Shown piece by piece: positions 1 to 64,000 of a stretch of 64,000 bases of DNA. This stretch comes from Candidatus Thiodiazotropha sp. (ex Monitilora ramsayi) (lineage in GTDB: Bacteria > Pseudomonadota > Gammaproteobacteria > Chromatiales > Chromatiaceae): contig JAHXIO010000005.1 of the NCBI GenBank assembly GCA_025655595.1, positions 620,001 to 684,000 on the forward strand. The letters are read 5' to 3'. A model generated the notes under the pieces. It had not been told where the DNA came from and did not search any database. It saw only the letters and a list, made by a program, of their open reading frames with translations. Numbering within the stretch: position 1 is the first letter of the stretch; every line of letters starts with the position of its first letter. Position numbers and translations under genes: made by a program.

Positions 1-780
1 TCGCGGTGCAAGGAAGACATTCAGTGTGGCGTTGATCAGAAAGAGTATGGCGATCTGGGAGACGCTGTAACCGAACTTCTCCACCATCAGAAAACCGGCG
101 AAGACCACAAAGATCTGGCGCCTCGCCCCGGACATGAAAGTGAGCGCGTAGTAGAGCCAGTAGCGGCGGCGCAGCACCATATGCTTGTGTTGCTCGGTGT
201 GCTGGGGGAAGAGGGGAAAACCGAGCCAGGCGATCAGAACGATGACCAAGGTCAGGCCGCCCATCAACAGGTAGATCCACTCATAATCAAGGTTGAGGAA
301 ATCGTCAGCGAGCCAGATCAGAGAAAAGGTGACGATTGAGGCAAATGAGCCCGCCGCGATCAACCGTCCCATCATCTCAGGTGTACGGGATTTGTCGATC
401 CACTGCAGCGTGAGGGATGTCTGCAGGGTTTCGTAGTAGTGAAAGCCGATGGACATGATGACTGTGGTGACATAGAGGCCGAGTATCGAGGGAAAAAAAC
501 CGGTCAGTGCCGTACCGATGCCAAGCAATGCCAGGGAGACGATAGCCAGCCGTTGTTCTCTGATGATCAGCAGCAGAAACACCACGCCGAAGGCGAGAAA
601 TCCCGGGATCTCCCGCAGGCTTTGCAGAATGCCCATCTCCTTACCGGTAAAGGCCACCTCTTCGATGGCGAAGTTGTTGAGCAGGGTGCGCCAGGCGGCG
701 AAGCTGAGTGGGACGGCGACCGCCATCAACAGCAGCAGAACCTCGGGCTGGCGGAGGCTTTGGGGAAGTTTCATGGACAT
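1..780 (-). CDS. MFS transporter, N-terminal part (runs off the window)
   Basis: The minus strand is open from a start at 780 (alternative ATG at 774) to the window edge, giving 260 residues. I see repeated hydrophobic segments of about 20 residues separated by short charged loops, including LREIPGFLAFGVVFLLLIIR near residue 50 and a central charged loop (HTEQHKHMVLRRR near residue 205). This layout of six helices, a loop and further helices is typical of major facilitator permeases. The C-terminal half lies outside the window, so substrate cannot be judged. It is divergent from the AraC regulator at 831, with only 50 bases between the starts, so the regulator may control it. The fold class is fairly sure; the function is unknown. 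Confidence 0.8.
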   Translation of the reverse strand, partial: MSMKLPQSLRQPEVLLLLMAVAVPLSFAAWRTLLNNFAIEEVAFTGKEMGILQSLREIPGFLAFGVVFLLLIIREQRLAIVSLALLGIGTALTGFFPSILGLYVTTVIMSIGFHYYETLQTSLTLQWIDKSRTPEMMGRLIAAGSFASIVTFSLIWLADDFLNLDYEWIYLLMGGLTLVIVLIAWLGFPLFPQHTEQHKHMVLRRRYWLYYALTFMSGARRQIFVVFAGFLMVEKFGYSVSQIAILFLINATLNVFLAPR

Positions 781-818
781 AACTGGGATTATGGACGATT
801 CAGGGATGGCGAAATAGC

Positions 819-824
819 TATAAT
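819..824 (+). promoter_or_regulatory. -10 box placing the AraC-gene transcript start at its ATG
   Basis: A perfect TATAAT lies at 819-824, seven bases before the ATG at 831, and no Shine-Dalgarno sequence precedes that ATG. If this box is used, transcription would start on or next to the start codon, giving a leaderless message. No good -35 box is visible. Confidence 0.4.
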
Positions 825-830
825 CTGACA

Positions 831-1655
831 ATGAATATCGAAAAGAGGACAGTTGATCCCACCACTCACGTGGGCCACGTCGTCGACCCGAGTCGACCGG
901 TGCTCATATTGTCAGAAGAGCGGCAGGGCGCGGAACAGGTTTCGCGTCATTACCATCTGCGCGGACAACTGCTCTTCGGGATCCGCGGCGTGATGAAGCT
1001 GACCACCGAGTCGGGTACCTGGCTGGTGCCGCCGGCCCAGGCTGCCTGGATCCCGCCGGGAATCCCTCATGAAGTAGAGATGACGCAGCCGGTCTCCTTA
1101 CGATCGATCTATATCGATCCGGAATATGCTGAAAAGTTGCCGAGTAACTGCTGTGTGTTGAGGGTGGACATCCTGCTGCGTGAGCTGATTATCGAGGCGG
1201 CAAGCATCGGCAACGATTACCGGCCGGAGACCCCGGAGGCGAGGTTGATGATGGTCATCGTCGATCGCCTGCAGCGGATCGAGCGTTTTCCTTTTCACCT
1301 CCCTTTTGCTACGGAACCACGCTTGCGCCGGATCATCGATGCGTTGGTGGCCGATCCCGCCGATACCTCGACTCTGTCCGAGTGGGCGAACCGGGTGGGG
1401 GCCAGCGAACGCACCCTTGGCAGGCTCTTCATCCGTCATTTGGGATTGAGCTTCGGTCGCTGGCGTCGCCGCCTTCGTTTACTGGCGGCGATGGATCGCC
1501 TGGGCAGTGGCGCCTCTGTCACCGAGGTGGCGTTCGAACTGGGCTATGGCAGCCCGAGTGCCTTCATCGCCATGTTCCGGCAAAACCTCGGTGAATCTCC
1601 AACACGTCTCTTCAGTACTTCAGGCAAAGAGAGGTCGGACAACGCCGGGCTTTAA
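831..1655 (+). CDS. AraC-family transcriptional regulator with N-terminal cupin domain
   Basis: 274 residues. The N-terminal part (about 25-100) is a cupin-like sensor domain with HYHLRGQLLFGIRG and a proline-rich WIPPGIPHEVEM strand. The C-terminal part (about 165-262) is a double helix-turn-helix of the AraC type, with GASERTLGRLFIRHLGLSF and the second recognition segment VAFELGYGSPSAFIAMFRQ followed by GESPTRLF. Regulators of this cupin/AraC class usually control an adjacent exporter or catabolic gene, and here the divergent MFS gene is the obvious candidate target. No ribosome-binding site precedes the ATG. A terminator follows at 1678-1707. Confidence 0.92.
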   Translation: MNIEKRTVDPTTHVGHVVDPSRPVLILSEERQGAEQVSRHYHLRGQLLFGIRGVMKLTTESGTWLVPPAQAAWIPPGIPHEVEMTQPVSLRSIYIDPEYAEKLPSNCCVLRVDILLRELIIEAASIGNDYRPETPEARLMMVIVDRLQRIERFPFHLPFATEPRLRRIIDALVADPADTSTLSEWANRVGASERTLGRLFIRHLGLSFGRWRRRLRLLAAMDRLGSGASVTEVAFELGYGSPSAFIAMFRQNLGESPTRLFSTSGKERSDNAGL

Positions 1656-1677
1656 GCCGGGTGATTGGATTTCAACC

Positions 1678-1707
1678 GAGGCATGGTTTATGATTTGCCT
1701 CTTTTTT
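1678..1707 (+). terminator. Rho-independent terminator after the AraC gene
   Basis: The arms GAGGCA (1678-1683) and TGCCTC (1696-1701) pair across a 12-base loop and run into a T tract ending near 1707. It sits between the AraC gene and rpoZ and would separate the two units. Confidence 0.55.
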
Positions 1708-1747
1708 CGGCCGATGGCCCGTTCAGAATCGCACTGGAGAGCAACAG

Positions 1748-2023
1748 ATGGCACGTGTAACAGTAGAAGATTGCATGGACTACGTGGACAACCGATTTGA
1801 CCTGGTACTGCTTGCCACCAAGCGTGCCCGTCAGCTGGTGAACGGCGTTGAGCCCCTGTTGCCCTGGGAGAACGACAAGCCCACCGTGATGGCGCTGCGT
1901 GAGATTGCCGAAGGCCTCATCTCGCATCAGGATGTGGATGAGAAGCCCAGCGAAGATGAGTTGGTCGTGGATGAGGCGCTGTTGAATCTTGACGCCTCAC
2001 CGATGGAAGGTCCTGGTCAATAA
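1748..2023 (+). CDS. rpoZ: RNA polymerase omega subunit
   Basis: 91 residues, the usual length. The N-terminus [20 protein letters not shown], the segment [10 protein letters not shown] and the following [11 protein letters not shown] are hallmarks of omega. The subunit helps beta-prime fold and, with it, forms one of the ppGpp-binding sites of RNA polymerase. A GGAGAG ribosome-binding site lies about ten bases upstream. spoT follows after a 124-base gap, the conserved gammaproteobacterial order that links a ppGpp target with its metabolising enzyme. Confidence 0.97.
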
Positions 2024-2147
2024 GCCATCCAAGTTCCTGCCTACGGTCTTGCGGCCGCCGGTTCCGCATCTTAACCCCTCACCTTGCCCTTGCATCACGG
2101 GGTGAATTAGGCTCAGAATCCATCGTATGCACACGGTGGAGTTTTTG

Positions 2148-4319
2148 ATGAGCAACCCTCTCGGTCTACTGGAGAAAACACAGGATGCGCCCCGCTTCCT
2201 GATCAGTGACCTGTGCGCCTATCTAGAGGTTTATCTCTCACCGGATCATATCCGTGAAGTCTACCGTGCCTATCTGTTCGGCGCCGAGGCCCATGTCGGT
2301 CAGCACCGTAAAACAGGTGAGCCCTATATCTATCACCCGGTGGCGGTGGCGCGCATCCTGGCCGAGATGCGCATGGACTATAAGTGTCTGATGGCGGCCA
2401 TTCTGCACGATGTGATCGAAGATACACCGACCGCCAAGGAGCAGTTGGCGGAGACCTTCGACAGCGAAATCGCCGAACTGGTCGACGGGGTGAGCAAACT
2501 CTCCAAGATCGATTTCAACTCCCAGGCCGAAGCCCAGGCGGCCAGTCTGCGCAAGATGCTGCTGGCGATGACCAAGGACATCCGCGTTATCCTCATCAAA
2601 TTGTCGGATCGGTTGCACAATATGCGGACCCTTGGGGTGATGCGGCCCGATAAGTCCCGACGTATCGCCAAAGAGACCCTGGATATCTTCGCACCCATCG
2701 CCAACCGGCTGGGTATCAACAGTATGCGTCTGGAGCTGGAAGAGCTGGGTTTCGCCGCCTACTGGCCCATGCGTTATCGCGCCCTGAAAAGTGCGGTGGA
2801 TGATGCCAGGGGCCATCATCGGGAACTGGTGGAGAATGTGGAGAGGGCGATAAAGGCACGGTTGGAACAGGAGGGATTCCAGGGTGAGGTCTTCGGTCGT
2901 CAGAAGCATCTCTACAGCATCTACAAAAAGATGGTGCATAAGAAGCTGAGCTTCTCCGAAGTGGTGGATGTCTTTGCCTTCCGGATCGTGGTTGACAGGG
3001 TAGATACCTGTTACCGAATGCTCGGTGTCGTACACAATCTCTATAAACCGATGCCGGGTCGCTTCAAGGACTATATCGCCATCCCCAAAGCCAACGGCTA
3101 TCAGTCCTTGCACACCGTGCTGTTCGGACCCCAGGGCATCCCGATCGAGATCCAGATCCGTACCGAGGAGATGGACAAGCTGGCTGAGTCGGGTATCGCA
3201 GCACACTGGATGTACAAGACGGGAGAGGCAAGCGGTCAGTGGGTCAAGTCCCGTGCCTCCGATTGGTTGCAGAACCTGCTGGAGATGCAGCAGGGTGTTG
3301 GTGATTCGGTGGAGTTTCTGGAACACGTCAAGGTCGACCTCTTCCCCGACGAAGTCTATGTCTTCACGCCGCGTGGGCGCATCATGGTGTTGCCGAAGGG
3401 GGCTACTGTGGTCGACTTCGCCTACAGTGTTCACACCGATGTGGGAAATACCTGTGTGGCAGCCCGAGTAGACCGGCGGCTGGTCCCTCTGCGTACCCGG
3501 CTGCACAACGGCCAGACCGTGGAGATTATCAATTCGGAGACTGCAGGTCCCAGCCCGGCCTGGCTCAATTTCGTCGTGACAGGCAAGGCACGCGCGAACA
3601 TCCGTTCCTACCTGAAAAATCTGCAGACCCAGGAAGCTATCAGCCTCGGTCGGCGGCTGTTGGAGCGGGAGTTGAACCTGCTTTCACTCAAGCTGGATAA
3701 TATCCCGACGGAACAGATCGAACAGGTTATGCAGGAATTCAGACTCGATTCTTTGGATATGCTGCTGGCCGATATTGCCCTGGGTAACCATATGCCCTTG
3801 TTGGTTGCGAGAAGGCTGGCGGGCGAGGAGTTGGCCCCAGGCAGTGATCAGGGACAGGTGGAGGAGCCGGCGGCGGGGGGCTTGGCGATCAAGGGTACCG
3901 AGGGGATGGTGGTCAACTTCGCCAACTGTTGCCGTCCGATACCCGATGACGCCATTGTGGGTGTGTTCAATCCCGGCAAAGGTATCGTGATCCACCAGCA
4001 GGGCTGTAAAAACCTGGGTGACTACAAGAAACACGGACACAAGTGGATCGAGGCCGAGTGGGAAGATGATGTGCAGGGGGAGTTTCCCACCAAGGTGCGC
4101 GTGGAGTCGAACAACCAGCGGGGCGTGCTCGCCTCGGTGGCCTCAGTGATCTCGCAGCAGGAGTCGAATATCGAGCATGTGGGTTCGGAAGAGCGTGACG
4201 GTCTCTCTTCGACCATGGTATTCGTCATTACCGTGAAGAATCGACAGCACTTGGCCCGTATCATGCGGCAGGTGCGTTCACTGCCCTCGGTGATGAGGAT
4301 CGCCAGGGTCAAATACTGA
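2148..4319 (+). CDS. spoT: Bifunctional (p)ppGpp synthetase/hydrolase SpoT
   Basis: 723 residues from the ATG at 2148, chosen because GGTGGAG lies six bases before it; an ATG at 2127 would add seven residues. Domains in order are an HD hydrolase (HPVAVARIL and the metal-binding ILHDVIEDT near 85-95), a RelA/SpoT synthetase (YRMLGVVHNLYKPMPGRFKD and AIPKANGYQSLHT near 290-325), a TGS domain (near 395-460) and a C-terminal ACT domain (about 645-723) after a cysteine/histidine segment NCCRPIPDD. Both catalytic motifs look intact, so it should make and degrade (p)ppGpp, as usual for SpoT. It follows rpoZ; 494 bases separate it from the next gene. Confidence 0.97.
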   Translation: MSNPLGLLEKTQDAPRFLISDLCAYLEVYLSPDHIREVYRAYLFGAEAHVGQHRKTGEPYIYHPVAVARILAEMRMDYKCLMAAILHDVIEDTPTAKEQLAETFDSEIAELVDGVSKLSKIDFNSQAEAQAASLRKMLLAMTKDIRVILIKLSDRLHNMRTLGVMRPDKSRRIAKETLDIFAPIANRLGINSMRLELEELGFAAYWPMRYRALKSAVDDARGHHRELVENVERAIKARLEQEGFQGEVFGRQKHLYSIYKKMVHKKLSFSEVVDVFAFRIVVDRVDTCYRMLGVVHNLYKPMPGRFKDYIAIPKANGYQSLHTVLFGPQGIPIEIQIRTEEMDKLAESGIAAHWMYKTGEASGQWVKSRASDWLQNLLEMQQGVGDSVEFLEHVKVDLFPDEVYVFTPRGRIMVLPKGATVVDFAYSVHTDVGNTCVAARVDRRLVPLRTRLHNGQTVEIINSETAGPSPAWLNFVVTGKARANIRSYLKNLQTQEAISLGRRLLERELNLLSLKLDNIPTEQIEQVMQEFRLDSLDMLLADIALGNHMPLLVARRLAGEELAPGSDQGQVEEPAAGGLAIKGTEGMVVNFANCCRPIPDDAIVGVFNPGKGIVIHQQGCKNLGDYKKHGHKWIEAEWEDDVQGEFPTKVRVESNNQRGVLASVASVISQQESNIEHVGSEERDGLSSTMVFVITVKNRQHLARIMRQVRSLPSVMRIARVKY

Positions 4320-4420
4320 TTGCGACGCGGCAAAAAGGAGAAGTCGCGCTGAATTCAAGGTGGTTATCAAATCGTCTAGGTTCAATATCCGGTATCGGTT
4401 ATTTGCAAACCTAGCACCAC

Positions 4421-4437
4421 AATTAGGAATCCTAATT
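4421..4437. promoter_or_regulatory. Perfect 8+1+8 palindrome, possible operator
   Basis: AATTAGGA and TCCTAATT flank a single A, a perfect dyad in otherwise featureless sequence. It is AT-rich and of operator size, but sits about 100 bases after spoT and nearly 400 before the next gene. No known regulator motif is recognised. Confidence 0.3.
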
Positions 4438-4726
4438 TCTGAGCGAACAAGACGTCGGTACGGGCAAAACATACCTGCTTGTCCTGACCTTCTACCATGA
4501 AGTCGGGTCAGACAGCCTGTCTATTCTCACAAAAACCAACCAGATGGCGATGCGTAAAACAATCGGCCAGTTGTTCCCTGCTCTCGGGTGATCAGAGGAA
4601 ATCGTTCGCCCGGTCAGCAATCTACGGGCATGCGCGTGTGGGGATAGGACAATACCCCAGGTGAGGACAAGGTAACTGGTTGTTAATATAGAAAAAACAA
4701 GGAGGTATTGATTGGGTGAGTCCCAC

Positions 4727-4753
4727 TAAAGTTTTTTGACTCCTGTCCGTTAA
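4727..4753 (+). promoter_or_regulatory. Sigma-28 (FliA)-type promoter of the GGDEF/EAL gene
   Basis: TAAAGTTT (4727-4734) matches the sigma-28 -35 box at all 8 positions. After exactly 11 bases comes TCCGTTAA (4746-4753), which matches the -10 box GCCGATAA at 6 of 8. The start codon is 61 bases downstream. A sigma-70-like reading (TTGACT at 4736, CATAAT at 4757) overlaps it but has only a 15-base spacer. Confidence 0.6.
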
Positions 4754-4813
4754 CATCATAATTACCAGGGTTATTGTATACGTGCGGTTAGAGATTTCTC
4801 AGGGATAGCAGTT

Positions 4814-7402
4814 TTGCCAAGAGTATTACTGATTGAACATTCCGCCACGATCCGACATATCGAAAAAAACCTCCTGATAAAGGGAGGCTACGAGGTGGAG
4901 GTTGAGCTCGACTTCGAATCCGCAGTCATCCGCATCCGAACCGGTTCTGAGGATGGGGGCGCTTTCGATGCTGTCGTTGCGGGATGGCCCGATCACGCCA
5001 TCCCCGAGACGGACGTGTTTTGCGCAATGCTGGAGAAGCCGGCCTATGCCACCTTGGCGGTGATTGTATTGTCCCATGAATCGGAAAGTGCTGTATCCGA
5101 TTGGGTGGAGAGAAGGCCTCATACGGCATGTCTGCTCTGGGGGGATTACGAAAAGAGCACAGATCTCCTGCCGGCACTACTTGTCGAGACCAATAAAGCT
5201 CAAAGAAAGCGGGCGAGCTCCACGCCTGCCGTTCAGCCGATCCGAGTTCTTTTTGTTGATGATTCGAAGACTGTGCGGGTCAAGTATCAGCGGTTGCTGA
5301 CAGCTAACGGCTATCATGCCGAGTCTGCCGCCTCAGTGGGTGAAGGTTTTGACATGGCTGTTGCGACCCAGTTCGATATTGCCATTATTGACTATTTTAT
5401 GCCGGATGCCACCGGCGACGTGCTTTGCCAACGGCTGCGTGATAATGAAAGTACGGCTTCCATTACCACAGCAATCATAACCGGCACCTATCTCGACAAG
5501 GCGATCAAGGAATCGCTTGAAGCAGGTGCGGTTGAATGCATGTTCAAGAACGAAAGCGACGACCTGTTCCTGACACGTGTAGATGCTATGAGCCGGCATA
5601 TCCGTGCCCATAAATCGATTGAAAAAGAGCGTAAACGCCTTGGCGGTATCCTCAGGTCGGTTGGTGAGGGCGTATACGGTGTGGATTCCAGCGGCCATAT
5701 ATCTTTCATCAATCCGGCGGGCAGACGAATTTTAGGATATGAACCGGAAGAACGGATAATCGGTAAATCGGCAATGGCGCTTTTTCATTTTACCGATGAA
5801 GCGGGCAATCCGATCGATGAAGAACGCTGTTTTCTTCAAAAGACCTACGCGGGAGGGGAGCCGGTCCAAGCAAGGGAGACCGTCTTTTGGCATAAGTCGG
5901 GGGCACAGATTCCGGTAGAGTGTACAGTCTATCCTCTCACTATTGAGGAGAAACGAGAGGGTTCCGTGGTTGCCTTTCGCGATATCTCCGAACGCAAATT
6001 GCTTGAAGAGGAGTTGCGTTGGCAAGCGGGTCACGATGTACTGACCAAGCTGTTTAATCGACGTTACTTCGAGGAGCAGCTGATGCAAGAGGTGGAACGA
6101 GTAAAACGCAGCAACGAGACCAGTGCGCTGCTCTATCTTGATCTCGACCGTTTTAAATATATCAATGATACCGCGGGTCATGCTGCAGGTGATCGATTGT
6201 TGGTTGAGATCGCGCAGCAAATGACTCAGCGCCTAAGGAAATCCGACTTGCTTGCCCGCTTGGGGGGCGATGAGTTCGCCATCATCTTGAGAAATGTCTC
6301 AAAGAAAAGCGTTTATCTTGTTGCCGACGACTATCGTGAGATGCTCGATCACTACATGTTTGTTTTCAGTGGCAAGCAATATAAGGTAAACGGTACGATC
6401 GGCATTGCAATGATCGACCGGGATGCATTATCTGCAAGTGAAATTCTTGCCAATGCAGATATCGCCTGTCATATCGCGAAAGGTGAAGGGCGAAACCGCT
6501 CCCATCTCTTTATTCCAGGGAACGACAACAAGCAGGCGATGGATAAAGACCTGGGCTGGTCATCACGTCTGCACAATGCATTGGAATACGATTATCTGGC
6601 ACTACATGTCCAGCCCATCATTCCAGTAGAGCATATTCCCTCAGTATTGATGTCAGCGACCGAAGGGCCAATTTACCACCGGCTGCTTACGGTCGTACCG
6701 CAGGAGACGCAGATCAATGAGGTGTTGCTGAGACTCGATGACCCGGAATGGGGAATCGTCTTTCCTGGTGCATTTTTACCGACAGCAGAGCGGTTTAATA
6801 TGATGGATAGAATAGACGGCTGGGTCATTAATGCCGCCTTGAAGAAACTGGCGTCGTTACAGGCCCAGGGATATAAGGGGACGTTCACCATTAATCTCTC
6901 GGGTCAAACTATCACCAATATGGGATTGATCGAGGAGATTGAAACACTTGTCATCGACCTGACTATCGATTCTAGCAAAGTGATTTTTGAAATCACGGAG
7001 ACTTCGGCAGTTTCCAACCTGGTCTCCGCCAACGAATTGATAACCCGATTGAATGCGCTTGGCTGCCGATTCGCTCTGGATGATTTCGGTAGCGGCTTTT
7101 CTTCATTTTCACATTTAAAAAACCTACCGGTGGATTTCGTCAAAATCGATGGCTTGTTTGTCAGGGGGGTAGCGGATGACCCTGGCGACCGGGCGATTGT
7201 CCAGTCCATTAACGATATCGCTCACTCCCTTGGAAAAATGACTGTGGCTGAATACGTCGAGGATGCTGAAATTCTGCAATTCTTGTACGAGTCGGGAGTG
7301 AACTATGTGCAGGGCCACTTCCTTGCAAAGCCGATGGATATCTCCAATATCGACTCCCAAGTCAATTTTGAGAGTAAGGATGATTGCCAGAGCAGCGCCT
7401 GA
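4814..7402 (+). CDS. Double-receiver PAS-GGDEF-EAL cyclic-di-GMP protein
   Basis: 862 residues from a TTG start. A degenerate receiver (about 2-125) has EHS where the acidic pair belongs and VVAGW at the phosphoacceptor position. A second receiver (about 140-265) looks functional, with FVDDSK, AIIDYFMP and MFKNE. A PAS domain (about 275-395) leads into a GGDEF domain with intact GGDEF and an RKSD inhibitory site exactly five residues before it. The C-terminal EAL domain reads EVL in place of EAL but keeps the other expected ligand motifs: TINLS, EITET, DDFGSG, VKIDG, AEYVE and YVQGH. It may therefore both make and break c-di-GMP under phosphorelay control. No kinase is adjacent. A sigma-28-type promoter precedes it, suggesting motility control. 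Confidence 0.93.
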   Translation: MPRVLLIEHSATIRHIEKNLLIKGGYEVEVELDFESAVIRIRTGSEDGGAFDAVVAGWPDHAIPETDVFCAMLEKPAYATLAVIVLSHESESAVSDWVERRPHTACLLWGDYEKSTDLLPALLVETNKAQRKRASSTPAVQPIRVLFVDDSKTVRVKYQRLLTANGYHAESAASVGEGFDMAVATQFDIAIIDYFMPDATGDVLCQRLRDNESTASITTAIITGTYLDKAIKESLEAGAVECMFKNESDDLFLTRVDAMSRHIRAHKSIEKERKRLGGILRSVGEGVYGVDSSGHISFINPAGRRILGYEPEERIIGKSAMALFHFTDEAGNPIDEERCFLQKTYAGGEPVQARETVFWHKSGAQIPVECTVYPLTIEEKREGSVVAFRDISERKLLEEELRWQAGHDVLTKLFNRRYFEEQLMQEVERVKRSNETSALLYLDLDRFKYINDTAGHAAGDRLLVEIAQQMTQRLRKSDLLARLGGDEFAIILRNVSKKSVYLVADDYREMLDHYMFVFSGKQYKVNGTIGIAMIDRDALSASEILANADIACHIAKGEGRNRSHLFIPGNDNKQAMDKDLGWSSRLHNALEYDYLALHVQPIIPVEHIPSVLMSATEGPIYHRLLTVVPQETQINEVLLRLDDPEWGIVFPGAFLPTAERFNMMDRIDGWVINAALKKLASLQAQGYKGTFTINLSGQTITNMGLIEEIETLVIDLTIDSSKVIFEITETSAVSNLVSANELITRLNALGCRFALDDFGSGFSSFSHLKNLPVDFVKIDGLFVRGVADDPGDRAIVQSINDIAHSLGKMTVAEYVEDAEILQFLYESGVNYVQGHFLAKPMDISNIDSQVNFESKDDCQSSA

Positions 7403-7541
7403 GGCAAGTGTTCCTGGTTTCGAAATTTTGAATTGTGGTTTTTTCATTAATCGGCATACTGTTTGACGTTTTACTCAATCTCGATTTTGAGATGGGCGAA
7501 GCGACTGCTTCTATTCAAAATTGAAAACCTAAGGAGTCACC

Positions 7542-7925
7542 ATGAGCCGAGAAATCATTCGCACAGACCAGGCCCCCCAAGCTATCGGCACTTATTCACA
7601 GGCGGTGAAAGTGGGGCAGACAGTCTATCTATCCGGGCAGATACCACTGGTACCCGAAACCATGGAGATGGTGGAGGGGGATATCGAGGTGCAGATACGA
7701 CGGGTCTTCGACAATCTGCAGGCTGTGGCACGGGCGGCTGGTGGCGGCCTTGCCGACGTGGTTAAGCTGAATGTATTTCTCACCGATTTAAGCCACTTTC
7801 CGATCGTCAATCAGGTCATGTCGGAATATTTCGCTGAACCCTATCCCGCACGTGCGGCCATAGGTGTTGCGGCACTGCCCAAGGACGCTGACGTTGAAAT
7901 GGATGCTGTCATGGAGCTGTCCTGA
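7542..7925 (+). CDS. ridA: RidA-family enamine/imine deaminase
   Basis: 127 residues, the normal size. The N-terminal [10 protein letters not shown], the [10 protein letters not shown] strand and the C-terminal [21 protein letters not shown] are family signatures; the catalytic Arg is in PARAAIG. RidA hydrolyses reactive 2-aminoacrylate and related imines released by PLP enzymes, sparing other PLP enzymes from damage. A good ribosome-binding site (AAGGAG) lies eight bases upstream. ridA is often found between spoT and recG in gammaproteobacteria; here a GGDEF/EAL gene separates it from spoT and four genes separate it from recG. Confidence 0.95.
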
Positions 7926-7960
7926 AGCAGCGGCTTGGCATCAGCGCATTGCCGGTTTCT

Positions 7961-7987
7961 AAAGAATAATCCCTTATTTCCGATAGT
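7961..7987 (+). promoter_or_regulatory. Sigma-28 (FliA)-type promoter of the unknown gene at 8057
   Basis: TAAAGAAT (7961-7968, 6 of 8), an exact 11-base spacer and TCCGATAG (7980-7987, 6 of 8) fit the sigma-28 pattern. The predicted start is about 60 bases before the ATG at 8057. Alone it is a modest match; its weight comes from four similar sites in the window. Confidence 0.45.
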
Positions 7988-8056
7988 TTAACTACGGTGA
8001 TATGGCCTATGGTTAATGAATAGGGCTTTTAGGGTAAATTCAGGTAAATCGGAAAA

Positions 8057-8818
8057 ATGGACACAGAATTCGAACGACTCATTAAGGTCAATGTTCAGGG
8101 ACGAGTCTTTGTCACCTGTCAGTCCCGGCGTATCACCGATCTCAACATCATCGGCCACTATGTGGAAATCCTCGAACAGGCGATTCATGCCTTAATGACG
8201 GAGGAGAGTACACCGTCGGACTTTCATCGGATTATGGAGGAACAGCTAGTCTGGCTTGAAGGTGAACTTGACAAGACGGGCCAACAGGCTTCGGTGCCTG
8301 CTGCAGCTTCAGCCCCAAATGCATCCACGGAGAGTGCGGAAACCAAACCGCCGGCAGAAGCGGTAGAGTCGGAAAATGAGCCGAAAAAGAAGCCCACCGG
8401 CTATGTTCCCGAGGCCAAGACCATGCCCGAGCGCTTGAAAGACAAACGTTCGATCATGGAACATTTGTTGGATAACGATTGTATTACCCTCAAGCTGGTC
8501 ACACCGAACCAGGCCAAGAAATTTAAACATGGCTTGTTGGGTAAGGAGCCAGAGAAGGCCGAAGAGGAGTTGGTGGCCAATCTGCGCAACGTTCTGCATG
8601 ATCAGGTACGTAAATTCATCCGTAAAAACAATGGCGGACCTTGGGCCAGTGCCACCCTGCAGCATGAAGTTCGTATGGATATTACCCGGACGCGTACATT
8701 ACGCTCGCTGGTGACGCTGGCCAGGGGGCTGCTCGAGGAGCGTGAAGAGTGGCTGGTCAAGACCAAGAGCAGTCTGACAGGTCGCTTCTTTGGCGGCCGG
8801 GTCAAGATGAATAAATAA
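8057..8818 (+). CDS. Unknown protein with two conserved-looking blocks and a flexible linker
   Basis: 253 residues, family not recognised. An N-terminal block (about 1-75) is mixed alpha/beta with acidic helices (IIGHYVEILEQAIHALMTEE). A low-complexity Ala/Pro/Glu/Lys linker follows (about 76-120). The C-terminal block (about 125-253) is helical and basic, with DNDCITLKLVTPNQAKKF and a run from VANLRNVLHDQVRKFIRKNN to the end. There is no signal peptide or membrane helix, so it is probably cytoplasmic. A sigma-28-type promoter precedes it, which would place it in the motility/chemotaxis regulon. The next gene starts 32 bases downstream and may be co-transcribed. Coding status is likely; function is unknown. 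Confidence 0.75.
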   Translation: MDTEFERLIKVNVQGRVFVTCQSRRITDLNIIGHYVEILEQAIHALMTEESTPSDFHRIMEEQLVWLEGELDKTGQQASVPAAASAPNASTESAETKPPAEAVESENEPKKKPTGYVPEAKTMPERLKDKRSIMEHLLDNDCITLKLVTPNQAKKFKHGLLGKEPEKAEEELVANLRNVLHDQVRKFIRKNNGGPWASATLQHEVRMDITRTRTLRSLVTLARGLLEEREEWLVKTKSSLTGRFFGGRVKMNK

Positions 8819-8850
8819 CGAGATCAGATTCAACAAGTTGAGGAGTCCGA

Positions 8851-9390
8851 ATGGGTAAGCAGTACGACCTGATTACCGAGAAACATGCCCAGTTCATCAT
8901 TAGGCAACAGCTTTTTTTCGTTGCCACCGCCGCAATCGAAGGAAGAATCAACCTCTCACCCAAGGGGCTCGACAGCCTGCGTATTGTCAACCCTAATCAA
9001 GTGGCCTGGCTGAATCTCACGGGTAGCGGCAATGAGACTGCGGCCCATCTCCAGGATGACAACCGAATGACGCTCATGTTCTGCGCATTTGAAGGCGATC
9101 CCAAAGTACTGCGTGTCTATGGGCGTGCGAGCAGCCACCACGAGGGCAGCGAGGTCTGGGAGGAGCATATCGGTCGTTTTCCGCGTCTGCCGGGGGCACG
9201 CCAGGTCATCGTGATGGAGGTGGACTCCGTGGTCAGCTCCTGCGGTTTTGGTATTCCGCTGTTTGACTATGCGGGACAACGGGAGGCGCTACCGGCCTGG
9301 GCCGAAAAAAAGGGGGAGCAGGGTATCAGGGACTACTGGTACGAGCGCAACGACCGTACTATCGACGGCAAACCGTCGGATTTTGGCTGA
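8851..9390 (+). CDS. Pyridoxamine 5'-phosphate oxidase-like (split-barrel flavin) protein
   Basis: 179 residues. It has the split-barrel pattern of PPOX proteins: FFVATAAIEGRINLSPKG, then VAWLNLTGSGNETAAHLQDD, MTLMFCAFEG and VLRVYGRA. This subgroup of small PPOX proteins binds FMN or F420 and is poorly characterised; it is not the PdxH enzyme itself. A GAGGAG ribosome-binding site lies upstream. It follows the unknown gene at 8057 by 32 bases and is convergent with the EF-G gene, stopping two bases before that gene's end. Confidence 0.85.
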   Translation: MGKQYDLITEKHAQFIIRQQLFFVATAAIEGRINLSPKGLDSLRIVNPNQVAWLNLTGSGNETAAHLQDDNRMTLMFCAFEGDPKVLRVYGRASSHHEGSEVWEEHIGRFPRLPGARQVIVMEVDSVVSSCGFGIPLFDYAGQREALPAWAEKKGEQGIRDYWYERNDRTIDGKPSDFG

Positions 9391-9392
9391 TC

Positions 9393-11474
9393 TTATCCGA
9401 CATTGAATCCCAGGCGCCTCATGACCTCCGCCGGTACCGGTGCGAAATGGTCCAATTCCATGGAGAATGCGCCACGTCCGTGGGTGGCTGAGCGGAGTTC
9501 GGTGGCATAACCGAACATCTCTGACAGGGGGACGTGATTCCGGATAGCCTTCAGCTGTCCCGGGCGATCGCCAACCCCCTCGACTTCGGCCCGGCGTCCG
9601 GTCAGTTGTCCCAGTACCTCCCCCAGGTTCTCTTCCGGGGTGATAACTTCACAGCTGACGACGGGTTCGAGAAAAATTGATCTCCCCTTCGACAGACCTT
9701 CGCGCAGTGCCATGCCGGCGGCAATTTTGAAGGCGAGGGGGTTGGAGTCGGTGGCGTGTGCAGAGCCGTCGACAATAGTCACCTTGATATCGGTCACCGG
9801 ATAGCCGCCAATGATGCCGCTGTTGGCCGCCTCCCTGATGCCGCTTTCCACTGCAGATACGAACTCCGTCGGAATGGCCCCGCCAGTGAGTCTGTTATCC
9901 ACCTGCAGACCCTGTCCGGCATCTGCGGGGGTTAGATTGATGACCACATGACCATAATGGCCATGGCCGCCGGTCTGTCTGATGAAACGCCCCTCGGCTC
10001 TCTCCACCGGCCGGGTAATGGTCTCTTTGTAGGCGACTTTCGGTTTGCCGGTACGGACGTTGACACCTTGTTCTCTCTTCAATTTTTCGAGCAGAACTTC
10101 AAGGTGTAGCTCACCCATGCCTGAGAGAATGGTCTGGCCGGTCTCTTCTTCTGTCTCGGCTTTGAAAGTGGGGTCATCCTCGGCAAGATGTGTCAGCGCC
10201 TCGCCGATCCGTTCATGGTCCTGGGCGGTGACCGGTGTCACGGTGATTTTGATCACCGGGTCGGGGAAGTCGATCGGTTCCAGCAGCATCGGATGGTGGG
10301 GATCACAGAGAGTGTCGCCGGTATAGGCCTCCTTCATCCCCAGCAGGGCTGCGATATCACCGGCGTGAACCTCAGTGATGTCGTCCCTGTGTTCGGCATA
10401 CATCCGCTCAAGGCGTCCTACCCGCTGAGGTCGGCCGTATCTGGGGTTGAGGACAGTAGCGCCCGACTTGAGGACTCCGGAATAGACCCGCACATAACAG
10501 AGTCGGCCGGCGTAGGGATCGGTTACCGTCTTGAACAGCAGTGCGCTGAGTGGTGCATCATCTTCGGATTGGCGCTCAACCGGATTTTCCGTATCGGGAT
10601 GTCGTCCGGTGATATTGCCGATATCGAGAGGTGAAGGCAGATAATCGATGACTGCATCCAGGAGTGGCTGTACACCCTTGTTTCTGAGTGAGCTGCCGCA
10701 GAGTACAGGCACAATCTTGCTGCTGAGGGTGGCGCGACGGAGTGCGTCGCGGATCTCATCGCACTCGATCTCGGCTCCCTCCAGCCAACGAGCGAGTAGT
10801 AGATCATCCTGTTCAGCGATCTGCTCGATCAGGTCCGCGCGTGCCGACTCAGCCGTTTTAAGATGACTTTCGGGGATCTCTCCATAGTCTCTGTGTGCCC
10901 CTAATTCATCACGCCAGCGGATCGCTTTCATGTCGAGAAGATCGATCACGCCCTCGAAATCCGATTCGAACCCCAGGGGTAGCTGTAGGGCGACAGGATT
11001 GGCGCCGAGTCGCGCTTTGATACTGTCCAGCGACTGTTGGAAGTCAGCGCCCAGCCGATCCATCTTGTTGATGAAACAAAGACGCGGTACGCCATATTTA
11101 TCTGCCTGTCGCCAGACTGTTTCACTCTGGGGTTCGACTCCCTGTGAGGCGTCGAATACCACCACTGCACCATCAAGTACCCTTAGCGCACGCTGCACCT
11201 CTGCAGTGAAATCGATATGGCCGGGGGTATCGATGAGGTTGATCTGATGATCGTTCCAGAAAGCCGTCACGGCGGCATCGACGATGGTGATGCCGCGCTC
11301 CCGCTCCTGATCCATCCAGTCTGTGACGGTGGTGCCGTTGTCTACAGAGCCCAGCTGATGCGTGCGGCCCGCATAGTAGAGAAAGCGTTCGGTGGTGGTG
11401 GTTTTGCCGGCATCGATATGGGCAATCAGACCGATGTTGCGAAGTTTCTCAATAGGAGTGGGTTTGGCTGACAT
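9393..11474 (-). CDS. fusA2: Elongation factor G paralogue
   Basis: 693 residues, full length. The GTPase motifs are intact: AHIDAGKTTT (G1, near 17-24), DTPGHIDFT (G3) and NKMDRLG (G4). Domains II to V follow, with GELHLEVLLEKLKRE in domain III and the GGYPVTDIKV region in domain IV. It stands alone, not in the str operon with rpsL, rpsG and tuf where the main fusA belongs, so it is most likely the second EF-G copy found in many gammaproteobacteria. Such paralogues range from translocation-only or recycling-only factors to poorly active versions; the sequence alone does not decide. Confidence 0.92.
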   Translation of the reverse strand: MSAKPTPIEKLRNIGLIAHIDAGKTTTTERFLYYAGRTHQLGSVDNGTTVTDWMDQERERGITIVDAAVTAFWNDHQINLIDTPGHIDFTAEVQRALRVLDGAVVVFDASQGVEPQSETVWRQADKYGVPRLCFINKMDRLGADFQQSLDSIKARLGANPVALQLPLGFESDFEGVIDLLDMKAIRWRDELGAHRDYGEIPESHLKTAESARADLIEQIAEQDDLLLARWLEGAEIECDEIRDALRRATLSSKIVPVLCGSSLRNKGVQPLLDAVIDYLPSPLDIGNITGRHPDTENPVERQSEDDAPLSALLFKTVTDPYAGRLCYVRVYSGVLKSGATVLNPRYGRPQRVGRLERMYAEHRDDITEVHAGDIAALLGMKEAYTGDTLCDPHHPMLLEPIDFPDPVIKITVTPVTAQDHERIGEALTHLAEDDPTFKAETEEETGQTILSGMGELHLEVLLEKLKREQGVNVRTGKPKVAYKETITRPVERAEGRFIRQTGGHGHYGHVVINLTPADAGQGLQVDNRLTGGAIPTEFVSAVESGIREAANSGIIGGYPVTDIKVTIVDGSAHATDSNPLAFKIAAGMALREGLSKGRSIFLEPVVSCEVITPEENLGEVLGQLTGRRAEVEGVGDRPGQLKAIRNHVPLSEMFGYATELRSATHGRGAFSMELDHFAPVPAEVMRRLGFNVG

Positions 11475-11543
11475 GGGAGGGTCTGTTTCTTATTGGGACT
11501 TTATGTTGGATTGAGTTTAGGTGTCATTGGGAAGTCGTTGTGA

Positions 11544-11559
11544 GTTAGGGCCTGTTAAC
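11544..11559 (+). repeat. Solo 16-base copy of the terminus of the 48 kb repeat element
   Basis: The sixteen bases GTTAGGGCCTGTTAAC are identical to the outer end of the right terminal repeat of the element at 48031-48297 (reverse strand, including its flanking GTT). The match ends there. It lies in the gap between yjbQ and fusA2 and may be a remnant of a former copy. Confidence 0.45.
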
Positions 11560-11584
11560 TGGTGAACAGCTCGATATAAAACAC

Positions 11585-12007
11585 CTACTCGGCCTCACCA
11601 TAAAGGGTCACTGTCACCTGTCGACGGTGAGGATGGGTACGATGCTCCCACAGATAGATTCCCTGCCATGTCCCCAGGTCAGATCTCCCCTGGGTGATGG
11701 GAAAGCTTAGATCCATTTTTGTGAGTATGGAGCGGATATGCGCTGCCATGTCGTCTGTACCCTCCAGTGTATGTTCGAAGTGGGGGTCGCCATCGGTCAC
11801 CAGCCTCGACATGAACCCCTCCAGGTCGGAACGGACCGTCGGGTCGGCGTTCTCACACAGAATCAGCGAGGCGCTGGTGTGGTGGATGAAGAGTTGGCAG
11901 ATGCCGGTCTCGATGCCCGAGCTTTCCACGACCTGGGCTACCTGACGGGTGATGTTGTAGGTGTTCCGTCCCCGGGTCTCGATCTGCAGTCGCTGCTGTA
12001 TCACCAT
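11585..12007 (-). CDS. yjbQ: YjbQ-family protein (UPF0047)
   Basis: 140 residues from the ATG at 12007, chosen because GGGAGAAG lies about ten bases before it and because the family is about 138 residues; a longer reading to 12085 would run up to the recG start. The motif LFIHHTSASLILCENADP and the C-terminal GTWQGIYLWEHRTHPHRRQV are diagnostic. E. coli YjbQ has weak thiamine phosphate synthase activity, but the main role is not settled. The gene is divergent from recG with about 78 bases between starts. Confidence 0.93.
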   Translation of the reverse strand: MVIQQRLQIETRGRNTYNITRQVAQVVESSGIETGICQLFIHHTSASLILCENADPTVRSDLEGFMSRLVTDGDPHFEHTLEGTDDMAAHIRSILTKMDLSFPITQGRSDLGTWQGIYLWEHRTHPHRRQVTVTLYGEAE

Positions 12008-12084
12008 CTTTGCACTTCTCCCACTGAATCTGGCATGCTTCTCATACTTCCCGCCATACGATCTTACATTGAAAGTGTGAGCCA

Positions 12085-14190
12085 TTGAAAAAACAGGACA
12101 GTCAGCCAGTGAGTCTGGCCGAGCAACCCGTCACCCTGCTCAAAGGTGTCGGCGCAAGGAATGCGCAAAAGCTCGCTCGTATCAGTATCGAATCAGTTCA
12201 GGATCTGCTGTTCCATCTGCCCCTGCGCTATCAGGACCGGACTAGGGTCCAGCCCATTGGTGCAGTGCGGAGAGGCGATCAGGTGGTTATCGAGGGCGAA
12301 GTCGATGTGGCGGAGATCAAATACGGCAGGCGACGTTCGTTGTTGGTGAGGCTCTCCGACGGTACCGGCGGCATTATTCTACGCTTTTTCTATTTCAGTA
12401 ATGCGCAACGGCAGGCATTGGCCAGGGGCGTGCGACTACGCTGTTTCGGCGAGGTGCGTAACGGGCCCAACAGCCTGGAGATGGTCCATCCCGAATATCA
12501 GCGAGTGGACCCGGATGAGCCGTTGCAGACTGAGGAGGCACTGACCCCTATCTATCCCACCACAGAAGGGGTGCATCAGCTGACCCTGAGGGGATTGATG
12601 CCGCAAGCGTTGGCGCTGCTCGAACAGGGACCCTCAGGTTTGCAGGAGTTGCTGCCCGATACGCTGTTGCAACGTTTTCAATTGGGGAGCCTGGTTCGGG
12701 CGCTGGTTTTTCTACACCGGCCACCGCCCGATGCGGACCAGCAGCAGTTGTTGGCCGGTACTCATCCTGCCCAACAACGGCTCGCCTTCGAAGAGCTGCT
12801 GGCGCATCAGATCAGCTTGCGAAAATTACGTTCACAACATCAGCGGACCCATGCCACTGCACTGTCGCTTGAGAGTCAGCTGAAGCAACGCCTGCTGTCG
12901 GATATTCCCTTTTCACTGACGTCGGCACAAGCACGTGTCATCGATGAGATCGGCCAGGACCTGACCCGGTCCTATCCCATGCAGCGATTGGTGCAGGGGG
13001 ATGTGGGTGCCGGTAAGACCATTGTCAGTGCACTGGCTGCCATACAGGCGATTGCTGCCGGTGCCCAGGTTGCCCTGATGGCACCTACTGAACTGCTGGC
13101 TGAGCAGCACCTAAGCAGTTTTTCCCAATGGCTCGAACCGTTAGGGATCAACATTGCCTGGCTGACCGGCCGCATGAAAGGGCGCGCTCGCAGCCTGGCG
13201 CTTGAAGTGATCGCCTCAGGTGAGGTGCAGTTGATCGTCGGCACCCATGCTCTGTTTCAGGATGATGTGGTTTTCAATGATCTGGGATTGGTGATTATCG
13301 ATGAGCAGCATCGCTTCGGTGTGCATCAGCGTCTGGCCTTGAGAGAGAAGGGCCGCAGGCAAGGGCATGCGCCTCATCAACTGATCATGACAGCCACCCC
13401 CATTCCCCGCACCCTGGCAATGACCGCCTACGCCGATCTCGATCTGTCGGTCATCGACAGCCTGCCACCAGGGCGCAAGCCGGTCACAACTGCTGTGATC
13501 AGCGATCAGCGCCGGGATGAGGTGGTGGAACGTGTAAGGGCGGCCTGTGCAGAGGGTCGACAGGCCTATTGGGTATGCACCTTGATCGAAGAGTCCGAAG
13601 CACTGCAGTGTCAGGCAGCGGAAGAGAGCGCCCGGATGCTGTCGGAAGCCTTGCCGGAACTGCGGGTCGGCCTGGTACACGGGCGGATCAAGGCGGAGCA
13701 GAAAGAGCAGGTCATGGGGGCTTTCAAAGCGGGCTCGCTCGATCTGCTGATTGCCACCACAGTGATCGAGGTGGGGGTGGATGTGCCGAATGCCAGCCTG
13801 ATGATCATCGAAAATGCCGAACGCCTGGGACTGGCCCAGTTACACCAGTTGCGGGGACGGGTCGGCCGGGGGAGTGCGGAGAGCCACTGTGTATTGATGT
13901 ATCACGCCCCGTTATCCCTCAATGCCAAATCGCGTCTGGCAATCCTGCGTGAGAGCGGCGATGGCTTCTATATCGCGCAGAAAGACCTGGAGATGCGGGG
14001 ACCGGGTGAGGTGCTGGGAACGCGTCAGACAGGTGATATGCAGCTGCGTATTGCGGATCTGGTCAGGGATCAGAAACTGCTAGACGATGTTCGTCAGGTG
14101 GCGGAGATGATACTGCGGGATCATCCGGTGCAGGCAGAACAACTGATTAATCGCTGGCTTGGACAGCGGGCAGACTATGGGCGCGCCTGA
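12085..14190 (+). CDS. recG: ATP-dependent DNA helicase RecG
   Basis: 701 residues from a TTG start. The N-terminal wedge domain (about 1-170, beginning VTLLKGVGARNAQKL) grips branched DNA. The helicase core has Walker A GDVGAGKT near 305-312, DEQHRFG near 407, TATPIPRTLA and the C-terminal VIEVGVDVPNA and QLHQLRGRVGRG motifs. RecG remodels stalled forks and Holliday junctions and removes R-loops. Its TGA overlaps the ATG of the next gene by one base, implying coupled translation with a lipoprotein, an odd partner for a helicase. Confidence 0.97.
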   Translation: MKKQDSQPVSLAEQPVTLLKGVGARNAQKLARISIESVQDLLFHLPLRYQDRTRVQPIGAVRRGDQVVIEGEVDVAEIKYGRRRSLLVRLSDGTGGIILRFFYFSNAQRQALARGVRLRCFGEVRNGPNSLEMVHPEYQRVDPDEPLQTEEALTPIYPTTEGVHQLTLRGLMPQALALLEQGPSGLQELLPDTLLQRFQLGSLVRALVFLHRPPPDADQQQLLAGTHPAQQRLAFEELLAHQISLRKLRSQHQRTHATALSLESQLKQRLLSDIPFSLTSAQARVIDEIGQDLTRSYPMQRLVQGDVGAGKTIVSALAAIQAIAAGAQVALMAPTELLAEQHLSSFSQWLEPLGINIAWLTGRMKGRARSLALEVIASGEVQLIVGTHALFQDDVVFNDLGLVIIDEQHRFGVHQRLALREKGRRQGHAPHQLIMTATPIPRTLAMTAYADLDLSVIDSLPPGRKPVTTAVISDQRRDEVVERVRAACAEGRQAYWVCTLIEESEALQCQAAEESARMLSEALPELRVGLVHGRIKAEQKEQVMGAFKAGSLDLLIATTVIEVGVDVPNASLMIIENAERLGLAQLHQLRGRVGRGSAESHCVLMYHAPLSLNAKSRLAILRESGDGFYIAQKDLEMRGPGEVLGTRQTGDMQLRIADLVRDQKLLDDVRQVAEMILRDHPVQAEQLINRWLGQRADYGRA

Positions 14191-15773
14191 TGGTGCGGAG
14201 GGTGAAATCGATGCTTGTCGTACAAAACTGGTCGCTGACGGGACTATCACTCGCGTTGTTGTTGTTTTCTTATGGCTGCACAACAATCTCGCCGAGGGAT
14301 ATAGCACTTCCACCTGCGCCCAAACTTGCGATACCGAGCGGTATTTTAACGACGGATGAGTCAGTAAAGATATTTGTTGACGGGCAGCTGGGACAAGAAT
14401 CCTGTAGTGATTATGATCCGGATACCCGGTCCTGTGGGAGTGGAGATAACAAGGCCTTCAGGGCGCTTAACCGGGCATCGACAGCTGCACGGCCTGGAGA
14501 TGAGGTACTGGTCAGGCAGGGGGTGATACGGAAGCAGTTCAAGCCAGCGACTTCCGGTGTCGAAGGGCGTCCGATCCGTTACCACCCCTATACCGGGGAG
14601 CAGGTGGTTTTTACAGGTATTCAGTCACCTGCCTGGTTCTTGCTCGATCGCCACTATCTGGTCATTGAGGGGTTTCATGTGGAAGAGGTGATCGGCTGGG
14701 GCAGACTGGAAAACGCCCACTACAACGAGATTCGAAACAATATATTCAAACAGGCACAGGCCCGGGGGACCACCGGTGGTTTAAAACTTACTGGCAGCCA
14801 CTATAACCGTATCGAGAATAATCGGTTTGAGCGTGGTAATGACAGTCTTGTGATCCAGGCATCGGATCGGAATCTGATTGCCGGGAACAGTTTCGAATGG
14901 GGTCGGCACAGTCTGTTGAGTCTGCGTTGCGGCAACTTCAATGTCATACGGGAAAACACCTTTCATAACGAAAGGCAAAAATCCATGGAGGTATATGACT
15001 GCGAAGCTGTCAGCGATGCCCCCTATCGGCTCGACGCAACAAAAAGAAACCTCATTGAACATAACCGCTTTATCCATGCCAGGGCATCGGGCCAGTCGCA
15101 CAGATATAACGCCATTCAGTATGCCGGTCAGTTCGGCATTGTGCGGCACAATCTGTTTCGAGACAATCTTGGCGGTGGGATCAACCTTGCCGTATACGCG
15201 GACGAGGCACTCCACAACTACGGCCACAGGATCTACAACAACACATTCTTTGAAAACCGTTGCTTTGCCCTTATCGATCGGGGGAGAGGTGGCGTCAAGG
15301 TCGGTGGGCATGCAGTGTTGAATAATCTGCTTTACAAGAATCGGGACTGTCGGGGTGGGGAACAGCAGGTCAACTTCCCTTGGGGCACTATTGATAAGGA
15401 CCTAAACGCAATGGCGAAGAAGGATCCCGGGTTTGTATCGGTTGCTGATGGCGACTTTCGCCTGAAGCCCGACAGCCCATGGGTCGACAGGGGTAGCTTT
15501 CTGACGAGAATCCGTACTGGCGGCCAGGGAAAAACATTGCCGTTGGAGGATGTGGCGTTCTTCTTTGACGGTGCTGGCGTGCCCGATGTGAATGGCGATC
15601 TGATCCAACTGGAAGGTGAGCAGCAGGTTGCTCGAGTGTTAAAGGTCGATTTTTCTACGCAGAGTTTGCTGTTGGACACGCCGTTGGTCTGGCAGGAGGG
15701 GCAAGGGGTTTCCTTACTGTTTGGCGGAGCGTCTCCGGATATGGGGGCGTATGGGGCTGAGACTCAGCGATAA
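14190..15773 (+). CDS. Parallel beta-helix repeat lipoprotein
   Basis: 527 residues from the ATG overlapping the recG stop; an in-frame ATG at 14211 is equally possible. A hydrophobic leader ends LLLFSYGC, a somewhat unusual lipobox (SYGC), so it is probably lipidated at Cys30. Residues about 85-400 contain repeated asparagine-rich coils (NEIRNNIFK, NRIENNRFE, NLIAGNSFE, NVIRENTFH, NLIEHNRF, YNNTFFENR) with the spacing of right-handed beta-helix proteins such as NosD and pectate-lyase relatives. These often bind or cut polysaccharides, but no catalytic signature is recognised. Co-translation with recG is visible; whether it is meaningful is unknown. Confidence 0.85.
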   Translation: MVRRVKSMLVVQNWSLTGLSLALLLFSYGCTTISPRDIALPPAPKLAIPSGILTTDESVKIFVDGQLGQESCSDYDPDTRSCGSGDNKAFRALNRASTAARPGDEVLVRQGVIRKQFKPATSGVEGRPIRYHPYTGEQVVFTGIQSPAWFLLDRHYLVIEGFHVEEVIGWGRLENAHYNEIRNNIFKQAQARGTTGGLKLTGSHYNRIENNRFERGNDSLVIQASDRNLIAGNSFEWGRHSLLSLRCGNFNVIRENTFHNERQKSMEVYDCEAVSDAPYRLDATKRNLIEHNRFIHARASGQSHRYNAIQYAGQFGIVRHNLFRDNLGGGINLAVYADEALHNYGHRIYNNTFFENRCFALIDRGRGGVKVGGHAVLNNLLYKNRDCRGGEQQVNFPWGTIDKDLNAMAKKDPGFVSVADGDFRLKPDSPWVDRGSFLTRIRTGGQGKTLPLEDVAFFFDGAGVPDVNGDLIQLEGEQQVARVLKVDFSTQSLLLDTPLVWQEGQGVSLLFGGASPDMGAYGAETQR

Positions 15774-15829
15774 CTCCTTTTCACAGGAATTCGTGCGATA
15801 ATCCCCTTTTTTCTCCAGGTAGCATTAAC

Positions 15830-16405
15830 TTGACCCAGCGCAGTACACCCTCAGTCGTTCCCGAACCCGAATGGGGTGAGTGGCGACGTCAACGTATTCA
15901 CGATATTCCGACCGGGATACAGACATGGTTACGCGACCAGGGATCGTTGACACGGAAGGTGATTCAGGCTTGCGGTGAGGGGTGTTTCCGGGTGCGGCTG
16001 CTGCATCAGGGCTGGGGGGCACCGCTTAACAGTGAACGCAGGGTGATGAGAACCCGGCGCGGGGTGATTACTCTGGTGCGTGAGGTGGAACTCCTTTGCG
16101 ATGAGCAGCCCTGGGTTTTTGCTCGCACATTGATTCCTGCCACCAGTCTGCAACGTTCCGTTCGTCGTCTCACGCAATTGGGGGAGAAGCCACTGGGGGC
16201 CGTACTCTTCAGTGATCCGAAGGTGCGTCGGGGAGTTACACAAATGGCCAGACTACAACCCAAACATCAGTTGTTCGATGCCGCTTGTGCGCACATCAAG
16301 GCACGCCCGGATAGCCTCTGGGCCAGACGTACCCTGTTCTATCTCGCTGATAGGCCCCTGTTAGTCAATGAGATCTTTCTACCCGGCATCCCTGTGAAGG
16401 AGTAG
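15830..16405 (+). CDS. ubiC: Chorismate lyase
   Basis: 191 residues from a TTG start. The conserved ARTLIPATSL, LGEKPLGAVLF and C-terminal WARRTLFYLADRPLLVNEIFLP match UbiC. It converts chorismate to 4-hydroxybenzoate and pyruvate, the first committed step of ubiquinone synthesis. ubiA follows six bases downstream, the classical ubiCA operon, so substrate supply and prenylation are co-expressed. No promoter was clearly identified in the 56-base gap after the beta-helix gene. Confidence 0.93.
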   Translation: MTQRSTPSVVPEPEWGEWRRQRIHDIPTGIQTWLRDQGSLTRKVIQACGEGCFRVRLLHQGWGAPLNSERRVMRTRRGVITLVREVELLCDEQPWVFARTLIPATSLQRSVRRLTQLGEKPLGAVLFSDPKVRRGVTQMARLQPKHQLFDAACAHIKARPDSLWARRTLFYLADRPLLVNEIFLPGIPVKE

Positions 16406-16410
16406 CGGAA

Positions 16411-17325
16411 GTGTCACAAAAGCCGCAGCTTCGGGTCAATTTGCAGGGCAATGAAAATGTTCCCTGGATGGAGCGCCTGCGCCGATATGCCCTGTTGGTC
16501 CGCCTGCACCGTCCCATCGGTATACTGCTGCTGCTCTGGCCAACCATGTGGGCGCTCTGGCTGGCGGGCGAGGGCCAGCCGCCCTGGGTGATCGTGCTGG
16601 TCTTTATGACGGGTGTGGCGTTGATGCGTTCAGCCGGTTGTGCCATCAACGACTATGCGGATCGGGACTTTGACGGTTACGTGGAGCGGACCAGAACACG
16701 TCCCATCGCCATGGGGCTGGTGACGCCGAAAGAAGCACTTGGCGTCTTTGCCGTACTCTCTCTGTTGGCGGCAGGCCTGTTGGTATTTCTCAATTGGCCC
16801 ACCCGGTTCATGTCGGTTGTCGCTCTGCTGCTGGCGGCAGTCTACCCCTTCATGAAACGCTACACCCATCTGCCGCAGGTGATGCTGGGGGCAGCATTCG
16901 GCTGGGCGGTGCCGATGGCGTTTATGGCGCTTGGCGAGTCGATACCTCCCATGGCCTGGATCCTGTTTGTTGCCACCCTGTTGTGGGCATTGATCTACGA
17001 TACCCAATACGCCATGGTGGATCGGGAGGACGATCTTAAAATCGGCGTTAAATCCAGCGCCATTCTCTTCGGCCGCTACGATAATCTGATTATCGCTATT
17101 TTACAGATCCTCATGCTGTTGCTCCTATTCCAGGTTGGAAATCTCGCTGAACGCGGCTGGATCTATCAGCTGGGGCTTCTGTCGGGTGCGGGATTGTTCG
17201 TCTATCAGCAGTGGCTGACCCGTGAACGGGAACCAAAGGCGTGCTTCGATGCTTTTCTCAACAACAATCTTTTCGGTCTGGCAATATTTCTCGGTCTGTT
17301 CCTCGACTATTTGGTAGCGGGCTGA
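16411..17325 (+). CDS. ubiA: 4-hydroxybenzoate polyprenyltransferase
   Basis: 304 residues from a GTG start. The first aspartate motif NDYADRDFDGYVERT (NDxxDxxxD) and the second, DREDDLKIGVKS (DxxxD), bind magnesium-prenyl diphosphate. About eight hydrophobic helices place it in the inner membrane. It attaches the polyprenyl tail to 4-hydroxybenzoate in ubiquinone synthesis, using the product of ubiC just upstream. A charged N-terminal extension precedes the first helix. No terminator is clear downstream, where a 199-base gap precedes a convergent gene. Confidence 0.95.
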   Translation: MSQKPQLRVNLQGNENVPWMERLRRYALLVRLHRPIGILLLLWPTMWALWLAGEGQPPWVIVLVFMTGVALMRSAGCAINDYADRDFDGYVERTRTRPIAMGLVTPKEALGVFAVLSLLAAGLLVFLNWPTRFMSVVALLLAAVYPFMKRYTHLPQVMLGAAFGWAVPMAFMALGESIPPMAWILFVATLLWALIYDTQYAMVDREDDLKIGVKSSAILFGRYDNLIIAILQILMLLLLFQVGNLAERGWIYQLGLLSGAGLFVYQQWLTREREPKACFDAFLNNNLFGLAIFLGLFLDYLVAG

Positions 17326-17524
17326 ACGAATTAATTAAAGGGGTTGTGGTGATCGGCTGGATGATCGATCAGATATGCCCATTCATCAGCACTGCCGATA
17401 TCAATTGAGGTCCGTTTTCGAGATTCATTATTTTCATGCCGACCATCACTGCCATGATGGCCGGCGATTTACGGCAATAACCCCTGTCTATGAAAGGATC
17501 GCTCTTAAAGAGCCTGAGCAGTAC

Positions 17525-19918
17525 CTACAAGGGTAGTTGTAATCGAAGCATAGGCGTTTCCGGTGGGAGACAAACTTCATCGTTGCAGGCCTGAAGGCGC
17601 ACCGCAACCGCAAGGGTCGAACCTTCAGGTGCATTCTGGTCGGATGTCACAAGCGTCTCCAGGAGAGTCTCACCGGAATACAGGGAGAGTGGGGTGGACT
17701 GAAAAGAGAGTTGTTGGCGTTCACCTTCAGGGTAGCTGACCGGACCCATTTTCCAACCGTTTCCCTCACCTGCCAGCTGAAGCCGGGTACCGATCAGGTC
17801 TTCATGCCCCGGCTGATCGCTATTGATATGCCAACCCGGAGGGATTTCTATCCTGACAGTCAGGCGCATCGATCTCTCTGAATGCGGGCTCAGTTGTCCA
17901 TCCAGCCGGATACCGCCCTGTGCCGCATACGCCCGTGACTGCAGTTCACCCAATAGATGGTTGGTGATGGCCGTGAGCATATAGCCGTGATTGTGAGGTT
18001 GCTCCTCGATACTGGCAGCAAAACGGCTGATCAGACTATCAGTCTGTTGGCGGTAGGAGAGGTTGTCCGTGCGACGAGTAAGCCCCTGGAGTACATGTAG
18101 TGCCACAGAACTGCCGGAAGGGATGGCGTTGTCACTGCCGTCATCCTTGGGGCGTCCCATGGCGGTGATATTCGCATCGGCTTCATTCATGAAAAAGCCG
18201 CCTCCGTCGCTATCGAGGAAACGCTGGATAAAGGCATCCGCCAACTCTGCGGCATGCTCCAGCCATGAGCGTTCACCGGTCAAATCGTAGAGAGAGAGGT
18301 ATGCCTCGGCCAGATACGCATAATCCTCCTGCGAAGCAAGTATGGAAGAACGGCCGTCCAAGTGTACGCGCCAGAGATAACCTGCTTTTCTTCGATTGTG
18401 CTGCCAGATAAACCTGCCAGCCTGTTCAGCCGTTTTACGGTATGCCTCAGATCCCAACAGATCGGCTGCCTCGGCGAAGGCGGTAATCATCATGCCGTTC
18501 CAGGCGGTGACGATCTTGTCGTCGCGTAGTGGCGGAACCCGTTGATTGCGGACATTCAGCAGGACACTGTTTATGTGATCGATCCGTTGGCGAAGGGCCT
18601 TCGTCTCCATTTCATTCTGAGCCGCATAGTCCTCGAGACTCTGATCGAGATGCAGAATATTGCGGCCTTCGAAGTTGCCCGTGGGGGTAACCGAATAGAG
18701 TGATTTGGCCAGATCCGCATCCTCCGGTGCCAGGGCGTCGATGATCTCGGGCGGTGTCCAGGTGAAAAAGAGGCCCTCTTCTCCTTCACTGTCAGCATCG
18801 GTGGCGGAATAGAATCCGCCTTCCGGCGCGGTCATTTCCCGCATCACATAGTCGAGGGTCTGGGTTGCCACACGCCGATATTTCTCTTTTCCGGTCAGGC
18901 GCCAGGCGCCGAGATAGACGCGACTCAGATGGGCCTGGTTGTAGAGCATCTTCTCGAAGTGGGGTACCAACCACTCATAGTCGGTGGAGTAGCGGTGGAA
19001 GCCGCCGCCGACCTGGTCGTAGATCCCCCCCCGGGCCATATGATCGAGAGTGGTTTCCAGCATCTCCAGGGCCTGAGCGTTATCCTCGCGTTCCGCTCGA
19101 TCCAACAGCAGGAAGAGCCAGGGTTCCTGAGGAAATTTGGGCGCCTGTCCGAACCCGCCCTGGATCTCGTCGTAGATCTGTCCGATGGCGGAGAGGGCGC
19201 GGTCGGTATGCTTCAAGTCGAAACGCTTGGCCTCTCCGCTGAGTCGGTTGTTCTCGGCCACGGCACTGGCGATCCGTTTGGCCTGGGCGACGACGTCATC
19301 ACGGCGTTCCTGCCATAACTGTGAGATCTGATTGATGAGAGAAATGAACTGCTTCGGCGGGTAGTAGGTGCCGCCGTAGAAAGGTTTTCCCTCGGGTGTC
19401 AGAAAGGATGACATGGGCCACCCGCCGCGGCCGGTCAATAGCATCACGGCGGTCATATAGACCTCATCCACATCCGGATGGCTCTCACGGTCGACCTTGA
19501 TGGCGATGAAGTGTTCGTTCAGCAGGGCAGCAATGGCCGGGTTTTCGAAGCTCTCCCGCTCCATCACGTGGCACCAGTGGCAGGTGGAGTAGCCAATGGA
19601 GAGGAAAATCGGTTTGTTTTCCCGTTTTGCCCGCTCAAAAGCCTCCTCTGACCAGGCATGCCAGTCCACAGGGTTGTGGGCATGCTGGAGAAGATAGGGG
19701 GAGTCTTCGAGAATGAGCCGGTTGATGTATTGCGGTGTGCCGTCTTCGTTGAAGTGCTCTGTGCGTGGACGATATGCCAGCCCCTTGGCAAGGTAGGCAT
19801 CGTGCAGTTTTTCCTGTAGCTCCATGGGTCTGTCCAGTTGATAAGTTTCCTGCGCGTTGGCGGGATATGCCCCAAACAGCAGTGACAGCATCATTAGACT
19901 GGCGGTGAATCTACCCAT
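17525..19918 (-). CDS. Secreted DUF255 (YyaL/SSP411-type) thioredoxin-fold protein with C-terminal DsbD-alpha-like domain
   Basis: 797 residues with a signal peptide (about 1-22, cleaved after ANA). The thioredoxin-like domain (about 65-190) carries [14 protein letters not shown] with the CHWC pair at 113-116. A six-hairpin, glycosidase-like barrel follows (about 230-650). Residues about 670-797 resemble the N-terminal domain of DsbD ([13 protein letters not shown], then [13 protein letters not shown] with a Cys pair). Most DUF255 proteins I know lack a signal peptide and the DsbD-like tail, so this version suggests a periplasmic thiol role. The upstream rhodanese gene, one base away, is also exported; the two probably form an operon. 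Confidence 0.85.
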
Positions 19919-19919
19919 C

Positions 19920-20816
19920 TCAGTGTGTCAACTCGATGAGCAGATCCATCGGCAGGCTCTTGTCCACCGCCCACACTTCGGTAGAGCCGTCGTAGAGTTT
20001 CGCCTGTTTGTTGCCGAGGATTTCATGGGAGACGAACCATGCCAGCGATGCGCGGTGGCCGGTGTGGCAATAGTTGATCTGCGGACCTTGCAGGGGGACA
20101 TTGCTGGCCTGGTAGATACGTTCGAGATTTTCCCGGGATTGGAGCTTACCGCTGCCGTTCACTGTCAACCAGTCGTAGTTGAGATTGACCGCATTGGGCA
20201 GGCTGCCCGCCCGTTCCCGTCCGGCCCCCGCATAGATACCGAGATACTCGGCCCGGCTGCGGTTGTCCACGGCGAGATGCTTATTCTCCAGAGCGAGTTT
20301 GACTTCAGCAGAATCGGGGACCATCTCCCTGCGCAGGCTGGCTTTGAATTTGCCCGGCTCAGGTTGATTGTCACCTTTTTCGAGAGGGTAGCGTCGACTC
20401 TGTGCATAGGCGATGAGGCCGCCGTCCAGGATAGAGATCATATCGTGACCCAATGCCTTGAAAGTCCAATAGATTCTGGCTGCAGATGCCAGATCGCCGG
20501 CGCTCGCGCCCAAGGGGGCAAGTACCACATGAGTCTTATTGTCTATGCCGAGAGAGCCGATCATTTTCTCAAGCTCGGAGACCGGTGGCATCACCTTGGG
20601 CATCCCCTTTTTATCGGTGCGCCAGCGGCTATATTCGGTGTGAACCGAGCCGGGAATATGGTGGCGCTGAAAACCTTGTCGATCCTGCAGGTCCACAATT
20701 GTCAGATCAGAATTTTGACGGTTGTCGTGCAGCCAGGATGGCGATACCAGCGGAGTCGCGGACAGCGCTTGTAAGGAGACAAGAGATAGCAGCAACGCAA
20801 GTGTGATTCTTCGCAT
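19920..20816 (-). CDS. Periplasmic tandem-rhodanese sulfurtransferase
   Basis: 298 residues with a signal peptide (about 1-19). Two rhodanese domains are present. The N-terminal one reads APLGASA where the catalytic loop belongs and has no cysteine, so it is probably structural. The C-terminal one has the active loop [10 protein letters not shown] with the catalytic Cys near residue 250. Such enzymes transfer sulfane sulfur from thiosulfate or polysulfide to a thiol acceptor. It lies one base upstream of the secreted DUF255/thioredoxin-fold gene, which could be the acceptor or reductant; that pairing is inference. The gene is divergent from the Sel1 gene. Confidence 0.9.
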
Positions 20817-21039
20817 GGTGTTTTCGTTTTTTTCCTATTTAACTGATATGAGTTGACTGGATGCTAAGGCCATTAGTTCCATTACCTTCTGAAAATCACA
20901 AGTTTAGGGAGTTCGCGAACTTATGATGTCGAGATGGGGTCGATTCAACAGGGGCTTCACAGTCTGGCAGTTGCAGTGGCTGCAAAAAACATTCAGGCTG
21001 TCAGGGAATCGACTACTTGAAGTACAACAACGGTGGATT

Positions 21040-21462
21040 ATGCATAGTATGTCTCTATTTAGATCAAGTCTTTTTTTGGTATTGGTCTTATCTATCCCAT
21101 TCTCCTCAACGGTATATGCCGACCCCTATGAAGATGCCGTGACCGCACTCGCTGACGGTGAATATCGCCAGGCCTATCGCGGATTCAAGCGCTTGGCGCA
21201 GCGGGACCATATCGAGTCCCAATATCAGGTCGGCATGCTCTACATTTTCGGACAGGGTGTTGAGCAGAATATGGAAAAAGGGATCTCGTGGCTCGAGCAG
21301 GCGGCCTACAATGGTGTCTATCTTGCGGCGAATGAGCTGGCTCAGATCTACATTTCCGGGCGTGGTGTGGAACCCAATGAGGAAAAGGCGATGAAATGGG
21401 TGGAGCTGGCGACCAAGATTGCGGAAGAGAATGAAGAAGCCGCGGATGACGGGTGTGATTAG
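21040..21462 (+). CDS. Secreted Sel1-repeat protein
   Basis: 140 residues from the ATG at 21040; the frame stays open back to 20923 but the signal peptide (FRSSLFLVLVLSIPFSSTVYA) only makes sense from 21040 or 21049. The mature part has two or three Sel1-like TPR repeats: AYRGFKRLAQRDHIESQYQV, GMLYIFGQGVEQNMEKGISW and IYISGRGVEPNEEKAMKWV. Sel1 proteins are protein-interaction scaffolds. The partner is unknown; gspA follows after 64 bases with its own probable promoter. Confidence 0.85.
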   Translation: MHSMSLFRSSLFLVLVLSIPFSSTVYADPYEDAVTALADGEYRQAYRGFKRLAQRDHIESQYQVGMLYIFGQGVEQNMEKGISWLEQAAYNGVYLAANELAQIYISGRGVEPNEEKAMKWVELATKIAEENEEAADDGCD

Positions 21463-21490
21463 GCCAGGATATATTTATATCGTGCCGATG

Positions 21491-21518
21491 CTGACTGGTT
21501 AACGGAATATTGTATGAT
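21491..21518 (+). promoter_or_regulatory. Probable promoter of gspAB
   Basis: CTGACT (21491-21496), a 16-base spacer and TATGAT (21513-21518) form a reasonable sigma-70 promoter. The gspA ATG is only nine bases after the -10 box, so the leader would be almost absent; no Shine-Dalgarno sequence is seen. Confidence 0.4.
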
Positions 21519-21526
21519 TCCACCTT

Positions 21527-23302
21527 ATGAAATTCAGTGATTTCGGGTTCAAGGAGAACCCCTTCTCGATCACGCCGGATCCCCGCTACCTCTATCTCAG
21601 TCAGGGGCACGAGGAGAGTCTCGCACACCTGATCTACGGTACCGGACCCAATGGAGGCTTCGTACTTCTGACGGGCGAAGTGGGCACCGGCAAGACACTG
21701 TTGATCCGCAGCCTGCTCGCGCAGCAACTGACGGATGTGGACATTGCGCTGGTTCTGAATCCACGTCTCTCCAGGCGGGAGTTTCTCTCCGCGGTCTGTG
21801 ATGAGCTGGGTATCGACTTTCAAGGAAATCCCTACTCACTCAAGCAATTGATGGGTGCCCTCTCGGAGCATCTGCTCAAGACCCATGGCGAGGGTCGCCA
21901 TACAGTACTGATCGTGGATGAGGCGCAGAACCTAAGTCCCAGAGTATTGGAGCAGGTGCGACTGTTGACCAATCTGGAGACGACGAGACACAAATTGTTG
22001 CGGATTATCCTGGTCGGTCAACCGGAGCTCTTGGAGATGCTGGGTCGGGAGGAGCTGCGACAGGTGGATCAGCGCATCACGGCGCGCTATCACCTCTGTC
22101 CACTCAGCCGTCAGGAAACGGCTCGCTATATCTCACACCGGTTGGCGGTGGCGGGTATCCGCGAAGACCTTTTCAGCCCGTTTGCTATGCGACTTGTACA
22201 TCGTCTTTCCGGCGGTGTGCCGCGAATCATCAATACTATATGCGAACGCTCCCTGTTGGCGATCTTCTCAAGGGGAGAAAACAGGGTCGGCGCCAGCCTG
22301 GTTTGGCGGGCGGCTAAAGAGGTCAAAGGGCATCGGTATCCACGCCGACAGTGGCGTTGGCTTGCAGCGGGACTGGTGGTTGCGGGGCTATTGCTTTATG
22401 CCTATCTCTCTCCCTTCACCGTAGGGACTACAGACTCAGCGCAATTTGCATCGGATGACCCTGAGGTAGCACAGGGTGATGAAGGGGCTGAACCCAATAA
22501 ACCCATGGCAGCAGTGGAACCCGAATCCGTTGATGAGGCACTGTCACCGCCGACAGAGAGCGTGAATCCCGTTGAGCCGTTACTGGTGCCTACCGTCGGA
22601 CTGATCGGTAATACTGAACAAACAGCAGAGACTACAGAAAAGAAGGAAACCGCTGTACCGAAGGAGGTTGTCTTCTCTATAGAACAGCTATTCAACAACA
22701 GTCAAAAGCAGGAGATTGTTTATCAGCGATTGTTTTCACTTTGGGGGGAATCGGTCAGTCTGAACTCACCGCTCACACCCTGCATGCAGGCACCTCAGGT
22801 AGGCTTGCGTTGTCTGAGAGAGAACTCGGATTGGACGCGGCTCCAGTCTCTCAACCGGCCGTTTATTTTCCGTTTGATACATGAGAAGCAAACCCGCTTG
22901 CTGCTGCTCAAACGGCAGGAGGGGGGCCGCCTGCTGGTGGATACAAGCACGCGCGAGGAATATCTCATGCTGTCGGATATCCTGCCCTATTGGAAAGGCG
23001 AGTTTGTCATGTTGTGGCGACCCTATGGAGGGGTTGCGCTGATCGGTGAGGGATCGGCGGGTGATGCCGTGACCTGGCTTCGCAAGAGAATGCACCTGGT
23101 GGATGGCAAGCCATTGACCAAAATGGCGGGTCTTGATCGATTCGATGACCTATTAAAGCAGCGGCTGCAGTCATTTCAGCGCAGCAAAGGCCTGTCCGAA
23201 GACGGTGTGGCGGGACAACAGACCCTTGTCTATCTGAATAATTTGTCGTTACCGCCCGGTACGCCAACATTGAGTTCGGCGGCGGATCACGGAGGCAGCT
23301 GA
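21527..23302 (+). CDS. gspA: General secretion pathway protein A (ExeA-type ATPase)
   Basis: 591 residues. The N-terminus FKENPFSITPDPRYLYLS is typical of ExeA. AAA motifs follow: Walker A GEVGTGKT at 50-57 and Walker B VLIVDEAQ near 128. A single membrane helix (about 278-297) separates the cytoplasmic ATPase from a periplasmic part with an acidic, proline-rich linker and a C-terminal peptidoglycan-binding motif (SFQRSKGLSEDGVAGQQTL). With GspB, ExeA helps the type II secretion secretin assemble through the peptidoglycan. No other gsp genes are in the window, so the pair acts at a distance. Confidence 0.93.
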   Translation: MKFSDFGFKENPFSITPDPRYLYLSQGHEESLAHLIYGTGPNGGFVLLTGEVGTGKTLLIRSLLAQQLTDVDIALVLNPRLSRREFLSAVCDELGIDFQGNPYSLKQLMGALSEHLLKTHGEGRHTVLIVDEAQNLSPRVLEQVRLLTNLETTRHKLLRIILVGQPELLEMLGREELRQVDQRITARYHLCPLSRQETARYISHRLAVAGIREDLFSPFAMRLVHRLSGGVPRIINTICERSLLAIFSRGENRVGASLVWRAAKEVKGHRYPRRQWRWLAAGLVVAGLLLYAYLSPFTVGTTDSAQFASDDPEVAQGDEGAEPNKPMAAVEPESVDEALSPPTESVNPVEPLLVPTVGLIGNTEQTAETTEKKETAVPKEVVFSIEQLFNNSQKQEIVYQRLFSLWGESVSLNSPLTPCMQAPQVGLRCLRENSDWTRLQSLNRPFIFRLIHEKQTRLLLLKRQEGGRLLVDTSTREEYLMLSDILPYWKGEFVMLWRPYGGVALIGEGSAGDAVTWLRKRMHLVDGKPLTKMAGLDRFDDLLKQRLQSFQRSKGLSEDGVAGQQTLVYLNNLSLPPGTPTLSSAADHGGS

Positions 23303-23303
23303 G

Positions 23304-23927
23304 GTGTCACTCATACTTGAAGCGCTGAAAAAAGCGGAACGGCAGCATCAGTTGGGTGAAGTCCCCGGCATTCGACCCGGTCCTGCGGAAGCGCAATCCA
23401 GATCCCTGCGTGGGCTTGGCTGGATCATGTTTTTACTGGTTGCCGGTATAATGCTCGGCATAGGGATATACCTGGGCGGTTACAGACAGTCCCTGGTTGA
23501 TCAGGATGAGGCGGCCGCACTTCCATCAGCTGTGAACACCCGGACCACAGCCCCGTCGGATATAGCTGTGCCAACAAATCAGGGAAATGGTGGTGCAGAT
23601 CCAGCCCAGCCTACTCAGGCCTTGCCGGAACAGGTGGAGCCGGTTCAGCCCGCAGTCCAGCTAAGCCAGAAACCGAAAACCAGGCCCAAACCCGCGAAAC
23701 CATTGAGCGAGATGCCAAGCGGTTTCATCGCCAATCTGCCGGGACTCAATATCGATATCCACAGTTACGATGAGCGTCCCGCAAAACGCTATGTGCTGAT
23801 CAACCTGGAGAAGTATCGGGAGGGAGATTACCTGGCGGAGGGGCCGTTGCTGATTGAGATTCTCACGGATGGGGTGGTTCTCGAACATCTGGGTGAACGG
23901 TTTATCCTGCCCATAGGCAATCAATAG
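23304..23927 (+). CDS. gspB: General secretion pathway protein B
   Basis: 207 residues from a GTG start, one base after gspA, with GGAGG upstream. The N-terminal SLILEALKKAERQHQLGEVP is the ExeB/GspB signature. A membrane helix (about 37-57) is followed by a proline/glutamine-rich linker and a compact C-terminal domain (about 135-207: LPGLNIDIHSYDERPAKRYV to the end). GspB forms a complex with GspA in the inner membrane and supports secretin placement. It is convergent with comF. Confidence 0.93.
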   Translation: MSLILEALKKAERQHQLGEVPGIRPGPAEAQSRSLRGLGWIMFLLVAGIMLGIGIYLGGYRQSLVDQDEAAALPSAVNTRTTAPSDIAVPTNQGNGGADPAQPTQALPEQVEPVQPAVQLSQKPKTRPKPAKPLSEMPSGFIANLPGLNIDIHSYDERPAKRYVLINLEKYREGDYLAEGPLLIEILTDGVVLEHLGERFILPIGNQ

Positions 23928-24014
23928 CACCGGTGCAATTGTCTGTAACGATTTCAGGGGGCCTTGCCAAGCGGTGCCTGGGTATGGAGTAGCGCATCCA
24001 TCGCATCCACAATA

Positions 24015-24740
24015 TCAGCAAATGAAAGGCGTCTGGACAGGCGTCCTCGCCAACGCCCATATATCAACCTGCTTTACACCGCTCCTGAGCAGTAGCCTGC
24101 TCAGCTCGGTGAGTGTGGCACCAGTGGTGATGACATCGTCGAACAGGACGACATGACTGGCTTGCAGTTCTTCTGAGACAGCGAAAGCGGAGCGAAGATT
24201 GCGGCGTCTCCCTTTTTCGCTCAAACCTGTCTGTGCTGGAGTGGGACGGACACGTTTGACAGAACGCCAGTCCAGGTCTATCAGCAGATCCTTGGTCAAC
24301 AAACGGGCAATCTCCAATGATTGATTGAAACCGCGCTCACGCAAACGGGTGGGGTGGAGCGGGACAGGGATCAGCACTTCGGGTAGGTCTTGAGTGACAT
24401 TCAACCGGTCGATCATCAATTTAGCCAACGGTTCTACAAGCTGGAGCCGCTGGCGGAATTTAAGACTGCTGATCATGTGGTTGACTGGTGCTTCATAACG
24501 GAGGGCGGTCAGCGCTTGATGGAAAAGCGGAGGGCTTCTTGTGCAACGACCGCAAAGTGAGTCTGTGGCAGCCCTGGAGGGAAGCGGCAGGGCGCAGCGG
24601 CGACAGGCGTGGTGGTTGAATGGCAACCCGGCATAGCAACCGGCGCAGAAGAATATCTCCGATTCGCCGGTATTGCCGCAGCAAGGGCAGCGAGGCGGAA
24701 ATAGAATGGACTGTATATTATTTATACATTTGTAAACCAT
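24015..24740 (-). CDS. comF: ComF-family phosphoribosyltransferase-like protein
   Basis: 241 residues from the ATG at 24740, chosen because AAGG lies nine bases before it; an ATG at 24749 is the alternative. An N-terminal zinc ribbon has paired cysteines (CPCCG, CAGC, CRRC, CGRC). The C-terminal phosphoribosyltransferase fold includes RGFNQSLEIAR and the PRPP-type loop VLFDDVITTGATL. ComF proteins are needed for DNA uptake in transformable bacteria, probably handling incoming single strands. It is divergent from the biotin operon, a common gammaproteobacterial order. Confidence 0.93.
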   Translation of the reverse strand: MVYKCINNIQSILFPPRCPCCGNTGESEIFFCAGCYAGLPFNHHACRRCALPLPSRAATDSLCGRCTRSPPLFHQALTALRYEAPVNHMISSLKFRQRLQLVEPLAKLMIDRLNVTQDLPEVLIPVPLHPTRLRERGFNQSLEIARLLTKDLLIDLDWRSVKRVRPTPAQTGLSEKGRRRNLRSAFAVSEELQASHVVLFDDVITTGATLTELSRLLLRSGVKQVDIWALARTPVQTPFIC

Positions 24741-24755
24741 CGATACCATCCTTGG

Positions 24756-24784
24756 TTGACAGAGGGCGGGGGATGAGGTCTATT
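24756..24784 (+). promoter_or_regulatory. Sigma-70 promoter of the biotin operon
   Basis: A perfect TTGACA (24756-24761), a 17-base spacer and TCTATT (24779-24784) precede bioB by about 40 bases. No BirA or BioR operator is recognised by eye. Confidence 0.55.
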
Positions 24785-24822
24785 GTCGCACTGCAAAAAT
24801 TCCCTTGAGCGCAAGATATACC

Positions 24823-25833
24823 ATGACAGAGACAAGCATACGCCATGACTGGGGCCTGGATGAAATCGAGGCACTTCTCAATCAACCCTTCAATGACCTG
24901 ATCTTCAATGCCCAGATGACCCATCGGGCGCATTTTGATCCTAACCGGGTTCAGATGAGCAGCCTGCTGAGCATCAAGACCGGAGCCTGCGCTGAGGATT
25001 GCGGCTACTGTTCCCAAAGTGCCAAGCATGCCACTGGATTGGAGGCGGAAAAGCTGATGCCGCTGGATGATGTGGTGGATGCGGCTCAGTCGGCCAAGTC
25101 GAAGGGTGCAACCCGCTTCTGCATGGGGGCGGCATGGCGCAATCCCACCGATAAAAATCTGGACAAAGTCATCGAAATGGTGGAGGCGGTACACGGAATC
25201 GGTATGGAGACCTGTCTGACCCTCGGCATGCTGAGCCAACCCCAGGCCGAGCGACTCCGTGAGGCAGGCCTCGACTACTACAACCATAATCTGGACACCT
25301 CACCCGAATTTTACGGAAACGTCATCACAACCCGGACCTTTGATGATCGCCTGGAGACATTGAATTACGTCAGAGATGCGGGAATCAATGTCTGCTCAGG
25401 GGGTATTCTCGGTATGGGCGAATCGCGCCGGGATCGTGCCAGCATGCTAAAAGAACTGGCCAACCTGCCCAGGCACCCGGAATCCGTACCGATCAACATG
25501 CTGGTACAGGTGGAGGGTACGCCACTCTTCGGCAGCGAGGATCTGGATCCGCTGGAGTTTGTTCGTACCATCGCGACGGCGCGAATTCTGATGCCTGCCT
25601 CCTATGTTCGCCTTTCGGCCGGTCGCAGTGAAATGAGTGATGAGATGCAGGCACTCTGCTTTTTTGCAGGGGCCAATTCGATCTTCTACGGGGAGCGGCT
25701 GCTTACGACGGACAATCCTGAAGCCGACAGTGATCGTCAGTTGCTGGAGCGTCTTGGCATAGAGACTGAGCAGTCCATTGAGACTGAGGTGAAAGCCGCG
25801 AAAACACCTTGTAAACAGGCATCCGCGGGTTGA
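24823..25833 (+). CDS. bioB: Biotin synthase
   Basis: 336 residues from the ATG at 24823; a TTG at 24805 would add six. The radical-SAM cluster motif CAEDCGYC (CxxxCxxC) is intact, as are [21 protein letters not shown] and the C-terminal [16 protein letters not shown]. BioB inserts sulfur into dethiobiotin, consuming a [2Fe-2S] cluster, to make biotin. It leads an operon bioB-bioF-bioH-bioC-bioD that covers pimeloyl synthesis and ring assembly. Only bioA is missing here and must be elsewhere or replaced. Confidence 0.97.
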
Positions 25834-25855
25834 TTTCAATCTGATTTGCAGTCCA

Positions 25856-27034
25856 ATGGTGATTGACGCCAACATGCAAGTCTTGTCGAACGCGTTGGAG
25901 AAGCGTCGGGACTCCTCACTCTATCGACAGCGAAAGGTTGCCGAAACGGCTCAGCAGCCTGAGATGCGGATCGATGGTCGGAATCTCCTCACTTTCTGTA
26001 GCAACGACTATCTGGGGCTGGCCAACCATCCGGATGTGATTCGTGCCTTTCAACAAGGGGCTGCCGATTATGGGACGGGTAGTGGTGCGGCACATTTGAT
26101 CACCGGCCACACCCGCGCTCACCATGCCCTGGAGGAGGCGCTGGCCGACTTTACCGGCAGACCCCGGGTACTACTCTTCTCAACCGGTTATATGGCCAAT
26201 CTGGGTATCGCTTCAGCCCTGTTGGATAGAAATGATCGTCTCTACGAGGATCGCCTCAATCACGCCTCCCTGATCGATGCCGGGCAACTGAGCCGGGCTA
26301 AGATGCTACGCTACCAGCATGCGGATACAGAGAGCCTGCAAAGGCTGTTGGAAGCGGGGGATGGCGGAAAGACGTTGATCGCCACCGATGGGGTCTTCAG
26401 CATGGATGGGGATCTCGCCCCTCTGCCGCAACTCGCTGAATTGGCGCAGTCTCATAACGCCTGGCTGATGGTGGACGATGCACATGGAATCGGTGTGTTG
26501 GGAGACCAGGGTCGGGGAGCATTGTCACATTTCGGCCTGGGAGCGCAGGAAGTGCCGATCCTGATGGGCACCCTGGGTAAAGCCTTGGGAACCTTTGGCG
26601 CTTTCGTGGCTGGTAGCGAAGCGTTGATTGAAACGCTGATCCAGCAGGCGAGAAGTTATATCTATACCACGGCACCGCCTCCCGCAATCGCAGAGGCAAC
26701 GCGTGAAAGTCTGCGCATCGCTACACAGGAGTCGTGGCGACGGGAGCGATTGAAGACATTGATTGAGCAGTTCAGGGTATCCGCCAAGTCCATGGGATTG
26801 CCCCTGATGGATTCCCACACACCCATACAACCCATCGTGGCAGGCAGTGCATCGCAGGCACTTGCCTGGAGTCAGCAGTTGGAGGAAGCGGGTATCCTGG
26901 TGAGTGCCATTCGTCCTCCCACCGTACCGGAGGGAAGTGCTCGTTTGCGGATTACCTTCAGTGCCAACCATACGGAGCGTCATCTGCAGCGATTGCTCGA
27001 TGCACTCTCGTATTTGAATAGGGACCAGGTATGA
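25856..27034 (+). CDS. bioF: 8-amino-7-oxononanoate synthase
   Basis: 392 residues. PLP-enzyme motifs are present: [36 protein letters not shown] and the Schiff-base lysine in [12 protein letters not shown]. It condenses pimeloyl-ACP (or -CoA) with alanine. An in-frame ATG at 25874 is a possible alternative start. Its end overlaps bioH by four bases (ATGA), indicating translational coupling. Confidence 0.96.
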
Positions 27035-27807
27035 CCCTCGCCACCGAGAGAATGGGTTCGGGTCGTGATCTTGTCATGCTGCATGGCTGGGGCATGAATT
27101 CATCAGTCTGGTCAGATTTCGCGACAAATCTTTCAGCGCACTATCGGGTCACCCTTGTGGACCTGCCCGGGCATGGTAACAGTCCATTCAAGGGACAGCA
27201 GGCAATCTCGGATTGGGCTGAAGCGTGTATTACTGTCGCACCGCCATCAGCGATCTGGCTTGGCTGGTCGTTGGGGGCGATGGTGGCCATGCAGGCGGCA
27301 GTTCTGGCGCCTGGATCGATCAGCGGTGTGGTGGTGTTGGCCGGCATGCCCCGATTCGTACAGGGAGATGACTGGCCCCACGCCATGGCCCCCCGCACCT
27401 TGGACCTCTTCATAGACGCCCTTGGGCAGGACCATACCAAAACACTGGAGCGATTCCTCGCCCTGCAGATGCTGGGAAGCGACCTGGCACAAGAGACGCT
27501 GCGTAAACTCAAGACAAGTCTGCGGGAGCGACCGGACCCGGCTACCGATGCGTTGGAGTCCGGTCTCGATCTGTTAAAGGGAACGGATCTGCGTGATCAA
27601 CTGAGTGGACTGGCTTGTCCAACTGCCTGGCTCTATGGTGATCGAGATACCCTGGCGCCGGCGGCGGCCGCGAAACTGCTTAGTAAATGGTTACCCAATG
27701 CTGTCACCCATGTCATTGCAGGTGCAGCCCATACTCCCTTCCTCTCACACCCCGATGAGACCCATCGCGTGGTGAACCGGTTTCTGGAGCAGTTTGATGA
27801 ATCCTGA
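27031..27807 (+). CDS. bioH: Pimeloyl-ACP methyl ester carboxylesterase
   Basis: 258 residues, alpha/beta hydrolase. The oxyanion segment [12 protein letters not shown], the nucleophile elbow GWSLGA (Ser), the acid in YGDRDTLAP and the final His in [11 protein letters not shown] form the triad. BioH removes the methyl ester from pimeloyl-ACP methyl ester, ending the malonyl-methyl route started by BioC. It overlaps bioF by four bases and bioC by eleven, so the three are tightly coupled. Confidence 0.95.
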
Positions 27808-28672
27808 CGTTGTCCCGCTGATTGACAAGAGGCAGGCTCGTCTCGCCTTTTCCCGCGCTGCACCCTACTACGATGAGGTGGCTGAATTGCAACGGGAAAT
27901 CGCGCAACGTATGCTCGATCGACTGGAATATATTCGCCATCAGCCGGCCAGGGTGCTGGATGTTGGAGCCGGTACCGGTGATGCCACCCATGCTTTGATA
28001 CGAAAATATTCCGAGGCAGAGGTTCTGGCGCTGGATTTCGCACTGCCGATGTTGCAACAGACGCGCGCGCGCAGCCCGGCATCCGTGCTACCCGTCTGTC
28101 TCTGCGGCGATGCTGAACAGTTGCCACTGGCGGATAGCTCGGTCGATATGATCTTCTCCAATGCGACCCTGCAGTGGTGCAACGATCTGCCGGGAACGTT
28201 TCGCGAGTTTCTCCGCGTGTTGCGGCCCAACGGCATGCTGCTGTTTTCAACCTTCGGTCCGGATACCTTGATGGAGCTGCGTGATAGCTGGGCCAGCGTC
28301 GACGGTTCCACCCACGTCAGTCCCTTTGTGGATATGCACAATATCGGAGACGCCATGTTGCAGGCGGGTCTGGCCGAGCCTGTGGTGGATGTGGACCGTC
28401 TGCAGGTGACCTACGATGATGTTCCATCGCTGATGCGCGATCTGAAGACCCTGGGGGCGCACAATGCCACCCAGGATCGCCACCGCGGGCTGACCGGAAA
28501 AGGACACCTGCGGGCGATGTGTGACGCCTACGAACAGTATCGCAAGGACGGTCGTCTGCCGGCCAGCTATGAGGTGATTTATGGTCATGCCTGGGCACCG
28601 CAGCAACAGACTCGAGATGGTGAAACCCATGTGCCGGTCGATGTGTTGCGGCATTCGGTGCCGATAAAATAG
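27797..28672 (+). CDS. bioC: Malonyl-ACP O-methyltransferase
   Basis: 291 residues from the ATG at 27797; a TTG at 27794 is a weaker alternative. The N-terminal KRQARLAFSRAAPYYDEVA and SAM-binding VLDVGAGTGDATHAL are BioC signatures, followed by NATLQWCNDLPG and the lid region. BioC methylates malonyl-ACP so the fatty acid machinery can extend it to pimeloyl-ACP methyl ester, which BioH then hydrolyses. It overlaps bioH by eleven bases. Confidence 0.95.
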   Translation: MNPDVVPLIDKRQARLAFSRAAPYYDEVAELQREIAQRMLDRLEYIRHQPARVLDVGAGTGDATHALIRKYSEAEVLALDFALPMLQQTRARSPASVLPVCLCGDAEQLPLADSSVDMIFSNATLQWCNDLPGTFREFLRVLRPNGMLLFSTFGPDTLMELRDSWASVDGSTHVSPFVDMHNIGDAMLQAGLAEPVVDVDRLQVTYDDVPSLMRDLKTLGAHNATQDRHRGLTGKGHLRAMCDAYEQYRKDGRLPASYEVIYGHAWAPQQQTRDGETHVPVDVLRHSVPIK

Positions 28673-28674
28673 CC

Positions 28675-29364
28675 ATGGCTCAGGGTCTCTTTATCACCGG
28701 CACCGATACCGGCTGTGGAAAGACAGAAATCACCCTGGGCCTGATGCACAGACTGCAGCAGCATGGGGATGTCGTTCTGGGGATGAAGCCGGTGGCATCC
28801 GGCGCTGAGAGGACGGCAGATGGATTGCGTAACCAAGACGCCCTACGCATTCAGGCGCAGTGCAGCCGGCCGCTCTCCTATGATCAGGTCAATCCCTTCG
28901 CCTATGCGCCACCGATCGCACCTCACCTGGCTGCGGCTGCGGTTGCTGAACCCATCGATATACAGCATGTGGGGGAGATCTATTCACAGTTGAGTGAGGC
29001 GGCTGACTGCGTTCTGGTGGAAGGGGTCGGTGGTTGGTCTGTCCCCTTGAATGAGAGGGAGACCCTTGGCGATCTGGCACGCTACCTCAATCTGCCCGTG
29101 GTTCTGGTGGTGGGTCTGCGTCTTGGTTGTATCAATCATGCACTGATGACAGAGGCGTGTATCAGGATGAGCGGTTGCCGGCTTCTCGGCTGGGTTGGAA
29201 ATCTGGTTGAGCCGGGGATGGAAGCTCAGGCGGGTAATATCAGTACCCTTAACGACCGCCTTGCTGTTCCCTGTCTCGGAGTGGTTCCCTGGATGGAGGA
29301 GGCGAGCCCGGGGTCTGTCGCCGCTTATCTCGATGACGATCTCCTGCAGAGTAGCGGACAATAA
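28675..29364 (+). CDS. bioD: Dethiobiotin synthetase
   Basis: 229 residues. The P-loop GTDTGCGKTEITL, KPVASGAE and VEGVGGWSVPLN are intact. BioD carboxylates 7,8-diaminononanoate to form dethiobiotin, the BioB substrate. It is the last gene of the biotin operon, two bases after bioC. The gap that follows holds a hairpin shared with the convergent rpoH gene. Confidence 0.95.
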   Translation: MAQGLFITGTDTGCGKTEITLGLMHRLQQHGDVVLGMKPVASGAERTADGLRNQDALRIQAQCSRPLSYDQVNPFAYAPPIAPHLAAAAVAEPIDIQHVGEIYSQLSEAADCVLVEGVGGWSVPLNERETLGDLARYLNLPVVLVVGLRLGCINHALMTEACIRMSGCRLLGWVGNLVEPGMEAQAGNISTLNDRLAVPCLGVVPWMEEASPGSVAAYLDDDLLQSSGQ

Positions 29365-29365
29365 A

Positions 29366-29392
29366 AAAGGCAGCCAACTGGTGACTGCCTTT
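29366..29392 (-). terminator. Terminator of rpoH, possibly bidirectional with bioD
   Basis: AAAGGCAG (29366-29373) pairs with CTGCCTTT (29385-29392) around an 11-base loop. Read on the minus strand the hairpin is followed by a good T run (complement of the A tract before 29369), so it ends rpoH transcripts well. In the bioD direction the T run is only three bases. Confidence 0.75.
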
Positions 29393-29418
29393 CGGTGCCG
29401 GTCATGGGCCTTCGTCTC

Positions 29419-30270
29419 TTATGACGAGAGCTGAGCCTTGAGCTTGTTCATGGCGCTCTTCTCAATCTGACGTATACGCTCGGCGGAGACCTGGTATCGG
29501 TCGGCCAGCTCATGCAGGGTCGACTTGCTCTCTCCCAGCCAACGGGCCTCAAGGATTTCCCGGCTGCGAGGATCCAGGTCCTGCAGGGCATGGGTCAGGC
29601 GTCGTTTCATCTGTAACTCGCTGTCACTGGCCTCAAGCAGCGCGGCGGGTTCCATACGCATGTCGCTCAGATAGCCGGCGGGTGTCGCGACGACCTTCTC
29701 TTCATCATCGTGGGCCGGACCGTCAAAGGCAATGTCCTGACCGGAGAGGCGGCTCTCCATCTCAAGCACGGTCTCGGGTTTGACCCCCAGATCCTGGGCC
29801 ACGTCTTCAACCTCCTGTTGAGAGAACCAGCCGAGGCGTTTCTTCGAACTGCGCAGGTTGAAGAAGAGTTTCCGTTGCGCCTTGGTGGTAGCCACCTTGA
29901 CGATACGCCAGTTCTTGAGGATGTACTCGTGGATCTCCGCCTTGATCCAGTGGACGGCAAATGATACCAAGCGGACCCCCATATCGGGATCGAAGCGTTT
30001 CACCGCCTTCATGAGGCCGACGGTGCCTTCCTGAACCAGGTCGGGGAGTGCCAGTCCATAGCCGCTGTAGTTGCGCGCGATGCGAACCACAAAGCGGATG
30101 TGGGAGGTGATCAGTTTCTGCGCAGCATCCAGGTCCTTGTGGTCTCGCAGGCGAACAGCCAGATTGTGCTCCTCGTCAGCACTCAGCATAGGCAGCTGAA
30201 AGGCCGCGCTGATATAAGTGTCCATACTGCCGGTAGGCAGGGTGGTCAGTGCAAGTGCTTTACTCATCAA
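29419..30270 (-). CDS. rpoH: RNA polymerase sigma-32 (heat-shock) factor
   Basis: 283 residues; the second Met (30267) is an equally good start. Region 2 ([40 protein letters not shown]) and region 4 ([18 protein letters not shown]) are intact. The RpoH box, QRKLFFNLR, is present near 132-140; it separates sigma-32 from other sigma-70 relatives. It directs transcription of chaperones and proteases. The gene follows ftsX by 143 bases, and that gap holds a sigma-E-type promoter and a sigma-70-type promoter overlapped by a CIRCE operator. Confidence 0.97.
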
Positions 30271-30297
30271 TTACCCCATGAAGATAATGCCGATAAA

Positions 30298-30327
30298 ATA
30301 TTAGCACTCTCTGTTGGTGAGTGCCAA
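30298..30327 (-). promoter_or_regulatory. Sigma-70-type rpoH promoter overlapped by a CIRCE (HrcA) operator
   Basis: Plus-strand bases 30301-30309 read TTAGCACTC and 30319-30327 read GAGTGCCAA, separated by exactly 9 bases. CIRCE is TTAGCACTC-N9-GAGTGCTAA, so 17 of 18 arm bases match. On the minus strand TTGGCA (30322-30327) and TAATAT (30298-30303), 18 bases apart, form the promoter, so bound HrcA would cover it. The start codon is about 30 bases downstream. Confidence 0.8.
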
Positions 30328-30335
30328 TCATAAAG

Positions 30336-30363
30336 TCAGACTGAACTGCTGGGTAAAAGTTCC
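30336..30363 (-). promoter_or_regulatory. Sigma-E-type promoter of rpoH
   Basis: On the minus strand GGAACTT (30357-30363) is followed after 16 bases by TCTGA (30336-30340), the spacing and boxes of sigma-E promoters such as E. coli rpoH P3. It lies just upstream of the CIRCE-covered promoter, so transcripts from it would start at about 30328 and run through the CIRCE sequence. Confidence 0.75.
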
Positions 30364-30413
30364 ATCGGTACAGCTGGTAAAATTATCTATATAAAACAAT
30401 AAGATGTGAAATC

Positions 30414-31355
30414 TTAGCTGGGTTCGACAGCGCTGAGATGCTTACCAACAGCAAGCCAGGAGCCGATCAGGCCGAGTATTGCGCTTCCTGCCAGCAGTGC
30501 CAGGATATTCATCCAGTCGAGGGAGCTGAGATCGAAGGCGCTCTCATACAGGTTTGCCAGGTTGGAAACCGGTCCCCTGAGCAGGGTGACTGAAATGGCC
30601 ACCAGCAGCCAGGCGATAATGCCGCCAAACAGTCCGTACCAGAATCCCGTGTAGAGAAAAGGCCTTCGTATGAATGCGTTGGTGGCACCGATCAGCTTGG
30701 TGATTTCGATCTCCGCCTGCCGGTTCTGGATCTCCAGCCTGATGGTATTACCGATGATCAGCAGGACCGCCAGACCGAGCAGGGTGGCAAGTACCAGGAC
30801 AGCCCTCTGGGCGATGACCGTGATGGCCTGCAGCCGCCGCACCCACTGCAGATCGAGCTGAACGATATCCGCTTCTGGCAGTAATCCCAGTTCACGCACC
30901 AGTAGCTGGGCCGTCTCAGCTGTGGAGTAGTCACTCTTTGGCTGAATAACCAGGAGGGCCGGTAAGGGATTATTGTCCAATGCCTCAAGCGCTTCGGCAA
31001 AACCGCTGAGACGGCGAAACTCCGCCAAAGCGGCATCCTTGCGCACCAATTCCACCGACTCGATTCGCTGATGCAGACGTAATTTTTGTGCCAGCGCAGC
31101 CGCTTGTTCGTCACTGACGGACTGTTCGAGGAAAAGGGAGATGCTGGCGCCGCTGTCCCAACCGCCGCTGATCGTCTGCAGATTGTTGAGTATGACATGC
31201 AGTCCGATCGGCAGGGCCAGGGCGATGCCGATGACCGCGCAGGTCATGAAAGACGCAAGGCTGTTATTGAATAGCCGGCCGAGGCTCGACAGGGCGACCT
31301 GGGCATGGCGCTGCAGCCAGATCTGCGGGGCCCTGAGCAGAGTGCTGAGGCTCAC
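30414..31355 (-). CDS. ftsX: Cell division protein FtsX
   Basis: 313 residues. A cytoplasmic N-terminus leads to a first membrane helix (about 30-55), a periplasmic domain (about 60-165) and three further helices (about 180-310), the standard FtsX topology. With FtsE it forms an ABC-like complex at the septum that activates peptidoglycan amidases rather than moving a substrate. It overlaps ftsE by four bases. The conserved ftsY-ftsE-ftsX-rpoH order is kept. Confidence 0.95.
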   Translation of the reverse strand: MSLSTLLRAPQIWLQRHAQVALSSLGRLFNNSLASFMTCAVIGIALALPIGLHVILNNLQTISGGWDSGASISLFLEQSVSDEQAAALAQKLRLHQRIESVELVRKDAALAEFRRLSGFAEALEALDNNPLPALLVIQPKSDYSTAETAQLLVRELGLLPEADIVQLDLQWVRRLQAITVIAQRAVLVLATLLGLAVLLIIGNTIRLEIQNRQAEIEITKLIGATNAFIRRPFLYTGFWYGLFGGIIAWLLVAISVTLLRGPVSNLANLYESAFDLSSLDWMNILALLAGSAILGLIGSWLAVGKHLSAVEPS

Positions 31356-32029
31356 GCTGATCCCTCCGCCTGAGTGTCTCCGTCCAGAGTCCCCTTCTTC
31401 AGCGTCAGAATGCGTTTGTTCATCCGAGTGATCAGCTCGATATCATGGGTTGCGATAAGGAGCGTGACGCCCACCTGATTGAACTGGCTGAAGAGATCCA
31501 TAATTTCCCGGGAGAGTTCGGGATCGAGGTTACCGGTCGGTTCGTCGGCCAGTAACAGGGGGGGCTTGCTGACTACGGCACGGGCGATGCCGACACGTTG
31601 CTGCTCACCACCGGAGAGTGTGACCGGCGGCTCCTTCTCCTTGTGCAGCAGGCCGACCTTGTCCAACGCTGCCCGCACCCGGCGTCCGGTCTCCTTATGA
31701 CCGAGCCCGGAGACCACCAGGGGCAGGGCTACATTGTCGAAGACAGTGCGATCGTGCAACAGACGATGATCCTGGAAAATCATCCCCACCTCGCGGCGGT
31801 GATAGGGGATCTTGCTGTTTTTCAGACGGGTGAGGTTGCGCCCGTTGACATGTACCTGGCCGCCGCTGGAACGTTCCAGCAGACCGATGAGCTTGAGCAG
31901 CGTACTTTTACCAGCGCCTGAATGGCCGGTGAGAAAGACCATTTCCTCAGCCTCGATGCGAAAACTGACGTTGCTGAGTCCGGTATGACCGCCGGGATAG
32001 CGTTTGCTGACGTTGTCGAAATGGATCAA
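31352..32029 (-). CDS. ftsE: Cell division ATP-binding protein FtsE
   Basis: 225 residues. Walker [10 protein letters not shown], the Q-loop in FQDHRLL, the ABC signature [14 protein letters not shown], Walker [14 protein letters not shown] and the switch His in ATHDIEL are all intact. FtsE powers FtsX in septal cell-wall hydrolysis. It overlaps ftsX by four bases and lies 17 bases after ftsY. Confidence 0.96.
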
Positions 32030-32046
32030 GTCGTTTTCCGTGGTTG

Positions 32047-33039
32047 TCAGGTGGTAAACAGCGCCTCAACGAATTCATTCGGCTCGAACTCCCGCAGGTC
32101 TTCGATGGACTCGCCGACGCCGATAAAACGGATAGGTACTTTTACCTTATCTGCTATGGCGAATACCACCCCACCTTTGGCGGTGCCGTCCAATTTGGTG
32201 ATGACGATGCCTGTGAGTCCCACTGCCTGATGAAACTGGACAGCCTGGTTGACCGCATTTTGTCCCGTTCCCGCGTCGACCACCAGGAGGACCTCGTGGG
32301 GGGCGTTCGCATCGATCTTCTTCATCACCCGGGAGATCTTGGTCAGTTCGTCCATCAGGTTGGTCTTGGTATGCAGGCGTCCGGCCGTGTCGGCGATCAG
32401 TACATCGCATTTGCGGGCAGTGGCCGCCTGCAGCGCATCGAAGCAGACCGACGCGGCATCGGCACCGGTGTGTTGGGCGATCACGGTCACCTGATTTCTT
32501 TCACCCCAGGTTTGAAGTTGTTCGACCGCGGCGGCACGAAAGGTATCACCGGCAGCCAGCATAACGCTCTCGCCGTCCATCTGGAATTTTCGCGCAAGTT
32601 TGCCAATGGTCGTGGTTTTACCTGCGCCGTTGATACCCACCATCATCATCACCAGCGGGGTGTCGGTGTTGCGTTCTGGTAAAGGGGTGTCGCTTTGCTC
32701 CAGGATTGCCAATAATTGCTGCTTGAGCGCCTGAGTCAATGCTGATGGATCATCAAGCTCTTTACGTCTTACACTCTCGGTCAGGTTCTTGATGATTCGG
32801 TCGGTCGCCTCGACACCCACATCCGCCGTCAGTAGAAGAGTCTCCAACTCTTCCAGCAGATCGTCATCAATACTCTTCTTTCCCAGCACCAGATTGGCCA
32901 GGTTGTCGGTCAGATTGTGACGGGTGCGTGCAAGACGTTCCTGTAAACGCGCGAAAAGTCCCCGCTTCTCTTCACCAGTGGGTTGCTCCGAAGGTGCTGT
33001 TGTGGTCACCTTGCTCTTTTTCTTACCAAAACCGAACAT
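32047..33039 (-). CDS. ftsY: Signal recognition particle receptor FtsY
   Basis: 330 residues, with a short N-terminal acidic/basic segment instead of the long acidic A domain of E. coli. The NG domain has the P-loop GINGAGKTTTIGKLA, DTAGRLHTKTNLMDEL and TKLDGTAKGG. FtsY docks ribosome-SRP complexes at the membrane. It is the first gene of the ftsY-ftsE-ftsX-rpoH set and is divergent from the M16 peptidases. No strong promoter or ribosome-binding site was recognised upstream. Confidence 0.95.
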   Translation of the reverse strand: MFGFGKKKSKVTTTAPSEQPTGEEKRGLFARLQERLARTRHNLTDNLANLVLGKKSIDDDLLEELETLLLTADVGVEATDRIIKNLTESVRRKELDDPSALTQALKQQLLAILEQSDTPLPERNTDTPLVMMMVGINGAGKTTTIGKLARKFQMDGESVMLAAGDTFRAAAVEQLQTWGERNQVTVIAQHTGADAASVCFDALQAATARKCDVLIADTAGRLHTKTNLMDELTKISRVMKKIDANAPHEVLLVVDAGTGQNAVNQAVQFHQAVGLTGIVITKLDGTAKGGVVFAIADKVKVPIRFIGVGESIEDLREFEPNEFVEALFTT

Positions 33040-33374
33040 GCAATGGACTACCCATGGTGAATAAGGAACTTCTGCGACTGCGACAGGTTCATAAAGGTTG
33101 TTCAGAAAACATCCTGGGCTGTGTTGCAGATAACCGCCGGTCAGCCACAGGCGGGTATTCTACAGGGCTGTACGGTCGGATAGAAAGGGCTGATTGGATT
33201 TCAGACGGACTGTACGAATATCATCCCTATAAACGGAGTGCAGGCTGATCAGTGTTGAATACGCGAATATTCCATGGGTTTGAATAGATACTCCATGTGT
33301 TTTGATGTTTCGTTCTCGAACAGAGGCGGGTTTAGGTCTCTTGACAATAAGCTAACCGAATAAGGATGGTCTCA
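33040..33374. other. 335-base gap between ftsY and the M16 peptidase genes
   Basis: This must hold divergent promoters, but none is convincing. A TTGACA at 33341-33346 is too close to the start at 33375 to be a normal -35 box. A short frame at 33055-33248 looks non-coding. Nothing else is recognised. Confidence 0.5.
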
Positions 33375-34736
33375 ATGCGTAGTGTGTTGACAGGGTTTTT
33401 GCTGGCGCTGGCAGTGTGCCAGGTACAAGCTGAGGTGGTTGAACACCAGCTCGACAATGGCATGAAAGTTTTCGTCAAACCTGATCGAAGGGCGCCTATT
33501 GCCGTCTCCCAGGTTTGGTACAAGGTCGGTTCCAGTTATGAGCATGGCGGTATTACCGGTGTGTCCCATGTACTCGAACATATGATGTTCAAAGGTACGA
33601 ATAACCTTGAGCCTGGCGAGTTTTCCCGCATCATTGCGGCCAACGGCGGAGACGAGAATGCCTTTACAGGCCGGGACTACACCGCCTATTTCCAGACCAT
33701 GTCCAGCGACCGTATCGAAGTCTCATTCCGCCTCGAGGCCGATCGCATGCGTAATATCAAACTGCAGCAGGAGGAGTTTCTCAAGGAGGTCGAGGTCGTG
33801 AAGGAGGAGCGGCGCATGAGAACCGAGGACAAGCCCACCTCCCTCACCTATGAACAGTTTCTCACCGGTGCCTATGAGGCCTCGCCCTACCGCATCCCCG
33901 TTATCGGCTGGATGGCGGATTTGGATGCGATGGAGTTGGAAGATCTGCAGTCTTGGTATCGCATGTGGTACGCACCCAACAACGCTACTCTGGTGGTGGT
34001 GGGCGACGTGGATCCCGCTCATGTGATCCGTCTGGCCGAGAAGCACTTCGGGCCCCTCAAGCCGGAACGGATCTCCCGACCCAAACCACGCACTGAGCCG
34101 CAACAAAAAGGGATCAAGCGATTTACCGTTAAGGCACCTGCCAGGCAGCCTTATCTGATCATGGGTTATAAAACACCGGTGATCGGTACCGCTGCAGAAT
34201 CCTGGGAGCCCTATGCGTTGGAGATGCTTGCTTATGTACTCGATGGCGGCAGTAGCGCCAGATTGACCAGCCATCTGATTCGAGGCAGCAAACTGGCGGC
34301 ATCTGCAGATGCCAGCTACAACGCATTTTCCAGGCTCTCCAGTATGCTGGTCATGGACGCGGTACCTACACCCGGCAAACCTATCGAACAGATCGAAGCC
34401 GCTCTGCTGGGAGAGATCGAAAGATTCAAGACGGAAAGAGTCAGTGACAGGGAGATGGAGCGGGTACGCAATCAGATCATCGCCTCCAAGGTGTTCGAAA
34501 AAGACTCTGTCTTCTACCAGGCGATGCTGATCGGGCAGTTGGAGACCATCGGGCTCGACTGGCGCCTGTCGGAGCAGTATGTCGACAACCTGAAACAGGT
34601 GACACCGGAACAGATCCAGGCAGTGGCGAAGAAGTATCTGGTGGAAGACAATCTCAGCGTGGCTGTACTTGAGCCTTTACCCCTGGAGGGTAACAAAACT
34701 ATGAAGCCAGTGGCTGGAGGACGCCATGGTGGTTAA
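33375..34736 (+). CDS. Secreted M16 zinc peptidase, catalytic subunit
   Basis: 453 residues from the ATG at 33375, chosen because AAGGA lies eight bases before it (an ATG at 33366 sits on that site). A signal peptide (about 1-19) precedes the inverted zinc motif HVLEH (HxxEH) near 65-69, with a distal Glu near 145. M16 enzymes work as a catalytic half plus a partner lacking the zinc site; the next gene, overlapping by eleven bases, is that partner. The role is probably periplasmic degradation of peptides. Confidence 0.93.
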   Translation: MRSVLTGFLLALAVCQVQAEVVEHQLDNGMKVFVKPDRRAPIAVSQVWYKVGSSYEHGGITGVSHVLEHMMFKGTNNLEPGEFSRIIAANGGDENAFTGRDYTAYFQTMSSDRIEVSFRLEADRMRNIKLQQEEFLKEVEVVKEERRMRTEDKPTSLTYEQFLTGAYEASPYRIPVIGWMADLDAMELEDLQSWYRMWYAPNNATLVVVGDVDPAHVIRLAEKHFGPLKPERISRPKPRTEPQQKGIKRFTVKAPARQPYLIMGYKTPVIGTAAESWEPYALEMLAYVLDGGSSARLTSHLIRGSKLAASADASYNAFSRLSSMLVMDAVPTPGKPIEQIEAALLGEIERFKTERVSDREMERVRNQIIASKVFEKDSVFYQAMLIGQLETIGLDWRLSEQYVDNLKQVTPEQIQAVAKKYLVEDNLSVAVLEPLPLEGNKTMKPVAGGRHGG

Positions 34737-36075
34737 AGTCAAGGTTACACAAATCATTCTGTTCTTTGCGGGCTTTTGCCTGACTTCAGCGCTTCTCGCC
34801 GGGCCGCAGATCCAGAGCTGGCAGACCTCCAACGGTGCGAGGGTACTCTTTGTGGAGTCTCCCGAGATCCCGATGGTTGATGTTCGGATCGTTTTCGATG
34901 CGGGCAGTGCGAGGGATCAGGGAACACAGGGGGTCACCTCCTTCACCAACAGTCTGTTGTCATCGGGTGCGGGAAAGTGGAGCGCGCAGGAGATCGCGGA
35001 GAGGCTGGAACATGTAGGGGCGAAACTGGAGACCGGTTCCCTGCGAGATATGGCTTGGGTTTCCGCGCGTACACTGAGTACGCAGGATGCCCTCGCTGTC
35101 ACCCTGGAAACCCTGGCAAAGATCCTGGCTGAACCAAGGTTTGATGCCGATGAGATCGAGCGTGAGAGGCAATCCATACTGGCCGGACTGCTGCAGGATG
35201 AACAGTCTCCTGGCAGCGTGGGTAAAAAACGGCTCTACGAGCTGGTATATGGCTCACATCCCTATGCGGCAGATCCTGAGGGTAGCAGGCAATCGGTAGA
35301 GTCCATATCGCGAGAGACGATCATCGAGACTCACCGGCGTCTCTATGTGGCACGCAATGCCCAGGTAGCGATAGTCGGCGCGGTTGATAGGGGGCAGGCC
35401 GAGTCGATTGCGGAACAGCTCACTGCCAATCTTCCGGCGGGTGAACCCGCACCCCCCCTGCCCGAGGTGGAACCTCTGCAGCGGGCGGTGATGGAGCGTA
35501 TCTCATTTCCCTCGACTCAATCCCATCTCTATCTGGGACAGCCGGGCATGCGCCGAGGGGATACCGACTATTTTCCACTCTATGTGGGTAACCACATTCT
35601 CGGTGGCAGCGGACTGGTGTCTCTGCTCAGTGATGAGGTGCGAGAAAAACGTGGGCTCAGCTACAGCGTCTACAGCTATTTTCTGCCCATGCGTCAACCG
35701 GGCATTTTCCAGCTTGGACTGCAGACAAAAAATGAGCAGGCGGACGAGGCGTTGAAGGTGCTGACTGAGACCCTGGCCCGGTTTATTCAGACGGGTCCAT
35801 CCGAGGCAGAGCTGAAAGCTGCCAAGCAGAATATCACCGGGGGGTTTCCTTTACGCATTGCCTCGAACAGTAAAATTATCCAGTATCTCTCGGTCATCGG
35901 CTTCTACGATCTCCCGCTTGACTATCTGGACAGATTCACTGAACGAGTGGAGGCGGTGACCAGGGAACAGATACAGGATGCTTTCAAACGTCGTATCGAT
36001 CCCGATAGATTGGTTACCGTTCAGGTCGGCAGATTCAGTGAGCCGCTGGCTCAAGCCGGCAAGAATGGCAATTGA
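34726..36075 (+). CDS. M16 peptidase-like partner subunit without the zinc motif
   Basis: 449 residues with an N-terminal signal peptide (ending near LLAGPQ). The position of HxxEH reads FTNSLLSSG, so no zinc can be bound. The C-terminal M16 half keeps the R/Y substrate-binding segment REKRGLSYSVYSYF. Inactive partners of this kind close the chamber around the substrate. It overlaps the catalytic gene by eleven bases, so the two proteins are expected in equal amounts. Confidence 0.92.
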   Translation: MVVKVKVTQIILFFAGFCLTSALLAGPQIQSWQTSNGARVLFVESPEIPMVDVRIVFDAGSARDQGTQGVTSFTNSLLSSGAGKWSAQEIAERLEHVGAKLETGSLRDMAWVSARTLSTQDALAVTLETLAKILAEPRFDADEIERERQSILAGLLQDEQSPGSVGKKRLYELVYGSHPYAADPEGSRQSVESISRETIIETHRRLYVARNAQVAIVGAVDRGQAESIAEQLTANLPAGEPAPPLPEVEPLQRAVMERISFPSTQSHLYLGQPGMRRGDTDYFPLYVGNHILGGSGLVSLLSDEVREKRGLSYSVYSYFLPMRQPGIFQLGLQTKNEQADEALKVLTETLARFIQTGPSEAELKAAKQNITGGFPLRIASNSKIIQYLSVIGFYDLPLDYLDRFTERVEAVTREQIQDAFKRRIDPDRLVTVQVGRFSEPLAQAGKNGN

Positions 36076-36125
36076 CGATGCCGTGATCTGGGGTATCCTG
36101 TCGCCTCGATTCTACGCTTAGTTTC

Positions 36126-36143
36126 AGGGCCTGTTAGCAGGCT
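36126..36143 (+). repeat. Partial repeat-terminus match with a small hairpin
   Basis: AGGGCCTGTTAG matches 11 of the first 12 bases of the 48 kb repeat element (terminal AGGGCCTGTTAA). It also forms a hairpin, GCCTG-TTAG-CAGGC, just before rsmD. It may be a degenerate remnant or a local hairpin. Confidence 0.3.
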
Positions 36144-36162
36144 CTTATAAAATCAGGGGCCA

Positions 36163-36738
36163 TTGTTGAAATCCGATCCCTCCGAATCCACAGTGCGTAT
36201 CATCGGTGGTACGCATCGTGGGCGTAAGTTACCGTTTGCCGAAATGCCCGGTTTGCGCCCCACCGGGGACCGTATCCGAGAGACGCTCTTCAATTGGTTG
36301 CAACCTGTGATTCAGGGCGCGAGCTGCCTAGATCTCTTTGCCGGCAGCGGGGCGTTGGGTATTGAGGCCGCTTCCCGAGGCGCGGGTAGAGTGGTCATGG
36401 TCGATTCTGCAGGTTCGGTCGTGAGGCAGCTTGGGAAAAACAAGGAGATGCTGTCGCTGGATCAGCTCTCTGTCGTTCGGGCGGATGCACTACAGTTTCT
36501 GGAGCAGAAGCCAACCCCTTTCGATGTGGTTTTTCTTGACCCCCCATTTGACAGTAATCTATTGCAACCGCTCTGCCAGCGTCTGACCATGGGTTGGCTT
36601 GCCGATGGCGCCAGGATCTACCTGGAGGAGGACATCTCCCGCGACTTTCCCGCTCTGCCGTATGGCTGGGAGTTTTTGCGGGAGAAAACCGCGGGTCAGG
36701 TACGTTACGGACTGGCATATGCGCCCTTGCCGGGCTGA
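36163..36738 (+). CDS. rsmD: 16S rRNA (guanine966-N2)-methyltransferase
   Basis: 191 residues from TTG (36163 or 36166). The conserved RIIGGTHRGRKL, RPTGDRIRETLFNWL, DLFAGSGALGIEAASRGA and the catalytic FLDPPF are all present. RsmD methylates G966 of 16S rRNA near the P-site. In E. coli it is next to ftsY; here it is on the opposite strand beyond the M16 genes, with coaD following. Confidence 0.95.
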   Translation: MLKSDPSESTVRIIGGTHRGRKLPFAEMPGLRPTGDRIRETLFNWLQPVIQGASCLDLFAGSGALGIEAASRGAGRVVMVDSAGSVVRQLGKNKEMLSLDQLSVVRADALQFLEQKPTPFDVVFLDPPFDSNLLQPLCQRLTMGWLADGARIYLEEDISRDFPALPYGWEFLREKTAGQVRYGLAYAPLPG

Positions 36739-36797
36739 CAATTGTCATTTAACACGCTGTTTTCTGATACTATTATCATTTTTGCCAGTTCGTCTAA

Positions 36798-37562
<765 letters not shown>

Positions 37563-37565
37563 GTG

Positions 37566-39245
37566 ATGATGTCTCGTCTGCTCGTGAAAAAGGCTCCCTT
37601 GTGGGGCCTTTTTTGTGTCCTGTTTTTTCTTTCTCCGTTCCTATCGGCCGGTACACCCAGTGCCGCTGCGATCGCAACCGCCCATCCGCTGGCAACCGAA
37701 GCGGGGCACGAGATTCTGAAGCGGGGGGGCAATGCTTTCGATGCCGCAGTCGCGGTCAGTGCCGTCCTGGCAGTTGTCGAACCCTACAGTTCCGGTTTGG
37801 GTGGTGGGGGATTCTGGTTGTTGCATCGAGCCAGCGACGGTTTCGAGACCATGGTGGACGGTAGGGAGAAGGCGCCTATGGCAGCGCATCGTGATCTCTA
37901 CCTGGACAAGAAAGGTGAGGTTATTCCAGGTCTCTCGATTAACGGGCCGCTTGCGGCAGGCATACCGGGCGAACCGGCTGCGTTGGCCCACATATCCGAG
38001 CGCTATGGACGATTGCCGCTCAATGACGTGTTGGCACCAGCGATCATAATCGCAGAGACGGGTTTTCCCGTCGACAGCCACTATCTGCGCATGGCGACCT
38101 GGCGGCTTGAGACACTTCAGGCGTGGAAGGATGCTTCCGCCATCTTTCTTCACCAGGGAGGATTGCCGGCCGAGGGGGCTGCGATTCGACAGCCCGAACT
38201 GGCCGAGACCTTGAAGCAGCTGGCTGTAAAGGGTGCAGACGGATTCTACCGAGGAGATCTGGCCAAGCGCCTGGTGGACGGTGTGAGGGAAGCCGGTGGT
38301 ATCTGGACACTTGAAGATCTTGCGGATTACAGGGTGATAGAACGGGCACCGGTCAAAGGCAGCTTCATGGGATTGAAGATAACCAGCGCCTCGCCTCCAT
38401 CATCCGGCGGAATCGCGCTGATTACGATGCTCAATATTTTGCAGGGTTTCAATTTACCGAGCCTGGAGCAGCCGCAACGCACCCATGTGATTGTTGAGGC
38501 AATGCGTCGTGCCTATCGGGACCGAGCGGACTATCTTGGCGATCCCGATTTCGTCGACATCCCTGTGGAGGCATTGACACATCCCTGGTATGCGGCAGGT
38601 TTGGCGAGAGATATACAGATGGATAGCGCCAGCCGGAGTGTCGGTAATGTGAGTCACGAAACGGGGCGTGACACGACTCACTTCTCTATTCTGGATAGGG
38701 AAGGGAATCGTGTGGCGGCCACGCTGAGTATCAACTATCCGTTCGGGTCCGGATTCGTCGTTCCCGGTACGGGGGTGCTGTTGAACGATGAGATGGACGA
38801 TTTCTCAGCCAGTCCCGGCGTGCCGAATGTTTATGGTCTGGTGGGTGCCGAGGCCAACGCCATCGCAGGCGGTAAGCGGATGCTGTCGAGTATGTCTCCA
38901 ACATTCGTGGAGGATGAACAGCAGCTTGCCGTGCTGGGTACGCCTGGCGGGAGTCGTATCATCACCATGGTGTTATTGGGTATTCTTGAAATGGCGGAAG
39001 GTAATGGACCGAAGCAGTGGGTAAGCAGACCCCGCTTCCATCACCAGTATCTGCCCGATCAGATTCAGTTTGAACCGGATGCCTTCAGTGAATCCCAGCG
39101 CAAACAACTGAAAAATATGGGGCATCGTTTAAAACCCCTCAAGCACCCCTACGGCAATATGCAGGCAGTTTACTGGAATAAAAAAACCGGTCAGGTGGAT
39201 GCGGCCAGTGATCCAAGAGGTCTGGGATTGGCTAAAATCGAGTAA
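37566..39245 (+). CDS. ggt: Gamma-glutamyltranspeptidase
   Basis: 559 residues; a GTG at 37563 and an ATG at 37569 are close alternatives. A signal peptide (about 1-29) sends it to the periplasm. The self-cleavage site lies at RDTTHFSI, where the second Thr becomes the N-terminal nucleophile of the small subunit, and SSMSPTFV and GTPGGSRI form the glutamate pocket. It hydrolyses glutathione or transfers its glutamyl group. The stretch encoding the signal peptide contains a terminator-like hairpin (37587-37614), so expression may depend on readthrough. Confidence 0.95.
   Translation: MMSRLLVKKAPLWGLFCVLFFLSPFLSAGTPSAAAIATAHPLATEAGHEILKRGGNAFDAAVAVSAVLAVVEPYSSGLGGGGFWLLHRASDGFETMVDGREKAPMAAHRDLYLDKKGEVIPGLSINGPLAAGIPGEPAALAHISERYGRLPLNDVLAPAIIIAETGFPVDSHYLRMATWRLETLQAWKDASAIFLHQGGLPAEGAAIRQPELAETLKQLAVKGADGFYRGDLAKRLVDGVREAGGIWTLEDLADYRVIERAPVKGSFMGLKITSASPPSSGGIALITMLNILQGFNLPSLEQPQRTHVIVEAMRRAYRDRADYLGDPDFVDIPVEALTHPWYAAGLARDIQMDSASRSVGNVSHETGRDTTHFSILDREGNRVAATLSINYPFGSGFVVPGTGVLLNDEMDDFSASPGVPNVYGLVGAEANAIAGGKRMLSSMSPTFVEDEQQLAVLGTPGGSRIITMVLLGILEMAEGNGPKQWVSRPRFHHQYLPDQIQFEPDAFSESQRKQLKNMGHRLKPLKHPYGNMQAVYWNKKTGQVDAASDPRGLGLAKIE
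37587..37614 (+). terminator. Terminator-like hairpin inside the 5' end of ggt
   Basis: AAAAAGGC and CCC (37587-37598, with one bulged T) pair with GGGGCC and the T run at 37603-37614 around the loop TTGT. It has the form of an intrinsic terminator after the ferredoxin gene but lies within the ggt signal-peptide codons. It may attenuate ggt or be chance. Confidence 0.45.
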
Positions 39246-39394
39246 TTTGTCGCCATTTTCCACCCGATAGATTGCAAAAAGCGTCTTAATGTCACAAACT
39301 CAGCATTGAATTTGAGTCTGTTTTAGCTCAAGCTTGTGCCAGATGCCAAGCATCTGTCTAACAATGGAAAAAACGTAGAGAGATCGAGAGTACA

Positions 39395-39676
39395 ATGATG
39401 AAAACCACCATGATGAAAACCGCCGCTATGGTTTTGGGTCTGGGCCTGCTTGCAGGTTGTGCCACAACAGACATGAGTAAGATGGAAGCCGACATCGCCA
39501 ATGCACAGGCTGCTGCCGATGCCGCTATGAAGGCTGCTAAAGAGGCTCAGCTGGACGCTGCTACCGCTCAAGGTACGGCTGATGCCGCCATGAAAGCTGC
39601 CAACGCCGCTAGTGATGCTGCTGATGCTTGCAACGAGAAGTGCGGTCGTATGTCAGAAAAGGCTATGGCCAAATAA
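39395..39676 (+). CDS. Lpp/OprI-like alanine-zipper lipoprotein
   Basis: 93 residues. The signal peptide ends in the lipobox LLAGC, so the mature protein starts at a lipidated Cys near residue 22. The rest is a single long helix with alanine-rich heptads (ADAAMKAAKEAQLDAATAQG and so on), like OprI of Pseudomonas and Lpp of E. coli. The C-terminal AMAK ends in Lys, which in Lpp links to peptidoglycan. The start region repeats ATGATGAAAACC, so an ATG at 39410 is possible. A strong terminator follows, and a nearby L,D-transpeptidase could be the linking enzyme. Confidence 0.9.
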   Translation: MMKTTMMKTAAMVLGLGLLAGCATTDMSKMEADIANAQAAADAAMKAAKEAQLDAATAQGTADAAMKAANAASDAADACNEKCGRMSEKAMAK

Positions 39677-39714
39677 AACCGCTTTTCGGTTGCGTCCCTT
39701 CGGGGGCCTAGAAG

Positions 39715-39749
39715 ACCCCGGTACTGAAAAGTTTCCGGGGTTTTTTTTT
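39715..39749 (+). terminator. Strong terminator after the Lpp-like gene
   Basis: ACCCCGG (39715-39721) pairs with CCGGGGT (39735-39741), followed by nine T in a row. It is a typical highly efficient terminator for an abundant lipoprotein message. Confidence 0.9.
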
Positions 39750-39776
39750 GCATCCAAAGACTATTTCGGATGATTG

Positions 39777-40721
39777 TCAAAGAGGAGGCGGCTCGGCGTG
39801 CTTTGCTATCTCGTCACCCTGCCAAAGATAGAGGGGCATAGGGACGCCGGTTTTACTCTGCGCATATTCATTCAGCAATGACCAATCGGGTTTACGATTG
39901 TCTTCACCCAGTTTACTGACGACAGCATTGACCAGCTCCGTATAGTTGTGTCCCTTGGCTTCGATATATTCGACCAGCGGTGGGTGAACCTGAACATAGA
40001 GCTCGCCATTTAGCCAGCCAGCCTTGTAGGGCTGATCGATGATCCGAACGGGCGTACCCGGTTCGATCAGCTGGAAGAATTGCTTGATGTTTTCGGGGTA
40101 TAGGCGGATACAGCCGTGACTGACCCGCATACCGACGCCATATGGACGGTTCGTCCCATGCAGGAGATATCCCGACATGCCGAGATAGATGGCGTGGCTG
40201 CCCAGAGGATTGTCTGGTCCTGGCGGTACCACTGGAGGCAGGGGGTCTCCGTCTTCTTCATGTTCTTTCAGAATTGAGGCCGGAACAGTCCAGCTCGGTC
40301 CCTTTTTCTTACCGACGACCTGGGTCATTCCCGTTGGTGTGCTCCACCCCTCTCTACCGATGCCAATGGGGTAGGTGACAACGACGGGCTCGTCTTTGGG
40401 GAAATAGAAGAGCCTCAACTCCGCCAGATTGATTACGATCCCTTCTCTGGGGCCCGGCGGCAGGATGTACTGTTGGGGAATGACGACCGTGGTGCCTTCT
40501 CCCGGCAGCCAGGCGTCTACCTCGGGATTGGCGGCGACCATCTGGCGGTAACCGATGTCATAGATACGGGCAATATCGGAAAAGGTCTCTTCCCAGCGGG
40601 TGGTGAGGGTGAAGGTCTGACCCACCACATCGTCCCCTGGCTCGGGGAGGTCGAAGGTAACAGCCCCCGCCGGCGGCAAAACGCACAGCAGCAGACCGAG
40701 TAGATACAGCGTGATTCTCAT
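39777..40721 (-). CDS. L,D-transpeptidase (ErfK/YbiS type) with LysM domain
   Basis: 314 residues with a signal peptide (about 1-20). A LysM-like peptidoglycan-binding domain (about 36-85) precedes the YkuD catalytic domain with HGTNRPYGVGMRVSHGCIRL, where SHGC holds the catalytic Cys. Enzymes of this type form 3-3 peptide crosslinks or attach Lpp to peptidoglycan. It is convergent with the Lpp-like gene, a suggestive neighbour for the second role, although the sequence does not prove it. Confidence 0.93.
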   Translation of the reverse strand: MRITLYLLGLLLCVLPPAGAVTFDLPEPGDDVVGQTFTLTTRWEETFSDIARIYDIGYRQMVAANPEVDAWLPGEGTTVVIPQQYILPPGPREGIVINLAELRLFYFPKDEPVVVTYPIGIGREGWSTPTGMTQVVGKKKGPSWTVPASILKEHEEDGDPLPPVVPPGPDNPLGSHAIYLGMSGYLLHGTNRPYGVGMRVSHGCIRLYPENIKQFFQLIEPGTPVRIIDQPYKAGWLNGELYVQVHPPLVEYIEAKGHNYTELVNAVVSKLGEDNRKPDWSLLNEYAQSKTGVPMPLYLWQGDEIAKHAEPPPL

Positions 40722-41038
40722 AGATCCAAATCTAAAGTGTTACTAGATCATAGTTTAACCGAGGATCGGCCCTATGAGTGTGAATTGTAGGGCAACATCA
40801 GGGGTTTAATCACGCTACGGCGGCATAGTGACCCAGTCTGGACGAGCTGAATGACCCTAGGCACAGCTCAAGTATCGTCCTATAGGGCCGTTAGTTTATG
40901 TAACCGGGATCGGCCGGAGGCGCAGTATTGTCTGGCATTGGCCCTGACATATATATCGTCTGCAGGCTGCCCGTCTAAGAAGTTGAATCTAGGTGATATC
41001 GCCTGAGGTGAGGGCGGTATGGCTGAATAAGGAACTCC
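40722..41038. other. 317-base gap upstream of the ParA-like gene
   Basis: It separates divergent genes and contains a sigma-28-type promoter at 40868-40894. No coding frame or RNA gene is evident. No clear promoter for the L,D-transpeptidase was recognised. Confidence 0.55.
40868..40894 (+). promoter_or_regulatory. Sigma-28 (FliA)-type promoter of the ParA-like gene
   Basis: TCAAGTAT (40868-40875, 6 of 8), an exact 11-base spacer and GCCGTTAG (40887-40894, 6 of 8) fit the pattern. The start codon lies 145 bases downstream, a long leader. Confidence 0.45.
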
Positions 41039-41812
41039 ATGCAGCGAATCGCAGTCATCAATCAGGCGGGCAGTGTGGGCAAGACCACGATCGCAACCAG
41101 CTTGGGGCATGCTCTGGCGCTGGCCGGCCGGCGTGTGACTGTGGTGGATCTCGATCCCAGCGGGCAATTGGCCAATGGGCTGGGAATATTCCGCGCCCCC
41201 TCCAAGGGCATTGATCGTGTGATGATGAACGGCACCACACTGGGGTCTGTAAAAATGGCGGTACGGGATCTGCTCAGCCTGATCCCTGCAGGCGCTGAAC
41301 TTCTGCAGATGGAGGATAATCAAACGCAGGGCGCTACACGCATGCAACTGCTCAGGCAGGCCACCGAGGGGCAGTTGGTGGATCAGGCCTTTGTTTTGTT
41401 CGATGCTCCCTCCTCGAGCGCGCTGTTGATGATGAACGCCATCTTCGCAGCCGATGAGTTGTTGATTCCTGTCACAACCGACTCGTCCAGCCTGAACGGT
41501 GCCATGAAAACCCTATTACTCGTCAAGCGGTTGACACCTTATCTGGAGAAGCCGGTGGCTGCCCGTATTCTTATCAACCGCTATCTCCCAAGGTCCAGGG
41601 ACGGTAAAGCAGTGGTGGAAAAGCTGGAAAAACATTTTTCAACGCTCTGTCTGGAAACACGGATCAGAGAGGGTGCTGCGATCGAGGCCTGTGCCGGGAT
41701 AGGTCGGACCGTTTTTGAGTACAAACCGGGAAGTCACTCGGCCAGGGAGTTTCATGAATTGGCCAAGGAGCTGGTAATGTTGCATGATCGAAATAAACCG
41801 GCAATTGTATAA
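41039..41812 (+). CDS. ParA/MinD-like ATPase with atypical Walker A motif
   Basis: 257 residues. The P-loop region is NQAGSVGKTTIATSLGHALA: the GxxGKTT core is present but the signature Lys of the ParA deviant Walker A (KGGxxKT) is replaced by Gln. Walker A-prime VVDLDPSGQLANGLG and the LFDAPSSSA segment are ParA-like. No parB or replication gene is near, so plasmid partition is unlikely; positioning of a motility, chemotaxis or polar protein is a better guess. Sigma-28-type promoters precede it and the STAS gene 85 bases downstream. Its function is inferred only. Confidence 0.85.
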   Translation: MQRIAVINQAGSVGKTTIATSLGHALALAGRRVTVVDLDPSGQLANGLGIFRAPSKGIDRVMMNGTTLGSVKMAVRDLLSLIPAGAELLQMEDNQTQGATRMQLLRQATEGQLVDQAFVLFDAPSSSALLMMNAIFAADELLIPVTTDSSSLNGAMKTLLLVKRLTPYLEKPVAARILINRYLPRSRDGKAVVEKLEKHFSTLCLETRIREGAAIEACAGIGRTVFEYKPGSHSAREFHELAKELVMLHDRNKPAIV

Positions 41813-41836
41813 AGCTTCAAGGGTGTCAGACGATAG
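41810..41836 (+). promoter_or_regulatory. Sigma-28 (FliA)-type promoter of the STAS gene
   Basis: TAAAGCTT (41810-41817, 7 of 8), an exact 11-base spacer and GACGATAG (41829-41836, 6 of 8). The -35 box overlaps the stop codon of the ParA-like gene, and the STAS start is 61 bases after the -10 box, the same distance as at the GGDEF/EAL gene. Confidence 0.5.
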
Positions 41837-41897
41837 ATACTAGTGAACCGGTACTTTTCGGTTCTATCAGGTGATCAATGCGATTCGGAGTTTTTCT

Positions 41898-42200
41898 ATG
41901 TCAATAACCAGCGCCATGTCCGATGATAATGAAACAGTAACCATAAAAGTGTCGGGACGCTTCGACTTTTCCACCCATCAGGATTTTGTGCAGGTCTACA
42001 AAAGCTTTCCTAAAGGAGAGAAGTCCTATGTGGTGGATCTGGATGGCGCCGAATACATGGACAGTTCCGCCATGGGCATGTTGCTCCAATTGCGAGAGTA
42101 CAATAAGCATGGGGAGCAGGTTATTCTCTTGAATGGAAACGATGCGGTCAAGGATGTCCTGAGAATCGCCAATTTTGGCAAACTCTTCACAATTCAATAG
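41898..42200 (+). CDS. STAS-domain anti-sigma factor antagonist
   Basis: 100 residues from the ATG at 41898, chosen because GGAG lies seven bases before it; the frame is open from 41871. The fold pattern VTIKVSGRFDFSTHQDF, VVDLDGAEYMDSSAMGMLLQ fits SpoIIAA-like STAS proteins, and DSSAMGM holds the Ser that partner kinases phosphorylate. Such proteins sequester anti-sigma factors or act in signalling complexes. In Pseudomonas, HsbA of this type is known to bind the anti-sigma-28 factor FlgM. With a sigma-28-type promoter here, a feedback loop is conceivable, but no kinase or phosphatase is adjacent. Confidence 0.9.
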   Translation: MSITSAMSDDNETVTIKVSGRFDFSTHQDFVQVYKSFPKGEKSYVVDLDGAEYMDSSAMGMLLQLREYNKHGEQVILLNGNDAVKDVLRIANFGKLFTIQ

Positions 42201-42340
42201 TTATTGCTCTTCCTGATGGTTGAGACATTGATGCTCTGCCGTGTCCGCGATATCTACGACAAGCAGGGTTGTCGTCGAAAGAGTGCAAATCGGTATCTCT
42301 TTCCGGTATCCTTGCCCCTTTTTTTGCAGGGGTGCCTGTC

Positions 42341-43432
42341 ATGGGTTTTAAATGTGGTATCGTCGGTCTGCCCAACGTGGGTAAATCAACGCTGTTCAAC
42401 GCGCTGACCAGGGCAACCATCGCTGCCGAGAACTATCCTTTCTGTACCATCGATCCCAACGTCGGTGTGGTCCCGCTGCCCGATACCCGGATGGATGTGA
42501 TCGCCGGTATTGTAGAGCCCCAGGCTGTGATTCCGACCACCATGCAGTTCGTCGATATCGCAGGATTGGTGGCGGGCGCCTCCAAAGGAGAGGGTCTGGG
42601 AAACAAATTTCTCGCCAATATCCGCGAAACCGATGCCATTGCCCAGGTGGTGAGGTGTTTTGAGAGCGAGGATGTCGTCCATGTTGCCGGTCGAGTCGAT
42701 CCTGTCGCAGACGTGGAGGTGATTAATACAGAGTTGGCCCTGGCGGACCTGGAGTCGGTTGAAAAGGGGCTGGCCAAGACCGAACGACAGGCGAAAACCG
42801 GTGATAAGAAGATCCTGGTCAGAAAGGCATTGCTCGAAAGAGTAAGGGATCAACTTAATGAGGGCCTGCCAGTACGCCGTATGGAGTTGAGTGAGGAAGA
42901 GAGAGAGGAGCTGCGCGATCTGTTCCTGCTCACCATTAAACCGGTACTCTATATCGCCAATGTGGCGGAAGACGGTTTCGAATCAAATCCTCTTCTGGAT
43001 GCAATGCGGGATTTGGCGGGGCAGGAGGGTGCCGAGGTGGTACCGGTATGTGCTGCTATTGAAGCTGAGATCGTGGAGCTGGAAGAGGATGAGAGGGCTG
43101 AATTCCTGACGGATATGGGGCTCGATGAGCCTGGGCTCAATCGGGTCGTACGGGCGGGATACAAGCTTCTTGGGCTTGAGACCTACTTCACTGCCGGCGA
43201 AAAGGAGGTCAGGGCCTGGACGATTCCGCAAAATGCGACTGCACCAGAAGCGGCTGGGGTGATCCACACCGACTTCGAACGGGGCTTTATCCGTGCCGAA
43301 GTGGTGGGTTACGACGATTTTGTCGCCTGTCAGGGTGAACAGGGAGCCCGCGAGGTGGGCAAACTGCGCTCTGAGGGCAAGGACTATATTGTCCAGGATG
43401 GTGACGTCATCCATTTCCGATTCAACGTCTGA
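42341..43432 (+). CDS. ychF: Redox-regulated ATPase YchF (Obg family)
   Basis: 363 residues from the ATG at 42341, the exact E. coli length; the frame is open further upstream but conserved sequence begins [20 protein letters not shown]. The G1 loop is GLPNVGKST, and the G4 region is NVAED rather than NKxD, the feature that makes YchF prefer ATP. A TGS domain ends in [19 protein letters not shown]. It binds ribosomes and affects stress responses. The start codon follows a CCCCT/AGGGG hairpin (42316-42333) that overlaps a weak ribosome-binding site. Confidence 0.96.
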
Positions 43433-43486
43433 TATTGACACTGCAGGATGGCGACAGTATATTGCCCGCCCTTCAGAACAGCTTTT

Positions 43487-43563
43487 GGCAAGGTAGCTCA
43501 GTTGGTTAGAGCACAGCACTCATAATGCTGGGGTCGGCAGTTCGAATCTGCCCCTTGCTACCA
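43487..43563 (+). tRNA. tRNA-Met (CAT), elongator type
   Basis: Seventy-seven bases with an encoded CCA. The acceptor arms are GGCAAGG and CCTTGCT, the D stem is GCTC/GAGC, the anticodon arm CAGCA/TGCTG has the loop CTCATAA (anticodon at 43521-43523) and the T arm is GGCAG/CTGCC with TTCGAAT. Pair 1-72 is a G-T wobble. Similarity to E. coli elongator tRNA-Met in the D and anticodon arms favours elongator Met over Ile2 or initiator. Confidence 0.95.
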
Positions 43564-43568
43564 AACGA

Positions 43569-43600
43569 AAAAGGCCTGACGAATGTCAGGCCTTTTTTCT
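43569..43600. terminator. Bidirectional terminator between tRNA-Met and the unknown coiled-coil gene
   Basis: AAGGCCTGAC (43571-43580) and GTCAGGCCTT (43585-43594) form a perfect 10-base stem with the loop GAAT. A T run follows on the plus strand, and an A tract precedes it, so it can end transcripts from both sides. Confidence 0.92.
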
Positions 43601-43615
43601 TTTCCGGAAGAGGTT

Positions 43616-44533
43616 CTATTCCGGCATGTTGGGATTGTGCCACACCAGTTTCATGAGCGCGCGGCGCCTGATATCGGTGAGGCGGTCGGCGAACTCCTGA
43701 ATGTTCACATCCAGCAGGTTGATGATGTCCAGCTTCGTCTTGCGCTCGGTCATTTGGGCTTGAGCCTGCTCATGCAGCCGGCCGATCTCACGTCGCTCCA
43801 GTTCGCGACTCATCTCGACGATATTCTTTTGGTTCTCGGATTGTATGCGGTTCAGCAATTCCTGTTCACGGCTAACGATCTCTGTGTTGAGATCGTCCAG
43901 TGCCTGGTCCAGAATCGCGAGTAGCTCCACCTGCTCATTGCGTATGGTGAACAGGTTGTCCACCCCCTCCTCGACCCAATCCTGAATCTCTTGCAAATGC
44001 TGATCTTTCAGCTGCTGCATGATGTGTATCGAGTCAGGCATGGAGAGGAGATGCTCGAAGACGTCGATCCAGCTCTCCTCCTGATAGTTGAAAAGTTTGT
44101 CCATGTAGTGGAGGAGCAGACCGACAGAGTGGCTGTAGTCGTAATCCTGATAGCATTGGCTGATAGATTCGAGGATATCCGCGAAATAGGCTGCTGTACG
44201 TGCGAAGGCCCAGTCGTTCTCAGCCTTCAGACCTTTGGCATAGATGGCATTGAGCCGGTCGAGAAGCCTGAGATAACCGTCCTCTTGAAGCGGGCTCTTG
44301 CCGGAACGGAGTAGCAGCGAGATTTCCAGCAGCATCTCCTGCAACAGTCCGATATCCGCGGTCTCCACCTGATCTGAGAGTTTGTTTTCGAGGAAATCGA
44401 AATACTGTTTGAGGATATGACAGCTCTCCTCCTGCGCCATGACAGGAAGGTGATCGACACCTTGCAGCCTGAAGGCGGCGTGTCCATCATCTCGATTCGT
44501 CATAGGAAGATTTTCGATAGTTGAGCCTGTCAT
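43616..44533 (-). CDS. Unknown cytoplasmic coiled-coil protein
   Basis: 305 residues from the ATG at 44533 (GAGAGG just upstream); ATG at 44551 and TTG at 44560 are alternatives. No family is recognised. It is almost all helical and acidic, with no signal peptide or membrane segment. Residues about 30-170 carry aromatic-rich helices (HILKQYFDFLENKL, YDYSHSVGLLLHYMDKLFNY), and about 190-280 form a likely coiled coil (LNTEIVSREQELLNRI and following). The C-terminus NIQEFADRLTDIRRRALMK is basic. A good sigma-28-type promoter lies about 120 bases upstream, so a role in motility or chemotaxis is possible. It shares the terminator with tRNA-Met. Confidence 0.75.
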   Translation of the reverse strand: MTGSTIENLPMTNRDDGHAAFRLQGVDHLPVMAQEESCHILKQYFDFLENKLSDQVETADIGLLQEMLLEISLLLRSGKSPLQEDGYLRLLDRLNAIYAKGLKAENDWAFARTAAYFADILESISQCYQDYDYSHSVGLLLHYMDKLFNYQEESWIDVFEHLLSMPDSIHIMQQLKDQHLQEIQDWVEEGVDNLFTIRNEQVELLAILDQALDDLNTEIVSREQELLNRIQSENQKNIVEMSRELERREIGRLHEQAQAQMTERKTKLDIINLLDVNIQEFADRLTDIRRRALMKLVWHNPNMPE

Positions 44534-44657
44534 GGTCCTCTCGGTTCGCATACGGATCAATGAGTATCTGTCTATAGCAACATTATATTATCGTTTACTA
44601 ATATTTTAAAGAGAAATGTATCAAATTCCTGGGTAATTCATACAGTCTCTTGCACTC

Positions 44658-44684
44658 CTATCGGCTGAGTCTTCGGCAACTTGA
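44658..44684 (-). promoter_or_regulatory. Sigma-28 (FliA)-type promoter of the unknown coiled-coil gene
   Basis: On the minus strand TCAAGTTG (44677-44684, 6 of 8), exactly 11 bases and GCCGATAG (44658-44665, 7 of 8). It points to the gene ending at 43616, with a leader of about 120 bases to the ATG at 44533. Confidence 0.55.
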
Positions 44685-44824
44685 ACACAGACAGTTTTTA
44701 TACAGCTAACTTTTTGAAAGTATGAAGTAAGTTTTTTTTCTCATTTTGATTACAATAACCGCGCAATCTTCCGGCTTCCGCATGGGCTTGAAGAAAAAGA
44801 TCTGAGTAAAAGGGGTATTTCACA

Positions 44825-46141
44825 ATGGTTTTCAATTCCATAAGGCCTTCCTTGGCACTGGCAGCTGTTGCCTGTCTTTTTGTGCCGGATGTGATTTTGG
44901 CCGACGATACAACCATGAACGCCGCCAATACCGGCTGGATCATGACTTCGACAGCCTTGGTGCTGTTTATGACGCTACCCGGGCTGGCCATGTTCTACGG
45001 TGGCCTGGTACGGTCAAAAAATGTGCTCTCCGTGCTCATGCAGTGTTTCGCCATTGCAGGGTTGATATCGATTCTGTGGTTGGTGGCCGGTTACAGTCTG
45101 GCTTTCGGTGAGGGAAATGACTGGATCGGCGATTTCAGCAGGGTATTGATGGCGGGTGTCGGCAAAGAGACCCTCTCCGGCGATATTCCGGAATCCCTTT
45201 TTATGCTGTTTCAGATGACGTTTGCGATCATTACCCCCGCACTGATCGTAGGCGGTTTCGCAGAGCGCATGCGTTTTTCCGCGATGCTCTTGTTCAGTGG
45301 CATCTGGCTCTTTGTCGTCTATGTACCTGTCACCCACTGGGTTTGGGGTGGTGGCTGGCTCGGTAATATGGGTTTGTATGACTTTGCAGGCGGTACCGTA
45401 GTGCATATCACTGCTGGTGTTGCAGCGCTGGTTGCGGCGATGGTGATGGGGCCCCGTAACGGTTTCGGCACCTCATCCATGATGCCGCACAACATGACCA
45501 TGACTATCGCCGGCGCCGGTATGCTGTGGGTGGGCTGGTTTGGTTTCAACGGCGGCAGCGCACTGGCGGCAGACGGCAGCGCGGCTATGGCCATGCTGGT
45601 GACACATATCTCTGCCGCGACGGGCGCTATGACCTGGCTGGTGAGGGAGTGGATAAAATTTGGTAAGCCCAGTGCATTGGGTGCTGTCACCGGCATGGTA
45701 GCCGGTCTCGGTACGATTACGCCTGCATCCGGTTTTGTCGGACCTGCGGGTGCGCTGATCATCGGTCTGTTGGCTGGCATCGTCTGCTTTTCCGCCACCA
45801 ACTATCTCAAGCAGGTATTGAAGATAGACGATTCGCTGGACGTCTTTCCTGTTCATGGTGTCGGCGGTGTTTTGGGGACATTCCTCGCCGGTATCTTCTC
45901 TTCCACCTCTCTGGGTGTTTTTTCCGGCTACGGTTTTGCGGACGGGATCTCATCCATCGGCGGTCAGCTGAAGGTGCAGACAATCGGTATCGTAGTCACG
46001 ATGGTCTTTACCGCCGTCGCCAGCTACGCGATTCTCAAACTGGTGGATCATCTGGTCGGATTGCGTGTCGACAGGGAAGAAGAGATCGAAGGCCTCGATA
46101 TCGTGCTGCATGATGAGCGGGGCTATAACGAGATCGGTTGA
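44825..46141 (+). CDS. amtB: Ammonium transporter
   Basis: 438 residues. A cleavable signal peptide (about 1-26) and eleven membrane helices fit Amt. Signature segments include GLAMFYGGLVRSKNVLS, VYVPVTHWVWGG (first pore His), DFAGGTVVHITAGVAALVAA, NGGSALAADGSAAMA and FPVHGVGGVLGTFLAG (second His). It conducts ammonia across the inner membrane after stripping the proton. glnK, the usual partner that blocks the channel, is not next to it. No sigma-54 promoter was recognised upstream, which is unusual for amtB in gammaproteobacteria. Confidence 0.96.
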   Translation: MVFNSIRPSLALAAVACLFVPDVILADDTTMNAANTGWIMTSTALVLFMTLPGLAMFYGGLVRSKNVLSVLMQCFAIAGLISILWLVAGYSLAFGEGNDWIGDFSRVLMAGVGKETLSGDIPESLFMLFQMTFAIITPALIVGGFAERMRFSAMLLFSGIWLFVVYVPVTHWVWGGGWLGNMGLYDFAGGTVVHITAGVAALVAAMVMGPRNGFGTSSMMPHNMTMTIAGAGMLWVGWFGFNGGSALAADGSAAMAMLVTHISAATGAMTWLVREWIKFGKPSALGAVTGMVAGLGTITPASGFVGPAGALIIGLLAGIVCFSATNYLKQVLKIDDSLDVFPVHGVGGVLGTFLAGIFSSTSLGVFSGYGFADGISSIGGQLKVQTIGIVVTMVFTAVASYAILKLVDHLVGLRVDREEEIEGLDIVLHDERGYNEIG

Positions 46142-46218
46142 TATATTGCCGTCCAACCGTATCACCAGGTAGTTCTGAAATCATATCCCGCCTCTCTCCT
46201 CACAGGAGGGGGCAGGAT

Positions 46219-46243
46219 GGGGTCTGATTGTTGAATCATCCCC
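46219..46243. terminator. Hairpin between convergent amtB and queD
   Basis: GGGG and CCCC enclose a second stem TGATT/AATCA with the loop GTTG. There is no T run on either side, so it is at best a weak or Rho-assisted terminator. Confidence 0.3.
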
Positions 46244-46333
46244 TGAGCCCACATAGTAGGGAAACTTTCAATGACGATGGGGGGTAAGTAACAATCGGTG
46301 CCGGCTATGAGGCACTATTCTCAGCCGACCCCA

Positions 46334-46738
46334 TCAGTCGCGCCGGTAGCTGGCCAGGGCGCTGTCTGTCTCGTAGATAGAGACCTCCACCACGGGAAAA
46401 CCGCCTGCTGATACCTGGTCGAAGATGAGTCTGGCGATGTTCTCTGCCGTCGGGTTACTCTGCATGACGAAGATACGCTCCCCCGCAGCCTGCAGCCCGG
46501 ATAGCACCGGATCCGCCTCGTGCAGCAGCATATTGTGATCCAGATTCTCACCGATCCATGCCTTGGCGTAATCGCCTATGTCGCTGAAATCGCAAACCAT
46601 GCCCATTTCATCCAATGTGTCGGACTCGAGTCGGATCACTGCGGTGGCATTGTGGCCATGCAGGTGCCGGCACTTCCCCTGATGATTGAGGAGCCGGTGT
46701 CCGTAGCAGAAATGGACTTCTTTGGTGACGCTGTACAT
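46334..46738 (-). CDS. queD: 6-carboxy-tetrahydropterin synthase (QueD/PTPS family)
   Basis: 134 residues from the ATG at 46738, which matches QueD length (E. coli 121). The frame stays open upstream to 47113, but that part overlaps the gene at 46886 and is probably not translated; a GTG at 46819 would add 27 residues. The zinc-binding histidines are in HFCYGHRL and HLHGHN, and the catalytic Cys is in GKCRHLHGH. The C-terminus PTAENIARLIF is typical. QueD converts dihydroneopterin triphosphate to the queuosine precursor. Other queuosine genes are not in the window. Confidence 0.88.
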   Translation of the reverse strand: MYSVTKEVHFCYGHRLLNHQGKCRHLHGHNATAVIRLESDTLDEMGMVCDFSDIGDYAKAWIGENLDHNMLLHEADPVLSGLQAAGERIFVMQSNPTAENIARLIFDQVSAGGFPVVEVSIYETDSALASYRRD

Positions 46739-46885
46739 GGCACGGGAAAGGGTCGATTCGAGAGGTGCAGAGTATACGGTCTGTTGTCGGCTTGCGCCAT
46801 CCCAGACCCGATTCTCCACGACAAAGTAAAGTAATCCGTTGTTCAGACGACATAGGGAGATAGAGTCCTTTGCCGGAAAATCGTT

Positions 46886-47353
46886 ATGGATGAGCAGAAT
46901 GAATTTATCGATGTCGCGAGAGAAGCGGTCTCGCAGCTCAGACGCCTGTCCAAGGACTTTCCCCAACTCACCTCGCAGCATGTGAAGATCGCCCTGGAGA
47001 CCTGGGATGAGGATATGTTCCGCAAAGGTGAGCTGGTCTGGCTTGAGAAGGAGCGGAAACGGCTGGAGAGAAACGCCATGGAGAGCCGTGCCGTCGAGCT
47101 GATCGAGGCGCAAATGATGGATGATGCGCTGGATATGATGAATGAGGAGTTCTCAAGGGATATGGGCTACGATGCCCTGATCGACCTGGTCGGAAGAGAA
47201 CGGTATATCAGTGCATTGCAGCGAGAGGCAATAGAATTGAAGCATAACTCCATCTCGCCGGAACAGACGGCCGATCTGTGGAATAGCTGCGGCAAGCCCC
47301 CCGTGGGCGGAGGCCGATGGACCGCCACGGCTGTCTCCGTATTGATGCGTTGA
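46886..47353 (+). CDS. Unknown acidic helical protein
   Basis: 155 residues, family not recognised. Composition is strongly charged, with predicted helices and a short coiled-coil (GELVWLEKERKRLERNAMES, IEAQMMDDALDMMNEEF). There is no signal peptide or membrane helix. The C-terminus is glycine-rich (CGKPPVGGGRWTATA). It is divergent from queD and ends exactly where the convergent phosphopantetheinyl transferase gene ends. It has no clear ribosome-binding site, but its codon use and composition look coding. Confidence 0.65.
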   Translation: MDEQNEFIDVAREAVSQLRRLSKDFPQLTSQHVKIALETWDEDMFRKGELVWLEKERKRLERNAMESRAVELIEAQMMDDALDMMNEEFSRDMGYDALIDLVGRERYISALQREAIELKHNSISPEQTADLWNSCGKPPVGGGRWTATAVSVLMR

Positions 47354-47998
47354 TCAGTCCCGCGCCAGATAACAGGCGGTCAAGAGATGGGTTGAGTCGT
47401 ATCGATAGTGGCCATGGAATGTCAATTCCGGTGGGAAATCAACCTGACATTTATCCGTAGGCCTGAATTTGAAATGCCCCTTGTCGACTTCGGTCAGGTT
47501 CACTGACTGAAATCCAAAATAGCGACCTATCAACGGGTAGTAGCATTTATAGAGGCTCTCTTTGGCGCTGAAAACCAGGCGTTCCGGGAAGGCGTTCCGC
47601 TTGCTCTGCATGAGTTTGGCGTCGGTCTCTGTATGAATATACCGGTCGACTCCTTCGGGGAGTGGTGTCAAGGGCTCCACATCGATGCCCAGACCGGCGA
47701 TCTCGCCATCGCGTGCACACACCGCCAGGCAGAGGTCGCGACAGTGGGCGATGCTGCCGATATAGCCCGCAGGCCATACAGGTTCACGTCTCTCTCCCCG
47801 CAGAATGGCAACATCCGGTGCCTGTAGCAGAGTCAACGCTTTGTGGGCCGCATTTCTGCCAGCCCTGAACTCACGCTGTCGTTTATCAATGGCGCCGTCG
47901 ATCAACGCCTCCTCCTCATCCCGCAACGGGGTATGCCACATCTCCTCATCGGCAATCACGAGGGAGGTGCTGGGTGGGAAAAGAGAGGAGAAGTCCAT
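47354..47998 (-). CDS. 4'-phosphopantetheinyl transferase (EntD/Sfp type)
   Basis: 214 residues. Motifs are FRAGRNAAHKAL, GYIGSIAHCRDL, the magnesium-binding GLGIDVEPL and FSAKESLYKCYYP. It transfers phosphopantetheine from CoA to carrier proteins of fatty-acid, polyketide, siderophore or similar pathways. No such pathway is next to it. In some gammaproteobacteria lacking AcpS an EntD-like enzyme serves the fatty acid ACP. Immediately upstream (48031-48297) is a repeat element that may have displaced its promoter. Confidence 0.92.
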   Translation of the reverse strand: MDFSSLFPPSTSLVIADEEMWHTPLRDEEEALIDGAIDKRQREFRAGRNAAHKALTLLQAPDVAILRGERREPVWPAGYIGSIAHCRDLCLAVCARDGEIAGLGIDVEPLTPLPEGVDRYIHTETDAKLMQSKRNAFPERLVFSAKESLYKCYYPLIGRYFGFQSVNLTEVDKGHFKFRPTDKCQVDFPPELTFHGHYRYDSTHLLTACYLARD

Positions 47999-48030
47999 AC
48001 TGATCCAGTCTGTTGTGATATCGCCATTCT

Positions 48031-48297
48031 AGGGCCTGTTAACACTAATCCAATCGGCTCTGCTGGGGCTGTTTTTTTGCCCAGCAAGGCAGAATGAGCG
48101 AGGTGTAGTCATTCTACATGAGCGAATGATAACGCCGCTGGGCAAAAAAACAGCCCCAGCCCTTCGGGTTACCCCTGAAAAAGCGCCCCTCGGCGTTGCT
48201 CGTCGCTCATTTGGAGTGACCAAACCTCACTCCTCGCGCCTTGACTGGCACTTTTTCAGGGGCAACAGAACCGATTGGATTAGTGTTAACAGGCCCT
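48031..48297. mobile_element. MITE-like composite palindromic repeat element (267 bp)
   Basis: The ends are inverted repeats of about 32 bases: AGGGCCTGTTAACACTAATC (48031-48050) continues to 48062, and its complement ends at 48297, with one mismatch. Inside lie a perfect 24-base inverted pair (48062-48085 and 48137-48160, core CTGTTTTTTTGCCCAGC) and a second pair of 15 in 16 bases (48172-48187 and 48247-48262, core CCCCTGAAAAAG). No coding frame is convincing and no target-site duplication is clear. This nesting suggests a non-autonomous element moved by a transposase elsewhere. Confidence 0.8.
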
Positions 48298-48302
48298 AAC
48301 AG

Positions 48303-48330
48303 CTGACCGTCTGTTGGCGTTTCATATTAT
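48303..48330 (+). promoter_or_regulatory. Promoter of a short transcript unit
   Basis: CTGACC (48303-48308), a 16-base spacer and TATTAT (48325-48330) form a plausible sigma-70 promoter just outside the right end of the repeat element. It points to the small frame at 48379 and the terminator at 48504. Confidence 0.45.
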
Positions 48331-48378
48331 GGGAAAAAACCGGTTGACCCGGTTGCCATGGAAAGGCATGCTGGAGCC

Positions 48379-48480
48379 ATGAAATCGATCAGCAAAAAGC
48401 AGACCTCAGCGTTGCGCCGCCGTTATTCGGTGTGGATGCGCGCACATTCGTCTGCGTCCGGAGGATCGATTCTCAGCTGA
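48379..48480 (+). CDS. Possible small basic protein or RNA gene between promoter and terminator
   Basis: A 33-residue frame, basic and Ser-rich, beginning MKSISKKQTSALRRRYSVWM. An in-frame ATG at 48358 would add seven residues. GGAG lies only two bases before 48379, too close for an ideal ribosome-binding site. It is bounded by a promoter (48303-48330) and a strong terminator (48504-48541). That independent unit of about 200 bases could instead be a small RNA, or a leader controlling the exporter gene downstream. No family is recognised. Confidence 0.35.
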   Translation: MKSISKKQTSALRRRYSVWMRAHSSASGGSILS

Positions 48481-48503
48481 TTGTTTTCTGAATTCGATTC
48501 TAA

Positions 48504-48541
48504 AAAGGCCGCAGATGGCAACATCTGCGGCCTTTTTTGTT
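48504..48541 (+). terminator. Strong intrinsic terminator before the EamA gene
   Basis: AAAAAGGCCGCAGATG and CATCTGCGGCCTTTTTT form a near-perfect stem of about 16 bases with the loop GCAA, followed by a T run. It ends 33 bases before the EamA start, so it either closes the short unit or acts as an attenuator. Confidence 0.9.
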
Positions 48542-48574
48542 TGGGCTGTTTTTTTACACTAAGGAGAAATTCTC

Positions 48575-49483
48575 ATGTCTGTTCCAGCCGCCTATATTGG
48601 GGTTGTGCTGATCTGGAGTACCACGCCACTTGCCATCAAATGGAGTGGAGAGGGTGTGGGTTATCTATTCGGCGTTACCGGACGAATGGTGATCGGTGTG
48701 GTGCTGGCGCTACTGGTTCTACAGCTGGCTGGCCTGCGTCTGCGTTGGAACAGGCAGGCGCGAAAAACCTATCTGGTGGCGGGACTGGGAATCTATTTTG
48801 CCATGACGGCAGCCTATTGGTCTGCACAACACATCCCCTCCGGGTGGATATCAGTGGTATTTGGACTCTCTCCCATCGTTACCGGTTTGATGGCGAGGTT
48901 CTGGCTAAATGAGCAGGGCCTGACCCCGCCACGGATACTGGCCCTGCTGATAGCACTTGCGGGATTGGCTGTGATTTTTGGCGTCGGTACAGAGGCTGGC
49001 GCCCAGGCCGTGTGGGGGCTCTCAGGTATGCTGGTTTCCGTACTATGCCACTCTGCCAGCGCGGTCTGGATCAAGCGTCTCGATGCGAGATTGCATGGTT
49101 TAACAGTGACGGCAGGCGGGTTGATCGTAGCAGTTCCCCTGTTTTTGTTGAGCTGGTTTCTACAAGGCCAGTCCTGGCCGACAGTGGTCGATGCCAGAAC
49201 CCTGGGTTCAATTCTCTACCTGGGTATCGTCGGCTCGGTGCTGGGATTTGCGCTCTACTTCTATCTGCTGCGCCATGTCGAAACGACCCGTGTCGCATTG
49301 ATTACCTTAATGACACCGGTCATCGCCTTGTTAGCAGGCCAATGGCTCAACGGCGAGGTGGTCGATGACAGAATCTGGGTGGGTACGCTGATGATCATGC
49401 TCGGGTTGTTCGGCTTCGAGCTGGGTAGCCGTTTTTGGCCTCAACTACGGCCCAGCAGACCCAGTGAGAGCGAGGGCCAATAG
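48575..49483 (+). CDS. EamA/DMT-family exporter
   Basis: 302 residues with ten hydrophobic helices in two EamA halves (about 5-140 and 150-290). The start PAAYIGVVLIWSTTPLAIKW and FGLSPIVTGLMARFWLNEQ are typical of the drug/metabolite transporter superfamily. Such proteins export amino acids, metabolites or toxic compounds; the substrate is unknown. TAAGGAG precedes the ATG. Its last 43 bases overlap the convergent TRAP permease gene, so one would expect transcriptional interference. A strong terminator lies just upstream. Confidence 0.92.
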   Translation: MSVPAAYIGVVLIWSTTPLAIKWSGEGVGYLFGVTGRMVIGVVLALLVLQLAGLRLRWNRQARKTYLVAGLGIYFAMTAAYWSAQHIPSGWISVVFGLSPIVTGLMARFWLNEQGLTPPRILALLIALAGLAVIFGVGTEAGAQAVWGLSGMLVSVLCHSASAVWIKRLDARLHGLTVTAGGLIVAVPLFLLSWFLQGQSWPTVVDARTLGSILYLGIVGSVLGFALYFYLLRHVETTRVALITLMTPVIALLAGQWLNGEVVDDRIWVGTLMIMLGLFGFELGSRFWPQLRPSRPSESEGQ

Positions 49484-50715
49484 GTGATCAGGAGAACCGC
49501 GCCGAACAGGAGCAGAAACCAGGGAAGGGTGGCGCGGTAGATCTCGGTCACCGGGCGATCGAAGCGGTAACTGGCGATAAAGAGATTCATCCCGACCGGT
49601 GGGGTGAAGTAGCCGATCTGCATGTTGGCCAGGAAGATGATACCCAGATGGATCGGGTCGATGCCGTATTGCAGGGCGACCGGCAGTAACAAGGGTACCA
49701 TCAGCACCAGTGCGGAGAAGATATCAAGCATGGTGCCGAGGATGAGAAGAAAGATGTTGAGCAGTATCAGAAAGGTCAACGGATCGGAGACCCGTTCGTG
49801 CAGCCAGTTGAAGAGCTCGGTGGGGACCTCCTGGTCGATCAGGTAATTTGTGGAGGCGAGTGAAAGTCCCAGGATGATGAGGATGCCTCCGACCAGCAGC
49901 ATCGCCTCTCTCATCACTGACGGCAGTCGCTGCAGGGTTATCTCCCGGTGGATGAAGACCTCGACCACAAGGACATAGAAAGCAGTCACGGCGGCTGCTT
50001 CGGAGATGGCGAAGTAACCGCTGTAGACCCCGCCGAGGACGATTACCGGCAAGGGTAGTTCCCAGGCAGCCTCTTTTAATGCAGCCAAGGCTTCGGTTTT
50101 GGAGAAACTGGCCAGTGTGACGTGTCGGCTCGACCAATAGCTCCAGGCAATTAGAATCAGCAACATCAGGAGGCCGGGCAGTATGCCGGCGATGAACATC
50201 TCCTCCACGCTGATGGACCCGCCGATACCCAGTTGTTGAGCAACCACGGCATATAGGATCAGGGGTAGGGCGGGCGCAAAGAGCAGCCCTAAACTGCCTG
50301 AAGTTGTGACCAGGCCCAGGCTGAAATTGTCTCGATATCCCGCCTCTTTCAGTGCCGGATAGAGCAGGGCGCCGAGGGCCACAATAGTGACGCCAGACGC
50401 GCCGGTAAAAGCGGTAAATAGGGCGCAGGCCACCAGCGCCACGAAAGCCAACCCTCCCGGCATCCAGCCAAGCAGTGCCTGGGTGAGGCGCACCAGCCGA
50501 TGGGGAGCGTTACTTTCGCTGAGCAGATAGCCGGCAAAGGTGAAAAGCGGTATGGCCAGCAGCACCGGCATCTCTGCAAGACGGAAAAACTCGATGGCCA
50601 CCACCGAGAGATCGATCTCCGACTGATAGAACCCCCAGAGGGCGCTGGCGCCGATAATGGCGAATAAGGGGGCACCGAAGAGTGCCAACAGGATCAGACC
50701 CAGCAGAATAAGCAC
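49441..50715 (-). CDS. dctM: TRAP transporter large permease subunit
   Basis: 424 residues with about twelve membrane helices. The ALWGFYQSEIDLS start, PLFTFAGYLLSESNAPHRL and the C-terminal GIIFLANMQIGYFTPPVGMNLF are DctM hallmarks. It uses the sodium gradient to import a solute delivered by DctP. It overlaps dctQ by one base and the convergent EamA gene by 43. The group belongs with the gene set tatT-dctP-cupin-dctQ-dctM read on the minus strand. Confidence 0.95.
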   Translation of the reverse strand: MLILLGLILLALFGAPLFAIIGASALWGFYQSEIDLSVVAIEFFRLAEMPVLLAIPLFTFAGYLLSESNAPHRLVRLTQALLGWMPGGLAFVALVACALFTAFTGASGVTIVALGALLYPALKEAGYRDNFSLGLVTTSGSLGLLFAPALPLILYAVVAQQLGIGGSISVEEMFIAGILPGLLMLLILIAWSYWSSRHVTLASFSKTEALAALKEAAWELPLPVIVLGGVYSGYFAISEAAAVTAFYVLVVEVFIHREITLQRLPSVMREAMLLVGGILIILGLSLASTNYLIDQEVPTELFNWLHERVSDPLTFLILLNIFLLILGTMLDIFSALVLMVPLLLPVALQYGIDPIHLGIIFLANMQIGYFTPPVGMNLFIASYRFDRPVTEIYRATLPWFLLLFGAVLLITYWPSLSLGLLGRS

Positions 50716-51200
50716 TATTTAGCGACCCGAAGCAGGCGCAGCGGCGCACTGAAAAAAAATCGAACGGCCATGATTGCAAAACCGATGGGGATGATGATCT
50801 CTCCCAACCAGGCAGGCAGGCTGCCGAAGAGTTGTGTGCCGTCCTGCCATTCCAGGTAGACCAGACGCCCTGCGTGCCAGCTGATGATGGCGCAGACGAA
50901 GGCGCTGAAGAGGTCGTTGATGCTCTGGCTGATGCGCTTGCCCCGGCTGCTTAAAAAGCGGGAGAAGAGGTCGATGCGGATGTGCCGGTCGTCGTGGGTG
51001 GCGGCAATGGCTCCCAGTAGTGCCAGCCAAAGCACCATCAGGCGCAGAGAAGGGTCGGCCCAGAAGAGCCCGGTATCAAACAGGTTACGTAACAGGATCT
51101 GTCCGGTCGCCAATAGAATCATGACACTCAACATGAGTGCCATCAGCCCCTCTTCCATTCGGATGCTGAGTGTTTTCAACCTTTCAAGGATGGTGATCAT
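50715..51200 (-). CDS. dctQ: TRAP transporter small permease subunit
   Basis: 161 residues from the ATG at 51200; the frame is open upstream to 51407 but only the part from MITILERLKTL looks like DctQ. It has four membrane helices and ends in a short basic tail. DctQ docks with DctM to form the membrane part of the TRAP transporter. It overlaps dctM by one base. Confidence 0.93.
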   Translation of the reverse strand: MITILERLKTLSIRMEEGLMALMLSVMILLATGQILLRNLFDTGLFWADPSLRLMVLWLALLGAIAATHDDRHIRIDLFSRFLSSRGKRISQSINDLFSAFVCAIISWHAGRLVYLEWQDGTQLFGSLPAWLGEIIIPIGFAIMAVRFFFSAPLRLLRVAK

Positions 51201-51244
51201 GACCGGTGAATTATAGGGGTTTGACAAGTTGGCGTGTAGCGTCT

Positions 51245-51556
51245 TCAGCGGATATGGATCGCCAGCCAGATACAGTGAGGTTGATGGCTGGTTGTCAAAA
51301 CCCGGTGTGGCGTATTGGCGGGAATCATGACGCTGTCGCCCCGATGCAACTGATGGACGCTCTCGCCCATTTCCAGTCTGGCGCTGCCCTGCAGTACGCA
51401 GACCCACTCATCGTGAGGTTGCGCGTTGATCTCAGTGACGGTTTCCGGAGGGCTGAGGATGCGCTCGATGGTGACATTCCTGTGCTCAAGCAGACGATCA
51501 AACTGCTCACTTTGTCCTTCAGCCTTATCGGGTTTAAACAGATTGGTAAGGGACAT
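51245..51556 (-). CDS. Small cupin protein within the TRAP cluster
   Basis: 103 residues forming a single cupin barrel. The motif around PHDEWVCVLQGSARLEMGE and PANTPHRVLTT holds histidines and an acid of the metal-binding site. Small cupins bind metals and small ligands and can be dioxygenases, isomerases or sensors. Its position between dctP and dctQ suggests it handles or senses the imported solute; this is inference. Confidence 0.85.
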   Translation of the reverse strand: MSLTNLFKPDKAEGQSEQFDRLLEHRNVTIERILSPPETVTEINAQPHDEWVCVLQGSARLEMGESVHQLHRGDSVMIPANTPHRVLTTSHQPHCIWLAIHIR

Positions 51557-51688
51557 GGGAGGGGTACCTGTCGGGTCTCGGAATGAAGACTGTGACAGAG
51601 TGTGACAGAAACCGGCCTTATCCGCAGCGTCTATATTACAATTCCCTCATCATGGGATTGTGGTGTCCAGGACTCTGATCTGTCCTGA

Positions 51689-52705
51689 TTACCTGTCCGC
51701 TTTTGTGCTGTCACGCTGTGTGCTGATCAGTTCCTGCATCTGTGAGAGCATGCTTGCATTGAATTTACCCTGTGACGAGAGAGTGCCGAGAATTCCATTG
51801 GCGTGTTTTTCCCATGCCTGCTGTTGTGCCAGCGTTGGCTGGACGGGGGAGATTCCCTGTTTTTTCAGGGCAGCCAGAGCCTGTTGATTGTCTTGCCGGT
51901 TGATTGTATCGATCTCATAGAAAGTCGCTTGCAGAGTCTCGGTCAGGATGCGGCGGTCGGCTTCGTCAAGCCGGGCCAGCGCCTTCTCCTTGATCACCAG
52001 TGTCGCGTAGAGATAGGCCAGAGGCACCTGGGTCAGATATTTCACCCGGGTGTGCCACTGCAGGGCGATGGCGCCAATCGGTGAGCTGGCAATGGTGTCG
52101 ATCAGGCCTGTCTGTAGACCGGTCATGACATCCGTGACCGGCAAAGGTATGGGCGATATGCCAAGCGCTTTGAACATACGGGCGTTGATCTCGTCCCCCT
52201 CCGGGATCCAGATTTTAAGTCCGCGCATGTCATCGGTGGTTTTGACGGGAGAGTTGGAGAGCAGATAGGCGAAGCCCCCCTCGCTAAGGCCAAAGCTGAT
52301 GAATCCCTCCTGCTGTAGCCCGGCAATGATCTTTTGATCCATCTGTCGGCGAACGGCGTCCACTTCCTGCAGATTGCGGAATTGGAATGGCAGGGTATAG
52401 AGATGGGCATCTGAATAGATAGAAGTCAGACCTCCTCCGGTGAGTGCGCCGCCGTGCAGCTGTCCGACCCGGATTTTACGCAACACACTGTTGTCATTGC
52501 CCATGACGCCGCCGGGATAGAAGCGCAGTTTGACCCGCCCGTCGGTCTTCTGCTTTATCTGATCCGCCGCCTGTCGCATTTTTTTCATCCAACTGGTGCC
52601 GTCCGGTGCCACAGTGGCGATTTTTAGGGTAGTGGCACCATGCAGGGAAGGTGTTATGCATATGAGAAGGAGCAGGGTCGTTAAGAGACGGGGCATTGTT
52701 GTCAT
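51689..52705 (-). CDS. dctP: TRAP transporter substrate-binding protein
   Basis: 338 residues with a signal peptide (about 1-23). DctP motifs include VAPDGTSWMKKMRQAADQIK, LRFYPGGVMGND, and the middle segment GLKIWIPEGDEINARMFKALG, with the substrate-contact Arg expected near residue 150. It binds the solute in the periplasm and passes it to DctQM. It begins one base after tatT ends. It is paired with a TatT lipoprotein, a combination known from Treponema pallidum TatP/TatT, where hydrophobic ligands have been proposed. Confidence 0.94.
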   Translation of the reverse strand: MTTMPRLLTTLLLLICITPSLHGATTLKIATVAPDGTSWMKKMRQAADQIKQKTDGRVKLRFYPGGVMGNDNSVLRKIRVGQLHGGALTGGGLTSIYSDAHLYTLPFQFRNLQEVDAVRRQMDQKIIAGLQQEGFISFGLSEGGFAYLLSNSPVKTTDDMRGLKIWIPEGDEINARMFKALGISPIPLPVTDVMTGLQTGLIDTIASSPIGAIALQWHTRVKYLTQVPLAYLYATLVIKEKALARLDEADRRILTETLQATFYEIDTINRQDNQQALAALKKQGISPVQPTLAQQQAWEKHANGILGTLSSQGKFNASMLSQMQELISTQRDSTKADR

Positions 52706-52706
52706 C

Positions 52707-53543
52707 CTAGAAATAGTCGTCCTGTAATAATTCGGCGGCCTGCTGTTGGGCCATGATATTGCTCAGAGTGAGCCCGGGCGAGACGGGGTCCGCCTCTACC
52801 ACTTCGTTCAGCAGCCGATCGTGCAGGGCCTGGTCGAAGACCAGGCGGGCATAGTGTCGGGCATATTCCACTTTTACCATCAGATCCCGCTCGTTGGAAA
52901 AGGTGATGGCAGATTCGAAATGGCTTCGGCCTATCTCGGGTTTGCCGCCTAAAGACGGAGGTACCTGACTGTCGATAACGCCGAGATAGAGCTGAGCTCT
53001 GCCGTTGTCGTAGGCCGGCTCCCTCTCGACAACCCATTCGAGCATGGCCTTCGCCTTGGGTAGGTCCGCAACGGCGTTCCAGTCGTCTGAATGAGCCTGA
53101 ATCCACCCCGCCCAACTGGTGGCATAGAGATAGATACCTTCAATCTCATCTTCGTCAGTCTCCATGAGGCTGGCGTAAAACACATCGTAGGGCTCTCGCA
53201 TGGACTGACAGAGTTCCTCGGTTTCCGGGCAGAGGCCACGACCGGCATAGTCGAGAGCTTTCGAAGTCAGCCCCTGCTTGCGGTCGGGGTCGGTGACCAA
53301 GCCGCCTGCATAGGCGCCGTAGAGTCTGGTACCGGCATAGAGGAGACCCTGTTCCTCAGGGTCCCCCTCAATGAGGGAGTCGATCAAAAGAAGATAGGCG
53401 GGAGCGCCGCTGCGGACAATCTCGGGATCTGTCTGGTTGAGCATGGCGCTGGAGAGATTGGCTGCCAGTCGATCAGTGGTCATGGAGACACAGCCTGTAA
53501 TATAAAAGGCAAGCAGGAGTGTCAGCAGCTGTTTCAGAGGCAT
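52707..53543 (-). CDS. tatT: TatT-family TRAP-associated TPR lipoprotein
   Basis: 278 residues. The signal peptide ends in FYITGC, a fair lipobox, so it is probably lipidated near residue 18. The rest is helical with TPR-like repeats, including GAPAYLLLIDSLIEGDPEEQ, ARGLC-type segments and FESAITFSNERDLMVKVEY. TatT proteins form trimers with pores that meet DctP-type partners. Here it directly precedes dctP, with one base between, so the two are co-expressed. Confidence 0.85.
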   Translation of the reverse strand: MPLKQLLTLLLAFYITGCVSMTTDRLAANLSSAMLNQTDPEIVRSGAPAYLLLIDSLIEGDPEEQGLLYAGTRLYGAYAGGLVTDPDRKQGLTSKALDYAGRGLCPETEELCQSMREPYDVFYASLMETDEDEIEGIYLYATSWAGWIQAHSDDWNAVADLPKAKAMLEWVVEREPAYDNGRAQLYLGVIDSQVPPSLGGKPEIGRSHFESAITFSNERDLMVKVEYARHYARLVFDQALHDRLLNEVVEADPVSPGLTLSNIMAQQQAAELLQDDYF

Positions 53544-53596
53544 ATTGGTTGGACCGAGGGCTTCAGGCAGGTTTGACTGTCCGGGTTGTCAAATGT

Positions 53597-53959
53597 TCAG
53601 CGATGTTTTTTTCCGACATGCTCGATGTGGTGGAGCCAGCTGTTGAACATCATGCCAATGGAGCCGCTACCGGCGCGGCGACCCCTGAAGGTCTGGAAAC
53701 AACCTTCATCCTCGCTGGTGAAGCGGGCCGACCCGATATTCAGAAAGAGAAAAATCAGGAACACATCGAGTAGCAGTAACAGGAAGACGGCAGGGGCGTT
53801 GAGCAGGATATCCTGTTTGATCCAACCGATTACCGCGCTGTAGTAAGTGGCGCCCAGATATAGGGTGCCGAAGAATAGCGCGACGGCCAGCAGAGAGAAA
53901 AAATCGGCCATGCGTTCATGGCTTCTGGCATATCCTTTAATATTTTTACAGACTGACAT
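53597..53959 (-). CDS. Small inner-membrane protein of unknown function
   Basis: 120 residues from the ATG at 53959 (another at 53977). Two clear membrane helices (FFSLLAVALFFGTLYLGATY and PAVFLLLLLDVFLIFLFL) are followed by a polar tail rich in Gly/Arg/His. No family is recognised. It ends 53 bases before tatT and could be transcribed with it, but no other link is visible. Confidence 0.55.
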   Translation of the reverse strand: MSVCKNIKGYARSHERMADFFSLLAVALFFGTLYLGATYYSAVIGWIKQDILLNAPAVFLLLLLDVFLIFLFLNIGSARFTSEDEGCFQTFRGRRAGSGSIGMMFNSWLHHIEHVGKKHR

Positions 53960-54282
53960 GGGCAGGGTCCCGGCCAATGGTTGAGTCAGATTCCCCGAGA
54001 TTAGCTGGCAAGCCGTTCGATCTCAAGCGATAAATGGAAATAGAGGGAAGTTGTCCACGGGTTTTGCGGCAACTTAATGGTGGGATGACGTTGCGGATTT
54101 CGCTGCCGTGTAGTGCTGGGCCGATGCTCTCAATAGATTGTCTTTTGTAGCGTGACTTGGCGAGTTGGACCCTGTTCGACCCCGGTTTGGGCCCGGGGTT
54201 GAGTTGTGTATAGTGTCAATCGAAGAATTAATAAGGCCAAAGTGCCGAGTGAATAACTCAGTCGATAATGGGGGAGTCCGGG
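53960..54282. other. 323-base gap upstream of the AGCS symporter
   Basis: The gap contains a GC hairpin (CCCCGG/CCGGGG, about 54179-54197) and a possible promoter at 54187-54214. No gene is seen. Confidence 0.5.
54187..54214 (+). promoter_or_regulatory. Possible promoter of the AGCS symporter
   Basis: TTGGGC (54187-54192), a 16-base spacer and TATAGT (54209-54214). The -35 overlaps a GC-rich hairpin. Confidence 0.35.
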
Positions 54283-55635
54283 ATGGAGACAATAACCAAT
54301 CTGATAAAAGGCCTCAACGACATCGTTTGGGGTGAGCTGATGCTGGTGCTGATCCTGGGCACCGGCCTGTTTCTCATGATCGGGCTGAAATTAATGCCTC
54401 TTGCCCGGCTTGGCTACGGGTTCCGGATGTTGTGGCGGGGCCGCGAAGGGCAGGGTGAAGGTGAGATCAGTCCTTTTAACGCGCTGATGACATCACTGTC
54501 AGCGACCATCGGTACGGGTAACATCGCAGGTGTGGCCACCGCCATTGCATTGGGCGGACCCGGTGCCCTGTTCTGGATGTGGTGCACGGCGTTGGTGGGG
54601 ATGGCCACCAAGTACGCCGAGGCAGTCCTTGCCGTCCGCTTTCGTGAAGTGGATGAAAACGGCAACCATGTGGGCGGTCCCATGTACTACATCAAGAACG
54701 GCCTGAGTGCGAAATGGGCCTGGCTGGGGACGCTGTTTGCCATCTTCGGCGCCTTGGCGGGCTTCGGTATCGGCAATACCGTACAGGCCAACTCGGTAGC
54801 CCATGCCCTGTCCGAAAACAGTGGGTTGCAGATAGCGCCGGCCGTTACCGGTATCGTGATGGCTGTGTTGGCTGCCCTGGTTCTGATTGGCGGTATCCGT
54901 CGGATAGCGGAGGTGGCGGGTAAACTGGTGCCGTTCATGGCGATTGCCTATCTCTTGTGTGGCTTCGTAATACTCATTCTGAATGCGGGCGCCGTGCCGG
55001 GTGCGGTGGTGGATATTGTACGGGAGGCCTTTACACCGACAGCGGCAACGGGCGGGTTTGCCGGTGCGGCAGTCTGGGCGGCTATCCGTTACGGTGTCGC
55101 GAGAGGCATCTTCTCCAATGAAGCGGGATTGGGCAGTGCGCCTATCGCACATGCTTCGGCGGCCACCGATAACCCGGTCAGGCAGGGTAGCGTGGCCATG
55201 CTGGGTACCTTTATCGATACCATTATCGTCTGCTCTGTTACCGGTCTGGCGATTGTGGTCACCGGCGCCTGGACCACTGGTGAGACGGGCGCCGCACTCT
55301 CCTCCATGGCCTTCGAGCAGGCCCTGCCCGGTGTGGGCGGGTACGTCGTCTCACTGGGTCTGGCCATCTTTGCCTTCACTACTATCCTGGGCTGGAGCGT
55401 TTATGGTGAGCGCTGTGTCGAGTATCTGTTCGGTATTAAATCGATCACCCCATTTCGGGTTGTATGGGTGTTGATGATACCGATCGGCGCGATGGCGCAG
55501 GAACAGTTGAAATTCGTCTGGTTGGTCGCGGATACGTTGAATGCGTTGATGGCGATTCCCAACCTGGTGGCACTGCTGTTGCTCAGCCCCGTGGTGTTTG
55601 CGTTGACCCGGGAATACTTCAAGCAGCGTGCCTGA
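54283..55635 (+). CDS. Sodium:alanine symporter (AGCS family)
   Basis: 450 residues from the ATG at 54283, chosen because GGGGGAG lies about eight bases before it; an ATG at 54268 falls on that site. There are about eleven membrane helices. Family signatures are FNALMTSLSATIGTGNIAGV, GGPGALFWMWCTALVGMATKYAE, GIFSNEAGLGSAPIAHA and GWSVYGERCVEYLFG. It imports alanine, glycine or a related amino acid with sodium. The DegS-like gene follows after 70 bases. Confidence 0.95.
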   Translation: METITNLIKGLNDIVWGELMLVLILGTGLFLMIGLKLMPLARLGYGFRMLWRGREGQGEGEISPFNALMTSLSATIGTGNIAGVATAIALGGPGALFWMWCTALVGMATKYAEAVLAVRFREVDENGNHVGGPMYYIKNGLSAKWAWLGTLFAIFGALAGFGIGNTVQANSVAHALSENSGLQIAPAVTGIVMAVLAALVLIGGIRRIAEVAGKLVPFMAIAYLLCGFVILILNAGAVPGAVVDIVREAFTPTAATGGFAGAAVWAAIRYGVARGIFSNEAGLGSAPIAHASAATDNPVRQGSVAMLGTFIDTIIVCSVTGLAIVVTGAWTTGETGAALSSMAFEQALPGVGGYVVSLGLAIFAFTTILGWSVYGERCVEYLFGIKSITPFRVVWVLMIPIGAMAQEQLKFVWLVADTLNALMAIPNLVALLLLSPVVFALTREYFKQRA

Positions 55636-55705
55636 GACGGGTGGATGGCGAATTCCAGGCTGAGGTAAGTGAGTTCGTTGGTATCACGGGAGGTTGTCTT
55701 CCATC

Positions 55706-56818
55706 GTGAATGATCCCTACATTCGGCGCATACAGTTATTGATCGCGGGTCTGCTGCTGGCAGCCTTGGTATGGCACTTCCTGCCCCTGCTGGAACGCTG
55801 GGTGGTCGGCATGACCGCGGAGCCGAGGGTGATCTCACCTCGCGGCGACCTGACGCTGGAGGAGCAGACCACGGTTGCGCTTTTCCGGCAGGCGAGTCCC
55901 TCAGTGGTCTATCTCACCACAGTCCAACGGTTGATCGATCCCTGGACCCGGGATATTTTCAGTCTGCCTCAGGGTACGGGATCCGGATTTATCTGGGATG
56001 ACCTGGGTCATGTGGTGACCAATCACCATGTGATTGCCGATGTCTCGGAAGCCAATGTCCGGCTGAATGACGGCCGCAGCTATCGGGCGGTATTGATCGG
56101 CAGCAGTCCGGCACACGACCTTGCGGTACTGCGTATCCGGGTTCCTTTTGATCGTCCTCCTCCCGTACCCTTGGGCAGCAGCGATGACCTCAAGGTGGGT
56201 CAGAAGGTGTTTGCCATCGGCAATCCGTTCGGTCTCGACTACACGCTGACCACCGGTGTGGTTTCGGCACTGGACCGAACCCTGTCTGGTGAGAGCAGCG
56301 GCGTGGCCATCGATCATCTGATCCAGACCGATGCTGCCATCAATCCGGGGAACTCGGGTGGACCCCTACTGGATAGCGCGGGACGCCTGATCGGGATCAA
56401 TACCGCCATCTACAGCCCGTCGGGGGCCTATGCGGGGATCGGTTTTGCCGTCCCGGTGGATACGGTGAACCGGGTTGTGCCGGAACTTATCGCCAACGGA
56501 CGTTATATGCGGCCCTCCCTCGGAATCTCCGTCGACGAGGATATCAATCGGCTTATCCTTTCTCAGCTGGATGTCGAGGGAGTGCTGGTGCTGCGGGTCA
56601 CTGAAGGGTCCACAGCAGAGGCTGCTGGGCTGCGCAGTACTCGGATGGACAGCAGCGGGAATGTCATACCTGGAGATGTGATTCTGGAGGTTGGTGGCCG
56701 TGCAGTCACCACCGTGAATGAACTTCTGGGCCGATTGGATGATTTTCGCATCGGCGACAAGACGACTCTCAGTCTTTGGCGCAAGGGGGAGAAGATAGAG
56801 GTTGAGATTGTGCTGTAG
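55706..56818 (+). CDS. DegS/HtrA-type membrane-anchored serine protease with one PDZ domain
   Basis: 370 residues from a GTG at 55706; a TTG at 55694 is too close to the GGGAGG sequence. One N-terminal membrane helix (about 10-30) anchors it. The trypsin-like domain has catalytic His in TNHHVIAD, Asp in HDLAVLRI and Ser in GNSGGPLL. One PDZ domain (about 265-365) follows. DegS-like enzymes sense misfolded outer membrane proteins and start the sigma-E response by cutting RseA. If it is the local DegS, it ties in with the sigma-E-type promoter found upstream of rpoH. Confidence 0.92.
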   Translation: MNDPYIRRIQLLIAGLLLAALVWHFLPLLERWVVGMTAEPRVISPRGDLTLEEQTTVALFRQASPSVVYLTTVQRLIDPWTRDIFSLPQGTGSGFIWDDLGHVVTNHHVIADVSEANVRLNDGRSYRAVLIGSSPAHDLAVLRIRVPFDRPPPVPLGSSDDLKVGQKVFAIGNPFGLDYTLTTGVVSALDRTLSGESSGVAIDHLIQTDAAINPGNSGGPLLDSAGRLIGINTAIYSPSGAYAGIGFAVPVDTVNRVVPELIANGRYMRPSLGISVDEDINRLILSQLDVEGVLVLRVTEGSTAEAAGLRSTRMDSSGNVIPGDVILEVGGRAVTTVNELLGRLDDFRIGDKTTLSLWRKGEKIEVEIVL

Positions 56819-56848
56819 ATCGACTGATCACTCTTGGGCTCGGTGGGT

Positions 56849-57172
56849 TCAATGCCCGTAAGATAGTTTGAGAAAACGAATGATATCGGCCGACTCATAT
56901 ATCCATTCGGCCTGCTCCGGGTGATCTATTCGCAGACAGGGTACCTGCGACTTACCCCCTCCCCGACGCAACTCTTCCCCCCACTGTGGATCCTGAGTAT
57001 TGCGTAGTTCAACATTGAGATTGAGTCGCCAGAGTATTCGTCGAACACGCACGCAATAGCCACACAGTGGCAGGTGGTAGAGGATTAGGTTTCGTGTCTC
57101 TTCATCGATCTCCTGTTGTTTCTCAGAAGATCGGCGCAGTGGACCGAAATGCTTGAGTAGCCAGTGGAACAC
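56849..57172 (-). CDS. Glutaredoxin-like / GST N-terminal domain protein
   Basis: 107 residues. The thioredoxin fold has a CGYC redox motif in YHLPLCGYCVRVRRIL, a cis-Pro in SQVPCLRI and a C-terminal ESADIIRFL segment resembling glutathione S-transferase N-terminal domains. It may reduce mixed disulfides with glutathione. It lies eight bases after bolA. BolA and glutaredoxin proteins often share a [2Fe-2S] cluster, but a CGYC protein differs from the CGFS type used for that. Confidence 0.82.
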   Translation of the reverse strand: MFHWLLKHFGPLRRSSEKQQEIDEETRNLILYHLPLCGYCVRVRRILWRLNLNVELRNTQDPQWGEELRRGGGKSQVPCLRIDHPEQAEWIYESADIIRFLKLSYGH

Positions 57173-57180
57173 CTGCTCAG

Positions 57181-57498
57181 TCAGGTCTGCTTGGATCCTC
57201 CCAGACAGGGTGGGGAATCGGTGACGGTGCCGCCTCGGTTGAACCAGTCTTCCGGTGTCATGGTGTGAAGCGCCAAGGCGTGGATTTCATTCAACTCCTC
57301 CTTGAGCGCCTGATTGACCTGGCGGTGACGGGCGATAAGCTTCTGGCCCACAAAGGCTTCACTGACGAGTACCACTTTGAAGTGGGACTCCGCCCCCTCG
57401 GGGACATTGTGCATGTGGCTCTCATCGATCACTTCGAGATGGATGGGGGAGAATACCGCCTGCAGTTTCTGCTCAATGGTGTGTTGTGTGGTTGTCAT
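57181..57498 (-). CDS. bolA: BolA-family protein
   Basis: 105 residues. HLEVIDESHMHNVPEGAESHFKVVLVSEAF and ARHRQVNQALKEEL match the class II KH-like BolA fold, including the conserved His residues. BolA proteins control morphology, biofilm and Fe-S handling with monothiol glutaredoxins. A glutaredoxin-like gene follows directly and is probably co-transcribed. A longer than usual C-terminal tail ends in GGSKQT. Confidence 0.92.
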   Translation of the reverse strand: MTTTQHTIEQKLQAVFSPIHLEVIDESHMHNVPEGAESHFKVVLVSEAFVGQKLIARHRQVNQALKEELNEIHALALHTMTPEDWFNRGGTVTDSPPCLGGSKQT

Positions 57499-57585
57499 GC
57501 TGCTACCTGTCGATTTGCGCCTGTGCTCACCGGAAGGGTTTGTCTGGGCGCATCAGTCTTTGATTAATGGGTTGATTATAGTCGG

Positions 57586-58266
57586 CTAGAGATTGAGGGT
57601 TTCCCGTACAAAAGGTATGGTCAGCCGGCGCTGCGCCGCCATGGAAGCACTGTCCAGACGGTCCATGAGCAGAGTCAGGAAGTGGATGTCGCGTGGTGTG
57701 CGTTGAAGCAGGAAACTGGCAGTCTCCTGGCTCATCTGCATGCCTCGCCGTTCCGCGCTGGACATCAGCAGTTCAAGTCGCTCGTCATCATTCAGTGGCA
57801 GTAGATGGTAACAGGGACCCCAGGTCAGCCTCGAGGCCAGGTCGGGCAGACCTACGGAGAGATTGGTCGGTGGAGAGTTGGCGGTCACAACCAGTTGTGC
57901 GCCACGTTCCCGTAACAGGTTGAACAGGCTAAAAATCGCCTGTTCCCATACCGCCTGCCCCATGATTCGTTCCAGGTCGTCGATGCAGACTAATGCAAAG
58001 CCATCCAGGCCCTCCAGCATGGCCGGGTCCATCTCCTGCTCCGATTTCAACGGGAGATAGGCTGGGCGTCTCCCTTCTGCATGGGCCAACCCACAAGCAG
58101 CCTGGATCAGGTGGCTCTTCCCACAGCCCGACTCGCCCCAGAGGTAGAGAAAGGGGTCACTCTGAGTGCGAAGGTGAGAGAGTGCCTCGCCATTGCGGCC
58201 GACGATAAAGCTGCTGAAATCGACGCTGGGGCGGATGCCTATGCCGAGAGGTAACTGTTGAGACAT
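57586..58266 (-). CDS. hda: DnaA regulatory inactivator Hda
   Basis: 226 residues. It starts with a clamp-binding motif (QQLPLGI) and continues with an AAA+ domain homologous to DnaA domain III: LWGESGCGKSHLIQA, ALVCIDDLERI and ASRLTWG (box VII region). Hda on the sliding clamp triggers ATP hydrolysis by DnaA to prevent re-initiation. It is ten bases after wrbA in the arsC-wrbA-hda set. Confidence 0.94.
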   Translation of the reverse strand: MSQQLPLGIGIRPSVDFSSFIVGRNGEALSHLRTQSDPFLYLWGESGCGKSHLIQAACGLAHAEGRRPAYLPLKSEQEMDPAMLEGLDGFALVCIDDLERIMGQAVWEQAIFSLFNLLRERGAQLVVTANSPPTNLSVGLPDLASRLTWGPCYHLLPLNDDERLELLMSSAERRGMQMSQETASFLLQRTPRDIHFLTLLMDRLDSASMAAQRRLTIPFVRETLNL

Positions 58267-58276
58267 GCTTATCGCT

Positions 58277-59224
<948 letters not shown>

Positions 59225-59228
<4 letters not shown>

Positions 59229-59386
59229 GGGATTGCCTCCAGGGTTTTGCCGTCATTGTAACCATCCCGCCACAATCGCTCCAGAATGCCGTCCCCTGTT
59301 TGTGAGATAAATACCTTACGGGTTAAATGCCTATCATAGGGGTAGTGGTGCCGGGCGGTATCGCGCTCATACTGCTGCCACCACAT
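59225..59386 (-). CDS. Small unknown protein coupled to arsC
   Basis: A 53-residue frame from an ATG at 59386 preceded by GGAAAG. It is rich in Trp, Tyr, His and Arg, beginning MWWQQYERDTARHHYPYDRH and ending DGYNDGKTLEAIP. Its stop overlaps the arsC start (ATGA), the mark of translational coupling. The frame is open further to 59488, which would overlap the start of the divergent YihY gene. No family is recognised; it may be a genuine small protein. Confidence 0.5.
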
Positions 59387-59430
59387 GTTATCTTTCCATC
59401 CGGTTGAGTAGTGAAAAGGAGTCGTCAGAT

Positions 59431-60672
59431 ATGAATCCATCATCGGAGAATGCTGTCGTTGGTTCGCCATTGCGACATGTCCGACCATTTATTCATCTAC
59501 TGGCGCACCATTTCACCAAGGATGCAGGCCTGCAGCATGTCGCCGCACTGACCTATACCACACTGCTTTCACTGGTACCGCTGATGACAGTGATGTTGGC
59601 GTTGTTTTCGGTTTTTCCCGCCTCAGATCGCCTGGCAGATCAGATAGAGAATTTTCTGTTTCAGAACTTTGTACCGGCGGCCGGGGAGGCAGTGCAGGCG
59701 CATCTGCGCGACTTCAGTCAGAAGGCGGGCAGATTGACCGGTGTGGGATTCGCCTTTCTGATTCTGGTGGCGCTACTGCTCATGAGTAATATCGATAAGG
59801 CCTTCAATGCCATATGGCATGTGCGGCAGAAGCGCTCGCCAGTGGCAAAGTTTACCGTCTACTGGGCGATCCTTTCACTGGGGCCCTTGCTCATTGCGTT
59901 CAGTGTGGGTGTGACATCCTATCTGGTCTCGATCCCTCTGTTCAGCGATGGTGAGACCGTGCTGCTGGTACGGAGTCGTATGCTCAGCATGATGCCGGTG
60001 GTGATCTCTGCCTGCGCCTTTACTCTCCTCTATGCCTTAGTGCCTAATCGTCCCGTGCCGCTGCGTCATGCGATTACCGGCGGCGTACTGGCCGCCTTCC
60101 TTTTTGAACTGGCTAAGCGGGGTTTTGCCCTTTTTGTGACGACATTTCCCACCTACGAGACAATTTACGGAGCACTGGCGGCAGTGCCTATCTTTCTGAT
60201 CTGGATCTATCTCTCCTGGTTTGTCACCTTGCTGGGTGCGGAGTTTACCTATTGCCTGGGTGTCTATCGGGAGGACTGGCATCAGACCATGGAGCTGCGC
60301 GGGGGAGAGTTTATGCGCGCATTCCGCCTATTGAAGCGCTTGCGTCAGGCGCAACACATGGGGGTCACACTGAGCGCGCGCGAGATGGTGGAGCAGGTTG
60401 AGTCTGCGACCCATGAGCAGGTTGAAACGTCGCTGCAGGCACTGGCGACGGCTCACCTTGTGCTGAGAGACGAAAACAGGAGATGGGCCCTTGCGCGCGA
60501 CCTGAACGAGGTCAGCCTATCGGACCTCTATCATTCAGCAAACTATGCACTGCCTCCGAGTCGGAGCCTGAAAGGGGAATCTGAGGCTTTGCAACAAATG
60601 ATGGGCCAACTGGAGAATCAGCTCGATGAGACGATGAAGCGGCCACTGGCGGATTTGATGCAGGAGACATGA
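59431..60672 (+). CDS. YihY/UPF0761 inner-membrane protein with long C-terminal extension
   Basis: 413 residues from the ATG at 59431, chosen for AGGAG nine bases upstream; a TTG at 59404 is the alternative. Six membrane helices and LQHVAALTYTTLLSLVPLMT, NIDKAFNAIWHVR and GAEFTYCLGVYRED are YihY signatures. The family was once called RNase BN, but that assignment is not supported. E. coli YihY has about 290 residues; here about 125 extra residues look like a winged-helix domain (EMVEQVESATHEQVETSLQA). Its role is unknown. Confidence 0.88.
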   Translation: MNPSSENAVVGSPLRHVRPFIHLLAHHFTKDAGLQHVAALTYTTLLSLVPLMTVMLALFSVFPASDRLADQIENFLFQNFVPAAGEAVQAHLRDFSQKAGRLTGVGFAFLILVALLLMSNIDKAFNAIWHVRQKRSPVAKFTVYWAILSLGPLLIAFSVGVTSYLVSIPLFSDGETVLLVRSRMLSMMPVVISACAFTLLYALVPNRPVPLRHAITGGVLAAFLFELAKRGFALFVTTFPTYETIYGALAAVPIFLIWIYLSWFVTLLGAEFTYCLGVYREDWHQTMELRGGEFMRAFRLLKRLRQAQHMGVTLSAREMVEQVESATHEQVETSLQALATAHLVLRDENRRWALARDLNEVSLSDLYHSANYALPPSRSLKGESEALQQMMGQLENQLDETMKRPLADLMQET

Positions 60673-60687
60673 GCCATCAGCCTCAGT

Positions 60688-60709
60688 CAAACTCCAATTT
60701 ACGAGTTTG
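60688..60709. terminator. Hairpin between convergent YihY and the 60713 gene
   Basis: CAAACTC (60688-60694) pairs with GAGTTTG (60703-60709) around an 8-base loop. There is no T run, so it is a weak candidate. Confidence 0.3.
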
Positions 60710-60712
60710 GCG

Positions 60713-62335
60713 TTAACAACCCTTGATGCGATAACGTTCAAACATGGCGGTGTTCTCAAGCAGCTGCAGAGGGGAGATGTCGGGTGCCGGGATCATCTCC
60801 TCTACCCGATACTCCTGGCCGATGATGAAGAAACGCTTCGGTACGATCAGTGAGCTGCGATGGGAGTGGCCCTGATCGATATAGAGAGCAGGATTGACGG
60901 TTATCTCTTCATTCTCCTCGTCTGAATGCAGCTTGGTCTGTTGCAGCGTGACCGGCTGGATATTGCCGACCAGAAACTGGACACCGATCTCAAGCACCCC
61001 TTCTTCCCGGTTCAGCGCCCGTTTGATGATGCCGATCTTCCATTCGTTGGGATCGACCGCGCCATGCAGGTTGATAAGTACCAGCTCACCGATGAGCTCT
61101 CTCTCTCCTGCCGAGGGAGGGAGATGCAGCGCAACGCCGGAACGGCTCTGGTTAAAACGGCGGGCCAGCAGTTGAGGTTTATCGGGATCCTGTATGGTCG
61201 ACGTCAGGCTTTGCGACGAGGACATAGTGATCTCTTCGCTCTCCTGCGCCATATGTCTATCAGATCCGGTCAGATGGTAGTGGATATTGTGCAGACCGAT
61301 CCACAGCTCCACATGCCCCGATGTTGAGTGCCGCTCGCTGTCCCGCTTCGGGCGAATGTGCCAGGATTTGAGCATACGTGCCAACAGATTGGTGGTTTCA
61401 CTGTTGGTCAGATTGCTCATGCAGGTGGGCTTGTGCTCCTCAGAACGTTCCATTCCGCGCAGAAGTTGATGGATCTGCAGGCTGACGGGATTCAGGTCAA
61501 GCAGGATGAAGCGTGGCTGGCTGAGGTTGTCGAGTCCATCAGGTTCGTAAAGATGGGGTGGCACATCGCCGAGCCGGTCTATGACATAGTGTCCGGACTG
61601 TTCCGTGTCCGGGGTGGGCGCCTTCAGTCTGGCATGGGAGGCGATTGAGTTGAGGTAGTCGTAACAGATTCTGGGTTCGCCCTGCTGCAGATGGCACGGG
61701 TCGAGCAGTCGCAGTAGCAGAAATCGGTTGTATTGATGTGAGATGGTGGCCTGTTCCGGCTCCAGACTGTTATCACTGTCCTCTATCTCTGTCTCGTGTA
61801 TGCCTTGTTCCTCGGCATAGGTACACAGACGGGTCATTTCACGATAGGTATGTCCCGTCCGGCAGTCGAACGATTCGCAGGCATAGAGATACTCGAGCAG
61901 ATAATATTTGATGCTGTAGTAGATCGCTTTCGTCAGACGATCGAGATTCCTGCGACTGGCCTTGGTGCAAAGGCACTCGTTCGCGATCTTGCTGTAAGCA
62001 TAGGCCATCTCCTGCATGACGCGTCTCAACAGCGGTTTCGGCAGCAGGTTTTTTCGGTAACTGCTTCCGTGAGCGATACGCAATGCCGGCGTGTGATAGA
62101 TCCCGATCAGCTCATCAAGTTTTTTGACCTGGCCCGGGTATCGGTTCAACCGACTGAGGCTGGCCAGCATTGCCTCGGCCAGTTGCTCGGGATTGGCGAA
62201 GGGGAGGGCGGTGGCCCATGTGCGCAGTTCGCCCGGGTCCGTCTCCACCAAGGGATTTTCGAAAGGATCCGGCTTGGGGACGAAGAAGATCTCCTGTTTT
62301 GCAGCCTGGTGTCTGTGGGTGAAGAAATCAAACAT
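60713..62335 (-). CDS. Large unknown protein with a possible degenerate PilZ-like region
   Basis: 540 residues from the ATG at 62335; a TTG at 62368 would add eleven. No signal peptide or membrane helix is seen. The N-terminal two-thirds are helical and not recognised (YAYSKIANECLCTKASRRN, YLLEYLYACESFDCRTGHTY). A segment near 405-415, ARRFNQSRSGVALHLP, recalls the PilZ RxxxR / (D/N)xSxxG pattern, followed by beta-rich sequence with GELVLINLHG and a C-terminal barrel-like part. If so it would bind c-di-GMP, but the Arg motif is imperfect. It is convergent with the YihY gene. Confidence 0.65.
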   Translation of the reverse strand: MFDFFTHRHQAAKQEIFFVPKPDPFENPLVETDPGELRTWATALPFANPEQLAEAMLASLSRLNRYPGQVKKLDELIGIYHTPALRIAHGSSYRKNLLPKPLLRRVMQEMAYAYSKIANECLCTKASRRNLDRLTKAIYYSIKYYLLEYLYACESFDCRTGHTYREMTRLCTYAEEQGIHETEIEDSDNSLEPEQATISHQYNRFLLLRLLDPCHLQQGEPRICYDYLNSIASHARLKAPTPDTEQSGHYVIDRLGDVPPHLYEPDGLDNLSQPRFILLDLNPVSLQIHQLLRGMERSEEHKPTCMSNLTNSETTNLLARMLKSWHIRPKRDSERHSTSGHVELWIGLHNIHYHLTGSDRHMAQESEEITMSSSQSLTSTIQDPDKPQLLARRFNQSRSGVALHLPPSAGERELIGELVLINLHGAVDPNEWKIGIIKRALNREEGVLEIGVQFLVGNIQPVTLQQTKLHSDEENEEITVNPALYIDQGHSHRSSLIVPKRFFIIGQEYRVEEMIPAPDISPLQLLENTAMFERYRIKGC

Positions 62336-62542
62336 GCTGAAAAGGGTGGGTTTCCTGCGTACCGCCAATCAACCAACTATAGCATCGGACTCTATGGAAT
62401 CCATCCACCCCTGCCTCCCTGTTAAGGTTTCCCTGAATTGCACTATGAGGAATTAAGCCTGAAAATGGTGGTCAGAATCAACGTTCAGCTGCCATAGATG
62501 TAACATGGCAGACATCGGTGAGACCTAAATTAGGAGCGATAC

Positions 62543-63025
62543 ATGCCAGTGAGATCGGGGATCCGCCACGTTTTTCTTTTTCTGCTATGGGTGCTGATGC
62601 CATCGTTACTGATGGCCGAACCCGTGGATTTTGAGCTGGAAGGTCTGGATGGGAAGACCTATAAACTATCCGACTATCGTGGGAAGTGGGTTCTGGTCAA
62701 CTATTGGGCCACCTGGTGTCCACCGTGCCGCGAAGAGTTGCCGGAACTTGAGGTGTTCCATGCCAATCACAAAGATAAGGATGCAGTGGTGCTCGGTGTG
62801 GCAATGGAGCGGATCAAGAAGGAGCGTCTCCAGGCCTTCGTCGATGACCAGTTCATCAGCTATCCGATTTTGATGATGAAGCCGGCTGCGAGTACGGAAC
62901 TGGGCCGGGTGCCCGGCTTACCGACCTCCTATCTGATCGACCCAAAAGGGGAATTGGCTGCTCGTCAGGTCGGTCCGGTGACATTGGAGGATCTTGAAGC
63001 ATTCATAGCAAACGGAAACGAGTAG
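62543..63025 (+). CDS. TlpA/ResA-type periplasmic thiol-disulfide protein
   Basis: 160 residues with a signal peptide (about 1-25, ending LLMA). The thioredoxin fold has ATWCPPCREELPEL (active CPPC) and the cis-Pro segment VPGLPTSYLID. TlpA proteins keep cysteines reduced in cytochrome or enzyme maturation. It is followed after nine bases by another thioredoxin-fold gene and then a TolC-like gene with four bases of overlap. Confidence 0.93.
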   Translation: MPVRSGIRHVFLFLLWVLMPSLLMAEPVDFELEGLDGKTYKLSDYRGKWVLVNYWATWCPPCREELPELEVFHANHKDKDAVVLGVAMERIKKERLQAFVDDQFISYPILMMKPAASTELGRVPGLPTSYLIDPKGELAARQVGPVTLEDLEAFIANGNE

Positions 63026-63034
63026 GAGCCTGCC

Positions 63035-63574
63035 ATGCGAAGACGACTGCGATGGTTGCCAGTACTGCTAATGATTGTTCTGGGCAGCACCCAGGCCGCG
63101 ACCCGTGATCCTGGAGAGTTCTTCTTCGATCAGGGGTTGGGCAATTTCAACGAGGAACTGGAGATTGCCAGGGATGAAGGCAAGAAAGGTGTGCTGATCA
63201 TGTTCGAAATGGATGAATGTCCTTTCTGCCACCGAATGAAAAGGCGGGTACTAAACCAGACAGTAGTACAGGACTACTTCAAGGATCACTTCCTGATCTA
63301 TACGGTGGATATCGAAGGCGATGTGGAGATTGCCGATTTCCAGGGCAGAACAATGAAAGAGAAGGACTTCGCTTTCAAAGTACACAAGGTGCGTGCCACA
63401 CCGGTATTTGGGTTTTTCGATCTGGACGGAAAGCTGATGACCCGTTTTACCGGCGCTACAAACGACGCACGTGAGTTCCTTTGGTTGGGTGAGTTTGTGG
63501 TGAACGATCACTACAAAACGACCAACTTTTCCCGTTACAAGAGGCAGAAGAAGAAGGAACTCAGGCAACAGTGA
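63035..63574 (+). CDS. Secreted thioredoxin-fold protein (SoxW/YyaL-like)
   Basis: 179 residues with a signal peptide (about 1-22). MFEMDECPFCHRMKRRVLN contains the CPFC redox pair, followed by KVRATPVFGFFDLDGK with the cis-Pro. The basic tail (YKRQKKKELRQQ) is unusual. It resembles thioredoxins linked to periplasmic sulfur or cytochrome maturation. Its TGA overlaps the GTG of the TolC-like gene by four bases (GTGA). Confidence 0.9.
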   Translation: MRRRLRWLPVLLMIVLGSTQAATRDPGEFFFDQGLGNFNEELEIARDEGKKGVLIMFEMDECPFCHRMKRRVLNQTVVQDYFKDHFLIYTVDIEGDVEIADFQGRTMKEKDFAFKVHKVRATPVFGFFDLDGKLMTRFTGATNDAREFLWLGEFVVNDHYKTTNFSRYKRQKKKELRQQ

Positions 63575-64000
63575 GTAGTTTGGCTCGGCAGAGCAACACC
63601 CTGGCAGGTCTGCTGTTGCGGGTCATTCTGACCTGTTTCGCAGCATCGGTTTGGGCGCAACAGCCACTACCCTCTCCGCTCTCGCTGGAGCAGGCATTGG
63701 TCATCGCAGATGAGACCCATCCCGACAGGCTGTTGGCCGATGCGGCGCTGGCGCAAGCGATGGCAAGACGCCAGCAGATTGAATCGGTGTATGACACCCA
63801 GCTGAAACTTACCGGTGAATTGCGCGCTATCGATCCCTCAGAGATCGCGGTCTACCAGACCCACAACGACAGCCTCGCCCGGCTCAATCTCAGCAAGCAG
63901 CTCTACGACTTTGGTCGTACCGCCCGGGCAGAGGAGGCGGCGGATGCTACCCTGGCCTCCCGGGAGTGGCGGCTCAAGGCGGTGAGACAGCAACGACGGC
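63571..64000 (+). CDS. TolC-family outer-membrane channel, N-terminal part (runs off the window)
   Basis: Open frame from a GTG overlapping the previous stop to the window edge, 143 residues. A signal peptide (about 1-28, ending VWA) precedes PLSLEQALVIADETHPDRLL, the start of the first TolC repeat, then the strand LKLTGELRAIDP and helix-rich sequence with LSKQLYDFGRT, the YDFG motif common in outer-membrane efflux proteins. It would form the outer channel of an efflux or type I system whose other parts lie beyond the window. Confidence 0.88.
   Translation, partial: MSSLARQSNTLAGLLLRVILTCFAASVWAQQPLPSPLSLEQALVIADETHPDRLLADAALAQAMARRQQIESVYDTQLKLTGELRAIDPSEIAVYQTHNDSLARLNLSKQLYDFGRTARAEEAADATLASREWRLKAVRQQRR

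Follow-up and report, generated by a model that had tools for sequence, protein, structure and literature searches.

In flagellated bacteria, FlgM holds the sigma-28 factor FliA until the hook-basal body is complete, and export of FlgM then releases FliA. ParA-type ATPases of the ParC type are used to place chemotaxis clusters. According to the passages of PMC4183435 that describe it, the FliA regulon of E. coli includes the late flagellar genes, chemoreceptors and the c-di-GMP genes yhjH and ycgR; its class III promoters have the same boxes and the same 11-nt spacing as those analysed here, and receiver-PAS-GGDEF-EAL, ParA-STAS and coiled-coil genes are not among the targets described in these passages. 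In P. putida, PMC5300878 places bifA under FliA, and this c-di-GMP enzyme gene with a sigma-28 promoter resembles what is predicted here for a GGDEF-EAL gene, with the difference that control of bifA is partial, a second promoter being of the sigma-70 type. In P. aeruginosa, the HptB-HsbR-HsbA-HsbD system connects FlgM and c-di-GMP with an anti-anti-sigma protein of the STAS type; according to PMC5085249, the gene for this protein is grouped with hsbR/hptB and its product acts upstream of FlgM, whereas the STAS gene described below has a ParA-like gene as its partner and probably belongs among the sigma-28 targets.

The window, i.e., the whole 64-kb stretch of Candidatus Thiodiazotropha DNA that was analysed, was searched for the FliA-type pattern TAAAGTTT-N11-GCCGATAA. 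Two named relatives of this organism are clam-associated. Five boxes matching at 12-14 of 16 bases were found, all in correctly oriented gaps, and the scores of the original prediction (14, 12, 12, 13 and 13 at spacing 11) were reproduced as stated; its positions 4727, 40868, 41810 and 44684 (minus strand) were exact, whereas the first base of the site it had put at 7961 is 7960. Its gene descriptions were borne out by Pfam, which finds receiver, PAS, GGDEF, EAL, ParA-type (AAA_31) and STAS domains and leaves the 253-aa and coiled-coil proteins without a family at E 0.001. On both strands together, nine matches of at least 12/16 occur at spacing 11, against one to four for any other spacing from 8 to 15, and permuted consensuses at spacing 11 gave a mean of 2.6 matches, with nine reached in 0.7% of 1000 trials. 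The four further matches, which the original prediction had not listed, are all on the plus strand (20537, 30354, 40085 and 59846); 30354 is in a gap, facing the wrong strand, and the other three fall within long ORFs. When only correctly oriented upstream gaps are counted, on a gene map drawn by a longest-ORF heuristic, the five observed matches compare with a permutation mean of 0.27 and a maximum of 4 (2000 permutations; five never reached), and the earlier chance estimates of about 2 in the window and about 0.1 in oriented gaps were of the right order. The rescan with a sigma-28 weight matrix that had been proposed as a check was carried out with two matrices built from sites other than these five, namely the genus fliC sites with the genome's own flgM and motA-type sites, and the same set with six E. 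coli FliA sites added. The five sites came out at or near the top of 127,948 positions with either matrix, at ranks 1, 3, 4, 5 and 6 with the genus-only matrix and at ranks 1-5 with the other.

Conservation was then assessed in 22 genomes of the genus, using as the null a permuted consensus that keeps the base composition. The sites of the GGDEF-EAL, ParA-like, STAS and coiled-coil genes were found upstream of every orthologue examined, and for these four gene sets none of 2000 permutations equalled the observed conservation, an effect seen at spacing 11 alone; such permutations make a coarse null, and the genomes compared, being from one genus, are related to each other. Scores of at least 12/16 were reached by 13/16 GGDEF-EAL, 18/21 ParA-like, 19/22 coiled-coil, 16/21 STAS and 3/20 253-aa sites, the remainder of the first four sets scoring 11 (rows L039, L042 and possibly L151 enter no count). 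Identity in boxes and spacer, respectively, was 0.82 and 0.43, 0.90 and 0.57, 0.83 and 0.39, and 0.78 and 0.34 for the four conserved sites, the STAS figures being based on the 10 out of 21 whose flanks are complete. Variation is nil or almost nil at the T.AAG and CG.TA columns, and the spacers diverge. Thus, as regards persistence of the boxes in relatives, on which the original prediction had staked itself, four of the five are kept and the one at 7960 is lineage-limited. One genome, G072 (2.6 Mb, 93% complete), is without a flagellin match, yet it keeps fliA and the coiled-coil, ParA and GGDEF-EAL boxes, and its contig C73 still bears homologues of the window genome's own flagellar block adjoining fliA. 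The boxes and spacers of G072 are the same or nearly the same as in its close relatives, and the time for decay has therefore been short. These results bear on the possibility that the matches arose by chance or as by-products of A+T-rich intergenic DNA, for which speak the roughly 2.6 matches of such quality expected in the window, the absence of site 7960 from most of the genus, and a genome-wide control in which the reversed pattern gave 41 matches with up to three mismatches against 68 with the true one. Given that composition-preserving permutations never matched the conservation of the four sites, and that their key columns stay all but fixed amid diverging spacers, we regard this possibility as close to negligible overall; it is practically refuted for the four sites and not fully so for 7960.

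The genome has a single gene above the FliA/WhiG cut-off, one flgM and a flagellin gene, and fliA, the presence of which the original prediction required, was found in 22/22 genomes of the genus. The genome's own fliC and flgM promoters each match at 12/16 with boxes 11 nt apart like the five sites, the fliC box is present in 20/20 flagellin loci looked at, and the same two-box layout and spacing lies upstream of the own MotA_ExbB-family gene. The boxes might be read by another member of the sigma-70 family, or by a DNA-binding regulator of similar taste, and three more sigma-70-family genes do score beneath the FliA cut-off; with only one gene above that cut-off, and with the identical architecture in front of flagellin, flgM and the MotA_ExbB-family gene, we consider this very unlikely. 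Conservation of the four boxes across the genus therefore points to a class III sigma-28 regulon that is extended within Candidatus Thiodiazotropha: FliA very probably reads the classical late genes together with four genus-wide targets and, in one lineage, the 253-aa gene. Predicted sigma-28 wiring of the GGDEF-EAL, ParA-like, STAS and coiled-coil genes is well supported by these sequence comparisons.

The best of the sites, TAAAGTTT-N11-TCCGTTAA (4727..4753, plus strand, 14/16), ranks first with both matrices and is predicted to be the sigma-28 promoter of an 862-aa receiver-PAS-GGDEF-EAL protein (4814..7402, plus strand; assigned from Pfam and orthologues), 60 nt before its TTG start, which is shared by 15/15 full orthologues, the own gene counted. 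It is present in all 16 genomes with an orthologue, scoring 11-14 at 79-99 nt ahead of the match start, a set that leaves out the 6/22 genomes with weaker matches only (G066, G068, G071, G073, G074 and G075). The next gene with a site encodes a 253-aa protein (8057..8818, plus strand; no Pfam family at E 0.001) with homologues in 21/22 genomes of the genus and a predicted structure that is unusable (pLDDT 40.8). Its candidate sigma-28 promoter, TAAAGAAT-N11-TCCGATAG (7960..7986, plus strand, 12/16), ranks third and second with the two matrices. Among the 20 genomes examined, a set without the split G066 copy, this site occurs, besides the own genome, at the same place only in G069 and G070 (11/16) and, weakly, G073 (10/16); matches of 11-13 in G068, G071 and G075 are at other places, as are two (L140 and L142) of the three rows that score at least 12. 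The genus-wide test failed for this site, the mean being reached by 83/2000 permutations, and identity is 0.49 in the boxes and 0.37 in the spacer (n = 18). Sigma-28 control of the 253-aa gene is thus plausible in the nearest lineage alone.

A second group of sites lies on a ParA-STAS-YchF stretch, the gene order of which is the same in the five genus genomes whose region was read. The predicted promoter TCAAGTAT-N11-GCCGTTAG (40868..40894, plus strand, 12/16) precedes a 257-aa ParA-like ATPase (41039..41812, plus strand; Pfam AAA_31) and has counterparts in 22/22 genomes (21 in the permutation test plus G072), with scores of 11-13 at 125-414 nt before the start, a distance that varies among lineages. 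Its letters are TCAAGTAT/GCCGTTAG in the own genome, G069, G070 and G072 and mostly TAAAGAAT/GTCGATAG elsewhere in the genus. The ParA-like protein shares the ParA-type fold with ParC-type ATPases; a separate paralogue lies in the genome's own fliA-che-motility cluster, beside a MotA-family gene, and the window protein is about 30% identical to that paralogue. The window protein pairs with STAS and, in its own lineage, has lost the signature lysine of the deviant Walker A motif (KGGxGKT). This motif reads QAGSVGKTT in the window protein and QVAGVGKTT in L052; the remaining 10 of the 12 sequences in the alignment have the canonical QKGGVGKTT. An identity as BcsQ (cellulose) was rejected at 100.1 bits with TIGR03371 against the NCBIfam cut-off of 157.85. 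The promoter predicted for STAS, TAAAGCTT-N11-GACGATAG (41810..41836, plus strand, 13/16), begins within the ParA stop codon and is found in 21/21 genomes, at a distance of 32-92 nt from the aligned start and with scores of 11-13. Counted at this conserved position, 15/21 score 12-13 and 6/21 score 11, the figure of 16/21 given above counting L065, whose best match is elsewhere, and G072 standing outside the count at a contig end. The 100-aa STAS protein (41898..42200, plus strand; Pfam/NCBIfam, start inferred from orthologues) is of the anti-anti-sigma type and exceeds the TIGR00377 cut-off (55.2 versus 53.45). Its DSSA motif, found in 21/21, holds a putatively phosphorylatable serine of the kind that has a role in anti-anti-sigma factors. 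The next gene, encoding the GTPase YchF (42269..43432, plus strand; NCBIfam TIGR00092), could be transcribed by read-through from the predicted STAS promoter. A plasmid search with the ParA-YchF stretch gave no match, and a defence library searched with four proteins returned nothing except one weak ParA match (E 0.002).

The fifth site, TCAAGTTG-N11-GCCGATAG (44658..44684, minus strand, 13/16), is the predicted promoter of a 305-aa coiled-coil protein (43616..44533, minus strand; ATG start inferred from orthologues) and is present in 22/22 genus genomes with scores of 11-15. The protein has no Pfam family at E 0.001 and no match among PDB sequences up to E 5, and its all-helical model, of low confidence (mean pLDDT 63.5), has no fold match at E 0.001. 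As sampled in the bacterial family, the protein family occurs in 30/194 genomes and 13/61 genera. In the 550 nt upstream of 13 coiled-coil loci from 12 genera outside the genus, the mean best match was 9.38 versus 9.68 for permuted consensuses (1883/2000 reach it), one locus, L281, having two matches of 11; the same search in the 22 genus genomes gave 12.9. A flagellar theme was absent from ten coiled-coil neighbourhoods outside the genus, judged by eye from gene names.

Elsewhere in the genome, equal-score sites precede MotA-type, chemoreceptor, HDOD, HD-type, GGDEF, PilZ and pilin genes as candidates, contexts having been read for all 68 matches but C14:39600. Genome-wide the true pattern outnumbers the reversed one (68 against 41), which speaks for FliA sites, but more than half of all matches may be expected by chance, and single sites elsewhere are therefore candidates and not proven. 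The original prediction had spoken of an undescribed, sigma-28-controlled decision module. Of this, sigma-28 control stands for the four targets conserved genus-wide and is plausible, within one lineage, for the 253-aa gene; a single decision module is unsupported, because the targets lie in three separate places and equal-score sites precede many other genes. The principle was already known from yhjH, ycgR and bifA, and what is new is the predicted sigma-28 control of a coiled-coil protein and of a ParA-STAS pair; titles surfaced by searching included none on the FliA regulon of Candidatus Thiodiazotropha or on a ParA-STAS pair. One dedicated circuit, in which STAS would feed back on FlgM or c-di-GMP as HsbA does, could be argued from the conserved DSSA serine, the presence of FlgM, a GGDEF-EAL enzyme that would share its sigma factor with STAS, and the HsbA-FlgM-HsbD precedent (PMC5085249). 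A search by eye of the window and of the regions of five relatives showed no gene for an HsbR-type kinase/phosphatase next to STAS, and the targets are scattered among many other candidates, so that we hold such a circuit to be unlikely.

The reading we prefer remains an extended FliA regulon. FliA, freed from FlgM after completion of the hook-basal body, would transcribe fliC, flgM and the motA-type gene and, additionally, the receiver-PAS-GGDEF-EAL, ParA-like, STAS and coiled-coil genes, with the 253-aa gene in one lineage. Since FliA is active only past the FlgM checkpoint, the target products would be made in cells with a built flagellum. There, the c-di-GMP enzyme may set the level of this second messenger during swimming, STAS may act as a phosphorylatable partner switch, and the ParA-like protein would probably place a partner. 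A bolder and unlikely extension is that the coiled-coil protein joins the ParA-STAS pair in a new sigma-28-dependent device that works only once the flagellum is complete. In it, STAS would be the partner switch, the ParA and coiled-coil proteins would bring either STAS or the c-di-GMP enzyme to the pole, and feedback on FlgM or c-di-GMP would decide between swimming and attachment, perhaps extending to pili via the sigma-28-like site before a pilin gene. Together, the comparative evidence suggests that in Candidatus Thiodiazotropha the late-flagellar checkpoint also governs c-di-GMP, STAS and ParA-type proteins. It also draws attention to an uncharacterised coiled-coil family whose predicted sigma-28 box is confined to this genus among the 13 genera compared. 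These target genes make preparation for settlement by swimming cells testable in host-associated bacteria.

The original prediction held that five TAAAGTTT-N11-GCCGATAA-like sites stand before signalling or unknown genes, and all five were found, with 14, 12, 12, 13 and 13 of 16 bases matched, respectively, at 4727 (before the gene for an 862-residue receiver-PAS-GGDEF-EAL protein), 7960 (a 253-residue protein), 40868 (a ParA-like ATPase), 41810 (a STAS protein) and 44684 on the minus strand (a coiled-coil protein); four positions were correct as predicted, while the second site begins at 7960 rather than 7961. On both strands of the window, nine matches of at least 12/16 occurred at spacing 11, five of them being these sites, against one to four at each of the control spacings 8-10 and 12-15. 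The remaining four lie inside long ORFs (20537, 40085 and 59846) or are oriented to the wrong strand (30354). In correctly oriented upstream gaps, the five sites compared with a mean of 0.27 and a maximum of 4 in 2000 letter-permuted consensuses. A weight matrix was built without any of the five, from three different box pairs of flagellin promoters in the genus plus the genome's own flgM and motA-type sites, and a rescan close to the one suggested placed them at ranks 1, 3, 4, 5 and 6 of 127,948 positions; when six E. coli FliA sites were added to the matrix, they took ranks 1-5.

The sites had been ascribed to FliA, and fliA is indeed present in this genome (4.68 Mb, 46 contigs) as the single gene above the FliA cut-off, together with one flgM gene. 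Two Flagellin_N matches were found 1.5 kb apart, the weaker of which is probably flgL. The genome's own fliC promoter (TAAAGATC-N11-GCCGTTAC) and flgM promoter (TAAAGATA-N11-GTCGATAG) each match at 12/16 and a MotA_ExbB-family gene carries a 14/16 site, so that the window sites equal classical late promoters in quality. The window also holds a sigma-70-family gene (29419-30270, minus strand; 283 residues, Sigma70_r2 and r4), scoring 69.6 bits with the FliA model, under the cut-off, which we take to be probably a heat-shock sigma factor.

Across 22 genomes of the genus, four sites were kept in relatives and the one at 7960 was confined to a few genomes. The GGDEF-EAL site was present in all 16 genomes having the orthologue (scores 11-14; one a contig-end fragment), the STAS site in 21/21 (11-13), the ParA site in 22/22 (11-13; 125-414 nt upstream of the start, with letters differing between lineages) and the coiled-coil site in 22/22 (11-15), its T.AAG and GCCG.TA columns being invariant throughout. 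In each set the mean best score exceeded that of all 2000 permuted consensuses, and spacing 11 was the only one with a distinct signal. Between-genome identity was 78-90% in boxes, 34-57% in spacers and 33-52% in flanks (STAS figures from 10 of 21 rows); selecting the best site biases toward conserved boxes, a bias that the permutation test shares. The 7960 site occurs at the same place in the window's genome, G069 and G070 and weakly in G073, and matches of 11-13 stand elsewhere in the 253-residue gene's upstream gap in G068, G071 and G075. It failed the genus conservation test, with 83 of 2000 permutations doing equally well, and may be a lineage-specific promoter. Boxes, spacing, conservation and the presence of the FliA and FlgM factors are direct observations.

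The GGDEF-EAL protein keeps its GGDEF and DDFG motifs, which matter for c-di-GMP turnover, and may therefore make or break c-di-GMP. The window and the five relatives in which this region was read share one gene order: ParA-like and STAS side by side, then ychF, and beyond it the coiled-coil gene facing them. The ParA-like ATPase (41039-41812), 76 and 75% identical to its counterparts (L044, L045) in two clam Candidatus Thiodiazotropha genomes, the nearest named relatives, has lost the signature lysine of the deviant Walker A motif in the window's lineage (QAGSVGKTT), so ATP turnover may have been altered. Among 12 aligned orthologues, the G069 one (L052) reads QVAGVGKTT and all 10 besides it and the window's read QKGGVGKTT; a separate G072 fragment has QVGGVGKTT. 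In G071 (contig C233; loci L071, L073) the orthologue is split into two overlapping frames. The STAS protein retains DSSA in 21/21. In the coiled-coil protein, HLQEI and WVEEGVDNLF belong to a core that is invariant in all 16 aligned sequences; the predicted structure, of low confidence, is all-helical and found no fold match in a structure search. Within the family, homologues of this protein were present in 30 of 194 genomes, spread over 13 of 61 genera. At 13 loci from 12 genera outside the genus, the sigma-28 box before them was not above permutation level (9.38 vs 9.68; 12.9 inside the genus), with one weak exception (L281, 11/16), so that predicted sigma-28 control of the coiled-coil gene seems particular to this genus. 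In another genus, g20, each of six genomes (G020, G087, G117, G137, G154, G167) has two copies of that gene.

Genome-wide, 68 matches with at most three mismatches were found against 41 in the control, and over half of the candidate sites outside the window may be chance matches; at this threshold the genome averages 0.9 sites per 64 kb, and the window holds 3. The 16 sites with at most two mismatches include those at 4727, the MotA_ExbB-family gene and a 4HB-HAMP receptor gene, and two HDOD genes (L010, L012; 14/16 each, at most 85 nt upstream). They also include a GspH pilin gene (L011), three cytochrome-type genes, a CoA-ligase, a substrate-binding protein and sites within ORFs. An N-methylation-motif pilin gene (L005:978-1527) has a 15/16 candidate site 34 nt upstream (G000:C2:559947-559973, minus strand). 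At three mismatches appeared two MCP genes, an HD-domain gene, a GGDEF gene, two PilZ genes (one site within an ORF) and a T2SSG-like pilin (L172). A link of the flagellar sigma factor to pili through the candidate pilin-gene sites is possible.

FlgM keeps FliA bound until the hook is complete, after which FliA reads late genes. The FlgM-FliA step is also described in PMC5085249, as is a STAS-FlgM-c-di-GMP link in P. aeruginosa. FliA, freed after hook completion, would transcribe the GGDEF-EAL, ParA-like, STAS and coiled-coil genes and perhaps the 253-residue gene; these four, perhaps five, are best read as late genes of this genus. We infer FliA dependence, timing and protein roles, and joint action of the products as the predicted decision module may be entertained as a candidate reading. 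Pairing FliA with c-di-GMP genes is a principle shared with E. coli (yhjH and ycgR; PMC4183435) and P. putida (bifA; PMC5300878). As far as the literature was searched, the ParA-STAS pair and the coiled-coil family are new as predicted sigma-28 targets, as is the evidence for the genus. One reduced genus member has lost flagellar biogenesis, according to PMC9938160. G072 (2.6 Mb) has no flagellin match, yet it retains fliA and, on contig C73, a block of flagellar genes, which would reflect either an assembly gap or early flagella loss. Overall, as judged from sequence, the predicted sites are a real, conserved extension of the known sigma-28 regulon.
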